Below, piece after piece: positions 1 through 64,000 of a DNA stretch of 64,000 nt (positions are counted from its first letter, which is position 1; each line of letters starts with the position of its first letter). Source of the DNA: Asaia siamensis. Lineage in GTDB: Bacteria; Pseudomonadota; Alphaproteobacteria; Acetobacterales; Acetobacteraceae. Location: the NCBI RefSeq assembly GCF_014635085.1, contig NZ_BMCH01000001.1, positions 186,001 to 250,000 of the forward strand. Reading direction: 5' to 3'. A program made the position numbers and the translations under genes. Below the pieces are notes generated by a model. That model worked only from the letters and a program-made list of their open reading frames with translations. It was not told where the DNA came from and ran no database searches.

Positions 1-1
1 C

Positions 2-571
2 GAAATCGACGGCAAGATCGGCGATGGCGATCATGGTATCAACATGGCCAAGGGCTTTGCCCGCTGCGGTGAGGCTCTGGGCGCCAACCCGCCGGTCATG
101 GAGAAGGGCCTTGATGCGCTGTCAGACTCCCTGATGGCCGGTATCGGTGGCTCGATGGGCCCGCTTTATGGCCGTTTCTTCGAAGGCATGGCGATCCCGC
201 TGCGCAATGTCGAATTCCTCGACGGCAAGCTTTTCGCCCAGATGCTTGACGGTGCGCTGGCTGGTATCAACAGCCTTGGCAATGCCCGTGTTGGCGACAA
301 GACCCTGGTCGATACGCTGCAGCCTTCGGTTGAGGCCTTCCACAAGGCTCTGGATGACGGCAAGTCGTTCGAGCAGGCCCTGATTGCGATGTCCGAAGCG
401 GCAGAGCGCGGTCGTGACTCCACGATCGATCTGGTGGCCCGTATCGGCCGTGCCAGCCGACTGGGGGAGCGTTCACGCGGCGTGCTCGATGCCGGTGCAA
501 CCTCCTGCTGCCTGATCCTGCAGACCATCGCGAAAGAACTTGAGGCCCCGGCGCGCAAGCACAACGCCTGA
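2..571 (+). CDS. dhaL: DhaL-type dihydroxyacetone/erythrulose kinase, ATP-binding L subunit (5' truncated by window edge)
   Basis: The frame is open from the window edge and codes for 189 residues up to the stop at 571. DhaL proteins are usually about 210 residues, so roughly 20 N-terminal residues lie outside. The fragment opens with IGDGDHGINM, the Asp-rich Mg-ATP loop of the DAK2/DhaL fold, followed by the all-helical barrel with the glycine loop near GIGGSMGPLYG. In this family the subunit phosphorylates the ketose that DhaK holds covalently. The next gene (28 bp downstream) is a threitol/erythritol-type dehydrogenase, so the substrate may be erythrulose rather than dihydroxyacetone; that is inference from context. 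A separate DhaK should lie just upstream, outside the window. Confidence 0.85.
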   Translation, partial: EIDGKIGDGDHGINMAKGFARCGEALGANPPVMEKGLDALSDSLMAGIGGSMGPLYGRFFEGMAIPLRNVEFLDGKLFAQMLDGALAGINSLGNARVGDKTLVDTLQPSVEAFHKALDDGKSFEQALIAMSEAAERGRDSTIDLVARIGRASRLGERSRGVLDAGATSCCLILQTIAKELEAPARKHNA

Positions 572-599
572 ACTGCCTCAATCCTGAAAGATCAAGACC

Positions 600-1727
600 A
601 TGAACAAGATCGTCACCCCTGATCTGGGCGCCCTGCAGAAAGAAGCAGCCAGCGTTGCCCTCCCGGCAAAGATGAATGCCGTTGTTGCCTACGAACCCGG
701 CGATTATCGCTGGGAAGAGGTGGACGTGCCCCGCGCTGGCCCCGATGACATCATCATCGAAGTCGAGGCAGTCGGCATCTGTGCCGGTGATATCAAGTGC
801 TTCCTGGGCGCACCGTCCTTCTGGGGCGACAAGGAGCAGCCGCGCTACGTCAAGCCGCCGATGATCCCGGGCCATGAATTCGTTGGCCGTGCCGTTGAGG
901 TGGGTGAAAACCTGCGCAGCCAGTACAAGATCGGCGATCGCCTGATCAGCGAGCAGATCGTCCCTTGTGATGATTGCCGCTACTGCAAGGGCGGTCAGTA
1001 CTGGATGTGCGAACGTCACGATCTGTACGGCTTCCAGAACAACACCAATGGCGCCATGGCGAAGTATATGCGCTTCCCCAAGACGTCGCGCACCCATCGT
1101 GTTCCTGAGAACATGCCGCTTGATGCAGCCGCTCTGATCGAGCCCTATGCCTGCTCGGTTCACGCCGTCAACCGCGCCAATATCCAGCTGGATGACGTGG
1201 TGGTTCTGGCCGGTGCCGGTACGCTGGGTCTGGGCATGGTGGGCGCTGCCCGCCTGAAGAACCCGAGCAAGCTCATCGTGCTCGACACCAAGCAGGACCG
1301 TCTGGACCTGGCCAAGAAGTTCGGCGCGGATATCGTCATGAACCCGCTCGAAGAGGATGTTGTCGCCAAGATCAAGGAACTGACCGGCGGCTATGGCTGT
1401 GATGTTTACATCGAAGCAACCGGCCATCCTTCCAGCGTCCGTCAGGGCCTGCACATGATCCGCAAGCTCGGCCGCTTTGTTGAGTTCAGCGTGTTCGGCG
1501 ATGAAGTGACTTGCGACTGGTCGATCATTTCCGACCGCAAGGAACTGGACGTTCTGGGTTCGCATCTCGGACCGTATTGCTATCCCTTCACCATTGCAGC
1601 TATCGCCGATGGTCGTCTGCCGGTCGAAGGCGTGGTGACCCACACCCTGCCGCTGGACCAGTGGAAGGAAGGTTTCGACCTGATGAAGAAGGGCGACAAA
1701 TCCATCAAGACGGTTCTTATTCCGTAA
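600..1727 (+). CDS. Zinc-dependent medium-chain dehydrogenase, erythritol/L-threitol dehydrogenase-like
   Basis: This 375-residue MDR alcohol dehydrogenase has the catalytic-zinc Cys at residue 61 (VGICAGD), a GHE motif, and the structural-zinc set C-x2-C-x2-C-x7-C (PCDDCRYCKGGQYWMC). A Rossmann NAD(P) loop, GAGTLG, sits near residue 205. The N-terminal extension and the EPYACSVHAV segment fit polyol dehydrogenases that oxidise erythritol or L-threitol to erythrulose. It follows the DhaL-type kinase by 28 bp in one transcription unit, which gives a polyol to ketose to ketose-phosphate route. Exact stereochemistry cannot be read from sequence; sorbitol or another polyol is possible. A strong terminator follows. 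Confidence 0.82.
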   Translation: MNKIVTPDLGALQKEAASVALPAKMNAVVAYEPGDYRWEEVDVPRAGPDDIIIEVEAVGICAGDIKCFLGAPSFWGDKEQPRYVKPPMIPGHEFVGRAVEVGENLRSQYKIGDRLISEQIVPCDDCRYCKGGQYWMCERHDLYGFQNNTNGAMAKYMRFPKTSRTHRVPENMPLDAAALIEPYACSVHAVNRANIQLDDVVVLAGAGTLGLGMVGAARLKNPSKLIVLDTKQDRLDLAKKFGADIVMNPLEEDVVAKIKELTGGYGCDVYIEATGHPSSVRQGLHMIRKLGRFVEFSVFGDEVTCDWSIISDRKELDVLGSHLGPYCYPFTIAAIADGRLPVEGVVTHTLPLDQWKEGFDLMKKGDKSIKTVLIP

Positions 1728-1753
1728 GATCTGTCAGTCTTCTGCTCGGAAAG

Positions 1754-1781
1754 GCGGCTCCGGAAGGAGCCGCCTTTTTTC
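1754..1781 (+). terminator. Rho-independent terminator of the polyol operon
   Basis: A perfect 9-bp stem GGCGGCTCC/GGAGCCGCC (1754-1762 and 1767-1775) with a GGAA loop is followed directly by six T. It lies 27 bp after the dehydrogenase stop. Confidence 0.93.
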
Positions 1782-2243
1782 GTTCAGAGCGGGGTCGTGT
1801 TCGCGATGGCACAGGAACGATGTCAGCAATTCAGATCGCGGCATGGGCGCCAGCACTGCGCTTTGCATGCCTTACGCGCCGCACAAACAGGGAATCACCT
1901 GGCGGGCAAAAGAGACGCAGCGACAGGAGGCGCTCGGCGTCATCGCGGGCAGCAGGAAGGGTCGCTTTTCCCAGATTTATGCCATAGGCGCTTTGCATCA
2001 CGACGCCGTGGCTCATGTGATCGGCATTGGTGGGTATAGCTGAGGCACGAGCGCAGGACGCCTTACGTGGCCATAATGGCATGGAAGCAGAGTGCCTTGT
2101 CGCAGCGCCGATCTGCCGCCAGTCGCTTGAAAGTTCCGGGATCGAAACAGACAAAACGTTTCAGGACTTTCCAGTGCTGAAAAATGCCACAAACCGTCGC
2201 GATAGCCCCTGCAACACCGGAAAACGGGAGGAAATCAGACGCA
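1782..2243. other. 462-bp intergenic stretch with no convincing gene
   Basis: Short overlapping open frames occur on both strands (for example 1843-2043 plus and 1831-2154 minus). None has a ribosome binding site, a domain or a composition like a real protein. The stretch separates the polyol operon terminator from the porin and probably holds the porin promoter; I see no clear operator or RNA. Confidence 0.5.
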
Positions 2244-3575
2244 ATGACATGTCATGCCCGTATCGAGCTGAAAATGTTCTGGTTGATCCTGCTGGCTGTT
2301 GCTCTCACGACGCCATCCGCGGTTGCGGGCAAGATGCTGACGGGCCTTCCGGCCCTGCGCGAAAAAGGTGTGGCCTTTCACGTGCAGAATACCAACGAGA
2401 TGCAGGCCATGCTGAACGATCCCGCGCCGTCGCATGAAAAAGGCGTCGGGAATGTCGGGATTGTGACTTATGGCAGCGATATCGATTGGGAGCGCCTGGC
2501 CGGGCTTTCCGGCGTCTCGACCCATATCGTCCTTGCGAGCGGCTATGGTACGCCCACAAGCCGTAAATTCGGCGATCATCTGACCCCAAGCCAGGCAACC
2601 TATGGCGGAGTGGGCAATGTCGTGATCCATCTCGTTTCCGCCTATATCGAGCGGTCGATGTTTTATGACCATCTCAATGCGGCCGTCGGGCGGATGACCT
2701 TTCTATCTGATTTCTCTGCCAATCCGCTCTACTGCAATTTTATGAACGCAGCGTTCTGCGGCAACCCAAGGGCGGCAAGCGATAATACGGCTCATGCGGC
2801 ATTTCCTACTGCGACCTGGGGCGCGCGGTTTCGTGTGCAGATCAGTGAGGCATTGCAACTTCAGTCAGGCGTCTATTTCACGCAGGCCGCATCGCAATAT
2901 GCGCTGTCGCAGATGCGTAGCGGCTTCAAGTTCAATGGTGCGACAATTGACGGTGAAGCCATTCCTCTCGAACTCGCTTGGGAACCGCACATGGGCAGAG
3001 GGGGCACTCTGCCGGGGCATTACAAGCTGGGCGCTGTTTACGACACGGCGCCGCATAGCAGCCTGTTCGAAGATCATGATGGTGAAGTTCTCGGGCTGAC
3101 AGGTGCCCCGGCGCGTGTCGTCAATGGCTCCTGGTCGGCCTGGGTACTGGCTGACCAGCAACTGCTTCACTTTGCGGGCCGTGGCCCTGATGCGGGTCTC
3201 ACGATTCTTGCGAGCGCCTATTGGAATAACCCGCGCACAGCTCTCAGGGCGGCTCAATATTCTGTCGGTTTCATGGTTCGGGGGCTGATACGGCAGCGCC
3301 CTCAGGACATGATTGCGATCAATCTGGCGTACACCCGCATCGCCCATCATGTCACCCATGCGCAGCGCCTCCGGGCGGCGCTGCAGAAACCCGGTGATGG
3401 CTCGCCGTTTCCGGTCCAGCGAGAGGCACTGATTATCGAGGCGCTTTACCAGATCCATCTCATACGCGGCATCACGGTGGCGCCTGACCTGCAATATTAC
3501 ATTCACCCCAACGCGCAGCATGATTTGCGCAATCAGTGGATGCTCGGGGTCAAGACCCAGATCGAATTCATCTGA
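2244..3575 (+). CDS. oprB: OprB-family carbohydrate-selective porin
   Basis: This 443-residue outer-membrane beta-barrel is of the carbohydrate-porin (OprB) family. I chose the ATG at 2244 because it gives a clean signal peptide (charged start, hydrophobic core WLILLAVALTT, then AVAG) and has GGGAGG about 11 bp upstream. A longer frame from 2184 adds 20 residues with no signal character. The body carries the family pattern: long aromatic/Gly beta strands, the segment GNVGIVTYGSDIDWERL, and a C-terminal amphipathic strand ending EFI. Its role is passive diffusion of sugars or polyols across the outer membrane. It is monocistronic and may serve the adjacent polyol pathway, but that link is only positional. 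Confidence 0.85.
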   Translation: MTCHARIELKMFWLILLAVALTTPSAVAGKMLTGLPALREKGVAFHVQNTNEMQAMLNDPAPSHEKGVGNVGIVTYGSDIDWERLAGLSGVSTHIVLASGYGTPTSRKFGDHLTPSQATYGGVGNVVIHLVSAYIERSMFYDHLNAAVGRMTFLSDFSANPLYCNFMNAAFCGNPRAASDNTAHAAFPTATWGARFRVQISEALQLQSGVYFTQAASQYALSQMRSGFKFNGATIDGEAIPLELAWEPHMGRGGTLPGHYKLGAVYDTAPHSSLFEDHDGEVLGLTGAPARVVNGSWSAWVLADQQLLHFAGRGPDAGLTILASAYWNNPRTALRAAQYSVGFMVRGLIRQRPQDMIAINLAYTRIAHHVTHAQRLRAALQKPGDGSPFPVQREALIIEALYQIHLIRGITVAPDLQYYIHPNAQHDLRNQWMLGVKTQIEFI

Positions 3576-3579
3576 GCGT

Positions 3580-3602
3580 CGCCCCGACTTCTCCTCGGGG
3601 CG
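3580..3602 (+). terminator. GC hairpin after the porin gene
   Basis: An 8-bp stem CGCCCCGA/TCGGGGCG with a 7-nt loop begins 5 bp after the porin stop codon. There is no T tract, so it may be a weak terminator or an mRNA-stabilising 3' hairpin. Confidence 0.5.
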
Positions 3603-3727
3603 TCGTGCTGCGTGACACAAAAGGCACAGTTCTGGTCCGAGTTAAGAAAGATTTTAAGAATCGTTTGCATCTTATCGTAACATGACGGTAACACCGCCGG
3701 CGAAGACACGCCCGATCTCTTTCAGGT

Positions 3728-3741
3728 AATGATTCGTCATT
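3728..3741. promoter_or_regulatory. Candidate Fur-type operator upstream of the TonB receptor
   Basis: The inverted repeat AATGA-TTCG-TCATT lies 55 bp upstream of the receptor start in an AT-rich patch. It resembles the core of the classical Fur box (AATGAT-AATCATT) with one extra spacer base. Iron control fits the gene, but this is a match by eye only. Confidence 0.45.
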
Positions 3742-3796
3742 TTCCTCTCTTGAAAAAAAGAGTCAGGATGATGACAAAACATTTCAAAGTTATCGG

Positions 3797-6166
3797 ATGT
3801 CGATCTTTCGATTTGAAACCGGAAAAGTGGTGAGATCTATGCCAGAAGATTACGGATGCCATTCTGAACATCAGCCATCTCATGAAGAAACGGTGTTTTC
3901 GTCTCGTGACGTGGCGAAGAAACAGAAACGTCTTCTTCTTCTGGCGCTGACAGCTGGGGTTGGTCTGGGTGGTGTCGAAGAGGCCGATGCCCAGGAAAAG
4001 TCTTCGGGAGACGCGAAGACGACCGAAAGCTCGGCGATGCAGCTTCCTGCGGTCAAGGTGCGCGCCGCGACGCCGGTAAACACCATGAACACCAATACGA
4101 CCACGCTCGATATCGGTCGTATGCCCGCGACCGTGCGTGAAACACCGCAGACGATCAGCGTCGTGCCCAAGCAGCTCATTGAAGAGCAGCGCGTCTTTAC
4201 CCTTGATCAGGCCCTGTCCAACGTGCCCGGCATCACGATGTCGGCCGGTGAGGGCAATGGCGGGATGAGCGGCGACCAGTTCCGTATTCGTGGCCAGCAG
4301 GCGCGTGGCGATATCTACGAAGACGGTCTGCGCGATTTCGGCAATTATGTGCGCGATGTCTACAACACCGAGAGCGTCGAGGTCGTCAAAGGCCCGTCAG
4401 GTCAGTATTTCGGTGCAGGCAATGTGGGCGGTGTGATCAACCAGACGCTCAAGAAGGCGCATCTGGGCAAGTCTTTCGGTGCCGATCAGTCTTTCGGTAG
4501 TGGCATGCAATATCGCGGCTCGGCCGATGCGAATTACGAGATCAATTCCCGTACCGCGCTGCGCGTGAACGGCATGTACAACCAGCAGATGGTCGCCGAT
4601 CGCAACAACGTACGCACCGACCGTTATGGCGCCGCCGCCGATCTTGGCGTGGGGCTGGGTACCAAGAACACCTGGCATCTGAATTATCAGTGGCTCGGCA
4701 GCCGCGGTCGCCCTGACTATGGCGTGCCCATGATCCAGACCGGCACGACATTCCGCCCGATCACCGAGCGCGGTCTGGCACGCGACACGAATTATTCGCG
4801 CAATTTCGATCGCGACCGTGGCAATGTGCATATGGTGACGTCCAAATTCTCGTCGCAAATTGCAAAATGGCTGACCTTGTCAAACGACACGCGCTATTCG
4901 CATTACACGCGTAATTTCGCAGCGACGACACCGGCTGCCTGCTCTGGCGCGTGCGCAACCGCGTTTCTGGCTGGTAGAAATCCATCCCTCACTTATGGCG
5001 CCGGTGGTGGCATGGCCTATGATCAGGCGGGTTGGGGCGTGCAGAACGTTTTGATGGGCCACTCAAAGTTCAAGACGGCTTTCCTGCGTCATGATGTGCG
5101 CGCTGGTGTGGATATCAACTATACCAAGGACGACCGTATCTATGGCACTTACATAAACCGTGTAAACAATCAGCTGATCCGTACGCCGCAATTCGAATAT
5201 CCAGGCACGCAGGTGACCTTCCCGGCAACGGGTGGACGGACGTCCGATTTCCGCGATCTCGGCCTCTTTTTGGCTGACAAGATCAACCTGACCAAGCAGC
5301 TCTCTGTCAATGGTACGGTGCGTTGGGACAGCTATCGCTCGACCTATTGGAGCGCCGCTGCTGCCGCGCAGGGTCTGCAGAAGCAGAGCTCGAACAAGTT
5401 CAGCCCGTCTGCCAGCCTCATGTATGATCCGCTGGACAACATGACGTTCTACTTCACCTTCGCCCAGTCCTATAAGCCGGTCGGAACCGACGTCTCGTCT
5501 CTGACGGCCAGCTCGACAAGCATCAGCGACGTTGCGACCAACGGCCGCGATCTCAAGCCTCAGCGCAGTGATCTTTACGAGCTAGGTGGCAAGGCCGATT
5601 TCCTGAACAAGAAACTGGGTGTCACGGCTGCGATCTTCCAGATCGAGCAGAACAATTCGTTCACCTATGACGATTTTGGTCAGATCATCACCGGTTTCTC
5701 CGATGCCGGTTCGGGCCGACGCATTCGTGGTCTTGAAGTAAGTGCGACGGGCAAGATCACCAATGAGTGGGAAATCTTTGCCTCATACTCCTATATGGGC
5801 GGCAAGGTGACGCACAGCACCGCCTATCGTGGCAACAAGGCACCGCAGCTGCCCAATAACAGCCTGTCAGTGTGGAGCACCTACAACCTGTCGCGTTTCC
5901 TGCTGAAGCCCAGCCAGGGCAAGCTTTCTGCAGGTGGTGGCGTCCAGTATTCCTCGGGCTACTGGTCCAACGAGGCGAATACGGGTCGTATGCCTGACAA
6001 TGTGTCGCTCAACGCCATGCTGTCTTATGACTACGAGCGTTATCATGTGCAGTTCAATGCGAACAATCTGACCAATCATCTTAACTACGCCTCTGCCTTC
6101 TCGGCATCCCGCGCAGTGCCGCTTTCGGGCCGCACCTTCCTCGGGTCGGTCGGACTGCGCTTCTGA
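3797..6166 (+). CDS. TonB-dependent siderophore receptor (Fiu/FhuE-like)
   Basis: Up to 789 residues. A hydrophilic leader precedes a signal-type stretch (KKQKRLLLLALTAGVGLGG, then ADAQE). The plug domain follows (about residues 110-225: TVRETPQTISVVP, VPGITMSAGEGN, FRIRGQQARGDIYEDGLRD, VEVVKGPSGQYFGAGNVGGV). A 22-strand barrel ends in VGLRF, the usual BamA-recognised terminal Phe. The layout is that of ferric-siderophore receptors of the FhuE/Fiu type. The start is uncertain: an in-frame ATG at 3841 has a better Shine-Dalgarno (GGTGAG). Energy for transport would come from TonB-ExbBD, which is not in the window. A Fur-like palindrome lies upstream and a strong terminator downstream. Confidence 0.9.
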   Translation: MSIFRFETGKVVRSMPEDYGCHSEHQPSHEETVFSSRDVAKKQKRLLLLALTAGVGLGGVEEADAQEKSSGDAKTTESSAMQLPAVKVRAATPVNTMNTNTTTLDIGRMPATVRETPQTISVVPKQLIEEQRVFTLDQALSNVPGITMSAGEGNGGMSGDQFRIRGQQARGDIYEDGLRDFGNYVRDVYNTESVEVVKGPSGQYFGAGNVGGVINQTLKKAHLGKSFGADQSFGSGMQYRGSADANYEINSRTALRVNGMYNQQMVADRNNVRTDRYGAAADLGVGLGTKNTWHLNYQWLGSRGRPDYGVPMIQTGTTFRPITERGLARDTNYSRNFDRDRGNVHMVTSKFSSQIAKWLTLSNDTRYSHYTRNFAATTPAACSGACATAFLAGRNPSLTYGAGGGMAYDQAGWGVQNVLMGHSKFKTAFLRHDVRAGVDINYTKDDRIYGTYINRVNNQLIRTPQFEYPGTQVTFPATGGRTSDFRDLGLFLADKINLTKQLSVNGTVRWDSYRSTYWSAAAAAQGLQKQSSNKFSPSASLMYDPLDNMTFYFTFAQSYKPVGTDVSSLTASSTSISDVATNGRDLKPQRSDLYELGGKADFLNKKLGVTAAIFQIEQNNSFTYDDFGQIITGFSDAGSGRRIRGLEVSATGKITNEWEIFASYSYMGGKVTHSTAYRGNKAPQLPNNSLSVWSTYNLSRFLLKPSQGKLSAGGGVQYSSGYWSNEANTGRMPDNVSLNAMLSYDYERYHVQFNANNLTNHLNYASAFSASRAVPLSGRTFLGSVGLRF

Positions 6167-6200
6167 GACACCGGGCGCGGTTCGAAACGTGCCCGGGCAT

Positions 6201-6239
6201 GGCACGGAAGGGGAAAAAGGCTCCCCTTCCGTGCCTTTT
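6201..6239 (+). terminator. Rho-independent terminator after the TonB receptor
   Basis: A perfect 13-bp stem GGCACGGAAGGGG/CCCCTTCCGTGCC with a 9-nt loop is followed by TTTT. It lies 35 bp after the receptor stop. Confidence 0.93.
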
Positions 6240-6311
6240 CTGTTGTCCCGGCTGTTCTCATGTCTGAAGTCGGGCATCCGAGCCTTATGAGATCTGCGGA
6301 GTTCTCTCCCG

Positions 6312-6821
6312 ATGCCGATGCCCCCCGCAATGCCTGCACTTGATGAACGTCTTAAGGCAGAGCTCTATCTGGCGCAGTGGCATCTCGACCGTGGCGCTGT
6401 TCAGGAAGCCTGTCGCCTGTTCACCCAGGCGGCTCAGTCACGGCACCCGACTGCTCTCAACATGCTGGGTCGCGTTTATGAGCGGGGCTGGGGCGTGGCG
6501 CGCGACGTCGAACTGGCACGCACCCTGTTCGAGGCGGCCGCAGACGGCGGCGAAGGATGGGCTTTCTATAATCTCGCCGATTTCTATCTGACGGGCGACG
6601 GCGTGCCATGCGACAAGGCCTATGCCCACGCCCTCTATGTCGAGGCGGCAAGGCGTGGGGTCAGCAAGGCCTTCAACATGCTGGGCCTGCTGCATGAAGA
6701 AGGCTATGGCGGGGTTGCTGCCAACCTCGATTACGCCCGCCATTACTTTGAAGCCGGAAGCGCTTGCGATGACGCCGACGCCACGGCCAATCTTGCCAGA
6801 ATGCAGCAAACCATCCGCTGA
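6312..6821 (+). CDS. Sel1-like (TPR-type) repeat protein
   Basis: This 169-residue protein consists of about three to four Sel1-like helix-turn-helix repeats of 36 residues: A-x-N-x-L-G/x-x-Y-x-x-G-x-G-V patterns at ALNMLGRVYERGWGVARD, AFYNLADFYLTGDGVPCD and AFNMLGLLHEEGYGGVAA. Such repeats are protein-protein scaffolds. There is no signal peptide, so it is probably cytoplasmic. GGAG lies about 10 bp before the ATG. It follows the TonB receptor in the same direction but after a strong terminator, so it is probably transcribed separately. Small Sel1/TPR proteins often sit beside TonB receptors in this family of bacteria; the partner here is unknown. Confidence 0.75.
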   Translation: MPMPPAMPALDERLKAELYLAQWHLDRGAVQEACRLFTQAAQSRHPTALNMLGRVYERGWGVARDVELARTLFEAAADGGEGWAFYNLADFYLTGDGVPCDKAYAHALYVEAARRGVSKAFNMLGLLHEEGYGGVAANLDYARHYFEAGSACDDADATANLARMQQTIR

Positions 6822-6863
6822 TGGGCGATTGATTGACGAGATCAAAGCCGCAACCGGTTTCGT

Positions 6864-7148
6864 CTAGTTGACGGAAGCTTCCTTGCGTTCACCCATGGCG
6901 AAAGCCTTCAGAATGGATTCCGCGAGCAGTTTAGCGGCCTTGGGTGTCAGGCGCAGATGCGCCGTTGGCGCAATGACGATCTCATTGCCATGAGGTCGTT
7001 CGGCTGCGAGCGTCACCGTGATAATGCCGCCGACATGACCATAGACGGGGACGTTATCGGCGAAAATGATCGGCGCTGATTCGGCGTTGAGTGATGCTAT
7101 GCCCTGTGCAATCTGGTGCAGGATCTTGTCTGAATTATTGTCTGCCAT
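6864..7148 (-). CDS. Small conserved-looking hypothetical protein (94 aa), possibly DUF3467-like
   Basis: I chose the ATG at 7148 (MADNNSDK); a longer frame from 7205 adds 19 residues that look untranslated. The protein has two hydrophobic strands around PIIFADNVPVYGHVGGI and ITVTLAAERPHG, then NEIVIAPTAHLRLTPKAAKLL and an amphipathic C-terminal helix. The layout 'beta strands, then xVxLTPxxAKxL, then helix' recalls small DUF3467-type proteins, but the resemblance is loose. It has no signal peptide, no Cys and no membrane segment. The gene stands alone between convergent and divergent neighbours. Function unknown. Confidence 0.55.
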   Translation of the reverse strand: MADNNSDKILHQIAQGIASLNAESAPIIFADNVPVYGHVGGIITVTLAAERPHGNEIVIAPTAHLRLTPKAAKLLAESILKAFAMGERKEASVN

Positions 7149-7345
7149 TTGCAGAATGCCTCTGGATATTTGAAAGGTGCAGCCTGATCGAGCCGAAGAT
7201 GTCACAACGAGGCGAGGCTCACAAGTTTTGCGATTGGTTCACGGATTCCCGGAACCTCCTCCCGCAGCCTTGCTAGTCGTGCATACGTGACCGGTCCGGT
7301 GTTCGACAAGACCAAGTTGGAGGAGTATCCATAATGTGAGCATGT

Positions 7346-7362
7346 CGGACCATTATGGTCCG
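7346..7362 (-). terminator. Hairpin just downstream of the FAAL gene
   Basis: The perfect palindrome CGGACCA-TTA-TGGTCCG lies 24 bp beyond the minus-strand FAAL stop. No T tract follows, so termination is only a guess; it could also be an operator. Confidence 0.35.
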
Positions 7363-7385
7363 CTAGGCTGAGTGCCTCGTGTTGC

Positions 7386-9134
7386 CTAGATTATCAGGCT
7401 TGCGCTTGTCGCGACGGGAGAATGGGTATCTCCGGACAGAAGAATGGCCGTCTTTTCTGTCAGAATATTCGCGAGTGTCAGATCGGCGCGCTGCTTGCCA
7501 CTCGGAGTGCGAATTACGAAGCCCTTGCGAATAGCAAAGTATTCGAAGAGCTGGATTCTGTAGCGCTTCATTGTCTCGACTATGGCCGCGCGTAACGCCG
7601 ACGCGTCTGGCGTATTCTCGCATTCGATGATCAGGACCGGAAGGGCGCGTTCGGGCAAGGAGGGGGGAACCACCATGCAAAGAGCGCCTGCCAGAGACTG
7701 ACTGAGCGAAAGGGCGATGTCGTTTGTATAATAGACATTGCCGTCATAGCTGAATTTCTCGCTCAGACGACCGACATGAAACAGTTCCTGCTTGTAGAGA
7801 AAGCCGAAATCCTGTGTTCGCAGATAGCGCCTGTTCTCAATCGTTATAAAGCTGCGCGCGTTGTGGAGCGGGTTGTTCAGATAGCCGATGCTGACACTGG
7901 GGCTGTCTATCCAGATTTCGCCGATGCAGCCTTCCGGCAGGAAGGCGTGTGTGTCGGGGTCGACGATATGAACGTGCTGGTCTTCATGGGTGGTTCCGCA
8001 GCTTGCGAGGGTCGTCGTGTCCTGAGATGAGCCCGCTGTCGCGGGCAGGGCTTTGCCCTGGGTGAGGGCAAGGCGGTCGAATGTCCAGAGCTTCACCCCA
8101 GCTCCTTTCACCCCTGACGTCACAAGAAGGGCATTTTCGGCAAGGCCGTAGCAGGAATAGAAAGCCTCTTTTTTGAAGCCATGACTTTTGAAAGTGTTGA
8201 AAAAAGCGTCCAGCGTCTCGGGGTTGATGCTCTCCGACCCGTTGAACGCTATTTTCCAGCGGGAAAAATCCCAGCCTGGTGCGATATCCCCCGGTGAAAG
8301 ACGCGAAGCATAGCGATAGGCAAAATCGGGGCCACCGGAGATGGTTGCGCCGTAGCGATGGATCGCCTCGAGCCAGCGCGAGGGCTTTTCGATGAATTTG
8401 TCAGGGGCCATGAAATAGAAGGGATTACCGGCAGCGAGGGCCGGAAGAACGGCACCGACAAGGCCCATGTCATGAGTGAAAGGCAACCAGCTGAGGCCGG
8501 TATCATCATCCTGATATTGAAACGAAATCAGCTGCGCATGAATGTTGTGGCAGATATTCCGATGCGACAGGCAGACCCCTTTGGGCTCTTCTGTCGAACC
8601 AGATGTATATTGCACCAGGGCAAGCTGTTCCGAGGTAGAGGCGACGGGTTCGATCTCGCGTGACGATTTGAGCGCACTCTCCAGCGGAATCCATTTGACG
8701 GGGCGGGTCGTATCGCCATCTGCATGGAAGAGATGGAGCGTTTCCTTTTTGCCGAGCACCGCTTGCGCCTGGCTGTCTTCCAGAATGTAGATGAAGCGCT
8801 CGCGTGCGCCGATTGCGCTCGGATAGACCCCCGAGACGGGCACATGACCTGCATAGAGGCAGGCAAAAAAGCCGATGATATATTCCAGCCCGTTTTCGAA
8901 CAGCAGAATGACGCGCGATCCGGCGGGCAGGGTGCGTGCGAGATGGGCGGCGGCGCGTGACGCCTGGCGATGCAAGGCTTCGGCACTCAGGCTGCTTGTG
9001 ACGCTTTCTCCATCACCGAGAAAAAGGAAGATCGGATTGTCGCCTTTGGTCAGGCGTCTGAAATGCAGCAGGTCGATAAGACTGCGCTCTTTCCAGGCCT
9101 GCACGCCGACCAGCGCCTGTTCTTCTTCATACAT
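7386..9134 (-). CDS. Fatty-acyl-AMP ligase (FAAL-type adenylate-forming enzyme)
   Basis: This 582-residue ANL-superfamily enzyme has the ATP loop YTSGSTEEPKG at about residues 176-186 and the FAAL hallmark block WLPFTHDMGLVGAVLPALAAG at about 216-236. SGGPDFAYRYA and the A5-like FYSCYGLAENALLV follow. The C-terminal catalytic lysine is kept in TPSGKQR. FAALs activate fatty acids as acyl-AMP and pass them to an acyl carrier or PKS rather than to CoA. It is the last gene of a minus-strand run (GT4, heptosyltransferase, heptosyltransferase, FAAL) with 38 bp to its upstream neighbour. It probably primes the reducing PKS 11 kb away in the same cluster (inference). Start: ATG at 9134, first residues MYEEEQ. 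Confidence 0.85.
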   Translation of the reverse strand: MYEEEQALVGVQAWKERSLIDLLHFRRLTKGDNPIFLFLGDGESVTSSLSAEALHRQASRAAAHLARTLPAGSRVILLFENGLEYIIGFFACLYAGHVPVSGVYPSAIGARERFIYILEDSQAQAVLGKKETLHLFHADGDTTRPVKWIPLESALKSSREIEPVASTSEQLALVQYTSGSTEEPKGVCLSHRNICHNIHAQLISFQYQDDDTGLSWLPFTHDMGLVGAVLPALAAGNPFYFMAPDKFIEKPSRWLEAIHRYGATISGGPDFAYRYASRLSPGDIAPGWDFSRWKIAFNGSESINPETLDAFFNTFKSHGFKKEAFYSCYGLAENALLVTSGVKGAGVKLWTFDRLALTQGKALPATAGSSQDTTTLASCGTTHEDQHVHIVDPDTHAFLPEGCIGEIWIDSPSVSIGYLNNPLHNARSFITIENRRYLRTQDFGFLYKQELFHVGRLSEKFSYDGNVYYTNDIALSLSQSLAGALCMVVPPSLPERALPVLIIECENTPDASALRAAIVETMKRYRIQLFEYFAIRKGFVIRTPSGKQRADLTLANILTEKTAILLSGDTHSPVATSASLII

Positions 9135-9172
9135 TTGGCAAGACCTGTGATGTGATGGCTTGGGAAGGAACT

Positions 9173-10537
9173 TCAGCCTTCAGGAGAAGAGCCGGGTTGC
9201 AACTCCTGATGCAGGGCATTGCAATAAGAGATGACATGCTCGGCCGTAATCAGACGCGTGCATTCGAAATGGCGCGACGTGTTGGCATGGCGCGGACAGA
9301 AAAGCATGTTCCCGTGCTCGAATGGCGTGCGTACATCGTGCCAGCAGCTATTGCAGACATGGGGATTGAAGACGCGATAGGGTGTCTCGAACTCATTCGA
9401 AGGATGAGTGAACCCGCTGATCAGAACCACAGGGGTGCGCGCAGCCCAGGCAAGCCAGGAAAGACCGCTCGACAGACCAATGAAGAAAGCCGCATGGCGT
9501 AGCCAGTGTGCGCGTTCTGAAAGCGGCCGATCGCCCGTTTCGTCGCGTGTCCCGTGCGGAATGAAATTCCAGTGGTTGCGATGGCCTGCGACGGGGCTCT
9601 TGTCGATGCATACCACTTCGTAACCGAGCGTATTCAAATGTCTGATGACGTTCGACCAGCCGTAAGGATTGTTCCAGTACTTGCACTGGCTCGATGCCTG
9701 CGTGGCGATGACGACATAGGGGCCTTCGATCGGACGCTTCTCTTCCGGCCATGAGACCATGCGTGGCGGGACTTCTGTGGCGTCGACGTCGAGAATGCAG
9801 GCCGCTGTGCGATGCAGCCCGACAAGGCGGAAATCGGATGGCTGCCAGTCATGGGATTCGTCTTGGAAAAACAGGCCGATATGATAGGTCGCATAAGAAA
9901 GATGCTTGATCTCTTCGTACTCGGCGAAAGTGCAGCATCTGACGCCGGGATACTGGCCTGCAAAGAGCTTGCAGGCATCAGGATTCATGGCGACCGTCAG
10001 GTGGCATTGATGCTTCTGCTGGAATTTGACGGCGTAGGAAAACCAGCCGATCGCATCGCCTAGCGTTCCCCCAGGGAGGAGAATGGCGACATTGCGGTCC
10101 CGGCAATCATAATCGTGTATGAAATGCACGGTATCCGTATCGAGAGAGCGTACCTCAAGGCGCGTGCGGATATAGTATTTCTTGGCACCCAGAACCGTGC
10201 AGGCGCCCGTCTCCGAAGCATATAGGCAAACATTGCGGTCGAGATCGGTCAGGCTGACGTGCCAGCGTCCTTCCGGCAGGGTAATGCGGGCCCCGTAATT
10301 GAAATCATAGCCTATGCCGAAATCCCCGCTCTGCGTTGCAAAAAGCGAGGGAGCCGGAAAGGCTCCTGTATCAGCCGTCGTGGCAACGGATGAAGCGGAA
10401 GGGGACGAAACGGCTGTTTGAGGAGTGGTGTCGTCGCCCGATGCGGCACTCGCCCCGGCAGGAGGGGAGCGAGTGTCGGTATTGCCCGTACCCGAAAAAT
10501 TCAGGATTGAGTCGATGATGGAGTTGATATCGCTCAT
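9173..10537 (-). CDS. Autotransporter strand-loop-strand O-heptosyltransferase (TibC/Aah family), copy A
   Basis: This 454-residue protein is of the bacterial autotransporter heptosyltransferase family. It has an N-terminal beta-rich domain (about residues 65-145), a GT-B catalytic part with LLPGGTLGDAIGW and ATQASSQCKYWNNPYGW, and the donor-site run FIGLSSGLSWLAWA. Near the C-terminus lie four cysteines, C395-x2-C398-x15-C414-x11-C426, matching the iron-binding finger described for TibC. These enzymes add heptose from ADP-heptose to Ser/Thr of strand-loop-strand repeats in the cytoplasm. An odd feature is a Ser/Thr/Ala/Pro-rich stretch (about residues 20-65) before the catalytic core, absent from copy B. 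Likely targets are the two Hint proteins encoded opposite. It is separated from copy B by 1 bp. Confidence 0.88.
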   Translation of the reverse strand: MSDINSIIDSILNFSGTGNTDTRSPPAGASAASGDDTTPQTAVSSPSASSVATTADTGAFPAPSLFATQSGDFGIGYDFNYGARITLPEGRWHVSLTDLDRNVCLYASETGACTVLGAKKYYIRTRLEVRSLDTDTVHFIHDYDCRDRNVAILLPGGTLGDAIGWFSYAVKFQQKHQCHLTVAMNPDACKLFAGQYPGVRCCTFAEYEEIKHLSYATYHIGLFFQDESHDWQPSDFRLVGLHRTAACILDVDATEVPPRMVSWPEEKRPIEGPYVVIATQASSQCKYWNNPYGWSNVIRHLNTLGYEVVCIDKSPVAGHRNHWNFIPHGTRDETGDRPLSERAHWLRHAAFFIGLSSGLSWLAWAARTPVVLISGFTHPSNEFETPYRVFNPHVCNSCWHDVRTPFEHGNMLFCPRHANTSRHFECTRLITAEHVISYCNALHQELQPGSSPEG

Positions 10538-10538
10538 T

Positions 10539-11690
10539 CTAGACGCCGCCCGGCCCGTCGCTGATCAACTGTCGGATGATTTGCTCGACATGGCTCGGGG
10601 AGATCAGCTTGGTGCATTCAAAGTCTCGCTCTGTCTCTGCGTGACGGGGGCACCACATGTAGTTCGTTCGCTCGAATTCGAGCGTTACATCGTTTGAGCA
10701 GCCATTGCAGACATTGCGATTGATCACCCGATAGGGGGTCGCAAATTCATTATAGGGCTCCGTAAATCCGCTTATCAGCACAACCGGGCATTCTGCGGCC
10801 CAGGCAAGCCATGACAGGCCGCTCGACAAGCCAATGAAGAACGAGGCATGGCGCAGCCATCGGGCGCGCTCGCTAAGCGGTATCTGGCCGGTCATATCCT
10901 CTACGCCATGAGGTATATGATGCCAGATTGTGCCGCTGCCCGAAACGCGATCACGGTCGATGCAGATCACGCGATACCCCTGTTCCTTGAGAAAAGGGAT
11001 GATCGTTTGCCAGCCTGACGGGTTGTTCCAGTATTTGTTATGCCCCGTCGCCTGGGTGGCGATGCAGACATATTTATCCGGGATTGGTCTTCCGCCTTCG
11101 GCAATTCTGATCGCGGGGCGTCGGTCCTGTGGCGAAAGCCCAAGGATATAGGCACCCGACACCCCAAGGCCGACCTGCCTGTAATCGGTCGGCTGGAAGT
11201 CGCGATTGATGTCGTTGAAAAAGATCAGCACCTTGTACCGTGCGTAATAGGCGCGCTCCAGAAGAGCTTGGTCATCGCTGACCGTCACCTTGTCATTCCC
11301 GGTCTGGAAAAGCTCGGCCAGACCCGGCCGCACAATACAGGTGATCCGGCAGCCATGCAGTGCGGCAAAGGCCTCAACATGACCCATCCAGGCAATATGG
11401 TCGCCGACACCGCCTAGATGCGTGTCGATGAGCACCTCCTGGTCACGAAGGGTCATGACATGGTCGAGAATGACCCGGTCGCCACTTTTGACGCGAAGCG
11501 AAAAGGGAACAAAATATTTCTTGGTGCTGGCAATGAAGCCGCCCTTGCTTTCAGCCGAAAACAGAACGTTCTGGGTGAGCAGATCCTTGATTTCCAGGTG
11601 CCACGCGCCTTCGGGAAGACTGACGCGGCAGCCATCCTGAAAATCAAACCTGATCCCTTCGGGGCCGATCTGGCTCGGCATGCTGTCCAT
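10539..11690 (-). CDS. Autotransporter strand-loop-strand O-heptosyltransferase (TibC/Aah family), copy B
   Basis: This 383-residue paralogue of the downstream gene shares its blocks: THLGGVGDHIAWMGH, ATQATGHNKYWNNPSGW, IPHGVEDMTGQIPLSERARW and FIGLSSGLSWLAWA. The four C-terminal cysteines keep the same spacing (C328, C331, C347, C359), so both copies should bind the structural iron. The Ser/Thr-rich leader of copy A is missing. Family members form large ring oligomers and hyperglycosylate repeat proteins. Two similar copies beside two target proteins suggest either one enzyme per substrate or a mixed ring; the sequence cannot decide. It is translated between the GT4 gene (32 bp) and copy A (1 bp). 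Confidence 0.88.
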   Translation of the reverse strand: MDSMPSQIGPEGIRFDFQDGCRVSLPEGAWHLEIKDLLTQNVLFSAESKGGFIASTKKYFVPFSLRVKSGDRVILDHVMTLRDQEVLIDTHLGGVGDHIAWMGHVEAFAALHGCRITCIVRPGLAELFQTGNDKVTVSDDQALLERAYYARYKVLIFFNDINRDFQPTDYRQVGLGVSGAYILGLSPQDRRPAIRIAEGGRPIPDKYVCIATQATGHNKYWNNPSGWQTIIPFLKEQGYRVICIDRDRVSGSGTIWHHIPHGVEDMTGQIPLSERARWLRHASFFIGLSSGLSWLAWAAECPVVLISGFTEPYNEFATPYRVINRNVCNGCSNDVTLEFERTNYMWCPRHAETERDFECTKLISPSHVEQIIRQLISDGPGGV

Positions 11691-11722
11691 GGGTTCGTGC
11701 TCTTCGTGATCAAACTTCGAGG

Positions 11723-12688
11723 CTAGGCAGCGGATTGCGCCAGTATATCGCCATAGACCTGGGCAACGGCCTGATAGGTGCCATTAACAGAATATTGCTT
11801 TGCTGTCTTCTCTGCCGCGTCGAGCATTCTGTCAATGTGCGGTGCACCGTGAACGATGTCGAAAAGTAGTGTCGCAATACAGTCGACGATTTCCTCGCAT
11901 TGTTCCGGCGAAAACCAGTGGCCATTGAACGGTGTAGCGTAATCCTTGCCGCCTGTTCCATGCAGGCCGACAACCGCACAGCGCGACGCCATGGCTTCCA
12001 GCGGTGTAAGGGGAGCGGCCTCCTGACGTGAAAGGGCCAGAAAGATAGGCGCGATGCCCATAGCTTCTGCCACTTCGCGCTGCGGCCTGTTTTCAAGCGC
12101 GATCCATGGCACTTCTTTCGTGTGAGGATATTTTAGATGGAGCATCGTCACGATCAGATCAGCAAGGGCAGCATTTCCTTTTTCGGCGGGCCACTTGCCA
12201 GGATTGGTTGCGATACAAAGTTGCTTGGGGCGAGGATAAAACAAGTCTGTATCGACTGAGTTGGGAATGACATGGATGCTGTCGAGACCCAGAACTGATG
12301 AGAGCGCGCGTTCAGTTTCGCGGCCGGGAACGATGAAATGTTCGAAGCCCATTTCCTTCAGAGCACTCCCGTTCAGCCTGAAGGTGTAGAGGTAGAACTG
12401 GTTCTGGCAGAACAGAACCTTGGTACCCGGGAGAGGTTCGCGCGCAAGGTCGAGTAGAAAGTCCTTGAGCGTTTCGGGAAAGACGATGAGACTTCCGTCC
12501 TCCGGCTCAAACTGATCGCAGACCTTGACCAGATTTGAGATATCCAACCAGTCCGGTTTGCCGGCTGGCTGGAAGACCGACACGTCATGCCCCAACTTCG
12601 CCAGCATGCCTGCATGTTGGTACGTGACCTTGATGCCGCCGGAGATGGCTTTGGGGTCATAGGGGTTGAGAAATATAATTCTGCTCAT
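11723..12688 (-). CDS. GT4-family glycosyltransferase
   Basis: This is a GT-B fold glycosyltransferase of about 321 residues. I chose the ATG at 12688 (MSRIIFLNPYDPK) because it opens directly with the first Rossmann strand; a longer frame reaches 12748. Typical GT4 features are the acceptor-side GGIKVTYQHAGMLAKLGHDV, the interdomain IPNSVDTDLFYP and the donor-site block QEAAPLTPLEAMASRCAVV with the paired Glu residues. It is the first gene of the minus-strand run leading into the two heptosyltransferases. It probably extends or modifies the glycan on the same target, or makes a lipid-linked sugar; which one is not visible. It has no membrane segment. Confidence 0.8.
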   Translation of the reverse strand: MSRIIFLNPYDPKAISGGIKVTYQHAGMLAKLGHDVSVFQPAGKPDWLDISNLVKVCDQFEPEDGSLIVFPETLKDFLLDLAREPLPGTKVLFCQNQFYLYTFRLNGSALKEMGFEHFIVPGRETERALSSVLGLDSIHVIPNSVDTDLFYPRPKQLCIATNPGKWPAEKGNAALADLIVTMLHLKYPHTKEVPWIALENRPQREVAEAMGIAPIFLALSRQEAAPLTPLEAMASRCAVVGLHGTGGKDYATPFNGHWFSPEQCEEIVDCIATLLFDIVHGAPHIDRMLDAAEKTAKQYSVNGTYQAVAQVYGDILAQSAA

Positions 12689-12933
12689 GATGCGCGTGGT
12701 CCACGAAGGGTAATGTCCTGAGATATGATCATGGGCTTGATGGCCCAATAGATCAATAATGCATCCATATTGCTTATTGTATTCGCATATTTACGAACTA
12801 AGGATTTTTCGCAAAAAACTCGCTAATTAGGGATAATGTCATAGTAATTTATTGTGGGGATATTTGTGGACGCTCCTCAGTCTAGTGCTTAAACCATCTC
12901 GCATTGTGGGATTTGTAGTCTCTTGAATGGTTA

Positions 12934-12954
12934 ACGTTTTCCTAAAGAAAACGT
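12934..12954. promoter_or_regulatory. Palindrome ACGTTTTC-n5-GAAAACGT, copy 1
   Basis: An 8-bp perfect inverted repeat with a 5-nt spacer lies in the divergent promoter region. A second site with the same arms lies about 185 bp away, which suggests an operator pair for one regulator. Confidence 0.5.
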
Positions 12955-13118
12955 CAAAAAGATGAACTCCGCAGACTCGTTCATTAAATCGGCCTTCATA
13001 TCAGCCATTGTGAGAAGGATTGCGAAGCGGGGAGATTGAATTTTATCAAAAAAATGTAAGATATATTCAATATGTTACAATATGGGCGTAGAAATTTCTT
13101 TATGATGATGAGTGTATG

Positions 13119-13138
13119 ACGTTTTATACCGAAAACGT
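13119..13138. promoter_or_regulatory. Palindrome ACGTTTT-n6-AAAACGT, copy 2
   Basis: A 7-bp perfect inverted repeat with the same ACGTTTT/AAAACGT arms as copy 1 lies about 200 bp upstream of the first Hint gene. Confidence 0.5.
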
Positions 13139-13339
13139 GATCGCTATCCGTTAATGGGTGGTCATTGTATTGCATGGCCTGATGTGCGAAGAGATGTTAG
13201 CTATTAGATAACAGGATTCGCCGGGCAGGCGATTCCATATAATGATTCGGACAACAGCGCGATAAACCATGTAACGATCCTGCTAGATGTCGGGTCGGAT
13301 TAGTAATCGTGTCTAACCGGGCGTCTTGAGGGGGTAAAA

Positions 13340-15589
13340 ATGACAGTATATTCAGCCGGCACCGCAAGCGGCGGGACAATCACCAGTAGCGGTGGGAAAT
13401 ACACCATCCTTAGTGGTGCGACGCTCGTCGTGCAGGATTCGCCTTATGTAGTGTCGGGCGCGCTGGTTTCAGGTTTCGGAAATGGACCAAGAAATTCGGA
13501 CGCCATTCCGGGCCAGTCGGGCGGCACAAACTATCCTGCGCTTCTTGTTGCCTCGAATGGTGGTCTTGCCTCTGGGGCGACTGTGGGCTTCGGTGGTGTT
13601 GTCATGGGGGCTGGCGGCGGACATGTCTCCGGTGGCACAGCCTTCGATAGCGGCTCCTTCGTTGCCGCGAATAGCGGTTATGTCGATGGCGTCACCGTAG
13701 GGGCCAATGGTGGTGTCCTTGCGTCGATGATGGCAGGTTATGGCGGCGCCGCCGGTACTGTTACCAATGCGCATGTCAAGGAAGGCGGCTACGGGCTCGC
13801 AGGGGGTGGTTTCACCATCAAGGGCCAGAGATTTGCCGGATCTGGTATTATCTCCGCCAGTCAGTTCGATGTTGGCTCAACCGAAATCGTGACATCGGCG
13901 GGCACGGATATTGGCAGTCTCATCGGCGGCACGCAGGTGATAAGTTCGGCCGGTGTGTCTCTTGGGTCTATTTTCAGTGCAGGCACCCAGATTATTCTCT
14001 CTGCGGGGCTCGCGAGCGGCGCCACGGCTTCGGCCGGAGGGCTGATTACGGTCAGCGGAGGTGGGGTGGCTTCTGCGGTCGTGCTTGCTTCTGGCGGCAG
14101 TCTGCAGGCATTGTCCGGAGCGCGCGTGAATGGGTTGCAGATACAGGCCGCCGCCGCCGCTTCTGCGGATTCGGCAGCGATATTGAGCAGTGTGGTTATC
14201 TCCGGAGGTGGCACGCTGACACTCAACTCAGGGGCGACGCTCATCAACGCCGTCGTTTCCGGGATCACGTCCAGCGGTGGGGCTGGTGGTCTGCTCGTCC
14301 TTCATTCCGGCGCCGTGCTCAGCGGTGTCACATCCATGGGTTTCAAGAGCCGACTTGATGTCGATAGTATCCAGTATGTCTCCGGTACGAAGACAACCTA
14401 TAATGGCACAACGCTGACGATCAGCGACGCGTCGGGTAATGTTATTTGGTCGGGGTCTGTCGCTGGTATTCCCAGTGGTGCGACGAGTAGTGACTTCCAT
14501 GTCGAGCGTGATCCGACCGATGGAAGCATGATCATCATTTACGACAAATGCTTCCTGCGCGGCACGATGATCCGTACGGAGCATGGTGAGCGCGCGGTTG
14601 AGGCTATTCAGGTCGGTGATAATGTTCTTGCCTGCGTGGGTGGCAGGGAAGTGCTGCGTGAGGTTATCTGGGTCGGTCGTCGCACGGCAACGGTGCGACC
14701 TGCCCATCACGATGACGAGGCCGGCTTCCCTGTGCGCATCGTGCAGGGCGCGCTTGGTGATAATGTTCCATACAAGGACCTCCTCGTCACTCCCGAACAC
14801 GCGTTGTTTCTCGATGGGGCGTTTGTGCCTGCACGTATGCTGGTCAACGGCGTCAGCATTTTCTATGACCGTGCCCTTACCCAGTTTGATTACTATCATA
14901 TCGAAACAGATGAGCATTCTGTTCTCTGGTCGGATGGTGCTTTGAGCGAGAGTTACCTGGACACCGGAGATCGGACTTCATTTTCCCAAGGTGGTCCAGT
15001 TGTTCGTTTGCTGAATGCTCCTGCCAAGACGTGGGAAGAGCACGCGGCGGCGCCGCTTCGCGTCGAGCGCGGTTTTGTCGAGCCTTTATTCAAGGCGCTT
15101 ACCGAAAGGGCGGCGGCGTTGGGGCTCAATGCAGAAGCGCCTCGTCATGCGGTAACAGAGGATGCCGATCTTCATCTGGTTGATGACAGCGGCAGGGAAA
15201 TTCGCCCGCTACGCAAAGTCGGGCAATCGCATATCTTCATGCTTCCTGCCGGAGTCAAAGCTCTCTTCCTTGTCTCCCGGTCCTCGCGCCCCACTGACAC
15301 CGTAGGTCCGTTTCATGATGACCGCCGTCACCTTGGCGTGCTGGTAGGCGAAATTCAGGTTTGGGAAGCAGGTCATACGCGACAGATCGACAAGCATCTG
15401 ACGTCTGCCACGATGGCTGGATGGTCCAATCAAGAGGAGGGCCGCTATCGCTGGACTACCGGGCGTGCGGAAATTCCGCTGCATGACGTGCTGCCCGACA
15501 CCATTGCCATGATTTCGATCGAAGTGTTGGCTGGTGGGCCCTACAGGGTGGAAATTCCGGGTAACGGGTACGTCGACGAAGTCGGCTGA
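13340..15589 (+). CDS. Strand-loop-strand repeat protein with C-terminal Hint_2 (Hedgehog/intein-like) domain, copy 1
   Basis: 749 residues; GAGGGGG lies 6 bp before the ATG. About residues 20-345 are Gly/Ser/Ala-rich strand-loop-strand repeats of the autotransporter-passenger type that heptosyltransferases modify (units such as GGTAFDSGSFVAANSGYVDG and SGATLINAVVSG). A Hint_2 domain follows (about 400-545), with nucleophile C404 in DKCFLRGTMI, the T484-x-x-H487 pair in VTPEHALFL, and HSVLWSDGALSESYLD at its end. A C-terminal domain (about 605-740: DLHLVDDSGREIRPL, FHDDRRHLGVLVGEIQVWE) closes the protein. There is no Sec signal peptide and no beta-barrel, so export is unexplained. No C-terminal Asn plus nucleophile is seen, so true protein splicing is unlikely; Hog-like cleavage or ligation is possible. 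Confidence 0.85.
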   Translation: MTVYSAGTASGGTITSSGGKYTILSGATLVVQDSPYVVSGALVSGFGNGPRNSDAIPGQSGGTNYPALLVASNGGLASGATVGFGGVVMGAGGGHVSGGTAFDSGSFVAANSGYVDGVTVGANGGVLASMMAGYGGAAGTVTNAHVKEGGYGLAGGGFTIKGQRFAGSGIISASQFDVGSTEIVTSAGTDIGSLIGGTQVISSAGVSLGSIFSAGTQIILSAGLASGATASAGGLITVSGGGVASAVVLASGGSLQALSGARVNGLQIQAAAAASADSAAILSSVVISGGGTLTLNSGATLINAVVSGITSSGGAGGLLVLHSGAVLSGVTSMGFKSRLDVDSIQYVSGTKTTYNGTTLTISDASGNVIWSGSVAGIPSGATSSDFHVERDPTDGSMIIIYDKCFLRGTMIRTEHGERAVEAIQVGDNVLACVGGREVLREVIWVGRRTATVRPAHHDDEAGFPVRIVQGALGDNVPYKDLLVTPEHALFLDGAFVPARMLVNGVSIFYDRALTQFDYYHIETDEHSVLWSDGALSESYLDTGDRTSFSQGGPVVRLLNAPAKTWEEHAAAPLRVERGFVEPLFKALTERAAALGLNAEAPRHAVTEDADLHLVDDSGREIRPLRKVGQSHIFMLPAGVKALFLVSRSSRPTDTVGPFHDDRRHLGVLVGEIQVWEAGHTRQIDKHLTSATMAGWSNQEEGRYRWTTGRAEIPLHDVLPDTIAMISIEVLAGGPYRVEIPGNGYVDEVG

Positions 15590-15606
15590 GGTGATCCGGG
15601 CAGGGG

Positions 15607-15640
15607 CCCCACCCTATCCTGGCGTCAGGATAGGGTGGGG
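15607..15640 (+). terminator. 15-bp perfect hairpin after Hint copy 1
   Basis: CCCCACCCTATCCTG and its exact complement flank a GCGT tetraloop, starting 17 bp after the stop codon. No T tract follows, so it may be a terminator of unusual form or a 3'-end stabiliser that insulates the second Hint gene. Confidence 0.6.
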
Positions 15641-15826
15641 CGCACTGTCATCAATAGAAGATGTATTAGGCCCGTTATTATTTTCAACAAACAAATATAG
15701 ATTCGTAAAATCGAGAAATTCACAAAAAATTTGTGGGAGCAGCGCTCGATTGAGTCTGCCCGCAGGGATTGGGTCTTCAAGGCGAAAGTTCTTAATTAAT
15801 AACGAGTTAATGAAATTGAAGAGATA

Positions 15827-15845
15827 TGTTTTTGTAAGAAAAACA
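15827..15845. promoter_or_regulatory. Palindrome TGTTTTT-n5-AAAAACA upstream of Hint copy 2
   Basis: A 7-bp perfect inverted repeat with a 5-nt spacer, similar in geometry but not in outer bases to the ACGTTTT/AAAACGT pair upstream of Hint copy 1. It may be a chance feature of AT-rich DNA. Confidence 0.3.
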
Positions 15846-16061
15846 ATATTACGCTATCACCTATAGAAATTATCTATACAAATGGAGATTGATCGTTGAA
15901 ATTCTATGTGTCAGTAAAAATCACGTTAATAAATTGTGAGCGAGTGTAGTCTGCATTCTGAGGTTCGAGCGCTGTGTTAAGGCGTGATGGGGCATCCTTT
16001 GCTTTGTCGCTAGCTCCGCGGTGCCTCGGTGCGTGCTCGTATATCTTGCAGGAGCTGGCAT

Positions 16062-18275
16062 ATGGGTATTACTTCTGACGGTATGAGCGGTGCGGCGTCG
16101 ATCGAGAAGACGGGCCCGAAAAGCTATAGCATCCTGAGTGGCGCCACGCTGATTACTACAGGCGCGGATTCAACGACGATCGGTAGCTACGTCGCTGGTC
16201 TGGGTGCTGGTGGAACAAATAACCCAGCCATGCTGATCGCTTCCGGCGCCGCTCTTGCGTCTGGGGCAACAGCGGTCTCGGGCGGTGTTGTTTTGGCTGG
16301 TGGCAACGGCTCGGCCGTTGGCGGCACTGCCTTTGATAGTGGCGGGTTCGCGGCCATTAATGATGGTGTTGTCAGTGGTGTGACGGTCGGTGCCCAGGGG
16401 GGCGTCCTGGCGAGCAAGATGTCCAGCTATGGTGGTGGGCCGGGCGTTGTGATGGACGCTCATGTTCAGGCTGGCGGCTACGGGGTCGCAGGCGGCGGCT
16501 TTACGCTCAAGGGGCAGAGTTTTTCTGGTGCTGGCGTGATCTCCGGCAGCAAGTTCGATATCGGTTCTACTGAAATTCTTGCAAGTGCCGGAACGGACCA
16601 TGGTAGCCTTATCGGCGGCCTGCAGATCGTCAGCTCGGGTGGTACGGCGCTGCGATCGATTTTCAGTGCCGGAACGCAGCTGCTCGGTGCGGGTGCACAG
16701 GCGATAAGCTGTGTTGTCTCATCGGGTGGGCTTGTCGAGATTGCGCAGGGAGCCGTCACTAGCAGTTTGACCGTCGGTGCTGGTGGTAGCGCGCATGCGC
16801 AGGCGGGGGGCGGGATCAACGCAGCAAGTATCTCAGTCAATGGACAGATCTCGCTCGATGCCATGGCCTATGCCAGCGGCATTACGGTTGAGCGCGGTGG
16901 CACTCTGACGGTTAACTCTGGGGCAACCCTGACAGATGTCATGATCTCAGGCATCGAGCAGGGCTGCGAGGGCGCCGGAGGCCTGCTTGTTGTGCAGTCC
17001 GGTGCCGTGCTGGATGGCGTTCGTATTGGCTGGAAAGGGCGTATCGACGTCGATACCCTCGGATGGACCGAAGGCCAGCGTATCGTCTACAGCAGCACCC
17101 AGATCAGCATTGTCGATGCGTATAATCGGGTTCTCTGGACGGCGCCTGTCAGAGGGACGGAAGCCATCTCAACTGCCGATTACCATCTTGAACGAGACCC
17201 GGTCGATGGCAGCACGGTCATCGTCTATGACAAGTGCTTTCTGAAAGGCACCATGATCCGCACCGATCAAGGCGAGATCGCAGTCGAGGCACTCAAGGTT
17301 GGTGACCGGGTTGCGGCCTATGTCAATGGCGATGAGGTTTTCCGCGAGATCGTCTGGCTCGGTCATCGCACCACCATCGTGCGCACCTGGCTTGACGATG
17401 ATGAGGCCGGTTATCCTGTTCGCATTCTGCGCAACGCACTGGGCGAGAATATTCCGCACAAGGATCTCTTGGTTACGCCAGAGCACGCCATGTTCCTTAA
17501 CGGTGCATTCGTACCGGCCCGCATGCTCGTGAATGGACGCAGCATTTTCTATGACCGGACAATCACGCATTTCGATTACTACCATGTCGAAACAAACGAG
17601 CATTCGGTTCTCTGGTCCGATGGCGCGCTGAGCGAAAGCTACCTCGATACAGGTGATCGCAAGCGTTTTGCTCAGGCCAATTCCGTTGTGCATATTCTGA
17701 ATGCGGCTGAGCGGACTTGGGAAAGCGATGGTGCAGCGCCTCTCTGCGTCGAGCGTCGTTTCGTCGAGCCGCTGCATGCGTCTCTTGCGCACCGTGCCGC
17801 TGCGCTTGGACTTGGTGAAGTGAAACACGAACCTGCGATTACAGAAGATCCTGACCTGCATCTCGTTGACGACCGGGGTCGTATCATGCGCAAGATGCGT
17901 ACGGTTAATCGCTCCAGCGTGTTCATGCTGCCGCCAGATGCAAGGCGCGTCCGTATTGTTTCACGTGTTTCGCGTCCTGCTGACGTTATCGGGCCGTTCC
18001 ATGACGATCGCCGTCATCTTGGTGTTCTTGTGGGTGACATCCAGATCTGGGAGTCCGACAAGACCCGCCATATCGGGGCTCATCTGACCGATGACACACT
18101 CGAGGGTTGGGCCAATATCGAGGATGGGCGTCAGCGCTGGACAACGGGTGCTGCGGTTCTCGACCTGAGTGACCGCCAGTCGGACGCGGTTTGCATTCTC
18201 GCCATCGAAATTCTCGCTGGCGGGCCGTATCTGGCAGAGTCTTCGACGACGCTGCTGGGTGCCCAGGCGGGGTAG
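16062..18275 (+). CDS. Strand-loop-strand repeat protein with C-terminal Hint_2 domain, copy 2
   Basis: 737 residues from the ATG at 16062, which has GGAG 7 bp upstream; a longer GTG-started frame from 16029 is less likely. It is a close tandem paralogue of the gene upstream, with the same layout: Gly/Ser-rich repeats (about 20-335; GGTAFDSGGFAAINDGVVSG, SGATLTDVMISG), then Hint_2 with C392 in DKCFLKGTMI and T472-x-x-H475 in VTPEHAMFL, then the C-terminal domain with DLHLVDDRGRIMRKM and FHDDRRHLGVLVGDIQIWE. The Hint and C-terminal parts are more alike between the copies than the distal repeat region. No signal peptide or barrel is visible. It is a likely second substrate of the heptosyltransferases. 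The proteins could form a surface layer or adhesin; this is inference. Confidence 0.85.
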   Translation: MGITSDGMSGAASIEKTGPKSYSILSGATLITTGADSTTIGSYVAGLGAGGTNNPAMLIASGAALASGATAVSGGVVLAGGNGSAVGGTAFDSGGFAAINDGVVSGVTVGAQGGVLASKMSSYGGGPGVVMDAHVQAGGYGVAGGGFTLKGQSFSGAGVISGSKFDIGSTEILASAGTDHGSLIGGLQIVSSGGTALRSIFSAGTQLLGAGAQAISCVVSSGGLVEIAQGAVTSSLTVGAGGSAHAQAGGGINAASISVNGQISLDAMAYASGITVERGGTLTVNSGATLTDVMISGIEQGCEGAGGLLVVQSGAVLDGVRIGWKGRIDVDTLGWTEGQRIVYSSTQISIVDAYNRVLWTAPVRGTEAISTADYHLERDPVDGSTVIVYDKCFLKGTMIRTDQGEIAVEALKVGDRVAAYVNGDEVFREIVWLGHRTTIVRTWLDDDEAGYPVRILRNALGENIPHKDLLVTPEHAMFLNGAFVPARMLVNGRSIFYDRTITHFDYYHVETNEHSVLWSDGALSESYLDTGDRKRFAQANSVVHILNAAERTWESDGAAPLCVERRFVEPLHASLAHRAAALGLGEVKHEPAITEDPDLHLVDDRGRIMRKMRTVNRSSVFMLPPDARRVRIVSRVSRPADVIGPFHDDRRHLGVLVGDIQIWESDKTRHIGAHLTDDTLEGWANIEDGRQRWTTGAAVLDLSDRQSDAVCILAIEILAGGPYLAESSTTLLGAQAG

Positions 18276-18316
18276 GGTTGAGGCTTCATTCTTGACCCGT
18301 ATTTTGTGGGTAAACA

Positions 18317-18345
18317 GGGCGGCTGTCATGGCCGCCCCATTTTCG
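18317..18345 (+). terminator. Putative terminator after Hint copy 2
   Basis: A 7-bp GC stem GGGCGGC/GCCGCCC (18317-18323 and 18331-18337) is followed by CATTTTCG. It lies between the second Hint gene and the adenylate-forming-like gene and suggests only partial readthrough. Confidence 0.6.
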
Positions 18346-18362
18346 TTTGGGGATTGATCTGA

Positions 18363-19826
18363 ATGTTTCACGTTATGGCGTTGCGTCACGCACGACAGAA
18401 CCCGCAATCCCTCGCCTTTGACAGTCTTTCGCAGGATTGGACCTTCGTTCAACTCGACCGCGACGTTGCAGCGGTGGCGGCTGCACTGAGCAAGCTGCGT
18501 GAGGCAAGGCCGAAACTTGTGGGTATCCACTGCGGTAATCTGTACTGGCACTGGGTCTTCATTCTGTCGCTTGCATCGTTGGGTCTGGCGAGCGCATCCC
18601 TTCCCGAAAGCTCGAATCCTTCGTTCCTGCGTGATGCTCAACTGCTCGGCCCTGATGTCGTTCTGTCCCTGGGTGGATTGTCGCTTCAGGATCTTCAGGT
18701 GCTGGAGGTCAACGAGGCCTGGTTGAGCCGTGTGCGTGAAACGGATCCGCAGCCGATTGATGTCGTCATCGATTGCGACGCGATCTGCCGTTATGCCATC
18801 GCGGCAGGTACGGATGCCGAGCGTCGCCCTCTGGCAATGACTTATCGTCAGGCTGAAATGGCGATCATGCATATGATTTTTCAGGAGCAGATCATGGGCG
18901 GCGTTATCACCGCGACGCCCCATGTTCTCTCGACGATCGGCGTTATTTCGCTCACCGGATTTATCGTCGGGTGTAGCGCCCTGTGCGGCGGCTCACCGCT
19001 GAATTTCGTCAGTCACACCGATATCGGCATTCTAATTGCCCGCAGGATCCCGACAGTGGCTGTCGTTACGCCCGGTCATCTGGCCCATATCATCGAGGTG
19101 CTTCCGCCGGGCATGCAGCCGCTCGAGACGCTGAAGCTGATCGTGACAGGTGGCAAGCTGAGCCGCACACTTCGAGACAAGACACTCGCGAAGCTGACCC
19201 GCCGCGTCACAGCCGCCTATGGTACGGACGAGGCGGGCGCCATTGCCCTTGGCGATGCCGCGACTTTCGAAGACGACCAGACTGTTGGAACGGCTCTGCC
19301 TTGGGTCACGCTGCAGATTGTAGATGCTCAGGGGAAAAAGCTGGCCACAGGCGAAGAAGGGGTGGTGCGTATCAGAAGCACCGGTCTGCTCGACGGCTAC
19401 GCCGATATCCAAGAGAAGCAGTCCCGTCATTTTGCGGAGGGATGGTTCTATCCGGGCGATCGCGGCCTGCTCGATGCCGGGCAGCGCCTGCATATCACGG
19501 GGCGCGTTGATGATCTCGTCTCACTGGGGGGAGATAAATTCGATCTCGGTGTCGTGGATGATATCGCGCGCAATATGCTCGGACAACGCGAGCTCGGCAG
19601 TTTCCTCTCGCTTGATGAAGCAGGCCGAGAGAGGCTGAATATCGCGCTCGCATCAGACAAGGGCTTCAATGCCGATCACCTGGCTCAGGCGCTTCGGGCT
19701 TTTTATCCAACCTTGCCCCCGGTCTGTGTGATGACGGTTGATCATATCCCCTGGTCGCTGGATGGTCGCGTTGACCGCGAAAGGCTCTCCAGAGCATTCC
19801 AACGCTCGGAAACCAGCGCTCACTGA
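18363..19826 (+). CDS. Degenerate ANL-superfamily (acyl/aryl adenylate-forming) protein
   Basis: This 487-residue protein has the fold pattern of acyl-CoA synthetases: TAAYGTDEAGAIA (A5-like), EGWFYPGDRGLL (A7-like) and ITGRVDDLVSLGGDKFDL (A8-like, near residue 380). Two catalytic signatures are damaged. The ATP loop (normally S/T-S-G-T-T-G-x-P-K-G) reads AAGTDAERRPLAM at about 147-159, without the lysine, and the A10 lysine (normally GKxxR) is replaced by R469 in SLDGRVDR. It may bind an acyl or aryl group without activating it, act as a partner or scaffold of the PKS encoded 88 bp downstream, or use a changed mechanism. It resembles the aryl/acyl-CoA ligase side of the family more than the FAAL in this cluster. 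Confidence 0.72.
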   Translation: MFHVMALRHARQNPQSLAFDSLSQDWTFVQLDRDVAAVAAALSKLREARPKLVGIHCGNLYWHWVFILSLASLGLASASLPESSNPSFLRDAQLLGPDVVLSLGGLSLQDLQVLEVNEAWLSRVRETDPQPIDVVIDCDAICRYAIAAGTDAERRPLAMTYRQAEMAIMHMIFQEQIMGGVITATPHVLSTIGVISLTGFIVGCSALCGGSPLNFVSHTDIGILIARRIPTVAVVTPGHLAHIIEVLPPGMQPLETLKLIVTGGKLSRTLRDKTLAKLTRRVTAAYGTDEAGAIALGDAATFEDDQTVGTALPWVTLQIVDAQGKKLATGEEGVVRIRSTGLLDGYADIQEKQSRHFAEGWFYPGDRGLLDAGQRLHITGRVDDLVSLGGDKFDLGVVDDIARNMLGQRELGSFLSLDEAGRERLNIALASDKGFNADHLAQALRAFYPTLPPVCVMTVDHIPWSLDGRVDRERLSRAFQRSETSAH

Positions 19827-19914
19827 AGTCAAAAAAGGGTAGGCAAGAAATTGTCACGCGTATTATTTCTATAGTCTTCCCAGATGCTGATTATAATAAG
19901 GTTCGGTTGTCGTT

Positions 19915-22900
19915 ATGTCGCGCAAGAAAACTGCTGATATCGCCATCATTGGGATCGGTTGCCGCCTGGCACCCAATATCAGAAATGTCGATGAACTCTG
20001 GTCGTTTCTCTGTGCGGAGGGTGAAGCGGTCTCGGATATCCCCGAGGAGCGCTGGAGCGTCAAACGCTTCTACGCCGAGGAAATCGAAGCCCCTTCGAAA
20101 ACCTATATGCGCAGGGGCAGTTTTCTTAAGAGGAACATCCACGAATTCGAGCCGCTCTTTTTCGGAATTTCTCCGAGGGAAGCGCAGATCATGGATCCGC
20201 AGCAGAAACTGCTGCTCGAAGTCACGTGGGAGGCGATGGAGAATGCCCGCGTTGTGCCTGCGAGGCTGGCAGGACACAAAACCGGTGTCTTCATCGGCAT
20301 CTTCGCTGTCGATGCGCATGCCCATACGTCGAGCCCCTATAATCTTCCGACGGTGCGCGACCATTTTGCGGCGACGGCAACACCGTCAACCATGCTCTCT
20401 GCCCGGCTGGCGCATGTCTATGATTTGCAAGGCCCTTGCATGTCGATCGACACGGCCTGTTCTTCATCGCTTGTGGCACTGCATCAGGCCTGCCGCAGCC
20501 TGAATGAGGGCGAGACGGATGTGGCTATCACGGGTGGCGTCAGCCTCATGATCTGCCCCCAGACCTCGATTTTCATGTCCAAGGGACACTTCATCGCCCG
20601 TGATGGACGCTCGAAGAGCTTCGATGCTGCTGCAGACGGCTATGGCCGAGGCGAAGGCAGTGTGGTCTTCATTCTCAAGCGCCTTGAGGATGCAGAGCGC
20701 GATGGAGATACTATCCACGCCATTGTCAGTTCGACAGGCGTGAATTCGGATGGCCGTACGCAGTTTCTGACCTCACCCGATGCCGGGGCTCAGTCGCGAC
20801 TCATGACCGAGGTTCTGGAGGCGGCGCAGGTTGACCCCGCCGACGTTGCCTATGTCGAAACCCACGGCACCGGCACGCCCGCCGGCGATCCGATCGAAAC
20901 CTATGCGCTGGCGCAATCCATAGCCCGTTTCAAGGATGAGAAGCTGGTTATCGGGGCGATCAAGGCCAATCTGGGTCATACCGAAGCAGCAGCAGGCGCG
21001 CTGGGCACGCTCAAGGCGGCCTTGTGCCTGCGCCATCAGGAAGCGCCCCCGCAGCCGCGGCTACAGAATATCAACCCGTCCATCCACCTCGATGAATGGA
21101 ATCTCGATGTGGCACGTGGAGGCATGCGGTCGCTCGCCACCACGAAGTCCGCGCGCTATGCTGGCGTCAATTCTTTCGGCTATGGCGGAACGAATGCGAT
21201 TGCCCTGCTGCGTCGTCCCGAGACGAAAAAGAAGGCCACGGGCCGTAAAGGCACAGCGCAGCGGATCAATGGCAAAATCCCTTTTCTGCTGACGGCCTTT
21301 TCCAAAACGTCGTTGCCTCTCATGGCGGCAGCCTATCGTGAGCGTCTGGACGCCAGCCCGGCACCTGCCCTGGGCGATCTGGCTTTCAGCCTGGCGACAT
21401 CGCGTACGCTGTTCCGCAACCGTCTTCTCATCATGGCGCGCGATGAAAAGGATCTGGGTGCAAAGCTCGATTCCTATTTGCAGGATCAGCGTCAGGACGA
21501 TGTGTTCCAAGCCAGTGTCGAAGCACAATCCGGGCGTGGCATTGTGTTTGTCTATTCTGGCGTGGGGCCGCAATGGTGGGGTATGGGGCGCTATCTGCTG
21601 CACCACGCGCCAGAGGCGGTTCTTGCCAAAGCACGACGCTGCGATACGATTTTCAAGGCAATTTCAGGCTTTTCGATTGTCGATGAAATCCTGAAAGAAG
21701 CAGAATTCTCGCGTATCGATAATACGGCCATCCTGCAGCCTGCCATCTTCGTGATTCAGGTTCTGGTGACCGAATATCTTGCCCAACAGGGTATTCTGCC
21801 CGATGCTGTTCTGGGTCACAGCATGGGCGAGGTAGCCGCTGCTTATGTGGCCGGTGCGCTGAGCCTAGATGACGCCGTCACCGTCATCTATTATCGCAGC
21901 ACGTTGCAAGGCACGCTTGATGGCACGGGACGCATGCTTGCTGTGGGGCTGTCTGCCGAAGCCGCGCAGGAAGTTATTGCCGAACAGGCGCCCGAACTCT
22001 GTGTGGCGGCAATCAATGCGCCCAACACCTGCACCCTTGCCGGACCGGAGGAAGCAATCAGGACGCTTTCTGCCCATCTGTCGCAGAAGGGGCTGTTCAA
22101 CCGCATTCTGAATGTCGACGTGCCATTTCATAGTGCCGTCATGGATCGTATCGAAACCGATCTGAAAACGGCACTGAGCGATCTTTCGCCCAGAGCGGCG
22201 ACCACGCCATTCTATTCCACCGTTCAGGGTGCACTTACGGCAGACGAGCATCGCGTCGATTCCGATTACTGGTTCAAAAATGCCAGACAGCCGGTTCTTT
22301 TCGCGTCTGCGGTCGAGGCCTGTCTCGCTGACGGCTTCACGCAATTTGTCGAAATAGGTCCGCATCCGGTCATCGGGCGGTCTCTCAAGTCGGTGGCAGA
22401 CAAGCAGCAGGCCAAGCTTAGCGTCATCAGCACGCTCAATCGTCAGGAAGACGAAGCCAAATGCCTCGAAAATGCCGTCGCCAACATTATCCTTCAGACG
22501 GCGCGTCTCGACTGGCAGGCCATCACGGCGGGTGCGCTAATCGATCTGCCATCCTATCGCTGGTCGCGTGAGGAATGTTGGATCGAAAACGAGCGCGAGA
22601 AGCGTTTTCGACAGGGCGGCAACGGTCATCCGCTGATCGGATTTGGCGCCATGACACCGGGAAAATCCTGGGTGGTCGATCTGACAGAGCTTGGCGTGCC
22701 CTGGCTCAAGGACCACTGCATAGACAATGTGATCCTGCTGCCTGCGGCCGGGTTCATCGAATCCGCCCTCGCGGTTGGTCATGAGGTCGAGGGTCAGACC
22801 GGCATCGTGCTCGAGAATTTCGAAATCCTCGCGCCTCTGGTTGTGCAGACTGGCGATAACCCGGTCATGCATCTTGTCTATGACGAGCTGAAAAAGACTC

Positions 22901-25900
22901 TGCGCTTCTTTAGTGCCAAGGAAGAATACAGCGAGATGTGGCTCGACCATGGACAGGTCGATATCCTCTCTGCTGCGCCCTGGCCCATGCCGGTCATCGA
23001 CAGGGAGGAGGCGCGTGAATGCCTTGCCCAGGGTCATGACGGGGCAGCCCTGTATGAGAAGATCCGCGCGCATGGTTTCCATTACGGACCCAGCTTTCAG
23101 ACGCTGCAGCGGTTTACCGTGCAGGGGCGTGTTGCCTATGCAAGAATAGGGTTGAACGAGGCAGAGCTGGGGGATGCTGAGGCTTATCATCTGCATCCGG
23201 CCCTGCTCGATGGCGCCATGCATGCCCTGATCGGTCTGGTGCCTGAAAGCTTCTCTGACCACATGTATGTGCCGGTCGGTTTCGAGCGTCTGAGTTGTTT
23301 TGCCAAGGGGCTGAGTGAGATCGTGGCCCGGGTCGAGATCACGACCATCAGCCAGAGCCTGATCGAGGCGACACTGCGGCTTTACACGACCGAAGGGATG
23401 CCCGCTGCCGAAATCAGGGGGCTACGCCTGGCCGAGGTGCCCCGTGTACGCAAGGAAGCCGCCAAAGCGGTTGAGACCCAGCAGTATTTCACCAAATGGA
23501 CCGAGACAGAGGCCTCGATCCTCTTCGCGGAACCCAAGACCCTTCTCATTGCCGGGCATAAAACGGCCGCAGTCAAAAAACTTGCTGCGCTGCTCGAGGA
23601 GAATGGTGTCACTGTTCTGTCGGTGCCACGGTCAGGCGCCATCACAGCAGAGACGATCGGACTTGAACCCGGTCTGACGCTCGATGCCGTTCTGTATAGT
23701 GCGGACACTGCGCAGGATAACGCGTTTGACGCAATCATCGATCAGATCAACGCACTGGTGAAATTCAGCAACCGTCTCTCGCTCGAGAATGTCGAAAAGC
23801 AGCCAAAACTGATTTTTGTGTCGGAAAACTCCCTGTTTTTCGACCCTGAGGACGTGCTTGCCAGAACGGCCCGTGTGAATGCCGATGGCGCGGCGCTTGT
23901 GGGTTTCTTCAAGGGGCTGGTCGATGAGCGTCCCGATTTCCGGGGCAAGGTGATCGATGTCGACACGCTGTCCACGCCCGATGCATTGGCCGCTCTGGCC
24001 GCTGAAATCCTGAATGAGGATTCAGAAGCCGAGGTGGCCCTGCGCGAAGGGCGGCGTTTCGTGCCGCGTTTCATGCCGGTTGAGGGGCAGCCTGACAGAA
24101 ATCTGGCCCAGTTGCCCGGTACCCCCGGCATCAAGCTGCAAAAGAGCCGGACGGGCACGCTGGATGGTCTTTATTACAAGGCTTTCGACGTGCGTCCTCC
24201 GGGGCGTGGCGAGATCACGATCCGCATCCTGGCGACCTCTCTCAATTTCAAGGACATGCTCAAGGGCATTTCGGTTCTGCCCGAAAAATTCCTGCTCGAC
24301 ACCTATCATACGGTCGAAATGGGCATGGAATGCTGCTTCGAGGTTGTGGCAGTCGGCAAGGGGGTCAAGCGCTTTGAAGTCGGCAAGCGCTATCTGACCT
24401 GCCATCCGGGTTGCTTTGCCTCGCACATGACACTGCCGGTCAAGGGCTTTCGTGTCATGCCACTCGATTTGTTCGAAACGGCAGGGCGCCCCCTTACCGT
24501 TGCCGAAGCGACGGGTCTGCCCATTGCGATCGCAACCGCACTCTACTGCCTGCACGATCTTGCCCATCTCAAGAAGGGTGAGATCCTGCTCGTGCATTCC
24601 GCAGCAGGCGGGGTCGGGCTTGCCGCGATCGAAATCGCCAAGATTATCGGTGCCCGCATCTTCGCCACGGCGAGCAATGACGAAAAACGTCAGATCCTGC
24701 TCGATCGTGGCTGCGAGGCTGTGTGGGATTCACGCAGTCTCGCTTTCTATGAGGGCATTCTGGATGTGACCGGCGGCAAGGGTGTCGATGTCGTGCTCAA
24801 CAGCCTGCCTGGTGAGATGCAGGCTCATAGCCTTGCGCTGCTGTGCAATACCGGGCGTTTCGTTGAAATTGGAAAGAAGGATATCTGGGAAAAGCGCGAT
24901 CTCTCCCAGTTCAGCTTCAACGGCAATGTCTCGTTCCACAGCTTCGATCTCGATCTGATGATGGCCAATGACCATCGCAAGGCCGTGTCGATTTTCGATC
25001 GTATCCCCTATCTCTCACGCAAATTCGACACGGTCATATTGCCTCACAAGGTCTATCCGGCGTCCGAGGTGCGTGAGGCCTTCAAGTTCATGTCGTCGGC
25101 AAAGCATATCGGCAAGATCCTCGTTTCCTACGAGGATCTTGCTGATGTCCGTGCCCAGCGTCAGCCTGTCAGGCCGATCGATCCTGAAGGGGCTTATCTA
25201 ATAACGGGTGGACAGGGCGGGCTGGGTCTTACGACTGCCGCCTGGCTGGCCGCCCATGGTGCGCGCCATCTCCATCTGATGGGGCGCAGCAAGCGTGATG
25301 ACGCCGAGACATTGGCAAAGATCAAGGCGTTGAAAAAGGCTGGTGCCCGCGTCACGCTGCATTATGGCGATGTCGCCACTCTGGAGGATCTGGCGCGCAT
25401 CAAGGCCGCCATTCTGGAGGCAGGTCATCCGCTGAAGGGCGTTTTCCATACAGCCGGTGTGCTCGATGACAGGCTGGTGTCGAAATATACCGAAGAGAGC
25501 CTGCGTCGGGTGCTCGCCCCCAAAATTCTCGGCGGCCGTCATCTCGACGAACTGACGCGCGACTGCCCGCTCGATTATTTTGTGCTTTATTCGTCCATCG
25601 TCACCGTGACGGGCAATATCGGTCAGAGCAGCTATCTTGCCGCCAATACCTGGCTCGATGCGCTGGCCAGCGCGCGGCGCAAGGCGGGGTATCCTGCGCT
25701 CTCGGTGCAATGGGGACCGATTGCCGAAATCGGCATGCTGGCGCAGGAAGGCAGCGTTGTGCAGTTTTTCGAAACTGCGGGCTTCCGGCTCCTTCAGGGC
25801 GAAGAGGCCTTGTCGCTTCTGCCGGACCTGCTGAATCGCGACCGCGATACTGTGGCGGCGCTCGCGATCGATTGGGAAACCTGCTTTACCCAGCACGGGG

Positions 25901-26262
25901 GCATTGAGCGCAACCCGAAATTCGCGCTCATCCGCCGTGAAAAGAATGATCGCAATTCCTCAGCACAGAAACTCGCCCATCTTCAGGCACTTTCACCGGA
26001 AGAGCGGTATGATTTCGTTCTGGAGAATGTGAAGACCATTCTGGGCAGCGTGCTGAAAATGGCGCCCGACAGCATCGATCCAGGGGCTCGTCCCAATGAG
26101 CTGGGGGTGGATTCCCTTGCTGGCGTCGAGATTCAGACGGCCATCAAGACCGAGTTCAATGTCGAGATCTCCCTGCTGGTGCTTTCACGCAATGAACCTA
26201 TCCGGGAAATCGCTAAAAACGTATTGCGTCAGATCAGTCTGAACGCTCTGGCCTCTGCCTGA
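19915..26262 (+). CDS. Type I highly reducing polyketide synthase, KS-AT-DH-ER-KR-ACP
   Basis: 2115 residues, one complete reducing module. The KS has C182 in DTACSSSL with H317 (ETHGTGTPAGDP) and H355 (NLGHTEAAAG). The AT has S636 in GHSMGEV and a VPFHS motif at 736-740, which favours malonyl-CoA. The DH has H934 (WLKDHCIDN) and D1099 (HPALLDGAM). The ER has an NADPH loop, HSAAGGVG, near 1561-1568. The KR has TGGQGGLG at 1764-1771, S1894, Y1907, and LDD of B type. The ACP has S2067 in LGVDSL. There is no thioesterase or terminal reductase. Order and size match mycobacterial mycocerosate-type synthases, which act iteratively on FAAL-delivered fatty acids; the FAAL in this cluster fits that role. 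The start codon has no obvious Shine-Dalgarno. The product is probably a saturated long chain; its fate is unknown. Confidence 0.93.
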   Translation: MSRKKTADIAIIGIGCRLAPNIRNVDELWSFLCAEGEAVSDIPEERWSVKRFYAEEIEAPSKTYMRRGSFLKRNIHEFEPLFFGISPREAQIMDPQQKLLLEVTWEAMENARVVPARLAGHKTGVFIGIFAVDAHAHTSSPYNLPTVRDHFAATATPSTMLSARLAHVYDLQGPCMSIDTACSSSLVALHQACRSLNEGETDVAITGGVSLMICPQTSIFMSKGHFIARDGRSKSFDAAADGYGRGEGSVVFILKRLEDAERDGDTIHAIVSSTGVNSDGRTQFLTSPDAGAQSRLMTEVLEAAQVDPADVAYVETHGTGTPAGDPIETYALAQSIARFKDEKLVIGAIKANLGHTEAAAGALGTLKAALCLRHQEAPPQPRLQNINPSIHLDEWNLDVARGGMRSLATTKSARYAGVNSFGYGGTNAIALLRRPETKKKATGRKGTAQRINGKIPFLLTAFSKTSLPLMAAAYRERLDASPAPALGDLAFSLATSRTLFRNRLLIMARDEKDLGAKLDSYLQDQRQDDVFQASVEAQSGRGIVFVYSGVGPQWWGMGRYLLHHAPEAVLAKARRCDTIFKAISGFSIVDEILKEAEFSRIDNTAILQPAIFVIQVLVTEYLAQQGILPDAVLGHSMGEVAAAYVAGALSLDDAVTVIYYRSTLQGTLDGTGRMLAVGLSAEAAQEVIAEQAPELCVAAINAPNTCTLAGPEEAIRTLSAHLSQKGLFNRILNVDVPFHSAVMDRIETDLKTALSDLSPRAATTPFYSTVQGALTADEHRVDSDYWFKNARQPVLFASAVEACLADGFTQFVEIGPHPVIGRSLKSVADKQQAKLSVISTLNRQEDEAKCLENAVANIILQTARLDWQAITAGALIDLPSYRWSREECWIENEREKRFRQGGNGHPLIGFGAMTPGKSWVVDLTELGVPWLKDHCIDNVILLPAAGFIESALAVGHEVEGQTGIVLENFEILAPLVVQTGDNPVMHLVYDELKKTLRFFSAKEEYSEMWLDHGQVDILSAAPWPMPVIDREEARECLAQGHDGAALYEKIRAHGFHYGPSFQTLQRFTVQGRVAYARIGLNEAELGDAEAYHLHPALLDGAMHALIGLVPESFSDHMYVPVGFERLSCFAKGLSEIVARVEITTISQSLIEATLRLYTTEGMPAAEIRGLRLAEVPRVRKEAAKAVETQQYFTKWTETEASILFAEPKTLLIAGHKTAAVKKLAALLEENGVTVLSVPRSGAITAETIGLEPGLTLDAVLYSADTAQDNAFDAIIDQINALVKFSNRLSLENVEKQPKLIFVSENSLFFDPEDVLARTARVNADGAALVGFFKGLVDERPDFRGKVIDVDTLSTPDALAALAAEILNEDSEAEVALREGRRFVPRFMPVEGQPDRNLAQLPGTPGIKLQKSRTGTLDGLYYKAFDVRPPGRGEITIRILATSLNFKDMLKGISVLPEKFLLDTYHTVEMGMECCFEVVAVGKGVKRFEVGKRYLTCHPGCFASHMTLPVKGFRVMPLDLFETAGRPLTVAEATGLPIAIATALYCLHDLAHLKKGEILLVHSAAGGVGLAAIEIAKIIGARIFATASNDEKRQILLDRGCEAVWDSRSLAFYEGILDVTGGKGVDVVLNSLPGEMQAHSLALLCNTGRFVEIGKKDIWEKRDLSQFSFNGNVSFHSFDLDLMMANDHRKAVSIFDRIPYLSRKFDTVILPHKVYPASEVREAFKFMSSAKHIGKILVSYEDLADVRAQRQPVRPIDPEGAYLITGGQGGLGLTTAAWLAAHGARHLHLMGRSKRDDAETLAKIKALKKAGARVTLHYGDVATLEDLARIKAAILEAGHPLKGVFHTAGVLDDRLVSKYTEESLRRVLAPKILGGRHLDELTRDCPLDYFVLYSSIVTVTGNIGQSSYLAANTWLDALASARRKAGYPALSVQWGPIAEIGMLAQEGSVVQFFETAGFRLLQGEEALSLLPDLLNRDRDTVAALAIDWETCFTQHGGIERNPKFALIRREKNDRNSSAQKLAHLQALSPEERYDFVLENVKTILGSVLKMAPDSIDPGARPNELGVDSLAGVEIQTAIKTEFNVEISLLVLSRNEPIREIAKNVLRQISLNALASA

Positions 26263-26282
26263 ACTCATCAGGTTATGCACGC

Positions 26283-26316
26283 AAAAAGCCGGGAGGAACT
26301 CCTCCCGGCTTTTTTT
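26283..26316. terminator. Bidirectional terminator between PKS and MFS genes
   Basis: A 14-bp stem AAAAAGCCGGGAGG/CCTCCCGGCTTTTT with an AACT loop has an A run on one side and a T run on the other. It serves the convergent PKS (plus) and MFS transporter (minus). Confidence 0.93.
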
Positions 26317-26339
26317 GTTTTCGGCGACGGCTTCTGATG

Positions 26340-27608
26340 TCAGTCGTGCTCGATTTCCATCGTCTCGCCGGGCAATTCCTTGGGTTCGATCCACGCGATT
26401 GCGCCAACCACGACGCTCGATCCGATGACGAAAAGCTGGGCCGAGAGAGGCAGGCCAAGCGAACGCCCGCAGACAGGCACGAGCTTGCCCGCCAGGCCCT
26501 GCCCGAGCGACCCGATGGCATAGCTCAGCCCCATGCCGAAGCTGCGCGTATCTGAAGGAAAACGCTTTGCCAGATAATGCGGCACAAGAGCGAAAACGCC
26601 TGAAGCCGCAAGCCCCATGATAACGGCGGATATCAGCAGCACCGGATAGGCACTGGCGCTCAGGAATGGATAGATCGTCAGCACGACCACGATCAATGTG
26701 CCGATAATGACGCGCAGATCGCCAAAACGGCTGGCAAGCGCCCCGCAGCCGAGCTTGCCGACAAGCGAACCGATGCAGAAGCAACCGATGGGCCAGAAGA
26801 CCATGGCCGGGCTCAGATGATGAACACTGCGCAGGATGGTGGGGTACAGGCTGTAGATCGCCGCTTTCTGGAACTCCAGAAACGACATGAGGGCGATGGC
26901 CTGTACCGCCGCCATGGTCAGGACGAATTTCACCTTTGCCGCAGGCGCAGCCTCGGTGGCGTTGAGACGCTGTTCCTGCTTCAGTTTCCAGACCGGGCTC
27001 TCCTGCACGCCGATACGGATAAAGAGAGCGAGCAAGGCAGGGGCGAGGCCGATGAAGAAAAGCAGGCGCCACGAGTAATGCGGCAGGATGATCGCCTGTG
27101 CCGCGGTTGCTGCGAGAAAGCCCAATTCATAGCCCGACATCATGATGGCCGATGCCATGGCGCGGCTTCGGCCCGGCACGCTCTCCATCAGCAGGGCAGC
27201 TGAAGCAGTCCATTCGCCGCCAAAGCCGATACCGAACAGAAACTGGATGACAATCATGCTGATCAGGCCGTTGGAAAAGCCGGTCGCAGCCGAGAACACG
27301 CCAAACCAGAGCACCCCCAGAAGGAAGGCGAGCCGACGTCCGTAGCGATCAGCCAGCCAGCCCCATCCCGTATTGCCTATGGCCCGGCCAAGACTCTGGG
27401 CCAGCAGGACCGACCCCATGGCGCTGATCGTCACTCCGAAATCATGAGAGATGTCAGGCAGTGTCAGAAGCAGGGCCGTCTGGTCAAAAGCGTCGAGAAA
27501 CCAGCCGAGGAAAGCCGCAATCGTGACGCGCCAATAGGGCTTGAGGGCGACGAGTGGCGGGTAGGCAAGGAGATGTGACAGGGGCGAAGGGCGGGCGGAG
27601 GCCGACAT
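26340..27608 (-). CDS. MFS transporter (metabolite:H+ symporter type)
   Basis: This 422-residue protein has about 12 hydrophobic segments. MFS motif A is present between TM2 and TM3 (GWLADRYGRR). TM1 starts FLGWFLDAFDQTALLLTLP, and the D-x-x-D and G-rich TM5 (GYELGFLAATAAQAII) place it near the sialate/aromatic-acid/shikimate-type symporters. A mid-protein cytoplasmic loop (about 205-235) separates two six-helix halves. The substrate cannot be assigned. It converges on the PKS gene and has its own promoter region shared with the divergent EAL-like gene, so an export role for the PKS product is not supported by orientation; uptake of an organic acid is at least as likely. Confidence 0.85.
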   Translation of the reverse strand: MSASARPSPLSHLLAYPPLVALKPYWRVTIAAFLGWFLDAFDQTALLLTLPDISHDFGVTISAMGSVLLAQSLGRAIGNTGWGWLADRYGRRLAFLLGVLWFGVFSAATGFSNGLISMIVIQFLFGIGFGGEWTASAALLMESVPGRSRAMASAIMMSGYELGFLAATAAQAIILPHYSWRLLFFIGLAPALLALFIRIGVQESPVWKLKQEQRLNATEAAPAAKVKFVLTMAAVQAIALMSFLEFQKAAIYSLYPTILRSVHHLSPAMVFWPIGCFCIGSLVGKLGCGALASRFGDLRVIIGTLIVVVLTIYPFLSASAYPVLLISAVIMGLAASGVFALVPHYLAKRFPSDTRSFGMGLSYAIGSLGQGLAGKLVPVCGRSLGLPLSAQLFVIGSSVVVGAIAWIEPKELPGETMEIEHD

Positions 27609-27771
27609 GGTCTCGTCCTTGAACAGAAAGGAAAACGAAGGGAGAGCGACGTAAGCGCGTCAGATAGCGGACCGTTTCACTCCCTATTCTGCATTGCCGT
27701 TTCTGAAAAATCGAGTCCTGATCTCACGAGCGCGTGTGCTGCGGGTGATCAGGACAGCATGTTTGGTGATG

Positions 27772-27802
27772 GTTAACAGCTTGTTAGAGGTCTGCTGTTA
27801 AC
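27772..27802. promoter_or_regulatory. Inverted repeat GTTAACAGC-n13-GCTGTTAAC
   Basis: A 9-bp perfect inverted repeat with a 13-bp spacer lies in the divergent region between the MFS and EAL-like genes, 33 bp before the latter's start. The arm spacing fits a dimeric repressor site better than a terminator, since no T tract follows. Confidence 0.5.
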
Positions 27803-27834
27803 GTCTTTCCCTGTGCCATAATGGGGAAAAGCAG

Positions 27835-28818
27835 ATGCATGACACGGGGCAGTCCGGATTTGTCCCGGGTTCAGGCGAACGGGACGCCGATCGGGTGGGG
27901 CCTGTGTCTTTCTCGCATGAAAACCATGCTCCGTTGCCCAGCGGCCTTCCTGCCCCTGCAAAGGGAGCGGCAGGAAAAGGCGCACGAGGCCCAAATGCCT
28001 CCGGCTCTCGTCGAATCCGCACCGGGGCAAAAACCAGGGCACGCCTGCAGGTGCCTGAAACGCGCTGGATAAGTCGTTTCGGCCTGCGCGACGACGCCGT
28101 TCATCAGATCGGATGGGAAGCAGAGCCTGATATTTCTGCCATTGTCAGGCATAGACGCCAGGGCGAGATGCGACCGCGCCCTCAGGGTTCAGGCGTTGCC
28201 GAAACGGATCTGACGCGACTGCATGAGATCTGTCGACAAACGGCCCCACTCGTGACCTCCGCAAAAACGGCACACTCAATCACCATGACACTCGCCGACC
28301 CGATGGCACCTGACAATGATTTCGTCTCGGCATTGCAGAAAATCTTCGCAGAGACGGCGTTCCCTCCCGAAGCGTTGCGACTCACGCTTCATGAGCAGCG
28401 TCTCGCTGCCGATAGTCGTGATCTGGCTCTGGCTCTTGCCATTCTCATTGACTGGGGGGTCGAAATCTGGGTGACCCGCTTCGGGCAGGATCCTTCCAGT
28501 CTGAGTCTGCTTCGAGAGCGTGCCGCATCTGGTCTTGTTTCAGGCATCAGCATGGATGCCGCCCTCGTCATGACACCCACCGGGTTGTGGCGCCCCCTCG
28601 ATTCCAATCCCCCTCCCGACAGGCTCGACCCGGTGGCGACGCGGTTTTTCGCTGCAAGCTGCGAGGCAATGCATGCTCTGGGTCTCAAGACCCATCTGGG
28701 CCGGATCACCTCTTCGGCGCAGTTCGCCTTTGCGCTTTCCGCCGGGTTTGACGAAATGGGGGGACATTGCCGCGAGCTTGACCGTATTGCGTCTCGTGAG
28801 GCACTGCCCTGTCCCTGA
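27835..28818 (+). CDS. Degenerate EAL-domain-like protein
   Basis: Up to 327 residues. Residues from about 120 have the outline of an EAL phosphodiesterase domain: PEALRLTLHEQRLAADS (EAL-helix region), ILIDWGVEIWVTRFGQDPSSLSLL in place of the usual lxxLGxxxxxDDFGTGxSSLxxL, then a SGLVSGISMD strand and MHALGLKTHL where active enzymes have LGxxxxAEGVE. The catalytic E-x-L, the DDF aspartates and the AEGVE glutamate are missing, so it should not hydrolyse c-di-GMP; it may bind it or act as a protein partner. The first ~75 residues are low-complexity and basic, so the true start may be further in. It stands alone upstream of hemA. Confidence 0.6.
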   Translation: MHDTGQSGFVPGSGERDADRVGPVSFSHENHAPLPSGLPAPAKGAAGKGARGPNASGSRRIRTGAKTRARLQVPETRWISRFGLRDDAVHQIGWEAEPDISAIVRHRRQGEMRPRPQGSGVAETDLTRLHEICRQTAPLVTSAKTAHSITMTLADPMAPDNDFVSALQKIFAETAFPPEALRLTLHEQRLAADSRDLALALAILIDWGVEIWVTRFGQDPSSLSLLRERAASGLVSGISMDAALVMTPTGLWRPLDSNPPPDRLDPVATRFFAASCEAMHALGLKTHLGRITSSAQFAFALSAGFDEMGGHCRELDRIASREALPCP

Positions 28819-28961
28819 CGCAGGGCTCACTGGCTTGATTGCAGGGCATGTCTGGCGTCGGGTGCAGTCCTCTCTCTAGGGGAGCGCCCATAACGTGAGT
28901 TTAACTTGCCCTGCAACGACTTAACCTGTTCTGCGCTAGGTGCTGAAGAGAAGGAGAAGAG

Positions 28962-30182
28962 ATGGCGCAGGCAGATGCGGTCTATGACCGGTATTTCCAG
29001 ACAGCCCTTGATGGGCTCAAGGCAGATGGCAGCTATCGGCATTTCGCCGAGCTCGAGCGTCATGCAGGCCAGTTTCCTCATGCCTATCATCATGGGTTGA
29101 AACGCGACATCACGGTCTGGTGCTCCAACGACTATCTCGGCATGGGTCAGCATCCTGACGTGCTCAAGGCCATGCATGAGAGCCTCGAGCGCAGCGGCGC
29201 CGGGGCTGGTGGCACACGCAACATCTCCGGCACCAATCATGAGCACGTGGCGCTCGAAGCCGAACTTGCCTCGCTGCATGGCAAGGAAGCCGCGCTGTTG
29301 TTCAACTCGGGCTATCTGTCGAACTGGGCGACGCTCGGGACAATTGCTGCCCGCCTCAAGGGCTGCGTCGTACTTTCCGATGCTGCCAACCATGCGTCGA
29401 TGATCGAAGGCATACGCCATTCCCGTGCGGAAAAAATGATCTTCCGCCATAACGACGTGGCCGATCTCGAGGAAAAGCTGAAGGCGATTCCTCTGGAGAC
29501 ACCCAAGATCGTGGCGTTTGAGTCGGTCTATTCGATGGATGGCGATATCGCGCCTATCGAAGAGATCTGCGATCTGGCCGACCGGTACAACGCCCTGACC
29601 TATCTCGACGAGGTCCATGCTGTAGGCCTGTATGGCCATCAGGGTGGTGGCGTAGCCGAAGAGCGCGGCATAGCGCATCGGCTCTCGGTCATCGAGGGGA
29701 CGCTCGGCAAGGGCTTCGGCGTTGTCGGTGGGTATATCACCGGCACAGCGGCACTTTGCGATTTCGTGCGCTCTTTTGCCTCAGGGTTTATCTTCTCCAC
29801 GGCGTTGCCGCCGATGGTGGCCGCAGGCGCGCTCGCCAGCATCCGCCATCTGCGCCAGAGTCAGGCCGAGCGTTCGGCGCACCGTCAGGCCGTCGCCTGG
29901 CTACGCGAGAGCCTTGATCGCGCGAATATCCCCCATCTGGCTAATCCGTCTCATATCGTGCCGGTCATGGTGGGGGATGCCACGCGCTGCCGGGCGCTTT
30001 CCGACGCGTTGCTGCAGCGCTTTGGTCATTACATTCAGCCGATCAATTATCCGACCGTCCCCCGTGGAACAGAGCGCCTGCGCATCACGCCAGGCCCGCT
30101 GCACAGTCGCGAGGATATCGACTCTCTCGTATCGGCGCTTTCGGTTCTATGGCGTGAACATCGTCTGACCGCAGCGGCCTGA
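28962..30182 (+). CDS. hemA: 5-aminolevulinate synthase
   Basis: This 406-residue alpha-oxoamine synthase condenses glycine and succinyl-CoA to 5-aminolevulinate in the C4 route of alphaproteobacteria. The glycine-rich GAGAGGTRNISGTNHEHVALE, the DEVHAVGLYG stretch with the PLP-binding Asp, and the Schiff-base lysine K250 in EGTLGKGFGVVGGY are all intact. The C-terminal HYIQPINYPTVPRGTERLRITPGP is characteristic of ALAS rather than of KBL or BioF. GAAGGAGAAG sits just before the ATG. Full family length. It supplies tetrapyrroles for heme and for the siroheme synthase encoded 7 kb away. It is probably monocistronic, with a hairpin after the stop. Confidence 0.96.
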   Translation: MAQADAVYDRYFQTALDGLKADGSYRHFAELERHAGQFPHAYHHGLKRDITVWCSNDYLGMGQHPDVLKAMHESLERSGAGAGGTRNISGTNHEHVALEAELASLHGKEAALLFNSGYLSNWATLGTIAARLKGCVVLSDAANHASMIEGIRHSRAEKMIFRHNDVADLEEKLKAIPLETPKIVAFESVYSMDGDIAPIEEICDLADRYNALTYLDEVHAVGLYGHQGGGVAEERGIAHRLSVIEGTLGKGFGVVGGYITGTAALCDFVRSFASGFIFSTALPPMVAAGALASIRHLRQSQAERSAHRQAVAWLRESLDRANIPHLANPSHIVPVMVGDATRCRALSDALLQRFGHYIQPINYPTVPRGTERLRITPGPLHSREDIDSLVSALSVLWREHRLTAAA

Positions 30183-30189
30183 GTGGCAT

Positions 30190-30210
30190 CGGGGGTGTCC
30201 TGCACCCCCG
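30190..30210 (+). terminator. GC hairpin after hemA
   Basis: An 8-bp stem CGGGGGTG/CACCCCCG with a 5-nt loop lies 7 bp after the hemA stop. The tail (CTCCTGCTCT) is only weakly T-rich. Confidence 0.6.
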
Positions 30211-30390
30211 CTCCTGCTCTCGCCTGAGACCCCGACAGTGCTGGCGCTGCAACGGTCGCGGCGGTGCCCGCGTTCCGCCTGGTGCCATGTCGATGGGGGC
30301 GGCCTTGCGCCGCTGCGCATTGCCCGGCCTGCCTGCTCTGTTATAGGCAAAGGCCTTCATTTCGATCTGTCTCCCGCAAGGAAGTCTCCG

Positions 30391-32829
30391 ATGCTGCCCA
30401 TTTCACGAGCACCATCGTGCCGCGCCCTGTTCGCGGCGCTCATGATTCTGATGTCCGGTCTCTTCGCCGGTATGGTGCCTTCTGCCCAGGCGCAGACGGC
30501 GCCCGCGACCACGGCGGCGCCTCATATTACCGCCGAACAGGCCAGACAACTCGCCTCGGTTCTCAATGACGAGACCAGACGCAAGGAATTTCTCACCACC
30601 TTGCAGAATCTGACCCAGGCGCAGCAGGGCGGAACCCAGGGAGCGAATGGCCCCTCGAAACTGAAGCCGGACGGGTTGGGCGCGGAGATACTTGGCAGCG
30701 CGACCGACTGGAGCCGCCTTGCCAGTGCGCAGGCACATTCGCTGTTGCGGACGGTTGTCGATGTCCGTGCGATTGGCCCCTGGTGGCGCCATATGCGCAA
30801 CAGCGAAGCCGATCGCAAGGAATCCCTGAAGCTTCTTCTTCGGGCGCTGGGGCTCGCTTTTGTCAGTACGGGCCTGTTCTATGCGCTGCGTTTCCTCCTG
30901 CGTGGTCCTCGCGGACGGATCGAGGCCATGGCCCGCATCAAGGGGCGCGCGGCCCTGATCAAGGGGGAGGACGATCGTCAGGCGGCTGAGGAAGCGGTTG
31001 AGCGTGAGGCCGCCTCGACACCTTCCGAAGCCACCGGAGAGTCGGAAGAAGGGCAGGACAAGGAGCGTCTGTCGCGCTTGCGTCATCAGGGGGCACTGGC
31101 CCGCCTCATGCTGGTGCTCAAACGTCTTCCCTACAGTCTGCTCTGCCTGATTCTCGACAGCCTGCCTGTGCTCGTTGTGCCGTTCATTGCGCTGCTGATC
31201 ATCGTGATCGACCCCGATGCCGATGAATCAACCACGGGGCTGCTGCGTGCGCTCAGCATAACGGCCCTGATCGCCGGTGGGCTGATCGTGGCCGTCAGGA
31301 CTGTTCTGGCGCCCAGGCGCCCCTGGCTGCGCCTTGCCCTGCTATCTGACTCAGCTGCCGTCTTTCTGTTCGACTGGACGCGGCTGCTCGTGATCACCAC
31401 GGGCATCTCGGCAGCAGCCCTCGAGACGCTCGATGATTGCGGCCTGCCGGATCGTGTTGTCGAGGCCCTGCTCAAGATCGTAACGTTAGTGCTGCATCTG
31501 ATGGTTGCCGTCATGATCATGCGCAGCCGCCCACGCGTCATGCGTCTGTGTGACCGGGGCGACAGACGCGGCATCGGTGCTAATGCGCTCCATTTGTTCG
31601 GTCGCGTCTGGTGGGTTGTCGCGTTGTTCTTCGATATGGGGCTCTGGCTGGTCTGGGCAGCCGAGATCCATCATGGCTATGCTGCGATCTGGAAGCTCTT
31701 TCTGCGCAGTGCTGCAGCGCTGGTTCTCATGCGCTTTGTCAGCATCATCCTTTATGGCGTGCTCGAGCGCGTGTTCCGTACCGCACCGGGCTGGGTGGCG
31801 CTCAGCGAGGATACCCAGACCCGTTTCAGCCGCTATTATGCACCGGCTCAGCGCGTGACCTCTGTCGTGATCGTTGTGCTGACGGTCCTGGCTCTCGCCA
31901 GCGCCTGGGGGGCTCCGGTCAAGGCATTGTTCGGCGTCGGAGGGCTCGGCTACAGGCTGATCTCGTCTTCCATGACTGTTTTGATTGCGCTGTTTCTTGG
32001 CGTGCTCGTATGGGAGGCGACAAACCTCACGCTTGAGCGCTATGCCCGCAAGGTCGGGGCGCTCGAGGGAGGGGCCGCCCGTCTTGCCCGCGTGCGGACA
32101 CTGCAACCGATGATCCGTATTGTGTTGCTGGTCCTGCTGGTGGCTGTCATCGGCCTGACGATCCTGAGCGAAATCGGTGTGAACGTGGCACCGCTTCTGG
32201 CAGGGGCCTCGATTTTCGGCGTGGCGCTCGGTTTCGGATCGCAGAAACTGGTGCAGGATTTCATCAACGGCATTTTCCTTCTGATGGAAAACGCCCTGAC
32301 GGTTGGCGATGCCGTTACTCTCAATGGCACCTATGGCGTGGTCGAGCATCTGTCGCTGCGTACCGTGCATGTGCGCGCCAATGATGGCTCGATGAATATC
32401 TTTCCCTTCAGTTCACTCGGCCAGATCATCAACTACAATCGCGATTTTGCCAGAGCGATCATCATTGCCGAGACGGGCTATGAGACCGACACGGATGACG
32501 TTGTGGCGGCCATCAATGAAATCACAGCAGAGATGCGTGCAGATGAGCGCTTCGGTACGCTCATCATTGATGATTTCCAGATGTGGGGGGTGGATGCGCT
32601 CAACCAGACCTCTGTGACCGTGCGCGGTACCTTGCCGACCACGACGGCGGGGCGGTGGCCCGTCCAGCGCGAGTTCTATCGCCGCATGAAAAAGACCTTC
32701 GAGGCGCATGGCATCCATCTGCCTTATCCGACCCGCTTTGTTGAGGTGAAGGGGCTCGGTCCCGTGCCGCAGAAAGAAGAGACGGCCGAGCGATCACCGG
32801 GCCAGAACACGCAGGAGGCAGGCGCCTGA
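30391..32829 (+). CDS. Large MscS-family mechanosensitive channel
   Basis: 812 residues from the ATG at 30391, which has AAGGAAG 6 bp upstream and gives a proper signal peptide (LFAALMILMSGLFAGM, then SAQAQT); the longer frame from 30238 lacks one. A periplasmic N-terminal part is followed by a transmembrane helix (near 165), a charged cytoplasmic loop, and a multi-helix membrane region. The conserved MscS pore and upper vestibule come last: LLAGASIFGVALGFGSQKLVQDFINGIFLL, then GVVEHLSLRTVHVRANDGSMNIFPFSSL. It is larger than the ~290-residue MscS and resembles the MscK/MscM-like branch. It would release solutes on hypo-osmotic shock through the inner membrane. The C-terminal tail is short and polar. 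Confidence 0.88.
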   Translation: MLPISRAPSCRALFAALMILMSGLFAGMVPSAQAQTAPATTAAPHITAEQARQLASVLNDETRRKEFLTTLQNLTQAQQGGTQGANGPSKLKPDGLGAEILGSATDWSRLASAQAHSLLRTVVDVRAIGPWWRHMRNSEADRKESLKLLLRALGLAFVSTGLFYALRFLLRGPRGRIEAMARIKGRAALIKGEDDRQAAEEAVEREAASTPSEATGESEEGQDKERLSRLRHQGALARLMLVLKRLPYSLLCLILDSLPVLVVPFIALLIIVIDPDADESTTGLLRALSITALIAGGLIVAVRTVLAPRRPWLRLALLSDSAAVFLFDWTRLLVITTGISAAALETLDDCGLPDRVVEALLKIVTLVLHLMVAVMIMRSRPRVMRLCDRGDRRGIGANALHLFGRVWWVVALFFDMGLWLVWAAEIHHGYAAIWKLFLRSAAALVLMRFVSIILYGVLERVFRTAPGWVALSEDTQTRFSRYYAPAQRVTSVVIVVLTVLALASAWGAPVKALFGVGGLGYRLISSSMTVLIALFLGVLVWEATNLTLERYARKVGALEGGAARLARVRTLQPMIRIVLLVLLVAVIGLTILSEIGVNVAPLLAGASIFGVALGFGSQKLVQDFINGIFLLMENALTVGDAVTLNGTYGVVEHLSLRTVHVRANDGSMNIFPFSSLGQIINYNRDFARAIIIAETGYETDTDDVVAAINEITAEMRADERFGTLIIDDFQMWGVDALNQTSVTVRGTLPTTTAGRWPVQREFYRRMKKTFEAHGIHLPYPTRFVEVKGLGPVPQKEETAERSPGQNTQEAGA

Positions 32830-32953
32830 TAGCGCCGCCTCTGGTCAGACGAGAAAAGCCCTGGGGCCCCAGACAGATTGAGACTTGTGCTGGTGCCTTA
32901 AACGGCGAGCAAGGCTGAAAAGCATCTGGATTGTCGTCAGCGAAAGGGAAGGC

Positions 32954-35900
32954 TCAGGCGTCGCGCAGGGCGCTTCGGAGTTTTTCCTCAAGCACCGCCG
33001 AGGTAAAGGGCTTGGGCAGGATGTTAATTTTTTCGTCGGTTTCCTGTCGGTTGAAGAGTGCCTGCTCGGCATAGCCGGTAATGAACAGCACCGTCAGACC
33101 GGGGCGCAGGACACGCGCGGCATCGGCAAGCTGGCGGCCATTGAGTCCCCCTGGAAGCCCGACATCGGTAATCAGCACATCGAACAGGCGCTCCTGATCG
33201 TTGAGCAGGGCAAGGGCCGCCGTGCCATCGCCAGCTTCCTGAACGATGGCCCCCCAGTCTTCGAGCGTCTCGCGCATGGTGAATCGCAGCGTTTCCTCAT
33301 CATCGACAAGCAGCACCCGCAAGTGACGGAGAGTCTCATCGCCACGCGCGTGTTCCAGCTGTTTGGCCACTGCGGGAAGCGTGGTCGCATGGCTCGGAAG
33401 CCAGATATGCACGGATGTGCCGAAATTGGGTGTCGAGGCAATGCTGACGCGACCGCCTGATTGCCGGGCAAAACCATAGATCATGCTTAGCCCAAGCCCC
33501 GTTCCCTTGCCGATCGGCTTGGTGGTGAAAAACGGGTCGAAGGCTCGGGCCATGACATCGGCGCTCATGCCCACGCCGGTATCCGTGACCGAGAGCACGA
33601 GGTAGCGGCCGGGGCGCAGTCCCCATTCTTCTGCCTGGAGAATGCCGAGCTTTGCATAGGAGGTCGCGATGCGCAGTGTGCCGCCGTCTGGCATGGCGTC
33701 TCTGGCATTGATCGCCAGATTGAGCAGGGCATTCTCAAGCTGGTTCGTATCGACCAGAGCCGGGCCGATGGCCTGATCCAGTTTCAGTTCGAGTACGGCA
33801 CCGGGGCCGATCGTGCCGCTGATCAGATCCTGCATGCCCAGAATGAGCGCATTGATATCGGCGGGCTGTGGATCAAGCGTCTGACGGCGCGAGAAGGCAA
33901 GCAGACGATGGGTCAGGGCAGCGGCCCGATCGGTCGCGCCTCTGGCGGCCACGATATAGCGATCCAGACCGTCGGTGCGCCCTTGTTCCAGTCTTCGGCC
34001 GAGCAGGTCGAGGGCGCCGCCGATGCCAGCCAGAATATTATTGAAATCATGGGCGAGACCGCCGGTCAGCTGACCAACGGCTTCCATTTTCTGCGACTGG
34101 CGCAGCTGGTCTTCGAGCGCGATACGGTCATTGACGTCACGCCCGATCAGATAGATGTCGTCACCCTCGGTGGAACCGGACCAGTTGAATGTGTGCCATT
34201 CTCCATCCTGATGCAGAAAGCGCAGATCAATCCCGTGTTCGAGCTGCCCGGCGCGCAACATGGTGAGAGCTTCGGCAGCGCGTGCCATATCGGCCGGATG
34301 CACGAGCTGCTCGATCTTGCTTCCCATCCAGCTCAGCGCCTTGGGGCCGAAGCAACGCTCCCAGCTGGGATTGAGATAGCGCAGCTTGCCGTCACGATCG
34401 GTCAGGGCGAGCAGATCGGCGCTGATGGCCCAGAGACGATCGCGTTCACGGGTGCGACGCAGAACCTGCTCTTCAAGCGTCTCGTTCATGCGGCGCAGGG
34501 CTTCCTGAGCGCGTACCTGTCTGATGGCTGCCCAGCTTCGGTCAGCGACGGTTCTGACGAATGAGAGTGTGATCTCGTCCCAGCAATGGGGGTGGGCGAA
34601 ATGCACGATGATTACGGCACGCAGCGTCCCGTTTTCCATGATCGGAACATTGAGAAGCGCACTGATCCTGAGGGGCGCGAAAGCCTCGGCCTGTTCGGCG
34701 GTCAGCGGGTCGGTGCGCACATCGTCGATGGCGACGCATTCGCCGCGTTTCAGCAATTCGATGTAGGAGCCGTAGGCCCGGAACGCATAGAGCCCTGAAA
34801 CATCAGGGAAACTGGTATCCCGTCGCCAGCTATCGGTCACATGCGCCAGTTCGCGCTCCCGATCGACATCGGCGAACCCGGCGCGATCGGCCTCTATTGT
34901 GAGGCCCAGCGTGCGCGACGTCAGTTCGACAATCTCTGCCTCGCTGGTAAGCGCGCGTAGTTCATCGCCAAAAACGACAAGGGCTTCGCGCTTGAGCGTC
35001 TGCCGCTTGGGGCCGTCGATATCAAGCAGGATACCAGGGAAATTGCTGATCTCCCCCTGCGGATCATAGGTGCACGAGCCGTTCGCCTCGAGCCAGCGTG
35101 CAGGGCGTGTGCCGTCATCGAGCAATCTGAACTCACAACGAAACTGCTTGTTTTCGCGAAGGGCGACGTCGAGCGCTGCCTCGATATCAGGTCTGTTTTC
35201 CGGGGCGGCATGCTGAAGCAGGCGCTCGAAACTGACGCCTTCGGCCAGCTCGTCAGGCGGCAGGCCGAGTGTTTCGGCCATACGCAAATCGCCGCTCACC
35301 AGCTTTCTCTTGGCGTCCCACAGCCACATACCGACAATCGTGCCTGCAGCGAGAGCGAGTTCGAGGCGTTCATGCTCCTGATTGGCGAGAGTCATGTCGC
35401 GCGAGATGCCCAGAATGCGTTCGGGCTTGCCATCGGGCCCCAGAATGGGCGCTACGACGACGTCCCATAGCCGCTTTCGCCCGTCGGCGGTTTCGACGTA
35501 ATCCTGAAAATGGCTGGTTCGGCCGGCGCGCGCGGCCTCAATGACCTCAAGCGCCAGAGCACGACCGCGTTCCTGCCAGACATCGGGCCAGTAAACGCCG
35601 ATCATATCTGATGGTGCACACAGATTGAGCACGAGAACGGCGCCATGATTGACGAAGGTAATGACGCCATCGAGGTCGAGAATTTTTACGCAGTCATTCG
35701 CACTGACCAGCATCGCATTGATGAAAGCCTGGCTTGTTCTCAGGGCGAGTCTGTCATCATGGCCGATATCGATCAGCGTGCCGGTGCAATCCTGACCATG
35801 GGGTTGTGCACTGATATGGACACGGATCGTCTCATTATCAGCGCCCCGCAGGCGCACGCCCGCCTGCGGGGCGCTGAAAAGCCATTCGACCGGTGACAGA

Positions 35901-36508
35901 TGAGGGGGTGGGCGATCATCCTCATGAATGCAGGCAATGAAATCAGGCCAGGTCACACCCAGCCGCAATGCCTCGCGGGACAGACCGCAAAGAGAGGCCA
36001 TGCGCGGATCGCCGGTAAGCTTGCCGGTCTCGGCACTCCACAGAAAGAAGCCCAGCTGTGCCAAGGGGCTCTTTTCAACATGCGAGGCGGGGTGTGTCTG
36101 CACGGTGGTGTCTGTCCGGGCAGGGGGGGCATGGTCCCCCCCATAAAGGGCGCCGAGCAGCAGCGCATGGGCGTGGATCGTGCGATCATGACGGCGCTCC
36201 ATCTGTGAGCGTCGGGTATTGATGGCGATCGCTCCCGAAACCGGGACGCCAAAAGGATAAAAGGACCAGCCGGAAAAGGACTGCACGCCCTCTGAGGGGG
36301 TATTGCGCGCCCAGTCATGCTCCTGCCAGAACGCAAGATCGGGATAGCCATGCCGGTTCGGATCGACATGGACAGGTTGCCCCTCACCAATCCGGAGAAG
36401 CGAGAAACAGATATCGGGAAAGGCCTCGCGCAGAGGCTGGAGGGCATGATGGTGGAGCCCGCCGTCACTGCTCGACGGGTCTGCCCCTGCGTGCTCCATA
36501 AGCATCAT
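32954..36508 (-). CDS. Multi-PAS/GAF hybrid sensor histidine kinase with receiver domain
   Basis: This 1184-residue protein has no signal peptide or clear membrane helix, so the sensor is probably cytoplasmic. The order appears to be a GAF-like N-terminal region (about 20-130), PAS (145-235), PAS (265-385), PAS (388-505), GAF (510-680) and PAS (690-805). The dimerisation/phosphoacceptor helix follows with H820 in LTGGLAHDFNNILA, then HATPase (about 925-1045; NLAINARDAMPDGG, GTGLGLSMIYGF) and a receiver with D1115 in VLITDVGLPGGLNG. The HDFNN-type kinase with fused receiver resembles blue-light or redox PAS kinases, but no LOV cysteine motif is visible. No separate response-regulator gene is adjacent; its output partner is unknown. 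Confidence 0.88.
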   Translation of the reverse strand: MMLMEHAGADPSSSDGGLHHHALQPLREAFPDICFSLLRIGEGQPVHVDPNRHGYPDLAFWQEHDWARNTPSEGVQSFSGWSFYPFGVPVSGAIAINTRRSQMERRHDRTIHAHALLLGALYGGDHAPPARTDTTVQTHPASHVEKSPLAQLGFFLWSAETGKLTGDPRMASLCGLSREALRLGVTWPDFIACIHEDDRPPPHLSPVEWLFSAPQAGVRLRGADNETIRVHISAQPHGQDCTGTLIDIGHDDRLALRTSQAFINAMLVSANDCVKILDLDGVITFVNHGAVLVLNLCAPSDMIGVYWPDVWQERGRALALEVIEAARAGRTSHFQDYVETADGRKRLWDVVVAPILGPDGKPERILGISRDMTLANQEHERLELALAAGTIVGMWLWDAKRKLVSGDLRMAETLGLPPDELAEGVSFERLLQHAAPENRPDIEAALDVALRENKQFRCEFRLLDDGTRPARWLEANGSCTYDPQGEISNFPGILLDIDGPKRQTLKREALVVFGDELRALTSEAEIVELTSRTLGLTIEADRAGFADVDRERELAHVTDSWRRDTSFPDVSGLYAFRAYGSYIELLKRGECVAIDDVRTDPLTAEQAEAFAPLRISALLNVPIMENGTLRAVIIVHFAHPHCWDEITLSFVRTVADRSWAAIRQVRAQEALRRMNETLEEQVLRRTRERDRLWAISADLLALTDRDGKLRYLNPSWERCFGPKALSWMGSKIEQLVHPADMARAAEALTMLRAGQLEHGIDLRFLHQDGEWHTFNWSGSTEGDDIYLIGRDVNDRIALEDQLRQSQKMEAVGQLTGGLAHDFNNILAGIGGALDLLGRRLEQGRTDGLDRYIVAARGATDRAAALTHRLLAFSRRQTLDPQPADINALILGMQDLISGTIGPGAVLELKLDQAIGPALVDTNQLENALLNLAINARDAMPDGGTLRIATSYAKLGILQAEEWGLRPGRYLVLSVTDTGVGMSADVMARAFDPFFTTKPIGKGTGLGLSMIYGFARQSGGRVSIASTPNFGTSVHIWLPSHATTLPAVAKQLEHARGDETLRHLRVLLVDDEETLRFTMRETLEDWGAIVQEAGDGTAALALLNDQERLFDVLITDVGLPGGLNGRQLADAARVLRPGLTVLFITGYAEQALFNRQETDEKINILPKPFTSAVLEEKLRSALRDA

Positions 36509-36649
36509 GATGATCGCCCCCCGCTTTCAGGCACCCCGGCATTCAGGGGGAGGGAGGGCGTCTTCGGAAGGAATGCCGACGGGCCCGCTCAACCAAGACG
36601 AGTCATAGCGTCAGAAGCATCAATACGTAAACACGGAATTAAGGACGGC

Positions 36650-37417
36650 TCAGACTGACGCCGTCAATCCACCGTCAACTGTCAGTATATGGCCGTTGAC
36701 GAAGCTGGAAGCATCCGATGACAGGAAAACCGCCGCGCCAACCAGCTCTTCTGCCTTGCCCCAGCGCGCGGCAGGAGTGCGCTGACAGAGCCAGGACGAG
36801 AATTTCTCATCGGCAACCAGCGCTGCATTCATCTCGGTTTCGAAATACCCCGGTGCAAGACCGTTGATCTGAAGGCCGTGGCGGGCCCAGTCTGTTGCCA
36901 TCCCTTTGGTCAGCATCTTCACCGCGCCTTTTGTGGCCGTATAGGGGGCGATGCCGGGACGGGCGAGTTCGCTCTGGACCGAGCAGATATTGATGATTTT
37001 GCCACGATTGCGGGCAATCATGTGACGCGAGACAGCCTGGGCAACGAAAAAGACCGAGCTGAGATTGGTCGAGATCAGGCGGTCCCATTCATTGCGCGGA
37101 AACTGGTCGAGCGGCGCGCGGAACTGGATACCTGCGTTATTGATCAGGATATCGATTGGCCCTTCCTTTTCGACCGCTTCGATACCGGCAATGACCTGAT
37201 CCTGATCGGTCACGTCGAACACGGCGCCCCGTGTTGCGATTCCTTCCTGCTCGAGCTTGGCGCGGGCGGTGTCCAGCGCGTCAGCCTTGCGCCCGTTGAG
37301 AATGATCTCGGCGCCAAAACTGCCCAGCCCCTGCGCCAGGGTAAAGCCGATCCCGCGTGAGGCGCCGGTAATCAGGGCGCGTCGACCCTTGAGGGAAAAC
37401 AGAACAGGGTCGGACAT
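36650..37417 (-). CDS. gno: Gluconate 5-dehydrogenase (SDR family)
   Basis: 255 residues from the ATG at 37417, which has GAAGGAA 6 bp upstream. This classical short-chain dehydrogenase has TGASRGIG (cofactor loop), NNAG, a catalytic Ser in ICSVQSELARPG, and the Y-x-x-x-K motif in PYTATKGAVKML. The sequence is strikingly like the known Gluconobacter oxydans cytoplasmic NADP-dependent gluconate:5-keto-gluconate oxidoreductase across its whole length, including NGLAPGYFETEM and the SSxASSFVNGxxLxVDGG ending. It interconverts gluconate and 5-ketogluconate and lets the cell use 5-ketogluconate taken up from the medium. It is divergently placed against the siroheme synthase gene. This assignment supports an acetic acid bacterium as source. 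Confidence 0.9.
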   Translation of the reverse strand: MSDPVLFSLKGRRALITGASRGIGFTLAQGLGSFGAEIILNGRKADALDTARAKLEQEGIATRGAVFDVTDQDQVIAGIEAVEKEGPIDILINNAGIQFRAPLDQFPRNEWDRLISTNLSSVFFVAQAVSRHMIARNRGKIINICSVQSELARPGIAPYTATKGAVKMLTKGMATDWARHGLQINGLAPGYFETEMNAALVADEKFSSWLCQRTPAARWGKAEELVGAAVFLSSDASSFVNGHILTVDGGLTASV

Positions 37418-37579
37418 CGCGAATTCCTTCAGGTCGGGGCTCATCTTGTGGGTATGCTAACAGGCTTGCCGAACCTGCCCAGCCGACATTTTCGTGTGGT
37501 TTCTTACAAGACAGGGCACCACGTCGTTTTGTTGCCGCCCCGGCATCTTGGCGATTGTCCGAGCGCACGCCATACAGGG

Positions 37580-38983
37580 ATGATGACCAAGGAAGCGACC
37601 TATCTCCCCATTGCCATGCGTCTGGACGATGCACGCGCACTCGTGATCGGGGGCGGGCAGGTGGCCGCCAACAAGCTGCGCCTTCTGCTGGGCCGATGCT
37701 CTGACATCGCGGTTCTGGGAAGGGTGGATGACCCCGAGATCGCACAGGCTGTCGCATCTGGACGGGTGACCCATCTTGGTGATTCCATCACTCTGGAGGC
37801 CTTGCCAGCGCTCCTGCCGGAGATGCGGCTGGTTTTTGCCGCGACCGATGATTTTGCGCTCAATCGGGCCATTGCCGCTGCGGCAAGAGAATGGCGCGTG
37901 GCGATCTGCGTGGTTGATGATCCTGATCCCTCGACCTTCATAACCCCTGCCATCATCGACCGGACGCCGGTCCAGATTGCGATATCGACCAATGGCGCGG
38001 CGCCGGTTCTGGCGCGTCGGCTGCGGATGCAGATCGAGGCGCTTCTGCCCGAGGGGCTGTCTCGTCTTTCCCGTTTCATGCAGGCCCAGCGTAACTGGAT
38101 CAAACAGGCCCAGCCCGACACGCTCATCCGTCGTCGCGCCTGGGAGAACTTTGTCGATGGTCCCGGTGCCGAGCAGGCGTTGCGTGGTGAGGACGAGGCC
38201 GCACGGCGCAGCCTCGAGGACGCACTCAACGGCGTGCCCCGGCAGGGCGAGGTGTGGCTTGTGGGGGCGGGTCCCGGCGACCCGGATCTGCTGACGCTGG
38301 CGGCATTGCGTCTGATGTCAAACGCCGATTCCGTCCTGTACGATCAGCTTATTCCGCCTGCGATCATGGATCGCGTACGCCGCGATGCCGAGCGTGTTTT
38401 CGTCGGCAAGAAACGCAGCAAGCACAGTCTGCCACAGGATGGCATCAATGAAGAGCTGATCCGGCGCGCCAAAGCAGGCGAGCGTGTGCTGCGCCTGAAG
38501 GGGGGCGATCCCTTCATTTTCGGTCGTGGTGGTGAGGAAATGGAGGCGCTGGTCGATGCGGGCGTAACCGTTCGCGTCATACCTGGCATCACGGCGGCCA
38601 GTGGCTGCGGAGCCGCAGCGGGTATTCCTCTGACTCATCGCGACTGCGCCCAGAGCTGCGTTTTCGTGACAGGTCATGCGCGCGCGGACGGCACGCTCAA
38701 TCTCGACTGGGCGAGCCTTGCGAAAAAAGGTCAGACGCTTGCCATCTATATGGGACTTGCGCCCATGGCCGATCTCTGCGCTCAGTTGATGGCTCATGGC
38801 CTGCCGCCCGACTGGCCTGCGGCGGTCATCGAGCATGGCACAAGGCATGACCAGCGCGTGCATGTCGCAACATTGGCCACCCTGCCTGCGTTGGTGATCG
38901 AACGACAGGTTGTCAGTCCTGCCTTGACCCTGGTGGGTGAGGTGGTCAATCACCGCCGCATAATTCACCATCAAGAAACGTGA
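37580..38983 (+). CDS. cysG: Siroheme synthase (trifunctional CysG)
   Basis: About 467 residues from the ATG at 37580 (37583 is equally possible; AGGGA lies close upstream). A longer frame from 37448 adds 44 residues unlike the family. The N-terminal half is the precorrin-2 dehydrogenase/ferrochelatase (PIAMRLDDARALVIGGGQVAANKLRLLL; TDDFALNRAIAAAA). The C-terminal half, from about residue 230, is uroporphyrinogen-III C-methyltransferase with VGAGPGDPDLLTLAALR, VFVGKKRSKHSLPQ, RLKGGDPFIFGRGGEE and VIPGITAASGCGAAAGIPLTHR. It makes siroheme, the cofactor of assimilatory sulfite reductase. It leads the sulfate-assimilation genes, 94 bp before cysH. The reductase itself (cysI/cysJ) is not in the window. 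Confidence 0.94.
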   Translation: MMTKEATYLPIAMRLDDARALVIGGGQVAANKLRLLLGRCSDIAVLGRVDDPEIAQAVASGRVTHLGDSITLEALPALLPEMRLVFAATDDFALNRAIAAAAREWRVAICVVDDPDPSTFITPAIIDRTPVQIAISTNGAAPVLARRLRMQIEALLPEGLSRLSRFMQAQRNWIKQAQPDTLIRRRAWENFVDGPGAEQALRGEDEAARRSLEDALNGVPRQGEVWLVGAGPGDPDLLTLAALRLMSNADSVLYDQLIPPAIMDRVRRDAERVFVGKKRSKHSLPQDGINEELIRRAKAGERVLRLKGGDPFIFGRGGEEMEALVDAGVTVRVIPGITAASGCGAAAGIPLTHRDCAQSCVFVTGHARADGTLNLDWASLAKKGQTLAIYMGLAPMADLCAQLMAHGLPPDWPAAVIEHGTRHDQRVHVATLATLPALVIERQVVSPALTLVGEVVNHRRIIHHQET

Positions 38984-39034
38984 AGTTCGTAGATTACCCA
39001 TTGCACGACGCAGTCTGAGCCATTATGTCGGGCA

Positions 39035-39047
39035 TATTGTCGCAATA
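39035..39047. promoter_or_regulatory. T-N11-A palindrome upstream of cysH
   Basis: TATTG-TCG-CAATA lies 30 bp before the cysH start, in the gap after cysG. It has the T-N11-A form used by LysR-type regulators such as CysB/Cbl. This is a short motif and a visual match only. Confidence 0.35.
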
Positions 39048-39077
39048 AGCGATCAATTGATGTGGATTTATTCAGTC

Positions 39078-39761
39078 ATGGCCCTGACCCAGACAGAACG
39101 GCAGATCCTCGAAAAGACCCCTGAAGACAGGCTGCTGGCACATGCCATGGAACTGCTTCACGGGCGCGTTGCGCTCGTCTCGTCTTTCGGTGCCGAATCC
39201 GCCCTGCTGCTGGCCATGATTGCCGAGATTGACGCCGATTTTCCGGTCTTTTTTTTGGAAACGCGCCGTCATTTTCCCGAAACGCTGGCCTATCGTGATA
39301 AGCTTGCGGGGTTTCTGGGCCTGACCAATTTGCGTTCGGTCGGGCCGAGCGACAAGGCGCTGCATGACCGTGACCCTCAGGACATGCTGGCCGATTTCGA
39401 CCCCGACGCCTGCTGCGCCCTGCGCAAGGTCGAGCCGATGGACGCGGCTTTAAACGACTTCGATGCGTGGATTACCGGACGCAAACGCGGACAGGCTGCG
39501 ACCCGCGCCGCCATGCCGGTATTCGAGCCGCTTGATGACGGGCGTGCCAAGATCAACCCTCTGGCTGCCTGGACTGGCGAGCGGATCGAGGCGGAAATGA
39601 CCCGTCGTGCGCTGCCTCGCCATCCTTTGACCGCCCTCGGCTTTCGTTCCATCGGCTGTGCTCCATGCACGCGTGCCGTGGCGGAAGGCGAAGACCCGAG
39701 AGCCGGTCGCTGGGCCGGTCAGACCAAAACCGAATGCGGCATTCACCTGCCTGCGCGATAA
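39078..39761 (+). CDS. cysH: Assimilatory APS reductase ([4Fe-4S] CysH type)
   Basis: 227 residues from the ATG at 39078 (an upstream ATG at 39057 adds seven residues). The PAPS-reductase fold is clear: SSFGAESALLL (PP-loop-like) and FLETRRHFPETLAYRD. It carries the paired-cysteine signature of the iron-sulfur subtype, CC in DACCALRKVEP and C-x-x-C in IGCAPCTRAV, as well as the catalytic Cys in the ECGIH tail. Family knowledge: enzymes with CC...CxxC bind [4Fe-4S] and reduce adenylyl sulfate directly, using thioredoxin. Interestingly, an APS kinase domain is also encoded downstream. It begins the run cysH-cysD-cysNC with 11 bp to cysD. Confidence 0.93.
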   Translation: MALTQTERQILEKTPEDRLLAHAMELLHGRVALVSSFGAESALLLAMIAEIDADFPVFFLETRRHFPETLAYRDKLAGFLGLTNLRSVGPSDKALHDRDPQDMLADFDPDACCALRKVEPMDAALNDFDAWITGRKRGQAATRAAMPVFEPLDDGRAKINPLAAWTGERIEAEMTRRALPRHPLTALGFRSIGCAPCTRAVAEGEDPRAGRWAGQTKTECGIHLPAR

Positions 39762-39772
39762 CGGAGCATAAC

Positions 39773-40591
39773 ATGAGTTTGGCGTCCCCCCGCGTCATGG
39801 ACGATCTCGATCAGCTCGAGGCGCAGAGCATTTTCGTGCTGCGTGAAGCCTATCGCAAGCTTCGTCCGCTTTCGCTGCTCTGGTCTCTGGGCAAGGACAG
39901 CAATGTCATGGTCTGGCTGGCACGCAAGGCCTTTATGGGCCGCGTTCCCTTTCCGGTCATGCATGTCGATACCGGCAAGAAATTTCCCGAGATGTACGCC
40001 TTTCGTGAGGAATACACGAAGAAATGGAATCTCGACCTGATGCTGGGCGATTGCCCGCCGGTTGAGGAAATTGATCCCTCCCTGCCGCCCGCAGCGCGTT
40101 CTGCCGCCCGCAAGACGGCCGGTCTGGCGAGTCTGATCGAAAAGCACAAGCTGCGCGGCGTGATTGCCGGCATCCGCCGCGACGAGCAGGCAACGCGCGC
40201 CAAGGAGCGTGTGTTCAGTCCTCGCGGTGCGGGTCATCGCTGGGACGTACGCAACCAGCCTCCCGAATTCTGGGACCAGTATGCGACGCCTTATGAAGAC
40301 GGCATGCATATTCGTGTGCATCCGCTGCTTTCCTGGCGTGAGATCGATATCTGGCGTTATATCGAGCGCGAGAACATTCCGCTGGTCGATCTGTATTTTG
40401 CCAAGAACGGCAAGCGCTACCGGTCGCTTGGCGATCAGGACATCACGAGCCCGATCGACAGCAATGCCTCGACCCTGGCCGAAGTCATTGCCGAGCTGGA
40501 AAACAGCAAGACCTCCGAGCGCGCCGGTCGCGCCATGGACCATGAATCCGAAGACGCTTTCGAGCGTCTGCGCGTTGCGGGCTATCTCTGA
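39773..40591 (+). CDS. cysD: Sulfate adenylyltransferase small subunit
   Basis: 272 residues from the ATG at 39773, with CGGAG 6 bp upstream; the frame is open further upstream but that overlaps cysH. This is an ATP-PP-type enzyme with SLLWSLGKDSNVMVWLARKA (PP-loop), PVMHVDTGKKFPEMYAFR, and GVIAGIRRDEQATRAKER. It ends in the family's ESEDAFERLRVAGYL. With CysN it makes APS from ATP and sulfate in the cytoplasm, pulled forward by GTP hydrolysis. It is placed between cysH and cysNC with almost no gaps (11 bp and 3 bp), which indicates one transcript and near-equal translation. Confidence 0.96.
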   Translation: MSLASPRVMDDLDQLEAQSIFVLREAYRKLRPLSLLWSLGKDSNVMVWLARKAFMGRVPFPVMHVDTGKKFPEMYAFREEYTKKWNLDLMLGDCPPVEEIDPSLPPAARSAARKTAGLASLIEKHKLRGVIAGIRRDEQATRAKERVFSPRGAGHRWDVRNQPPEFWDQYATPYEDGMHIRVHPLLSWREIDIWRYIERENIPLVDLYFAKNGKRYRSLGDQDITSPIDSNASTLAEVIAELENSKTSERAGRAMDHESEDAFERLRVAGYL

Positions 40592-40594
40592 GCT

Positions 40595-42475
40595 ATGGGC
40601 GATACCATGACCACCAACGACCTTCCCGCCTCGCTGCGGGCCGCCGCCACGCCGATCGTCATTGTCGGCCATGTCGATCACGGCAAGTCCACGCTGATCG
40701 GGCGTCTGCTTTACGACACAGACAGCCTGCAGGATGGCAAGCTCGCGCAGATTGTCGAGAGCAGCCGCAAGCGCGGTCTCGCTGTTGAATGGAGCTTCCT
40801 GCTCGACTCCCTTCAGATCGAACGCGATCAGGGTGTGACTGTCGATTCCACGCGTATTCCGTTCCATCTGGGCGGGCGTGAATTCGTGATTGTCGATGCG
40901 CCGGGCCACCGTCAGTTCCTGCGTAACATGATTACGGGTGCTGCCGATGCCGAGGCCGCCGTGCTGGTGGTCGATGCGCTCGAGGGCGCGCAGGAGCAGA
41001 CGCGTCGTCACGCCATGCTGCTGCGCCTGATCGGTATTCGCCACGTCATCGTGTTGCTGAACAAGTCGGATCTGCTCGATTTCGATCAGGCGAAGATCGC
41101 CCAGGCCGAGATCGATGTGCGCGATCTGCTCGGTCGTCTCGAAATCACGGTCGAGGCTTTTGTTCCCGCTTCGGCACGCGATGGCGATAATATTGCCAGC
41201 CGCTCCGAGCGTGCGCCTTGGTACACGGGCCCGACCCTGGTTGAGGCTCTGGCAGCCGTCCCGGCGCCCGCGTCACGCCTTGCGCTGGATTTCCGTATGC
41301 CGGTGCAGGACGTCTATCGCTTCGACGATGTGCGCTATGTTGCCGGGCGTATCGAGCGCGGTGTGATCCGCGCTGGCGATCGCATCATGATCGGCTCGCA
41401 GGGGCAGCAGGCAACTGTCGCCGAAATCTGCCGCTGGCATGCCCCGGCAAATCCGGTAGCCGGGGCAGGTGAATCGATTGCCCTGCGTCTGGAGCCCGAT
41501 CTGGTGCCGGATCGCGGCGATCTGCTTTTCCCGGCCCATGAGACCGGAAACGCTTTGATCCGTGCGGCCCGCATCCGCACGCGTCTGTTCTGGCTGCGCG
41601 GCGAGCCTTTGCGCGTGGGTGAGAGCTTTACCCTGCGACTGGCAACCGCTGAGCATGACGTCACTGTGGCCTCGATCGACGCCGTGGTGAACCTTGATGA
41701 TCTGACGCTGTCAGCGGCAGACGAGGTGCCGCCGGACGGCTTTGCCGAAATCACGCTGGCAACGTCCCATGCCATTCTGTTCGACCCGTTCTCACCGGGT
41801 TACAGCGATGGTCGTGGTGTTCTGGTCGATCGCTTCCAGCGTATTGTCGGTGGTGCGCCGCTGCTTGGCGCGGCTGAACTGCCGGATGGCACGCACGCCA
41901 TCCATCCTACGGCAAGCAAGGTGAGTGCAGGCGAGCGTCGTGCGTTGCATGGTCATGAAGGGGCTGTGTTCTGGCTAACCGGCTTGCCCGGTTCGGGCAA
42001 GAGCACCATCGCGCGGGCTGCCGAGGCCGAACTTGTGGCTCAGGGGCTGCGCACAACGGTTCTCGATGGCGATACGCTACGGGCGGGTCTGTGCAGCGAT
42101 CTCGGCTTCTCGCCGGAAGATCGTCGCGAGAACATCCGTCGCGCCGCGCATGTCGCGCGCATTCTGGCCGAAAGCGGTCAGGTGGTGATCGTGGCGCTGG
42201 TGTCGCCTCTGGCTGAAGATCGCGCTCAGGCAGCGCAGATCATCGGGCAGGGCTTCCATGAAGTTCATGTGGATGCGGCTCTCGAACTATGCGAGCAGCG
42301 TGACCCCAAGGGGCTTTATGCGGCGGCACGGGCAGGAAAAATCCCGGAATTCACGGGTGTTTCTGCGCCTTACGAAGCGCCTGATGCGCCAGCACTTCGC
42401 CTGGCGACCGAAGACGAACTCAATGGCACGGTACTCGTTTTCCGTAACTTCGTTCAGGGCGTGGTGACACGCTAA
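40595..42475 (+). CDS. cysNC: Bifunctional sulfate adenylyltransferase large subunit / APS kinase
   Basis: 626 residues. Residues 20-435 are the EF-Tu-like CysN GTPase: [18 protein letters not shown] (G1), [12 protein letters not shown] (G3) and NKSDL (G4), followed by beta-barrel domains. Residues from about 450 are CysC APS kinase: [20 protein letters not shown] (P-loop), [26 protein letters not shown], and [27 protein letters not shown]. The fusion makes APS and then PAPS. The ATG at 40595 is 3 bp after cysD; a second ATG at 40607 is possible. Such N-C fusions are common in alphaproteobacteria. A 200-bp gap with no clear terminator follows before the convergent ArsR gene. Confidence 0.95.
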
Positions 42476-42672
42476 TTTCTGTCGGGTTGCGGTGCGATAA
42501 TTCGTCGTATCGGAACCTGTCCGAATTTTTCTTCAGGGCCTGTTGAGGGCGTATTATTTCCCTTCGGCATATGAACCGCCAAAGGGGCAGGACCGTATCT
42601 GGCCGATCCCTGAATGGCCCTGCTTTCTCACAACAGTCTTCAGGGCGATCAACGAGGCACCCTTCGGTGGGC

Positions 42673-43038
42673 TCAGTCGTCCAGAATGGATGCGAACTGG
42701 GCGCCAACATGTCCGGCGGACGGAGCTGGGTGCTGTCGTGGTTCCGGGTGAGTGAGGAGCAGGGAGAGGATCGTCTCCGCCCTCAGTTTTTCAGTGGGTG
42801 TCGCAAAATCATAGGTGACTTCGCGGGATTCGCGTCTGGCAGCGATCATGCCTGCGCGTCTCAATTCGCCAAGTTGCTGTGACAGGGCCGGTTGGCCGAT
42901 CGCTGTTCCCCGTTCGATCTCGGAAACCGAACGGGGCCCCTCGCAGAGACAGGAGAGGATCAGCAGGCGCTGAACCTGATTATAGAGGCGCAGGCGCTCG
43001 AGCAGAGGGGCAAGGCTTTCTCTGGCTTCGGGGGTCAT
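42673..43038 (-). CDS. ArsR-family regulator, BigR/SqrR-like
   Basis: This 121-residue winged-helix protein has the recognition region GQPALSQQLGELRRAGMIAARRE, very like the sulfide/persulfide-responsive BigR/YgaV group. Those repressors sense persulfide through two cysteines, one in alpha-2 and one near the C-terminus. Here both cysteines are close together (C30 and C32 in ILSCLCEG) and the distal one is missing, so the sensing chemistry may differ. It overlaps the peroxiredoxin gene by 4 bp (translational coupling) and lies divergent to the persulfide-dioxygenase/SQR operon, whose promoter holds an AT-rich palindrome. Repression of both transcripts is the likely role (inference). Confidence 0.82.
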   Translation of the reverse strand: MTPEARESLAPLLERLRLYNQVQRLLILSCLCEGPRSVSEIERGTAIGQPALSQQLGELRRAGMIAARRESREVTYDFATPTEKLRAETILSLLLTHPEPRQHPAPSAGHVGAQFASILDD

Positions 43039-43670
43039 GCCTCATCCTCCCTCAGGCGATAGAACCACAAGGGTGAATTCTGCTCGGACACGCTTTCGGT
43101 GGTCAGGGATGCCGGGTCAAAAACGGCCTGGCCCGGCTGCCAGCCTTCAGGGGTCAGAACGCCGCCCTTCGCGGTGCGCTGCAGGGCCTTGAGCGTGCGC
43201 AGTATCTCACTCACCGAGCGTCCTACCGAAAGCGGGTATGTCAGAATGGTCTGAACGATACCCTCCGGGTCGATAATGAAGGTCGAGCGGACCGTGCTGC
43301 TGTTTTCTGCGGTCTGGTCGAGCATGCCATAGGCACGGGCAATGGTCATTGAAGGGTCTTCAATGACGGGGAACCCGATCGTGACCTTCAGTTCTCTTCT
43401 GATCGCATCGAGCCATGCCAGATGCGAGGGCAGGCTATCGACCGAAAGCCCAAGCAACTGGCAGCCGAGCGCGTCGAAATCGCCCTGTGCCTGAGCGAAA
43501 GCCACGAACTCACTCGTGCAGACGGGAGTGAAATCGGCCGGATGAGAAAAAAGCACGATCCAGCGTCCGCGATAATCGCCCAGAGTCATCATGCCCTGCG
43601 TGGTGCGAGCACGAAAATTGGGGGCTTTCGATCCGAGTTGAGGGGGCAAGCTGGGCGACGCGTCCTGCAC
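43035..43670 (-). CDS. Peroxiredoxin (Prx6/1-Cys-like)
   Basis: 211 residues, starting at GTG (43670) with GAGGATATTTC just upstream. The active site is HPADFTPVCTSEFVAFAQ, with the peroxidatic Cys near residue 51 and the conserved Thr two positions before it; another Cys lies in ALGCQLLGLSVDS. The long C-terminal part (ALQRTAKGGVLTPEGWQPGQ onward) is typical of the Prx6 group. It reduces peroxides, and possibly organic persulfides, with a thiol donor. It is co-transcribed with the ArsR-type regulator (4-bp overlap) and divergent from the sulfide-oxidation genes. Its place in a sulfide/persulfide stress regulon is inference. Confidence 0.88.
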   Translation of the reverse strand: MQDASPSLPPQLGSKAPNFRARTTQGMMTLGDYRGRWIVLFSHPADFTPVCTSEFVAFAQAQGDFDALGCQLLGLSVDSLPSHLAWLDAIRRELKVTIGFPVIEDPSMTIARAYGMLDQTAENSSTVRSTFIIDPEGIVQTILTYPLSVGRSVSEILRTLKALQRTAKGGVLTPEGWQPGQAVFDPASLTTESVSEQNSPLWFYRLREDEA

Positions 43671-43745
43671 GAAATATCCTCACCTATCTTTAAGAAAGCG
43701 TTTCTTGACGCCATCACCTATCATAGTTACACAAACTACGAAATA

Positions 43746-43764
43746 TCATATTCATGAAATATGA
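43746..43764. promoter_or_regulatory. AT-rich palindrome in the divergent peroxiredoxin / MBL promoter
   Basis: TCATATT-n5-AATATGA lies 20 bp upstream of the metallo-hydrolase start and 75 bp from the peroxiredoxin start. An AT-rich palindrome at this place is where BigR-type repressors bind in other bacteria, so it is a good operator candidate for the adjacent ArsR protein. Confidence 0.55.
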
Positions 43765-43783
43765 AATAACCAGGAGTGGCACC

Positions 43784-44710
43784 ATGAATGACGTGCACAT
43801 CGCCCATGCGACGCAGCTTGTAAAAGAGACGCATGAGGGCGCGCTGCCCCGGCCGGTCATCAAAAGCTTCTTTGATGAGCCGACCTATACAGCGTCACAC
43901 GTGGTGTATGATCCCAAAACCAGAGAAGCTGCCATTATCGACAGCGTGCTCAATTACGATCCTGCTTCTGGTCGCACGTCCTGCGAGAGCGCACAGGCTG
44001 TTCTCGATTTCATTAAAAATGAAAATCTGACGATCGTCTGGCAGCTGGAGACCCATGCCCACGCCGATCACCTCTCAGCGGCGCCCTGGTTGCAGGAGCA
44101 GCTGGGCGGCAAGCTGGCCATTGGTGCCGAGATTACCCGTGTGCAGGAGGTCTTTGGCAAGATCTTCAACGCAGGTACGCGTTTCGCGCGGGATGGCTCA
44201 CAGTTCGACCATCTTTTCAGGGATGGTGATCGTTTCATGATTGGTGAAATCGAGGCCATGGCCCTGCATGTGCCGGGGCACACGCCCGCCGATATGGCCT
44301 TCGTTATCGGTGATGCCGCGTTCATTGGGGATACGCTGTTCATGCCCGATTTTGGCACGGCGCGCGCCGACTTTCCCGGTGGTGACGCAAGGCAGCTTTA
44401 TCGGTCGATCCGGCGCCTGTTGTCGCTTCCTGCCGAAACACGACTTTTTCTCTGTCACGACTACAAGGCACCGGGGCGCGATTTCTATGCGTGGGAAACC
44501 ACGATCGGTGCCCAGCGCGAGAGCAATCTGCATGTGCATGACGGGGTGAGTGAAGACGAATTCGTCGAGATGCGCACGAAACGTGATGCGACATTGTCGC
44601 TGCCCAATCTCATCATGCCATCGGTCCAGATCAATATGCGCGGCGGGCGTCTGCCGGAACCCGAAGAGAACGGAACGCGCTACATCAAGATACCGCTCGA
44701 CACGCTCTGA
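43784..44710 (+). CDS. MBL-fold metallo-hydrolase, persulfide dioxygenase/Blh-like
   Basis: 308 residues from the ATG at 43784 with AGGAG 7 bp upstream; a frame from 43754 would run through the operator-like palindrome. The metallo-beta-lactamase signature ETHAHADHLSAAPWLQ (H-x-H-x-D-H), then PGHTPADMAF, GDTLFMPDFGTARADFPGGD and LFLCHDYKAPGR give the full metal site. This pattern is shared by ETHE1-type persulfide dioxygenases and the Blh protein of BigR operons, which oxidise glutathione persulfide to sulfite. It precedes the SQR fusion by 51 bp and a sulfite-exporter-type gene, a coherent H2S to persulfide to sulfite to export path. Confidence 0.9.
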   Translation: MNDVHIAHATQLVKETHEGALPRPVIKSFFDEPTYTASHVVYDPKTREAAIIDSVLNYDPASGRTSCESAQAVLDFIKNENLTIVWQLETHAHADHLSAAPWLQEQLGGKLAIGAEITRVQEVFGKIFNAGTRFARDGSQFDHLFRDGDRFMIGEIEAMALHVPGHTPADMAFVIGDAAFIGDTLFMPDFGTARADFPGGDARQLYRSIRRLLSLPAETRLFLCHDYKAPGRDFYAWETTIGAQRESNLHVHDGVSEDEFVEMRTKRDATLSLPNLIMPSVQINMRGGRLPEPEENGTRYIKIPLDTL

Positions 44711-44761
44711 ACGCTCAAGACCCTGGCAAACAAGACAGTCTGACAAGAGAAAGGCACGCTC

Positions 44762-46363
44762 ATGTCCCTTCGTTTTCTTACAGCGCATTTCGCCGTATCG
44801 CCCCAGATCCGCGTCGAGGATCTGCCCGCCCTCAAGGAGCAGGGCTTTACCGCCATTATCTCGACCCGTCCTGATGGCGAAGAGAAAGACCAGCCGAGCG
44901 TTGCCGATCTCGGTGTCGCCGCCGAGAAATGCGGCCTGGCCTTTGCCTATATTCCTGTCCGCATGGGCGCCACGCCCGATGCGCACAGCGTGACGGTCAT
45001 GCGTCGCACCCTGGCCGAGATGATCGGGCCGGATAATACGGGCAAGGTTCTGGCCTATTGCCGTTCGGGCCGTCGCGCATCCGATCTGTTCGAACTGGCT
45101 TCGGCGCAGACGGAAGAGCCCGCACCGAAGAGCCAGCGTTTCGATGTCGTGGTGGTAGGCGGCGGCGCGGGTGGTCTCGCCTGCGCGGCAAGCCTGCTGC
45201 GCAGGCGGCCCGAACTGCTGGTGGCCGTCATCGAACCTTCGACCGAGCATTATTATCAGCCTGGCTGGACGCTGGTCGGTGGCGGCGTGTTCACGGCAAG
45301 AGACACGCAGCGCTCTGAAGTGGGGCTGATTCCGGCACGGGCAAACTGGATCCGTCAGGCCGTGACAGGCTTCAAGCCCGAGCAGAACCGCGTCGAACTC
45401 GGCGATGGCAGCGAGATCCTTTATGACGCGATGATCGTCGCAACCGGCATCAAGCTTGACTGGGCGGCCATTCCCGGCCTGACCGAGACGCTGGGCAAGA
45501 ATGGCGTCACGTCGAACTACCGCTACGATCTGGCTCCTTACACCTGGGAGTTGGTGAGCAAGCTCGAAGAAGGTACGGCGCTCTTTACCCAGCCACCCAT
45601 GCCCATCAAATGCGCTGGCGCACCTCAGAAGGCGATGTATCTGGCCTGCGATGCGTGGCGTCGCAAAGGCGTGCTGGGTCGCGTTCAGGTCGCCTTCGAC
45701 ACGGCAACGCCCAGCCTGTTTGGCGTGGCTGATTTCGTGCCTGCTCTTATGAATTACATCAAGGGCTACAGCATCGACCTGACGCTCAAATCGCGTCTCG
45801 TCGCGGTCGATGGCGAGAAAAAGATCGCGACTTTCGAGCGCACGACCGACAAGGGCACAGAGCGCGTCGAGCGCAAATTCGATATGCTGCATGTGGTCCC
45901 GCCCCAGACCGCGCCCGATGTCATCAAATCTTCTCCTCTGGCCGGTCAGGATGGTTTTGTCTCCGTCCATCCCGATACGATGCAGCACACTGTCTTCCCG
46001 AATGTTTTCGCGGTGGGCGATGTGGCGGGCACGAGCAATGCCAAGACGGCAGCCGCCGCTCGCAAGCAGGCGCCAGTCGTGGTCGAAAACCTTATTGCAC
46101 AGCTTTCGGGCCGCAAGCTCGATTATGCCTATGACGGCTATGGTGGCTGCCCGCTGACGGTCGAGCGCGGCAAGATCGTGCTCGCCGAGTTCGGCTATGG
46201 CGGCAAGCTGCTGCCTACCCTGCCGGGCTGGATACTGGACGGCAAGAAGCCCACGCGCCTGGCCTGGTTCCTCAAAGAAAAGATCATGCCGCGCCTTTAC
46301 TGGGATTTCATGCTGCGCGGTCGTGAGCTGTTTGTGCGTCCTGCCAAGAAGCACGAAGGCTGA
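44762..46363 (+). CDS. sqr: DUF442 (TIGR01244-type) domain fused to sulfide:quinone oxidoreductase
   Basis: This 533-residue protein has two parts. Residues 1-115 form a DUF442/phosphatase-fold sulfurtransferase-like domain with active-site loop C100 in AYCRSGRRAS. From about residue 123 it is a flavoprotein: FDVVVVGGGAGGLACAASLL (FAD), then the two catalytic cysteines in PIKCAGAPQKAMYL and GYGGCPLTV, and FAVGDVAGTSNAKTAAAARKQ (second FAD motif). The cysteine pair matches the type II SQR group that includes human SQOR, which passes sulfane sulfur to glutathione. It oxidises sulfide at the inner membrane and feeds quinone. Fusion of the sulfur-transfer domain to SQR, rather than to the metallo-hydrolase as in some BigR operons, is notable. 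A TauE-type gene follows by 9 bp. Confidence 0.9.
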   Translation: MSLRFLTAHFAVSPQIRVEDLPALKEQGFTAIISTRPDGEEKDQPSVADLGVAAEKCGLAFAYIPVRMGATPDAHSVTVMRRTLAEMIGPDNTGKVLAYCRSGRRASDLFELASAQTEEPAPKSQRFDVVVVGGGAGGLACAASLLRRRPELLVAVIEPSTEHYYQPGWTLVGGGVFTARDTQRSEVGLIPARANWIRQAVTGFKPEQNRVELGDGSEILYDAMIVATGIKLDWAAIPGLTETLGKNGVTSNYRYDLAPYTWELVSKLEEGTALFTQPPMPIKCAGAPQKAMYLACDAWRRKGVLGRVQVAFDTATPSLFGVADFVPALMNYIKGYSIDLTLKSRLVAVDGEKKIATFERTTDKGTERVERKFDMLHVVPPQTAPDVIKSSPLAGQDGFVSVHPDTMQHTVFPNVFAVGDVAGTSNAKTAAAARKQAPVVVENLIAQLSGRKLDYAYDGYGGCPLTVERGKIVLAEFGYGGKLLPTLPGWILDGKKPTRLAWFLKEKIMPRLYWDFMLRGRELFVRPAKKHEG

Positions 46364-46372
46364 TCCACACTC

Positions 46373-47143
46373 ATGGTTGCGACCCCTTTTCTGCCTGCCC
46401 TTGCGTCAGGCAGCCTTGTCGGGCTGGTTCTGGGCCTGATTGGCGGGGGTGGCTCCATCCTCGCCGTACCGCTCCTGATTTACGCGGTAGGGGTGCGCAA
46501 CCCGCATATCGCCATTGGCACGAGTGCCTTCGCTGTGGCGGTGAATGCGCTGGCCGGTCTGGTGAGCCACGCGAAGGAACATACCGTCAAATGGCGCTGC
46601 GCGGGGTTCTTCGCCCCAGCCGGTATGCTGGGTGCCGCGCTCGGGGCACAGCTTGGCAAGGCCGTCGATGGGCAGCGTCTGCTGTTGCTCTTTGCTGTCC
46701 TCATGGTTCTGGTTGGCGTGGCCATGATCAGGGGACGTCACGACGAGGGCATTCCAGGGGCGGCCTGCAATCGCGATAATGTCTGGAAGGTAGGGCTGTT
46801 CGGCCTTGGCACAGGCGGATTATCCGGTTTTTTCGGCATTGGTGGCGGATTTCTGATCGTACCCGCCCTCATGGCGGCCACGCATATGCCGGTGCTCAAT
46901 GCGGTCGGGACTTCTCTGGTCGCGGTTGCCGCTTTTGGCGTCACGACAGCCATCAGCTATGCGCTGTCGGGCCTTGTCGACTGGCCGCTCGCCGGATGGT
47001 TCATCGCAGGGGGGATCATCGGCTCGCTGGCTGGCACGTCTCTGGCGCGCAGACTGGGCAAAGGCTCAGGGGCCACGTTGAAACTGGTTTTTGCGGGTCT
47101 CATTTTCGTCGTGGCGGGGTATATCGTCTTTCGGAACTTCTGA
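46373..47143 (+). CDS. TauE/SafE-family sulfite exporter-like permease
   Basis: This 256-residue integral membrane protein has about eight hydrophobic helices in two repeats, each carrying the family's glycine motif: LGLIGGGGSILAVPLL near residue 22 and LSGFFGIGGGFLIVPALM near 150. The family exports sulfite, sulfoacetate or related organosulfur anions. It starts 9 bp after the SQR fusion and is followed by the methionine-sulfoxide reductase gene after 12 bp, so it is in the sulfide-oxidation operon. Export of the sulfite made by the persulfide dioxygenase is the natural reading. Confidence 0.88.
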   Translation: MVATPFLPALASGSLVGLVLGLIGGGGSILAVPLLIYAVGVRNPHIAIGTSAFAVAVNALAGLVSHAKEHTVKWRCAGFFAPAGMLGAALGAQLGKAVDGQRLLLLFAVLMVLVGVAMIRGRHDEGIPGAACNRDNVWKVGLFGLGTGGLSGFFGIGGGFLIVPALMAATHMPVLNAVGTSLVAVAAFGVTTAISYALSGLVDWPLAGWFIAGGIIGSLAGTSLARRLGKGSGATLKLVFAGLIFVVAGYIVFRNF

Positions 47144-47155
47144 AAGTGAAACCCC

Positions 47156-47617
47156 ATGAGCGCCCCTGACCAGAAACTGACCCAGGACGATATCCTTTCT
47201 GCCGTTGAAGGCCTTGTTGCCGCCGAACGCGATCTCATCGCGAATATGGCCAATATCTCTGCAGTGCTGTTCGAGGCGTTGCCGCGCATCAACTGGGCCG
47301 GTTTCTATCTGCACAAGGAAGGCGAACTGGTGCTTGGTCCCTTTCAGGGGCGCGTCGCGTGCACCCGTATTGCGATAGGGCGTGGCGTATGTGGCACCGC
47401 AGCTGCTGAGCGTCGCACCCAGCGTATAGACGATGTGCACAGCTTTCCGGGCCATATCGCCTGCGATGCGGCCTCTGCCTCCGAAATCGTCCTTCCCCTG
47501 ATCCGTGACGGTGAACTCCTCGGCGTGCTCGATATCGACAGCCCCGACCCCGCCCGTTTTGGCCCTGAGGAAGAAGCCATGCTGACAAAGCTGGTGGGTC
47601 TTCTCCTCAACGCCTGA
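47156..47617 (+). CDS. msrC: Free-methionine-(R)-sulfoxide reductase (GAF-domain fRMsr)
   Basis: This 153-residue protein is a single GAF domain of the fRMsr type. The pattern NWAGFYL-KEGELVLGPFQG and three conserved cysteines (GRVACTRI, GRGVCGTA, HIACDAAS) match the enzyme that reduces free Met-R-sulfoxide with thioredoxin. SEIVLPLIRDGELLGVLDIDS closes the domain. It is the last gene of the sulfide-detoxification run, 12 bp after the TauE/SafE gene. Its job is probably to repair oxidised methionine under the same oxidative or sulfur stress. Confidence 0.92.
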   Translation: MSAPDQKLTQDDILSAVEGLVAAERDLIANMANISAVLFEALPRINWAGFYLHKEGELVLGPFQGRVACTRIAIGRGVCGTAAAERRTQRIDDVHSFPGHIACDAASASEIVLPLIRDGELLGVLDIDSPDPARFGPEEEAMLTKLVGLLLNA

Positions 47618-47886
47618 AGCTGCACGCTTAAGCAGGGAGCTGGCGTCCGGCGGCGCCAGATCTCCAGGTGGGAGCGGTATTATACCACTCCCGTTCTGTT
47701 ACATCCTGCTTGCTCAGGACCAGCCGAGAGCCCGGATTGATCGGTAAGCTCACGCTGGGTCGGGCCTGCCCTGTCGAGGCAGACCGATCTGCAATGGCCG
47801 GTCGCTTTCTCACACGCGGGATAGAGCCGCGCGCTATTATTGCGCCTGCGCAAGGCTGCCGTACCCTCACATAAAGAGGGGGACCA

Positions 47887-48648
47887 TCAGGCCCTGTTTT
47901 TGCGCCAGACGATGATCGAGATAGGAAAGAAGAATCCTATGCCGTCATCGGTGTGAAAGGCCCCCATGCCGAGGCGATCTGTGCCGCTGGCGATGTCATC
48001 GGCGAAAAGGGCCTCAAGGCTGGCGCAATCTTCAGGGGCAACCTGATCGTTGAGTCGCGATTCCAGGCGATAGGCGTGGGTCAGGATCGGGACAAGCCCC
48101 GCCTTTGCGCCGAGGTCCAGAAGCTGCGCCTGTGTCAGGGCAGAGGTGTGGGACGGGTCTCGCAGTTTCTCAGCCTGATCATAGCCCTGCTGACATGCCG
48201 GGTCGGGGGTGGCGTCAATGACAATGAGGCGCCCATCGGGGCGGCAAACGCGCGCCATCTCGATCAGACAAGCCTGCGGATTCTGCATGTGATGAAAACT
48301 GTAGCGTGTGACGACCCTGTCGAACGCCCCTTCTTCAAAGGGCAGATCAAAAGCATTGCCGCAGTCGAAAGTCACGGAGAGCCCGCGCTGCGCGGCCAGC
48401 TGGCGCGCCTGATCGATCATGGCTGGGGTCAGGTCGAGACCCGTCACATCTGCGCCTTGTGCCGCCAGAGCGCATGAGACGATGCCCGGACCGCAGGCGA
48501 CATCAAGCACGCGCATCCCGGGACTGACATCGCAGGCAGCGAGGGTCTGTGCCATGCTCGTGGCCTCGGCATGGAGAGGCAGGGCAGCGAAGTTGGCCGC
48601 CCAGCGCGTGAATTGCTCGACGATTCTGGTGTCATGCGAGGTCGACAT
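47887..48648 (-). CDS. Class I SAM-dependent methyltransferase (UbiE/YcgJ-like)
   Basis: About 253 residues from the ATG at 48648 (ATG 48654 is also possible; AGGAAAGGA lies directly upstream). This is a Rossmann-type methyltransferase with motif I VLDVACGPGIVSCALA, an acidic end of strand 2 (VTGLDLTPAMIDQA), motif II GAFDRVVTRYSFHHM and motif III CRPDGRLIVID. The C-terminal part does not identify a substrate; small-molecule methylation is likely. It is divergent from the AraC-type regulator, which might control it. It ends in a 270-bp gap after msrC in which I see only a small imperfect hairpin. Confidence 0.85.
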   Translation of the reverse strand: MSTSHDTRIVEQFTRWAANFAALPLHAEATSMAQTLAACDVSPGMRVLDVACGPGIVSCALAAQGADVTGLDLTPAMIDQARQLAAQRGLSVTFDCGNAFDLPFEEGAFDRVVTRYSFHHMQNPQACLIEMARVCRPDGRLIVIDATPDPACQQGYDQAEKLRDPSHTSALTQAQLLDLGAKAGLVPILTHAYRLESRLNDQVAPEDCASLEALFADDIASGTDRLGMGAFHTDDGIGFFFPISIIVWRKNRA

Positions 48649-48737
48649 CCTCATTCCTTTCCTGTTTCAGGCAGGATAGGAGGGGAGAGGCTGGCCGTCT
48701 GACGCGGTGCGGTCAAAAAAAGGCGGATATCGGCCAG

Positions 48738-49544
48738 ATGAAGATCCTGACTGTCGAGGAAACACAGGCTGTCCTGAAAGAGAACCATCTCGATCAGGTG
48801 CGAGCTGTCGGGCTGGCGCGAAAGGAAGCGAGCGAGGCCCTGTTCTATGCCTGGCACGCGCACCCCACACATCAGATCCTGTTTGCCAGAAAAGGGACGA
48901 CGCAGGTTGAGGGGGAGGCGGGCCGCCATCTTCTTCCGGCGGGACACGCCTTGTGGATTCCCGCGCAGATGCGTCACCGCACGATGATCCGTAATCTGGA
49001 TGGTGTTTCGCTCTTTCTTGCCCCCGAGGAGGTGGAGACAGGTTGCCGGTCCATTCGAGCTTTTCCGGTATCGCCGCTGATTCAGGAAATGCTGTTTTAC
49101 GCCCTCCGCTGGTCAGAGGGTGTCGGTGATCGCGAACCATTGACAAAGAGCTTTTTGCAGACACTCGTCCTGCTGCTGCAGGAGGCGATCCAGGCAGCCG
49201 GACAGCAGGACTTCGTGTTGCCAAAAGCACGGCATCCTTCGCTTCAGCGCGGTATGGACGCCGCCCTGCTGGACCCCGGTGCCGCCAGCCTGGCCATGGT
49301 GATGCGTGAAGCGGGGATGTCTGAGCGGAGCTTTCGACGGTATTTCGACAAGGAGACCGGTATGAACTGGCAGCAATGGATCACCCAGGCCCGGCTTTTT
49401 CACGCTGCTACGTCACTGGCCCAGGGAGAAAGCGTGACGCGGGTAGCTGCCGAGAGCGGCTATGCGTCCCAGAGCGCGTTTGCCAAGGCTTTCGCGCGAT
49501 TGCTCGGCTGCTCTCCGGCCCGTTTTCGCAGCCAGTCAGGCTAG
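48738..49544 (+). CDS. AraC-family transcriptional regulator with cupin sensor
   Basis: 268 residues. The N-terminal ~130 residues form a cupin-like sensor (HAHPTHQILFARKGTTQVEGEAG; LWIPAQMRHRTMI). The C-terminal double helix-turn-helix spans about 170-268, with ASLAMVMREAGMSERSFRRYF and VTRVAAESGYASQSAFAKAFARLLGCSPARFR. The length and layout match YdeO/NimR-like AraC regulators with short sensors. It is divergent from the methyltransferase gene, 89 bp apart, so both could share a control region. It converges on the purine nucleoside permease gene. The effector is unknown. Confidence 0.87.
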   Translation: MKILTVEETQAVLKENHLDQVRAVGLARKEASEALFYAWHAHPTHQILFARKGTTQVEGEAGRHLLPAGHALWIPAQMRHRTMIRNLDGVSLFLAPEEVETGCRSIRAFPVSPLIQEMLFYALRWSEGVGDREPLTKSFLQTLVLLLQEAIQAAGQQDFVLPKARHPSLQRGMDAALLDPGAASLAMVMREAGMSERSFRRYFDKETGMNWQQWITQARLFHAATSLAQGESVTRVAAESGYASQSAFAKAFARLLGCSPARFRSQSG

Positions 49545-49610
49545 AACTTGCTCCGTCACGGGTTAACGAGGGGCGACAGGCTTTCTGCGAGGCAGTCCCC
49601 CTCAAGCGCC

Positions 49611-50717
49611 TTATTTGCCGGTAGTGGGGATCGTGTTCTCATACCGATCCCAATGCGAGGCGAGTTCGCGCACCACTACGCTGCCAACCTGATAGGCCGC
49701 GTTGACTGATGGAATGAAGGCCGAATAGCCCTTTTCATTGGCTTCATCGGCAAGAAGCTGGGCTGCGGTCTGGCCCGGTGGCGGCATGTCGAAATTGCTC
49801 GACGTGCGAAGCACGAGGGCGCGCTCGGGATCGACGCGACCGGCTTTGGCCTGAAGGGCGAGCGCCTGACAGAAGGCAACATCTTCTTCGGCAGTCGTGG
49901 CCATGACGCCCTGATTATCGGTCCAGTAGCGCACCCAGCGTTCGGCCCAGCGATTCATGAGTTTGCCGACCCAGAAGGTTTCCCCCGAGATGGTGTCACC
50001 CATCATGACCGAGGGTGGCTTCTGGGCAGGAGCATAGCCGTGATAGCGGGCCCGGCTCTGCTTCATGCCGTCGCTGTCGGGCAGGGAGATTGCCTTCGTG
50101 AGGTCGAAGGCCCATTGGGTCAGGCCGGGGTTGAGGGTGTACGTCATGTCGCCCGAGAGCGAGTGAAGCGGTGGGCGGGGCGTCTCGTCCGGGCGGCTGC
50201 CCTGAACGGGGGTGAAGCCGTCGGGCCAGTCCCTGGGGATTTCACGCGGGTCGACCAGATGGGCGAGGCCACCATTGATGACGCGCGGTGCCCAGACGGC
50301 CGCGCCGATCGTGCCGAAATTGGGATCGATGCCGGCAATACCCGCAAGCACGAAATAGCTGTGACGCAGATCGAAACGCGGGTCGAGAATGAGCGCAGTC
50401 ATGGCAGAGGCCATATGCTCAGGCCCTTCACCGCTGGCGATAGCCAGAACCTGCAGATCGGGGTTGTAATGCATGACGCCATGATCGGTGCCGGGTGCAG
50501 GCAGGGTCTGGGCGAGCGGAAATTTCTCGATCCAGTTCTGATATTCGCCCGGTGTGTCGCCTGTATCCTTGCCTATTTCGAAGGTCGTCACGACCACCAC
50601 ACGCACCGGAATCTTCGCTGTGGCCGGGGCGGTTTCGGCTGCCAGAACGAGGGCTGGAGCAGAAACGGCCGCGCCGGTGAAAGAGAGCGCGGTGAGGGCG
50701 AGAAGGCGTTTCATCAT
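49611..50717 (-). CDS. Exported purine nucleoside permease-type protein (NUP family)
   Basis: 368 residues from the ATG at 50717; a GTG at 50729 overlaps the preceding stop by 3 bp and is an alternative. It has a signal peptide (MMKRLLALTALSFTGAAVSAP, cleavage near LAAETA). The mature part matches the NUP family: VRVVVVTTFEIGKDTGDTPGE, ASGEGPEHMASAMTALILDP, YFVLAGIAGIDPNFGTIGAAVWA and EDVAFCQAL. The family was named for nucleoside uptake in fungi, but its fold resembles nucleoside phosphorylases, so a periplasmic binding or cleaving role is equally possible. Its overlap with the exported adenosine deaminase gene indicates joint use of extracellular purine nucleosides. Confidence 0.85.
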   Translation of the reverse strand: MMKRLLALTALSFTGAAVSAPALVLAAETAPATAKIPVRVVVVTTFEIGKDTGDTPGEYQNWIEKFPLAQTLPAPGTDHGVMHYNPDLQVLAIASGEGPEHMASAMTALILDPRFDLRHSYFVLAGIAGIDPNFGTIGAAVWAPRVINGGLAHLVDPREIPRDWPDGFTPVQGSRPDETPRPPLHSLSGDMTYTLNPGLTQWAFDLTKAISLPDSDGMKQSRARYHGYAPAQKPPSVMMGDTISGETFWVGKLMNRWAERWVRYWTDNQGVMATTAEEDVAFCQALALQAKAGRVDPERALVLRTSSNFDMPPPGQTAAQLLADEANEKGYSAFIPSVNAAYQVGSVVVRELASHWDRYENTIPTTGK

Positions 50718-50725
50718 GGGAGACT

Positions 50726-52237
50726 TCACTGGAAGAGGGGGGCGTGGCTGATCGTGTTTTCGAAAGTCGCGAAATTCTGCTCGAGCTGAAGCTGCAGACG
50801 GGCCTTTTCGCTTTTCCTGAGGAAATCGGCGCAGGCAAAGCTCTGGGGGGCCTTGCAGAGCGTGGTGATATGATCACCGTCCCACAGGCTGGTGCCGGGA
50901 ATGAAGGCATAGGTCAGGCTGTTGCGAGACAGGGTCTTGAGATCGGCATAGCTCAGACTCGTCGTCGAGAGGGCCCTGAGATAGTCGAGTGTCAGATTGC
51001 TGCGTGATACGCCCTCATCATCGGTCGAGAGCACGACAGGCACATGGGCGCGGCGGTAGAGGTTGAGGGGATGCGCGCTGCCGCTCACATCCAGAATTTC
51101 AGCATTGCTCGTCAGGTTGATTTCCACCGCGACGCGTCGCTCGGCCATTTCATTGAGCAGGCGGATGGGGTCTTTCTCCCAAAGGATATCGACGCCGTGG
51201 CCAATACGCTCTGCCCCCGCAATCTCGACCGCGTCGCGTATATGGCTTTGCAGCCCGCTCGCCGGGACAAGGGCGGGGGTGAGCTCGCCCGCATGCAGGC
51301 TCAACCGCACATCGGGATAGAGCGCGCCAAGCTTGGCGAACATCTGCATATGCAGGCTGTAATCCGCCATGGCGACAGCATTGTCTTCGGGGGCCACGAA
51401 ATTCAGCCCGACGAAACGCTTGTCGTCATGGGCGAGCTGATAGCCCGCATCGAGCTGGGTAAAGACCTGCGCAGGCGTCATGGTGCGTATGGCCTGAAAC
51501 AGATAGCGCACGGTCACGGCGCAGCCCGGATGGGCGGCGGGGGTGTCGCATTGCATGATGTCGCGCGCGTCATGCTCCATCTCGTCCGTGTCGTGGCGGG
51601 CTTCTGCGACAAGACGGGGGCGTTCTTCTGCAAGCGCTTCGTGAGCCGCCGCGAGGTCGAGATCACGCAGCGGATGCTGGTCTCCAGCCTTCACCATGGC
51701 GCCCAGTCCTGGGGAGATCATGAGCTCGAGATAGACAACATGATCGGCGGCGGCCTGGTCGCGCGCCTGCGCCAGCATGGCCCCCTGATGGGTTGCGAGA
51801 ACCGGTGCGAAGCGTCCGAAAGTCGAGAAAAAGTGATCGTGTCCGGAGCGATCTGTGGCGGAAGGCACGAAGTCATGCATCGACAGGGAATCGATCATGA
51901 CGGCGCGAGCCTCGTCATGCGCCTTGAGTTGGGCTGCCGGAATATCGCCCGGTGTGGCTAGGCGGCATTTGGTCGGAAGGATGCGCCCCTGCGACAATGA
52001 CGCGCACAGACCATCTTCGCTGGCCCAGTCCAGAAAGCTCTCTGCCGGTATGGCGCCTGCAAGATGGTTATGCAGATCGCCCCCTTTCGGGAAGCTGCGC
52101 ATGAACAGGGTCAGGCGTGTCGGATCGCTGCGGATATGATCGAAAACGCGCGCGGTCGCCTGAGCCTCGGGCGTTTCGGCCTGGGCAGACAGGATCGGGA
52201 AAGCGACGAGAAGAGCGGGTAAAAAGCGGGGCACCAT
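50726..52237 (-). CDS. Exported adenosine deaminase-family protein
   Basis: 503 residues from the ATG at 52237, which gives a signal peptide (MVPRFLPALLVAFPILSAQA, then ETPEA); the frame extends to 52273. It has all adenosine deaminase metal and catalytic motifs: GGDLHNHLAGA (H-x-H), LSLHAGE, ERIGHGVDIL and VLSTDDEGVSRS. At about 480 mature residues it is longer than cytoplasmic ADA (~340) and nearer to secreted ADGF-type enzymes, with an N-terminal extra part. It deaminates adenosine in the periplasm to inosine. Its stop overlaps the start region of the nucleoside permease gene, and an inverted repeat lies just upstream. Confidence 0.87.
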   Translation of the reverse strand: MVPRFLPALLVAFPILSAQAETPEAQATARVFDHIRSDPTRLTLFMRSFPKGGDLHNHLAGAIPAESFLDWASEDGLCASLSQGRILPTKCRLATPGDIPAAQLKAHDEARAVMIDSLSMHDFVPSATDRSGHDHFFSTFGRFAPVLATHQGAMLAQARDQAAADHVVYLELMISPGLGAMVKAGDQHPLRDLDLAAAHEALAEERPRLVAEARHDTDEMEHDARDIMQCDTPAAHPGCAVTVRYLFQAIRTMTPAQVFTQLDAGYQLAHDDKRFVGLNFVAPEDNAVAMADYSLHMQMFAKLGALYPDVRLSLHAGELTPALVPASGLQSHIRDAVEIAGAERIGHGVDILWEKDPIRLLNEMAERRVAVEINLTSNAEILDVSGSAHPLNLYRRAHVPVVLSTDDEGVSRSNLTLDYLRALSTTSLSYADLKTLSRNSLTYAFIPGTSLWDGDHITTLCKAPQSFACADFLRKSEKARLQLQLEQNFATFENTISHAPLFQ

Positions 52238-52271
52238 GTCGCGGAACGTGACGAAACCCGGTCGCTTTTGC

Positions 52272-52299
52272 AAGCATCCCTGCGGGGATATGGATGCTT
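52272..52299. promoter_or_regulatory. Inverted repeat AAGCATCC-n12-GGATGCTT upstream of the exported deaminase
   Basis: An 8-bp perfect inverted repeat lies 35-62 bp upstream of the deaminase start, in the expected promoter zone of the deaminase-permease pair. It reads as an operator candidate; as a terminator it would face the wrong way for both neighbours. Confidence 0.45.
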
Positions 52300-52459
52300 T
52301 TTACAGGTATTTCCTGTTTGCGCCGCAACGGGTTGACGAACCATGCCGTGGCGGGTCGAAAAGGCAGGCCCAGCCTCCCGTAAGAAGTCAGGGCGCTGCC
52401 TGATCCTGAGGCGTTGCGGCGCGACGATGATCGCTGCTGCCGACAACGCCTCGATCGGC

Positions 52460-52738
52460 TTACTTGCCGGTCAGAGCGTCCTTGACGTTCTTGGCCGGGG
52501 AGTAGCTGAGCTTCTTGGAAGCAGCGATCTCGATCGTCTCACCCGTCTTCGGGTTGCGGCCCTGACGTGCTGCGGTCGAACGGACCTGGAACTTGCCGAA
52601 GCCCGGAATGGAAACTTCGTCGCCCTTGGTGGCGGCGTCGATGATGCTGGCCCAGACCGTGTCGAGGGCGGTCTTGGCGTCGGCCTTGGTGCCACCGGTT
52701 GCGGCGGCGATGCGGTCGATCAGATCAGTGGATTTCAT
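52460..52738 (-). CDS. hup: HU-family DNA-binding protein
   Basis: 92 residues from the ATG at 52738, with AAGAGGAT 5 bp upstream. The frame stays open to 52894 but the extra residues are not HU-like. Classic features are the dimerising helices TDLIDRIAAATGGTKADAKTALD, the GFGKFQVRSTAARQGRNP-type beta arm with KTGETIEI, and a basic C-terminus. It is a full-length histone-like protein that bends and compacts DNA without strong sequence preference. It is monocistronic, between the exported deaminase and the divergent xanthine dehydrogenase operon. Confidence 0.96.
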   Translation of the reverse strand: MKSTDLIDRIAAATGGTKADAKTALDTVWASIIDAATKGDEVSIPGFGKFQVRSTAARQGRNPKTGETIEIAASKKLSYSPAKNVKDALTGK

Positions 52739-52926
52739 TGTGATCCTCTTGCGTTTGGAATGGCCGTGGAGCCTTAGGCGCAGTTCGAAGCGAGAACAAG
52801 GCAGGAAATGCAATATTCCTGATTGTTCTCTGCTGTCGAATCTCCCAATCATACAAGAGTTTCGGGAAATGGCGAAGGGGCCGCCCCCTCTCATTCATCT
52901 GCTTTCCACTTTTTGAAGGGGGCTTC

Positions 52927-54384
52927 ATGCGTCAGTCGATACGGTTCTATCTGGGGGAGCGCCTTGTCAGTCTGGACAATGTTGCCCCTGACCAGACCCT
53001 GCTTGACTGGCTGCGTCACGAAGGCCGCACAGGCACGAAAGAAGGATGCAACGAAGGTGATTGTGGCGCCTGCACGGTCGTAGTCGCGCGGCTGCGCGGA
53101 GATCGCGTGGTCTTGAAGGCTGTAAATGCCTGCATCCAGCTTCTGCCGATGCTCGATGGCGCTGCCTTGTTCACCATTGAGGATGTCGGCAGCGCCGGGG
53201 CGCTTCACCCCGTTCAGGAGGCGATGGTCACTCTCAACGGCGCGCAATGCGGCTTCTGCACGCCGGGTTTTGTGATGTCGATGGTCGCCTATCGCAATGC
53301 GGATGAGCGCTCGGACGATGACGCGGCGATTGATTCGGCCCTTTCGGGTAATCTCTGCCGTTGCACCGGCTATGCGCCCATCGTGCGCGCCATGAAGCAG
53401 GCCCTTGCCGCTCCGGACAGCCCCTTTGAAACGGCGCTTTCAGCGCTGGGCGCAAAGCTTGAAGCGTTGCAGGACGGCGAGGATGTCGCGATTGAGACCT
53501 CGCATGGCGCGATCTTCCTGCCTGCCAGCGCGGCCTCGCTGGCACGCTATCTGCAGGAGCATCCCGATACACTGATTGTGGCAGGGGCCACCGATGTGGG
53601 GCTCTGGGTTACCAAAGCCATGCGCGCCCTGCCGCGCGTGGCCTTCATCGGGCAATGTCCCAATCTGATGCGGCTCGAGCGCGATGATGAGGGGCTCCAT
53701 ATCGGGGCAGCGGTCACCTACGATGCTGCACGTGAAGCATTGGCTGCGCTGCTGCCTGATTTTGGCGCGCTGGTCGGGCGCATCGGCTCGACACCCATAC
53801 GCAACAGCGCGACGCTCTGTGGCAACATCGCCAACGGCTCGCCCATCGGTGACGGACCTCCGGCACTGATAGCCGCAGGGGCGATGCTTCACCTGCGCCG
53901 TGGGGCGGAAAAACGTGTAATTCCCCTTGAGCGGTATTTTCTGGCCTATGGCAAGCAGGACCGGCAGGCAGGCGAGTTCGTGGAAGCTGTTACCATTCCA
54001 CCGCTCGCCGAGGGGATATTCTATCGCAGCTACAAGATCTCGAAACGCTTCGATCAGGATATCTCGGCCGTGCTCGCTGCCTTTGCACTGCGTGTCGACG
54101 ACGAGGGGATCGTGCAGGAGGCACGTCTGGCGTTTGGTGGCATGGCGGCAACGCCGTGTCGGGCCGTGCGTGCCGAGGGGGTCCTGATCGGTGCGAAGTG
54201 GCATGAGGCCACGCTCGAGGCCGCACGTCTGGCGCTGGCCGAAGATTTCACCCCGCTGAACGATATGCGCGCGAGTGCCTGGTATCGTCAGACCGTCGCG
54301 GCCAATTTGCTGACGCGCTTTTTCGAGGAAAGCCAGGGTGAGACCATGCGCCTCGCCAAGGCCGGAGGGCTCGCTCATGTCTGA
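52927..54384 (+). CDS. xdhA: Xanthine dehydrogenase small subunit ([2Fe-2S]/FAD)
   Basis: 485 residues, the combined iron-sulfur and FAD subunit. The plant-type [2Fe-2S] cluster is at GCNEGDCGACTVVVAR with its fourth Cys in NACIQLL. The helical [2Fe-2S] domain has QCGFCTPGFVMSM and GNLCRCTGYAPI. The FAD domain starts near residue 190 with TLIVAGATDVGLWVTK and includes TPIRNSATLCGNIANGSPIGD; a CODH-type C-terminal domain follows. With XdhB it oxidises hypoxanthine and xanthine to urate using NAD+. It begins a tight operon (xdhB overlaps by 8 bp). Placed beside exported adenosine deaminase and with adenine deaminase at the window edge, it belongs to a purine-catabolic set. Confidence 0.95.
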   Translation: MRQSIRFYLGERLVSLDNVAPDQTLLDWLRHEGRTGTKEGCNEGDCGACTVVVARLRGDRVVLKAVNACIQLLPMLDGAALFTIEDVGSAGALHPVQEAMVTLNGAQCGFCTPGFVMSMVAYRNADERSDDDAAIDSALSGNLCRCTGYAPIVRAMKQALAAPDSPFETALSALGAKLEALQDGEDVAIETSHGAIFLPASAASLARYLQEHPDTLIVAGATDVGLWVTKAMRALPRVAFIGQCPNLMRLERDDEGLHIGAAVTYDAAREALAALLPDFGALVGRIGSTPIRNSATLCGNIANGSPIGDGPPALIAAGAMLHLRRGAEKRVIPLERYFLAYGKQDRQAGEFVEAVTIPPLAEGIFYRSYKISKRFDQDISAVLAAFALRVDDEGIVQEARLAFGGMAATPCRAVRAEGVLIGAKWHEATLEAARLALAEDFTPLNDMRASAWYRQTVAANLLTRFFEESQGETMRLAKAGGLAHV

Positions 54385-56752
54385 TACCATTGCATCGCCC
54401 GTTGCGCCGGATGGTCTGTCGCCCTCCGCTTCGGCAGAGCCGACCCGCAACATGAAGCATGAAAGTGCCGTACTGCATGTCACCGGACGGGCGCTCTACA
54501 TTGACGATCTGCCAGAGCCCAAGGGGCTTTTGCATGTGGTGCCGGGGCTGAGCGAAAAGGCGCATGCGCGCATCGTCTCGATCGATCTTGCGGCTGTACG
54601 TGCCCTGCCGGGTGTGGTGCGCGTGCTGACCGCACAGGATATTCCCGGCGAGAACCAGACCAGCCCTGTTCATGCCAATGACGAGCCGCTTCTGGCACAG
54701 GATCTGGTGCAGCATGTCGGCCAGCCGATCTTTGCGGTGGTCGCAACAGAGCGCGCTATCGCCAGACGGGCGGTGAAGCTGGCGCGTATCGTTTATGAGG
54801 AACTGCCTGCCATTCTCGATATCGACAGCGCGAAGGCCAATGGCAGTGCCGTGGTCTGGCGCCCGCTCACCATGGCGCGTGGCGATGTGGAGCCCGCGCT
54901 TGCGAAGGCGCCAAGGCGGCTCCAGGGCACGCTCACCATCGGCGGTCAGGAGCATTTCTATCTCGAGGGACAGGTAGCGCTGGCTCAGCCCGGCGAAGCA
55001 GGCGAGATGCGTCTGTGGTCTTCCACGCAGCATCCTTCCGAAACGCAGCACCTCGTGGCCAGTGTGCTGGGCCTGCCCCATCACCTTGTGACAACCGAAA
55101 TCAGGCGTATGGGGGGTGGATTTGGCGGCAAGGAGTCACAGGCCAATGGATGTGCCTGTCTTGCAGCGCTCGCGGCCTCACTGACAGGGCAGGCCGCCAA
55201 GATGCGCCTTGATCGCGATGACGACATGGTCATCACCGGCAAGCGCCACGACTTCAAGGTGGCCTATGATGTCGGCTTTACCGATCAGGGCGATATTCTG
55301 GCTGTTGACATGGAACTAGCGGCTCGATGCGGCTGGTCGGCCGATCTCTCCGGGCCTGTGACCGATCGCGCGCTTTTTCATGCCGATAACGCCTATTTCT
55401 ATCCCGATGTGCGGTTTCGCTCCTTGGCCCTGAAGACCAATACGCAGTCCAACACGGCGTTTCGCGGGTTTGGTGGGCCTCAGGGTATCATTGCCGCCGA
55501 GCGCCTCATCGAGGAAATTGCCCATGCCACGGGTATGGACCCGCTGGATGTGCGTCTGCGCAATGTCTATGGCACGGGCGAACGCGATGTGACGCCCTAT
55601 CACATGGTGGTCGAGGATTCGATCACCGATCTGGTCATGACACAGCTTGCCGAGCGCTGCGATTATCGCAGGCGCCGTCAGGCTCTACGGGATTTCAACA
55701 GCACGAGCCGGACCCTGCGCAAGGGCATTGCTCTTGTGCCCGTCAAATTCGGCATTTCCTTTACGGCCACCCATTACAATCAGGCCGGGGCGCTGGTGCA
55801 TGTCTATACCGATGGTTCCGTGCAGGTGAATCATGGCGGCACGGAAATGGGGCAGGGGCTGCACACCAAGATGGTACAGATCGTGCGGCACGAATTTGCC
55901 CTGCCTGCCGAGAGTGTCCGCATTACCGCAACTACAACGGGCAAGGTGCCCAATACCTCTGCCACGGCTGCCTCTTCGGGGGCCGATCTGAACGGCATGG
56001 CGGTGCTCGATGCTGTCAGCCAGATCAAGGGGCGTATGGTCGCCTTTGCTGCAGAGAAATGGCAGGTCCCGCCGGAGCAGATCGCTTTCACGCAGGAAGG
56101 CGTACGCATTGGTGATGAGATCGTCTCCTTCCGCGATCTCGTCTGGCAGGTCTATTTTGCCCGTATCTCGCTCTCGGCCAGCGGGTTCTACAAGACACCG
56201 AAGATTTCGTGGGATGCGGCAACAGGTAGGGGGCGGCCCTTCTATTATTTCGCCTATGGCGCAGCCTGCGCTGAGGTGACGCTCGATCTGCTGACCGGTG
56301 AGAATACGATCGATCGCGTCGATATTCTTCACGATGCGGGAGAGTCGCTCAATCCGGCAATCGATATCGGGCAGATCGAGGGTGCCTTCGTTCAGGGCGC
56401 TGGCTGGCTGACGACAGAAGAGCTGGTCTGGGACGGTCAGGGTCGTCTGCGTACCCACGCCCCAAGCACGTATAAAATTCCCGCATGCTCGGATCGGCCG
56501 CGCATTTTCAACGTTACATTGCTTGAAGATGCCCCCAATCGCGAGGCAACGATCTATCGCTCGAAAGCCGTAGGTGAGCCCCCGCTCTGTCATGGCGTGG
56601 CCGTGCTTCATGCGCTGTCTGATGCCATTGCGAGCCTTGACGCCTATCGTTCCTGCCCGTCGCTCGATGCCCCGGCGACGCCTGAGACATTGCTTCGAAC
56701 GATCATGCGTGTGCAGGAGCGCGCGCGGCGTAGTGATGGAGCCTCCGTCTGA
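54377..56752 (+). CDS. xdhB: Xanthine dehydrogenase large subunit (molybdopterin)
   Basis: 791 residues from the ATG at 54377, overlapping xdhA by 8 bp. Moco-binding motifs in order are MGGGFGGKESQANGCACLAA, AFRGFGGPQGI, QVNHGGTEMGQGLHTKM and NTSATAASSGADLNG. The active-site glutamate is in KAVGEPPLCHG near the C-terminus, and the substrate Arg region is at FRGFGGP. Length and order are those of bacterial XdhB that pairs with a separate XdhA. It binds the xanthine and the molybdenum cofactor and works in the cytoplasm as an (AB)2 tetramer. The following XdhC gene overlaps its stop codon. Confidence 0.95.
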   Translation: MSDTIASPVAPDGLSPSASAEPTRNMKHESAVLHVTGRALYIDDLPEPKGLLHVVPGLSEKAHARIVSIDLAAVRALPGVVRVLTAQDIPGENQTSPVHANDEPLLAQDLVQHVGQPIFAVVATERAIARRAVKLARIVYEELPAILDIDSAKANGSAVVWRPLTMARGDVEPALAKAPRRLQGTLTIGGQEHFYLEGQVALAQPGEAGEMRLWSSTQHPSETQHLVASVLGLPHHLVTTEIRRMGGGFGGKESQANGCACLAALAASLTGQAAKMRLDRDDDMVITGKRHDFKVAYDVGFTDQGDILAVDMELAARCGWSADLSGPVTDRALFHADNAYFYPDVRFRSLALKTNTQSNTAFRGFGGPQGIIAAERLIEEIAHATGMDPLDVRLRNVYGTGERDVTPYHMVVEDSITDLVMTQLAERCDYRRRRQALRDFNSTSRTLRKGIALVPVKFGISFTATHYNQAGALVHVYTDGSVQVNHGGTEMGQGLHTKMVQIVRHEFALPAESVRITATTTGKVPNTSATAASSGADLNGMAVLDAVSQIKGRMVAFAAEKWQVPPEQIAFTQEGVRIGDEIVSFRDLVWQVYFARISLSASGFYKTPKISWDAATGRGRPFYYFAYGAACAEVTLDLLTGENTIDRVDILHDAGESLNPAIDIGQIEGAFVQGAGWLTTEELVWDGQGRLRTHAPSTYKIPACSDRPRIFNVTLLEDAPNREATIYRSKAVGEPPLCHGVAVLHALSDAIASLDAYRSCPSLDAPATPETLLRTIMRVQERARRSDGASV

Positions 56753-57552
56753 TCGATTTCGATCTTATTCGCAGTTGGCAGCGCCAGGCTGTGGCTGTGC
56801 TTCGCGTGGTGGTGGCCGATGCAAAAGGCTCGACCCCGCGCGAGCAGGGCGCCTTCATGCTCGTCACCGAGACAGCCCAGACCGGTACGATTGGCGGAGG
56901 TCAGCTCGAATGGGATTCGCTGGCGCGGGCGCGCCAGATCCTGCGTGGCGAAGCCGGGCGGGAGGAGAGCCGTTTCGTTCTGGGGCCGCAGGCCAATCAA
57001 TGCTGTGGCGGTGTGGTGGTTATCCGCTACGAGCCGGTTTTCGATCTCGATGCCGAGCTGCGTGCGATCAGGGCGCATCGCCTGTCCTGGCCGGTTCTGG
57101 CGGTGTTCGGCGCCGGCCATGTCGGGCGTGCGCTCATTCAGGCGGCATCGCTCCTTCCACTATCCCTGCGCTGGATCGACCCTCGGGCAGATGAGTTCGG
57201 CGCGGTGCCCGAAGGGGTGAGGGTCTGCGTTACCGATGATTGGGAGCGCGAAATCGCCGGTCTGAAGCCCGGGGACGGGGCGCTGGTCATGACCCCCAGC
57301 CATACGCTTGATGCGTTGATCGTGGCCGCAGCCCTCGAGCGGGGGGATCTGGCCTATGTCGGGTTGATCGGTTCCCGAAGCAAACGGCGGCGCTTTGAGG
57401 CGGGTTTTCGGGATGTCGGGCTCAGCCAGGCGCAGATCGATACGCTGGTTTGCCCCATCGGGGCGCAGGGGCTGCGTGACAAGCGCCCCCAGATCATTGC
57501 CGCTTTCGTCGCAGCAGAACTCGCTGCACGGTTGGTCTCTCGGTCCGATTAG
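56749..57552 (+). CDS. xdhC: XdhC, molybdenum cofactor insertion/sulfuration factor for xanthine dehydrogenase
   Basis: 267 residues if translation starts at the CTG at 56749. ATG starts are absent; the first GTGs (56785, 56791) fall after the conserved N-terminal helix. From the CTG the protein begins IDFDLIRSWQRQAVAVLRVV, the usual XdhC opening, and GGAG lies 7 bp upstream, which supports the unusual start. Next come ADAKGSTPREQGAFMLV, IGGGQLEWD, and the CCGG motif in NQCCGGVVVI. A Rossmann domain follows (AVFGAGHVGRALIQAA; LIGSRSKRRRFEAGFRDVG). It binds Moco, protects its sulfurated form and inserts it into XdhB. The CTGA overlap with xdhB implies coupled translation. Confidence 0.9.
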   Translation: MIDFDLIRSWQRQAVAVLRVVVADAKGSTPREQGAFMLVTETAQTGTIGGGQLEWDSLARARQILRGEAGREESRFVLGPQANQCCGGVVVIRYEPVFDLDAELRAIRAHRLSWPVLAVFGAGHVGRALIQAASLLPLSLRWIDPRADEFGAVPEGVRVCVTDDWEREIAGLKPGDGALVMTPSHTLDALIVAAALERGDLAYVGLIGSRSKRRRFEAGFRDVGLSQAQIDTLVCPIGAQGLRDKRPQIIAAFVAAELAARLVSRSD

Positions 57553-57624
57553 GGCAAGGTGAGGGGCGGTCAGAGGGCAGTCGCATTTCTGCGGCAGCAC
57601 TCCGGCGGCGCAAGGAGGAATTGA

Positions 57625-58302
57625 ATGACCGGACCCGGGCCGATACGCGGTATCCTGTTCGATATGGATGGTGTGCTGCTCGATAGTGAGTCGCTCTCGC
57701 TCGAGGCGTTTGTCATGGCGGCGCGTGATCTGGGCCATGACATGCCTCTCGCGTTTGCCCGCCAGATGATTGGCCTGCCCGGCGATGCCTGCGCGCGTCT
57801 CGTGGTCGAAACCTACGGGCCTGAGGTCGATCTTGAGGCACTCTTTCGTGCACAGGACAAACGCCTGCATGATCTCGTTGAGGCGGGCGGGCTGATCCTG
57901 AAGCAGGGCGTTGAGCCGCTTCTCGACTATCTCGATGCGCGCAAATTGCCGCGCGCCATCGCCACCTCATCCAGCCGGCTGCGCACGGAGACCCATCTGC
58001 GCCATGTCGGCATCTATGAGCGCTTTGATGCGATCATCACACGGGACGACGTGACACGTGGCAAGCCCGACCCCGAACCCTATCTGCGCGCTGCTGCCGC
58101 GATCGGTATAGAGCCTGCCTATTGTCTGGCGATCGAAGATTCCCATAACGGCGCCCGTGCCGCGCATGCTGCCGGTATCAGGGTGATCGTCGTGCCTGAT
58201 CTCATGGCACCGAATGAGGAAATCATTTCCAAGGCGCATGCGATCATGGACAATCTGCATGAAGTCCGCGACTTCATTGAGTGCGCCGATAGCGCAGCCT
58301 GA
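57625..58302 (+). CDS. HAD-family phosphatase (beta-phosphoglucomutase/phosphonatase-like subfamily)
   Basis: 225 residues with AAGGAGG just before the ATG. HAD motifs are complete: ILFDMDGVLLDSE (nucleophile and acid/base Asp), ATSSSRLRTETHL (motif II), RGKPDPEPYLRAA (motif III Lys) and CLAIEDSHNGARAAHAAG (motif IV). A helical C1 cap lies between motifs I and II (about residues 18-85). The DxDGVLxDSE opening and cap are shared by phosphatases of sugar phosphates, FMN or nucleotides and by beta-phosphoglucomutase, so the substrate is open. It follows xdhC by 72 bp; a purine-nucleotide role would suit the place but is unproven. Confidence 0.82.
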   Translation: MTGPGPIRGILFDMDGVLLDSESLSLEAFVMAARDLGHDMPLAFARQMIGLPGDACARLVVETYGPEVDLEALFRAQDKRLHDLVEAGGLILKQGVEPLLDYLDARKLPRAIATSSSRLRTETHLRHVGIYERFDAIITRDDVTRGKPDPEPYLRAAAAIGIEPAYCLAIEDSHNGARAAHAAGIRVIVVPDLMAPNEEIISKAHAIMDNLHEVRDFIECADSAA

Positions 58303-58458
58303 CTTGCCGGAGGGCTGGTTTTGCGCGGTTGCCCTTGGAAACAGGGGCAGCAAGAGCGCTCCACACCGACCTGTCATTTCGTGTCGTCTTGTCAGCAGCC
58401 CGCTGGATAATCGACTGCCTTTTGGAACGCCCGGCGTGATCCGTGGCTTTCGGAAGGC

Positions 58459-58647
58459 CTAGTGGCAGCCGCCGCCCTTGCAGCCGTCACAGCCAGCACA
58501 GCCCTTCTTGGGGGCTCCGCCGGGCGCGGTCTGCCGGGCAATGCCGAGTTGGGCCTTGAGGCGCGCCGCGTGAACAGGGAAAAGCCTGTTCAGCCAGAAA
58601 AGCAGGGCAACCACGACGAGGGCAATGACAATAAGGCTCTGGATCAT
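58459..58647 (-). CDS. FeoB-associated Cys-rich membrane protein
   Basis: 62 residues from the ATG at 58647, with AGGAG upstream; it overlaps the feoB stop by 4 bp. A single N-terminal membrane helix (SLIVIALVVVALLFWL) leads to a short basic linker and a tail with the pattern KKGCAGCDGCKGGGCH (four Cys plus a terminal His). Small single-span proteins with clustered cysteines at the end of feo operons are a known family; they are thought to help ferrous iron passage or FeoB assembly, much as FeoC does in enterics. The cysteines suggest Fe2+ or Fe-S binding. Confidence 0.85.
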   Translation of the reverse strand: MIQSLIVIALVVVALLFWLNRLFPVHAARLKAQLGIARQTAPGGAPKKGCAGCDGCKGGGCH

Positions 58648-60515
58648 GAGGGGGCTCCTGTGAGGGCGCGTGTCACATGATAGGTAAGCAGCGCGGCCAT
58701 GTAAGCAAGGCCGAACAGATAGGCGGCGGCGCCCAGAACGACCTTGAGCGAGCGCGTTTCGCGGCGCATGACCGCCAGGGTCGAGATGCATTGCGGCGCA
58801 TAGACATACCAGGCCAGCAGGGAAAACGCGGTGGCCATGCTCCAGTGGGCGCTGAGCAGAGGCATGAGCTGGCTGGCTGCGGTGTCGTCATTGGCGCCTA
58901 GCGCGTAAACGGTGGCGAGCGCACTGACCGCGACTTCGCGTGCGGCGAGGCCAGGAATCAGTGAAACGCAGATCTGCCAGTTGAAGCCGATAGGGGCGAA
59001 GACCGGCAGCATCCAGTGGCCGATCATGCCCGCAAGGCTGTAATCGATGGCGGCCCCTGTAGCATTGGCCGGTGGCGAGGGGAAGCTCGAGAGCGCCCAG
59101 AGCAGCACATTCAGCGAGACGATGATGGTACCGACACGCGACAGGAACATCACTGCGCGCTGCCACAGTCCGAGCGCTACGCTCTTGAGATTGGGCGTGC
59201 GATAGGGAGGGAGTTCCAGCATCAGGGGATGCTCTTCTGACTCAACACCGCGCGTCATGAGGCGCGCCGCAATGATGCCGCTCACGATGGCCACGAAATA
59301 GAGACCGAATAGCACCAGTCCCTGCAGCCCCAGAAAGCCCAGCACAGTGCGATGCGGCACAAAGGCCGCGATCAGAAGCGTATAGACAGGCAACCGCGCC
59401 GAGCAGGTCATGAGCGGCGCGATCAGGATCGTGACCAGACGGTCGCGCGGGTTCTGGATGGTGCGCGCCGCCATGATGCCGGGAATGGCACAGGCAAAGC
59501 TCGATAGTAGCGGGATGAAGGAGCGCCCGCTCAACCCGGCCAACGCCATGATCCTGTCGAGCAGAAAGGCTGCGCGTGGCAGATAGCCGGTTTCCTCAAG
59601 GGTCAGGATCCAGAGGAACAGGATCAGGATTTGAGGCAGGAAGACGATCACCGTGCCTGCGCCCGCAATCACCCCATCTGCCAGCAGGCTGCGCAGCAGC
59701 CCCTCAGGTAAGGGCGAGACGAGCATCTGGCCGAGAGAGGTGATCCCGGCTTCAAGCGCGTCCATGATCGGCTGTGCCCAGGCGAAAACCGTCTGGAACA
59801 TGAAGAACAGCACGACCAGAAGAATGATCGGCCCCCATACCGGGTGCAGAAACCACCGATCGAGCTTGTCGGCCATTCTGTCGCTCTTGAGCGACGATTC
59901 ATTGGTAAAGCGTGCGATCAGCGACCCGACCAGATCATGCAGATCCCCGCCCTCCGGCAAGGCCGGGGGAAGTGGGAATTCGGGCTTTTCGAGCGCTTCG
60001 AGCAGATGAGTCACGCCGCTCTTGCGCAGGCTGATGGTCGGTATGATCGGCACACCAATAGCGGCGGCAAGGCCGGGTACGTCGATCTTGAGGCCAATAC
60101 GGGCGGCCTCGTCCATCATGTTGAGCACGACCAGCATGGGGCGGCCGAGCTGCACCAGTTCTAGCAGGAAGCGCAGATGCAGGCGCAGATTGCTGGCCGA
60201 GACGACGCAGATGATCAGATCGGGCTGTTTCTCGACCGCATGGCGTCCCATGCAGACATCGCGCGTGACATCTTCATCGGGGCTGGTGGCGCTCAGGCTA
60301 TAGGCACCCGGCAGATCGAGCAGCCGAACCGCTCGGCCTTGCGGGGTGGTGAATCGCCCTTCCTTGCGCTCGACCGTCACGCCGGCATAGTTGGCGACTT
60401 TCTGCCTGCTGCCGGTCAGTTGGTTGAAAAGCGAGGTCTTGCCGCAGTTCGGATTACCGACAAGCGCAGCCCTTAAAGGCTTTGTGGCCGTTTCCGGCGG
60501 GGTGATCGCATTCAT
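58644..60515 (-). CDS. feoB: Ferrous iron transporter FeoB
   Basis: 623 residues. The N-terminal G domain has G1 GNPNCGKTSLFNQLTG, G2 in NYAGVTVERKEG, G3 LDLPGAYSL and G4 NMMD. A GDI-like helical segment follows to about residue 205. The membrane part carries the two Gate motifs (RAAFLLDRIMALAGLSGRSFIPLL with the conserved SFACAIPGIMAAR, and SLIPGLAAREVAVSALATVYALG). It is shorter than the ~770-residue enteric protein because the cytoplasmic linker and C-terminus are compact. It imports Fe2+ across the inner membrane. It is preceded by feoA (6 bp) and followed by the Cys-rich protein (4-bp overlap). Confidence 0.95.
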   Translation of the reverse strand: MNAITPPETATKPLRAALVGNPNCGKTSLFNQLTGSRQKVANYAGVTVERKEGRFTTPQGRAVRLLDLPGAYSLSATSPDEDVTRDVCMGRHAVEKQPDLIICVVSASNLRLHLRFLLELVQLGRPMLVVLNMMDEAARIGLKIDVPGLAAAIGVPIIPTISLRKSGVTHLLEALEKPEFPLPPALPEGGDLHDLVGSLIARFTNESSLKSDRMADKLDRWFLHPVWGPIILLVVLFFMFQTVFAWAQPIMDALEAGITSLGQMLVSPLPEGLLRSLLADGVIAGAGTVIVFLPQILILFLWILTLEETGYLPRAAFLLDRIMALAGLSGRSFIPLLSSFACAIPGIMAARTIQNPRDRLVTILIAPLMTCSARLPVYTLLIAAFVPHRTVLGFLGLQGLVLFGLYFVAIVSGIIAARLMTRGVESEEHPLMLELPPYRTPNLKSVALGLWQRAVMFLSRVGTIIVSLNVLLWALSSFPSPPANATGAAIDYSLAGMIGHWMLPVFAPIGFNWQICVSLIPGLAAREVAVSALATVYALGANDDTAASQLMPLLSAHWSMATAFSLLAWYVYAPQCISTLAVMRRETRSLKVVLGAAAYLFGLAYMAALLTYHVTRALTGAPS

Positions 60516-60521
60516 CAGGCG

Positions 60522-60761
60522 TCAGAGATCGTGTTCGAGCGTGATACGCGAGGCTTCACCACGGCGCAGGGCAAAGCAGGTGGACCCTAGACGGACAGCT
60601 ATCGGATCATGGCCGACCGGACCTGTCGCCACGATTTCGACCGGCGCACCAGGAATGAAACCAAGCTCGCCAAGACGCGTCGCAATCGGATCGTCTTTCA
60701 TGCGCGCGACGACCTGGCTGATGATCGCGTGAGCCCCTTTAGGCAAGGTGTCGAGTGTCAT
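60522..60761 (-). CDS. feoA: FeoA, SH3-like partner of FeoB
   Basis: 79 residues from the ATG at 60761 (MTLDTLPKGAHAII), the usual FeoA opening; upstream in-frame ATGs would start inside the Fur-like palindrome. The SH3-like core reads RLGELGFIPGAPVEIVATGPVGHDPIAVRLGSTCFALRRGEASRI, which is the family consensus. FeoA binds FeoB on the cytoplasmic side and is needed for full Fe2+ uptake. First gene of feoA-feoB-Cys-rich. Confidence 0.92.
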   Translation of the reverse strand: MTLDTLPKGAHAIISQVVARMKDDPIATRLGELGFIPGAPVEIVATGPVGHDPIAVRLGSTCFALRRGEASRITLEHDL

Positions 60762-60796
60762 GGGTAGGCCCACCTGAGCAAGATCATGGCGTTCCA

Positions 60797-60811
60797 TGAG
60801 AACGCTTCTCA
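60797..60811. promoter_or_regulatory. Candidate Fur box upstream of feoA
   Basis: TGAGAAC-G-CTTCTCA is a near-perfect 7-1-7 inverted repeat, the geometry of the Fur box (TGATAAT-n-ATTATCA), and matches it at 10 of 14 arm positions. It lies 36 bp before the chosen feoA start. Iron repression is expected for this operon. Confidence 0.5.
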
Positions 60812-60884
60812 CTTGCCAAGATAGGCCTTCACGAATTCTTAGGGAAGAGGGACGGGTATGAAACCTCGCCAAGCTCGTTTCATG

Positions 60885-61148
60885 TCATAGGCTTTTGTGC
60901 GGACCGGCGTTGTGCACATCGCTCTGAGCGATCTCGATGGCAGCGGCGATGGCCGACCGTGCCTGAGGGCTGTTCGACCAGCAGGTGGCGCCGAGCTTCG
61001 CTGCGATCCGGTAGCATAATGCCTGTGCTGTTTGGTTTGCTAGATCAGCGAGGCAATGGATGCCGTTCTCTTCGATCCGCTGCAAGACGGTGGGGCCGAC
61101 TCCCTTGCCAGCAAGAAGGAGTTGGCGTTCGCTTTCGGGAAAAGGCAT
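60885..61148 (-). CDS. Small helix-hairpin-helix protein
   Basis: 87 residues from the ATG at 61148 with GAGGAG 9 bp upstream. The core LLLAGKGVGPTVLQRIEENGIHCLADLAN is a helix-hairpin-helix (GxGxxxxxxLxxxGIxxxxDLA) as found in DNA-binding proteins and in the Cdd1-like 'pathogenicity locus' family. Two cysteines (CLADL; ATCWSN) are present. It lies 124 bp upstream of feoA on the same strand, so it may be co-transcribed with the iron genes, although the Fur-like site lies between them. DNA binding is likely; the role is unknown. Confidence 0.68.
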   Translation of the reverse strand: MPFPESERQLLLAGKGVGPTVLQRIEENGIHCLADLANQTAQALCYRIAAKLGATCWSNSPQARSAIAAAIEIAQSDVHNAGPHKSL

Positions 61149-61467
61149 GGCAGCGGAGCTCCTCTCGCTTAACAAAATACGATTGCTCTTCAGAGGCGTT
61201 AATCTTGCTGATCTTGTCGAGGGATCATTCTCAACGCTGTATCCCTTATCTGCCTGACATGAACACTCAATTTGGTTGAGGGGCAGTCCATAACTTTATC
61301 CCATGATGTGACGTAATTTTTCTAAATCGCTTCATTTTGTTTAAATTAACGAAAATTATTTTTTGTAATCGATCTATAACGCGGTTGTGATTTTGCCTAT
61401 ATTGAGGTGCGGGAATAGGTAATCGACCCCCGTCTGTTAACCATCCGGCTGAATTTCCTGCAAAATA

Positions 61468-63099
61468 ATGACCTCAATAGAGGGCGGTGTCTTGTCTGAT
61501 AACGTATCGAATACATCCCATGATGTGCTGATCATAGGAGCTGGCCTAGCTGGTCTCACCTTGGCGCGGCAATTGCTGATGGCAGATCCGGGCCTCGATA
61601 TCTGCATCGTGCATAACCGCAGATTTCCCAATCCCGAGCGTATTCACAAGGTTGGTGAGTCAACGGTCGAGATCGGCGCGTTTTATCTTGCCGAGACGAT
61701 TGGCTGTGCGCAGCATTTGCAGGACCATCACATACGCAAGATGGGGCTTCGGATCATTCAGACTGAAGGCGTTGCCGAAGACGATCCCTATCGCGAACTG
61801 GGTCTGAGCTTCTATCCCCGGCACGCCACTTATCAGATCGATCGGGGCAAGCTGGAAAATTACCTGCTCGGACTGGTCAGGCCGTCGATCACGCTGCTTG
61901 AAAACAACCGGGTTCTCGATTTCGAGCGCAAGGACGGGGTCAACTCTGTGGCTGTCAGAGACCATGACGGCTGTGTCAAAAAGCGGAATGCCCGCTGGGT
62001 AGTCGATGCTTCCGGCCGTGGTCGCGTTCTGATGAAGAAGTTCGGACTGCAGAAGGATTCAGGCATCAATCATTCTTCTGTCTGGTTTCGTGTCGGTGGC
62101 AACGTCAACATCAACGAATTTCTGGCGTCGCGTGACCCTGCCAACTCGTTTCTCGACTCAAGCGAGAGATGGCACAGCACCACCCATCTCGTGGGGCGTG
62201 GTTACTGGGTGTGGATCATCCCGATAAACGAGGAAACAACCAGCATAGGGATCGTTTTCGACAATGCGGTGCATAAACTCTCTTCCATGAGTTCGCACCC
62301 GCTTGCCATGTCCTGGTTGCAGCAGCATGAGCCGCGTCTTCAGTCCTATCTGGAGGCGAAAAATTTCGATGTGATCGATTTCGTCATGCTGCGGAATTAC
62401 TCCTATCTTTCGGAACAGTATATTTCGGCTGATGGCTGGGCGCTCACGGGAGAAGCTGCCGGCTTTGTCGATCCGATGTATTCGAATGGAACGGATGTGA
62501 TCGGTCTGGCCAATACAATGATCACAAACGCCATTACCAAGCCTACCGGGCCGCTTTTTATCAATCAGATGAATGGTCTGCTTGACGAGGCCTATGCGGG
62601 CTTTGCCGATACGCATCGCAACTCCTATGACGGTTTCGGCGATTGGAATTACATGTTCGTCAAGACGAACTGGGACACGACTTTCTATTTTCTGTTCATG
62701 TGTGTGCTTTTCATGAACGGGAAATTCGAGGATATAGCCTATATTGAGTCAATTCACGGTAAGATTACCGCGTTCTATGATCTTCATCACGAGGTTCTGG
62801 AATATCTGAAGCAGCCCGGATCAGTCTCGAAAGATTATGAACTTGCGGATTTCATCAATCTTGCGGGCTCGATTCAGGAATATGCGAATGGTGCTATTAT
62901 CGTCGAAGACAAAAGTGATGAAAATATTTCAGTCGTGCTCGATTATCATATGAAAATTCTGTTGGAACTGGCTGAGTCTATCATGGAGACAAAGACGTTC
63001 GACCGGAATTTCTATGAAATGAGAAAACGTCTCATGACTGAAGAGTCCATGGCTCGCGCTGCAAGCATGGAGGCAGAGCTGAATTCCGTGTCCGTTTGA
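61468..63099 (+). CDS. Flavin-dependent halogenase-like monooxygenase
   Basis: Up to 543 residues; a later start such as TTG/GTG near 61492 cannot be excluded. FAD motif VLIIGAGLAGLTLARQL lies near residue 20, followed by the halogenase-type KVGESTVEIGAFYL. The halogenase fingerprint W-x-W-x-I-P is present as YWVWIIP near residue 252. A second fingerprint, F-x-D-P-x-x-S-x-G, reads FVDPMYSNG near 334. The overall length and helical C-terminal third suit flavin-dependent halogenases that act on carrier-bound or free aromatic substrates. It has no adjacent biosynthetic genes or flavin reductase, its own AT-rich upstream region, and lower G+C than its neighbours, which suggests acquisition. Ordinary FAD hydroxylation remains possible. 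Confidence 0.75.
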   Translation: MTSIEGGVLSDNVSNTSHDVLIIGAGLAGLTLARQLLMADPGLDICIVHNRRFPNPERIHKVGESTVEIGAFYLAETIGCAQHLQDHHIRKMGLRIIQTEGVAEDDPYRELGLSFYPRHATYQIDRGKLENYLLGLVRPSITLLENNRVLDFERKDGVNSVAVRDHDGCVKKRNARWVVDASGRGRVLMKKFGLQKDSGINHSSVWFRVGGNVNINEFLASRDPANSFLDSSERWHSTTHLVGRGYWVWIIPINEETTSIGIVFDNAVHKLSSMSSHPLAMSWLQQHEPRLQSYLEAKNFDVIDFVMLRNYSYLSEQYISADGWALTGEAAGFVDPMYSNGTDVIGLANTMITNAITKPTGPLFINQMNGLLDEAYAGFADTHRNSYDGFGDWNYMFVKTNWDTTFYFLFMCVLFMNGKFEDIAYIESIHGKITAFYDLHHEVLEYLKQPGSVSKDYELADFINLAGSIQEYANGAIIVEDKSDENISVVLDYHMKILLELAESIMETKTFDRNFYEMRKRLMTEESMARAASMEAELNSVSV

Positions 63100-63111
63100 A
63101 AGCCATGATCG

Positions 63112-63144
63112 CCCCGCCTATATAGTGGGTTCAAACCGGCGGGG
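63112..63144 (+). promoter_or_regulatory. Hairpin covering the ribosome binding site of adenine deaminase
   Basis: CCCCGCC (63112-63118) pairs exactly with GGCGGGG (63138-63144). The right arm contains most of the Shine-Dalgarno GGGGAG (63141-63146) of the next gene. It could lower translation until opened, or stabilise the 3' end of the upstream mRNA; there is no T tract. It does not match a purine riboswitch core. Confidence 0.45.
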
Positions 63145-63152
63145 AGATCATG

Positions 63153-64000
63153 ATGCGCCAGCTTATCGAACAGCGAATTCAGCAAGGTGGTGGCAAGGAG
63201 CCTGCGGATCTTGTCATACGCAATGTCGGGCTGTTCGATCTGGTTACGGGGGAAATCCTGCCGGGCGATATCGCTATCTGCGGTGATCGTATTGTTGGCA
63301 CTCTGGATCGTTACGAAGGCAGGCGTGAGATAGACGGCACGGGCAAGATTGCCGTGCCCGGCTTTATTGACACGCATCTGCATGTCGAATCCTCTCTGAT
63401 CACCCCGTTCGAGTTCGATCGCTGCGTTTTGCCGCATGGCGTGACCACCGCCATTTGCGACCCGCATGAGATGGCCAATGTGTTTGGCGGGCAAGCCTTC
63501 GATTATTTTCTGGACTGCGCCAGCCGCACGATCATGGATCTGCGGGTCAATCTGTCGAGCTGCGTGCCCGCGACGCCGGTCGAGACATCGGGTGCCATTC
63601 TCGATGCGGCGTCGCTCATCGCCTATCGCGATCATCCCAAGGTCATCGGTCTCGCCGAGTTCATGAATTTTCCGGGGGTGCTCTCCGGTCAGCCCGATTG
63701 TCTCGACAAGCTGGCAGCTTTCGCCGGGGAACATATCGACGGTCATGCGCCGTTGCTGCGTGGCAAGAAACTGAATGGCTATCTGTCTGCCGGTATCTCG
63801 ACCGATCATGAGGCGACCGCCGCTGAAGAAGCGCTGGAAAAAATCCGCAAGGGCATGACGATCCTTATTCGTGAAGGATCTGTCTGCAAGGATCTCGAGG
63901 CACTTGCCCCTCTTTTGACGCCTGAGACCTCCCAGTTTTTCGCTTTCTGCACAGATGATCGTAATCCGCTCGAAATTGCGCATGAAGGCCATATCGATTT
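63153..64000 (+). CDS. ade: Adenine deaminase (3' truncated by window edge)
   Basis: The frame is open to the window end, 282 residues visible of roughly 570-600 expected. GGGGAG lies 6 bp before the ATG at 63153 (a second ATG at 63150 is too close). The protein shows the amidohydrolase beginning [16 protein letters not shown], the metal motif [13 protein letters not shown] and [13 protein letters not shown], then [26 protein letters not shown] and [12 protein letters not shown]. This is the Ade family, which deaminates adenine to hypoxanthine in a binuclear metal site. Hypoxanthine feeds the xanthine dehydrogenase encoded 7 kb upstream. Confidence 0.94.

Follow-up and report, generated by a model that had tools for sequence, protein, structure and literature searches.

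TibC-family enzymes modify protein beta-helices, and in every studied case that we know of their substrate is a protein. Mycocerosic acid synthase (MAS) makes envelope lipids and pairs with FadD28 in the FAAL-PKS route to the envelope lipids of mycobacteria. Clusters of the kind described here are listed as beta-group type-1 PKS in a 2021 survey (PMC8776678), and a cluster of Bombella apis with corresponding features has been published as one antifungal candidate (PMC8262860). The B. apis T1PKS cluster has been reported from Saccharibacter floricola DSM 15669 and Asaia bogorensis as well (PMC8262860, PMC9147383), and the present cluster was found in these two species too. The first-pass annotation knew of no described pathway with this set of genes; this holds for their interpretation, as no reading of the cluster as protein glycosylation plus lipid was found in the literature searched, but not for the clusters themselves, which the survey and the Bombella work already contain.

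The window, a stretch of 64,000 nucleotides of Asaia siamensis, holds the cluster in the layout of its genus, with two divergent arms: the FAAL, the two TibC-type and the GT4 genes on the minus strand, and the two Hint genes, the A-like gene and the PKS gene on the plus strand. All eight genes named in the first-pass annotation were recovered at their positions, with open reading frames (ORFs) and families in agreement, and are given below with their flanks.

3797-6166, plus strand: flanking TonB-receptor-like gene, named from sequence reading alone
6312-6821, plus strand: flanking gene for a Sel1 protein
7386-9134, minus strand: FAAL, predicted to activate and load a starter acyl chain
9173-10537, minus strand: TibC/Aah-type O-heptosyltransferase 2 (TIGR04414, 543.6 bits, cut-off 200)
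10539-11690, minus strand: TibC/Aah-type O-heptosyltransferase 1 (TIGR04414, 543.1 bits, cut-off 200)
11723-12748, minus strand: GT4-type glycosyltransferase (start probably 12688)
13340-15589, plus strand: P0005, a strand-loop-strand (SLS) beta-helix with a Hint_2 domain (residues 404-542) and a C-terminal beta-rich region
16029-18275, plus strand: P0006, a second beta-helix/Hint_2-type protein
18363-19826, plus strand: P0007, an A-like degenerate adenylate-forming (ANL) protein
19915-26262, plus strand: iterative reducing PKS, KS-AT-DH-ER-KR-ACP
26340-27608, minus strand: flanking MFS transporter gene

The first ATG of the GT4 gene lies 20 codons inside the ORF, and since the alignment of the G085 homologue begins there, this inner ATG is probably the start.

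The arrangement of these genes was followed in a draw of 120 Acetobacteraceae genomes, nine of which carry the cluster, and in seven named loci taken from the best 80 matches of a relatives search, giving 16 distinct loci. The genomes sampled are a selection from larger groups, and because the loci were selected by a PKS or A-like match, the presence of these two genes is in part a result of that choice. The PKS, the FAAL, the A-like gene and a TibC-type heptosyltransferase occur together in 16 of 16 loci, within five sets of flanking genes, the PKS of G029 having been found by direct reading of its locus. In all nine cluster genomes of the draw, the FAAL and A-like genes share a stretch with the PKS, together with one or two TIGR04414 genes. 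Relatives of the FAAL (E 1e-80) were found in ten genomes of the family, nine with the cluster and one, G002, without it, and relatives of the A-like protein (E 1e-40) in 12, again nine with the cluster and three (G064, G105 and G111) without. At the PKS-FAAL junction, nine of 12 colinear loci have a start codon that runs into the PKS stop, by 4 or 1 nt, and the two TibC genes overlap by 4 nt in all five colinear loci measurable for both; between its TibC genes the window has a 1-nt gap. A Hint gene sits between the A-like gene and the PKS in G116 and G029, and the one Hint_2 gene of the G061 genome lies inside its cluster, as do both TIGR04414 genes of that genome. ORFs at the loci were picked as the longest frame, and the first Hint gene of G008, masked by an antisense frame, was seen in other searches. 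A GT4-related gene is present in half of the loci (8/16). The thioredoxin/DsbD gene was discarded as a member of the system, its family occurring in only seven of the 16 loci, once as an edge fragment.

A core kept in every locus, on five different chromosomal backgrounds and with genes that often overlap, makes it very likely that the genes of the locus form one system. The first-pass annotation had posed this as an inference and had proposed a neighbourhood search across Acetobacteraceae, in which PKS/FAAL and Hint/heptosyltransferase genes at unrelated loci would refute it; in the 16 loci the PKS/FAAL and TibC genes stand together, and all nine cluster genomes of the draw have TIGR04414 genes in the cluster, so the proposal withstood the search. 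That two or more independent systems became neighbours by chance is highly improbable. It would agree with TibC and Hint genes lying within 5 kb of each other where the PKS was not found, in at least G030, G037 and G100, and with a Hint/A-like pair without an adjacent PKS in G064; however, the joined core, its varied flanks and its overlapping genes argue against it, and chance neighbourhood was rejected on the 16 of 16 count.

Both heptosyltransferases score far above the TIGR04414 cut-off, and heptosyltransferase 1 gives a near full-length match to the TibC structure 4rap (377.6 bits). Using the residue roles given for TibC in PMC4358343, D110, K230, R286, W305 and the four iron-finger cysteines are kept in 17 of 17 cluster homologues, and the position of T226 is T or S across the 17. 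A heptose nucleotidyltransferase (TIGR02199) was found in all nine cluster genomes, above the cut-off in seven.

P0005 reaches 17.3 bits with the TIGR04415 repeat model (cut-off 30), and P0006, 56% identical to P0005, has no match to it. By sequence, P0005 matches the AIDA-I, TibA and Ag43 passengers (TibA at E 5.3e-5), and its predicted model matches the fold of heptosylated TibA (4q1q, E 2.3e-7) as well as the AIDA-I and Ag43 passengers; P0005 thus resembles an SLS beta-helix passenger in sequence and modelled fold, though it stays below the TIGR04415 cut-off. Pfam gives Hint_2 alone in both proteins, and a C-terminal beta-barrel translocator was not found in them. The first Cys of the Hint domain is present in 18 of 18 cluster Hint rows, and C404, T484 and H487, the first Cys and TxxH block, are invariant in the eight sequences aligned. 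Membership of the Hint fold is suggested by a match to BIL domains and a weaker one to Hedgehog 1at0, both from low-confidence models; mean pLDDT is 65.2 for the Hint part and 62.1 for the C-terminal part (eight sequences each). The fold search gave no convincing match for the C-terminal beta-rich region among solved structures. No clear signal peptide was seen in the Hint proteins of the window, and no secretion gene was recognised within the cluster. A type I secretion partner was looked for among the ORFs, with an LSGG motif flag, around the third TibC gene and seven of the nine Hint genes outside the cluster (all but C3:420221 and C8:89899), and was dropped as no type I set appeared. An ABC-ATPase-like ORF (L064 10552-12001) two genes from a Hint gene is importer-like by eye.

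The Hint gene occurs in 11 of the 16 cluster loci and is absent from five; the Bombella/Saccharibacter clusters lack it. Two Hint-less cluster genomes, G032 and G118, were searched and have Hint_2 matches elsewhere, and nine of the 11 Hint_2 genes in the genome of the window lie outside the cluster. On the Hint tree the cluster label changes five times, compared with 11.6 in shuffles (0 of 500 as low); the well-supported branches force only two changes, and two long branches leave parts of the tree unsure. The cluster proteins were therefore not taken as a special clade. Missing from five loci and not forming one clade, the Hint protein is probably a replaceable client. The heptosyltransferase-to-repeat pairing, which the first-pass annotation regarded as an established family relation, is supported by the kept TibC residues and by the sequence and modelled fold of P0005, but the Hint gene is not a constant feature of the cluster.

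The product of 7386-9134 is predicted to be a FAAL from its overall similarity and its A10 Lys. In NCBIfam it is matched best by PKS/FAAL models and by FadD32/21/28, without reaching the cut-off of any of these models, its nearest solved structures include FAALs, and it is nearer to FAALs than to acyl-CoA ligases; the A10 Lys is invariant in the nine cluster FAALs aligned. Residues 5-2103 of the PKS align with MAS, the closest solved structure, and the active-site residues of the KS-AT-DH-ER-KR-ACP series are kept. In two of the 16 genomes, G116 and G029, the PKS is without an AT, and in the 14 AT-bearing genomes the AT motif is VPFH/VPYH, LPYH or LAYH, always with an aromatic residue before the AT His. 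As the methylmalonyl-type AT motif is YASH, methylmalonyl selectivity was not indicated, a straight chain is predicted, and the product should be a straight saturated chain. No thioesterase was found in the PKS, and none of the cluster genes was recognised as coding for a thioesterase or a tailoring enzyme.

P0007 matches the AMP-binding family. However, neither the P-loop core SG(T/S)TG nor the A10 Lys is kept in any A-like protein of the 16 clusters, and P0007 should therefore not be called an active ligase. The A10 Lys is kept in 46 of 49 relatives outside clusters, and the relatives in G064, G105 and G111, genomes that lack this PKS, keep it too. In most Hint-bearing clusters the A-like gene lies between the Hint and PKS genes. 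The loss of the lysine in every cluster suggests a non-ligase job for the ANL fold, and defines a set of adenylating-fold proteins. Reading a role for P0007 from the neighbours of distant relatives was given up, as the ORF lists of eight loci showed no common theme. Among the best 80 matches, 71 loci lie beyond the nine clusters, and a phmmer search (E 1e-8) of the DNA around the P0007 relative gave no Hint or TibC match at any of these; a few, such as L119, L121 and L146, have FAAL- and PKS-like genes.

With sugar-to-protein and fatty-chain enzymes in one block, a surface product decorated with sugar and lipid is more likely than the free antifungal proposed for the honey-bee form of the cluster. 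Tentatively, and with somewhat less than even confidence in the statement as a whole, the locus may be an operon-type system for producing a glycoprotein of the cell envelope and, with it, a dedicated lipid. In the cytosol, the TibC enzymes would O-heptosylate the beta-helix using ADP-heptose, a step we consider likely. The FAAL would turn a fatty acid into acyl-AMP and load the PKS, which would extend the chain with malonyl units under full reduction to leave a straight saturated chain on the ACP; loading and elongation together can be proposed with reasonable confidence. As there is no thioesterase, the chain would exit by being passed on to an acceptor. None of the cluster genes encodes an acyltransferase known to act on proteins or sugars, and the degenerate ANL protein is the best, albeit doubtful, candidate for handling the chain as it leaves the ACP. 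The most likely acceptor would be the beta-helix protein in its heptosylated form, or the glycan on it. The result would be a surface glycoprotein with a lipid anchor, whose precursor the Hint domain may trim via its first Cys, a step that is likewise rather speculative; lipid attachment to the Hint protein remains an inference. Very unlikely is a Hedgehog-like route, in which the Hint Cys would form a thioester with the heptosylated beta-helix and pass it to a FAAL/PKS-derived lipid nucleophile; the degenerate ANL protein would handle the lipid, and the adhesin would exit with a C-terminal polyketide-type lipid. The proposed glycoprotein-lipid system would link protein O-heptosylation in acetic acid bacteria with a dedicated lipid synthase, and would put in doubt one leading candidate for the antifungal of Bombella in honey-bee brood. 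Several carriers of the cluster are bee-associated by name or literature, and several are insect partners.

Two other products have to be weighed against this glycoprotein. The PKS could make a diffusible specialised metabolite, antifungal in B. apis or sulfur-containing, which the heptosyltransferases would glycosylate or next to which they would be merely co-located. B. apis spent medium inhibits fungi, whereas acidifying medium to pH 5 has no such effect, the activity is heat- and protease-resistant, and all strains of that study have the T1PKS cluster with DH/ER/KR and two putative adenylation domains (PMC8262860); the available part of that article holds no genetic proof for the PKS. Section 16 of PMC8776678 handles the beta-group as metabolite clusters, yet the cluster also occurs in non-bee acetic acid bacteria and secreted acids could contribute to the activity (PMC9147383). 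The lack of a Hint gene in the Bombella-group clusters would suit a metabolite, but a single fully reducing module with no thioesterase or tailoring gene recognised, and the DsbD/thioredoxin-type family, likely the root of the sulfur idea, flanking only seven loci, do not. TibC-family action on protein beta-helices, with the residues kept in all 17 homologues, also argues against it, and we judge the metabolite unlikely.

Comparably unlikely is an outer-membrane glycolipid, in which TibC or GT4 sugars would be placed on the PKS lipid and the Hint protein would be a separate client of the same heptosyltransferases. The eight clusters with a GT4-related gene, the five in which the core stands without a Hint gene and the likeness of the PKS to an envelope-lipid maker are consistent with it; however, the other eight clusters have no GT4 gene, the TibC substrates studied so far are, to our knowledge, all proteins, and the Hint gene of G116 and G029 lies inside the operon.

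Compared with the described systems, the locus shares with the beta-group of the survey a PKS flanked by acyl ligases, a consistently present O-heptosyltransferase and, in Asaia, the Hint proteins; the beta-group section does not assign these genes to protein modification and, for one subgroup, proposes a metabolite containing sulfur (PMC8776678). The survey calls the Asaia PKS likely split, but it is one gene of 2114 aa in A. bogorensis GD-01 and of 2115 aa here. In the genus of the window the PKS was found in nine of nine genomes, whole in seven and in pieces in two drafts. The Bombella apis T1PKS cluster likewise has KS, AT, DH, ER, KR, ACP and two adenylation domains, but was published as a metabolite cluster (PMC8262860, PMC9147383), and the available text of PMC9147383 (word search) and PMC8262860 makes no mention of heptosyltransferases. 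With MAS and FadD28 the locus has in common the domain order, the near full-length PKS similarity and the FAAL partner, whereas its AT motifs are not of the YASH type, the AT is absent in G116 and G029, and no PapA-type acyltransferase was recognised. With Aah/TibC and their clients AIDA-I/TibA it shares the enzyme family, in which the catalytic and iron-finger residues are retained, and, in P0005, a beta-helix whose sequence and predicted fold relate it to TibA. In contrast to that system, the client carries a Hint domain and a C-terminal beta-rich region, no autotransporter barrel being found, two adjacent TibC genes are present in most clusters (one in G040), and the PKS and FAAL share the block.

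The cluster at 7386-26262 is real and conserved, and the best interpretation is a system for protein heptosylation to which a dedicated lipid synthase is coupled. An ORF check recovered all eight genes where the first-pass annotation had placed them, and family-model searches confirmed the gene families it had named:

Left arm, leftward: a GT4-type enzyme
Left arm, leftward: two TibC-type O-heptosyltransferases, including P0003 at 10539..11690
Left arm, leftward: a FAAL (P0001)
Right arm, rightward: two beta-helix/Hint_2 proteins (P0005 and P0006)
Right arm, rightward, 18363..19826 (+): a degenerate adenylate-forming (ANL) protein, here the A-like protein (P0007)
Right arm, rightward, 19915..26262 (+): a KS-AT-DH-ER-KR-ACP synthase, the PKS (P0008)

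The two TibC genes of the window are separated by a 1-nt gap. This divergent two-arm layout is shared by the window, Asaia bogorensis and two genomes of a 120-genome Acetobacteraceae draw (G085 and G008), and the same four loci have an MFS flank gene in common, while a TonB-receptor-like flank gene, named from sequence reading and not from a library match, is common to three loci.

Relatives of the window PKS sit in the cluster in 9 of the 120 Acetobacteraceae genomes drawn (G000, which is the window's genome, G085, G008, G061, G118, G032, G040, G116 and G029), the G029 PKS lying under the search threshold and being picked up from reading of the locus. Of the 36 genomes with listed PKS matches, the remaining 28 gave only partial ones, at 34-37% identity, to other PKSs. 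A FAAL, an A-like gene and one or two genes matching TIGR04414, the Aah/TibC O-heptosyltransferase model, lie in the same stretch in all nine cluster genomes; at E 1e-50, TIGR04414 is matched anywhere in the genome in 31/120. An A-like protein scan of named genomes (best 80 matches) added seven loci, from Asaia bogorensis, Acetobacter nitrogenifigens, A. sacchari, Saccharibacter floricola, Parasaccharibacter apium, Bombella mellum and Commensalibacter melissae, and with the B3987 and ESL0709 loci counted as duplicates of G118 and G061, 16 distinct loci were obtained. The core of A-like protein, PKS, FAAL and TibC is found together in 16/16, a GT4 gene in 8/16, and gene-family clustering sorts the flanks into five sets, two of which share a single edge fragment of locus L068. 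Since similarity to the PKS or the A-like protein was the basis on which loci were selected, counts in the opposite direction are important: 12 family genomes carry an A-like relative at E 1e-40, nine of them with the cluster, and 10 carry a FAAL relative at E 1e-80, again nine with the cluster. The A-like protein was also matched at E 1e-40 in 3 of the 385 genomes of a class-wide draw, all Acetobacteraceae. Twelve loci have the core colinear, as A-like, PKS, FAAL and TibC, mostly plus a second TibC; at the PKS-FAAL junction, a start codon overlaps the PKS stop in nine of these, and the TibC genes overlap in all five in which both were measurable. Within the window's genus, the PKS is present in 9/9 genomes; it is in pieces in two drafts, in one of these with in-frame stops.

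The proposal of one system, set against PKS/FAAL and heptosyltransferase/Hint genes at unrelated loci, stood for the core, which is joined throughout, but only partly for the Hint genes, which are present in 11/16 loci; none was found in the stretch examined in G118, G032, S. floricola, P. apium and B. mellum. G118 and G032 each have five Hint_2 matches elsewhere in the genome, two of those in G032 being pieces of one place and one holding a stop. The A-like gene and the PKS of G116 and G029 have a Hint gene between them. Hint proteins from the clusters do not form a single clade (5 label changes versus 11.6 in shuffles), and well-supported branches of their tree force 2 label changes. At least G030, G037 and G100 have TibC and Hint genes as neighbours in the absence of this PKS, and 9/11 Hint_2 genes of the window's genome lie outside the cluster. 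The single Hint_2 gene and both TIGR04414 genes of G061 (ESL0709) are all inside the cluster, making it the cleanest case. The fairest reading is that the modification core is conserved and that its clients can be exchanged. Whole-genome counts of Hint_2 matches are 11 in G000 and 22 each in G085 and G008; seven outside-cluster Hint genes read in G000 are scattered, none with a TibC gene beside it, and the third TibC-type gene of that genome (L060 9367-10614) has no Hint gene within the 18 kb read.

Residues 4-375 of P0003 align to the solved TibC structure. D110, K230, R286, W305 and four iron cysteines are kept in 17/17 cluster TibC proteins, among which position 226 is T or S; these residues are described in PMC4358343. 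A heptose nucleotidyltransferase model is matched in 9/9 cluster genomes, above the curated cut-off in seven, compared with 11 of 14 controls at the loose threshold and three above the cut-off. By sequence, P0005 resembles TibA, AIDA-I and Ag43 over its N-terminal part, and its predicted model matches Ag43 and a heptosylated TibA fragment by fold. Together, the kept TibC residues, the nucleotidyltransferase matches and the likeness to TibA make the predicted O-heptosylation of the beta-helix protein by TibC-type enzymes well founded. The Hint domain begins with Cys in 18/18 cluster proteins, T484 and H487 are invariant in all eight aligned, and no C-terminal His-Asn was seen by eye in that alignment, a combination that makes N-terminal cleavage without splicing possible. 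In a structure model search, the Hint fold matched bacterial intein-like domains, and Hedgehog more weakly; ~200 residues lie C-terminal to it, modelled with moderate confidence as a beta-rich part.

On the lipid side, the nearest solved structures of P0001 include FadD32, FadD23 and FadD28, and the adenylation lysine (A10 Lys) is invariant in all nine cluster FAALs aligned. A second, distant FAAL-like gene (G000:C3:1838-3316 and equivalents; about 27-31% identity to P0001) is found in many family genomes. P0008 resembles mycocerosic acid synthase over nearly its full length. All 16 distinct genomes retain the KS, DH and ACP residues along with the KR triad, one KR glycine being A in G040 and L075. 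An AT is present in 14/16 cluster genomes, with an aromatic residue preceding its His, which we take to indicate malonyl specificity. The PKSs of G116 (L058 7329-13364) and G029 have no AT and keep the other domains, suggesting malonyl supply in trans in that genus. A domain scan found no thioesterase in P0008 or four relatives, and, judged from sequence, a straight saturated acyl chain would be the expected product.

The family search placed P0007 in the AMP-binding family. In 16/16 clusters the A-like protein lacks both its P-loop core and the A10 Lys, a residue required for adenylation, and this lysine is kept in 46/49 outside rows aligned, comprising 46 scan rows passing a score and length filter (43 keep it) plus G064, G111 and G105. 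The G064 relative looks intact, with both P-loop and lysine kept. At its locus (L049 7507-11787, minus strand), this relative comes directly after a Hint/strand-loop-strand gene and has no PKS beside it. Relatives of the A-like protein outside Acetobacteraceae (L097, L102 and L124) are arrayed three or four genes in a row. We tentatively read P0007 as a non-ligase partner handling or transferring the PKS-bound chain, the weakest link in the overall reading.

That no pathway with this set had been described, as the first-pass annotation held, is true only in part: section 16 of PMC8776678 is prior art for the gene set, but a literature search of open-licence PMC papers found no functional study of it. 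In PMC8262860, the T1PKS of Bombella apis is put forward as one candidate for the source of antifungal activity. The heptosylation-plus-lipid reading and the lysine-less ANL partner of all 16 clusters were not found in the searchable papers, from which a challenge to the antifungal interpretation is likewise absent. According to PMC9147383, the B. apis T1PKS cluster also occurs in S. floricola DSM 15669 and A. bogorensis, and the cluster of the window was found in both species. Since the domains, the two adenylation domains and those species agree, we infer that the published B. apis T1PKS cluster is the same as the one analyzed here.
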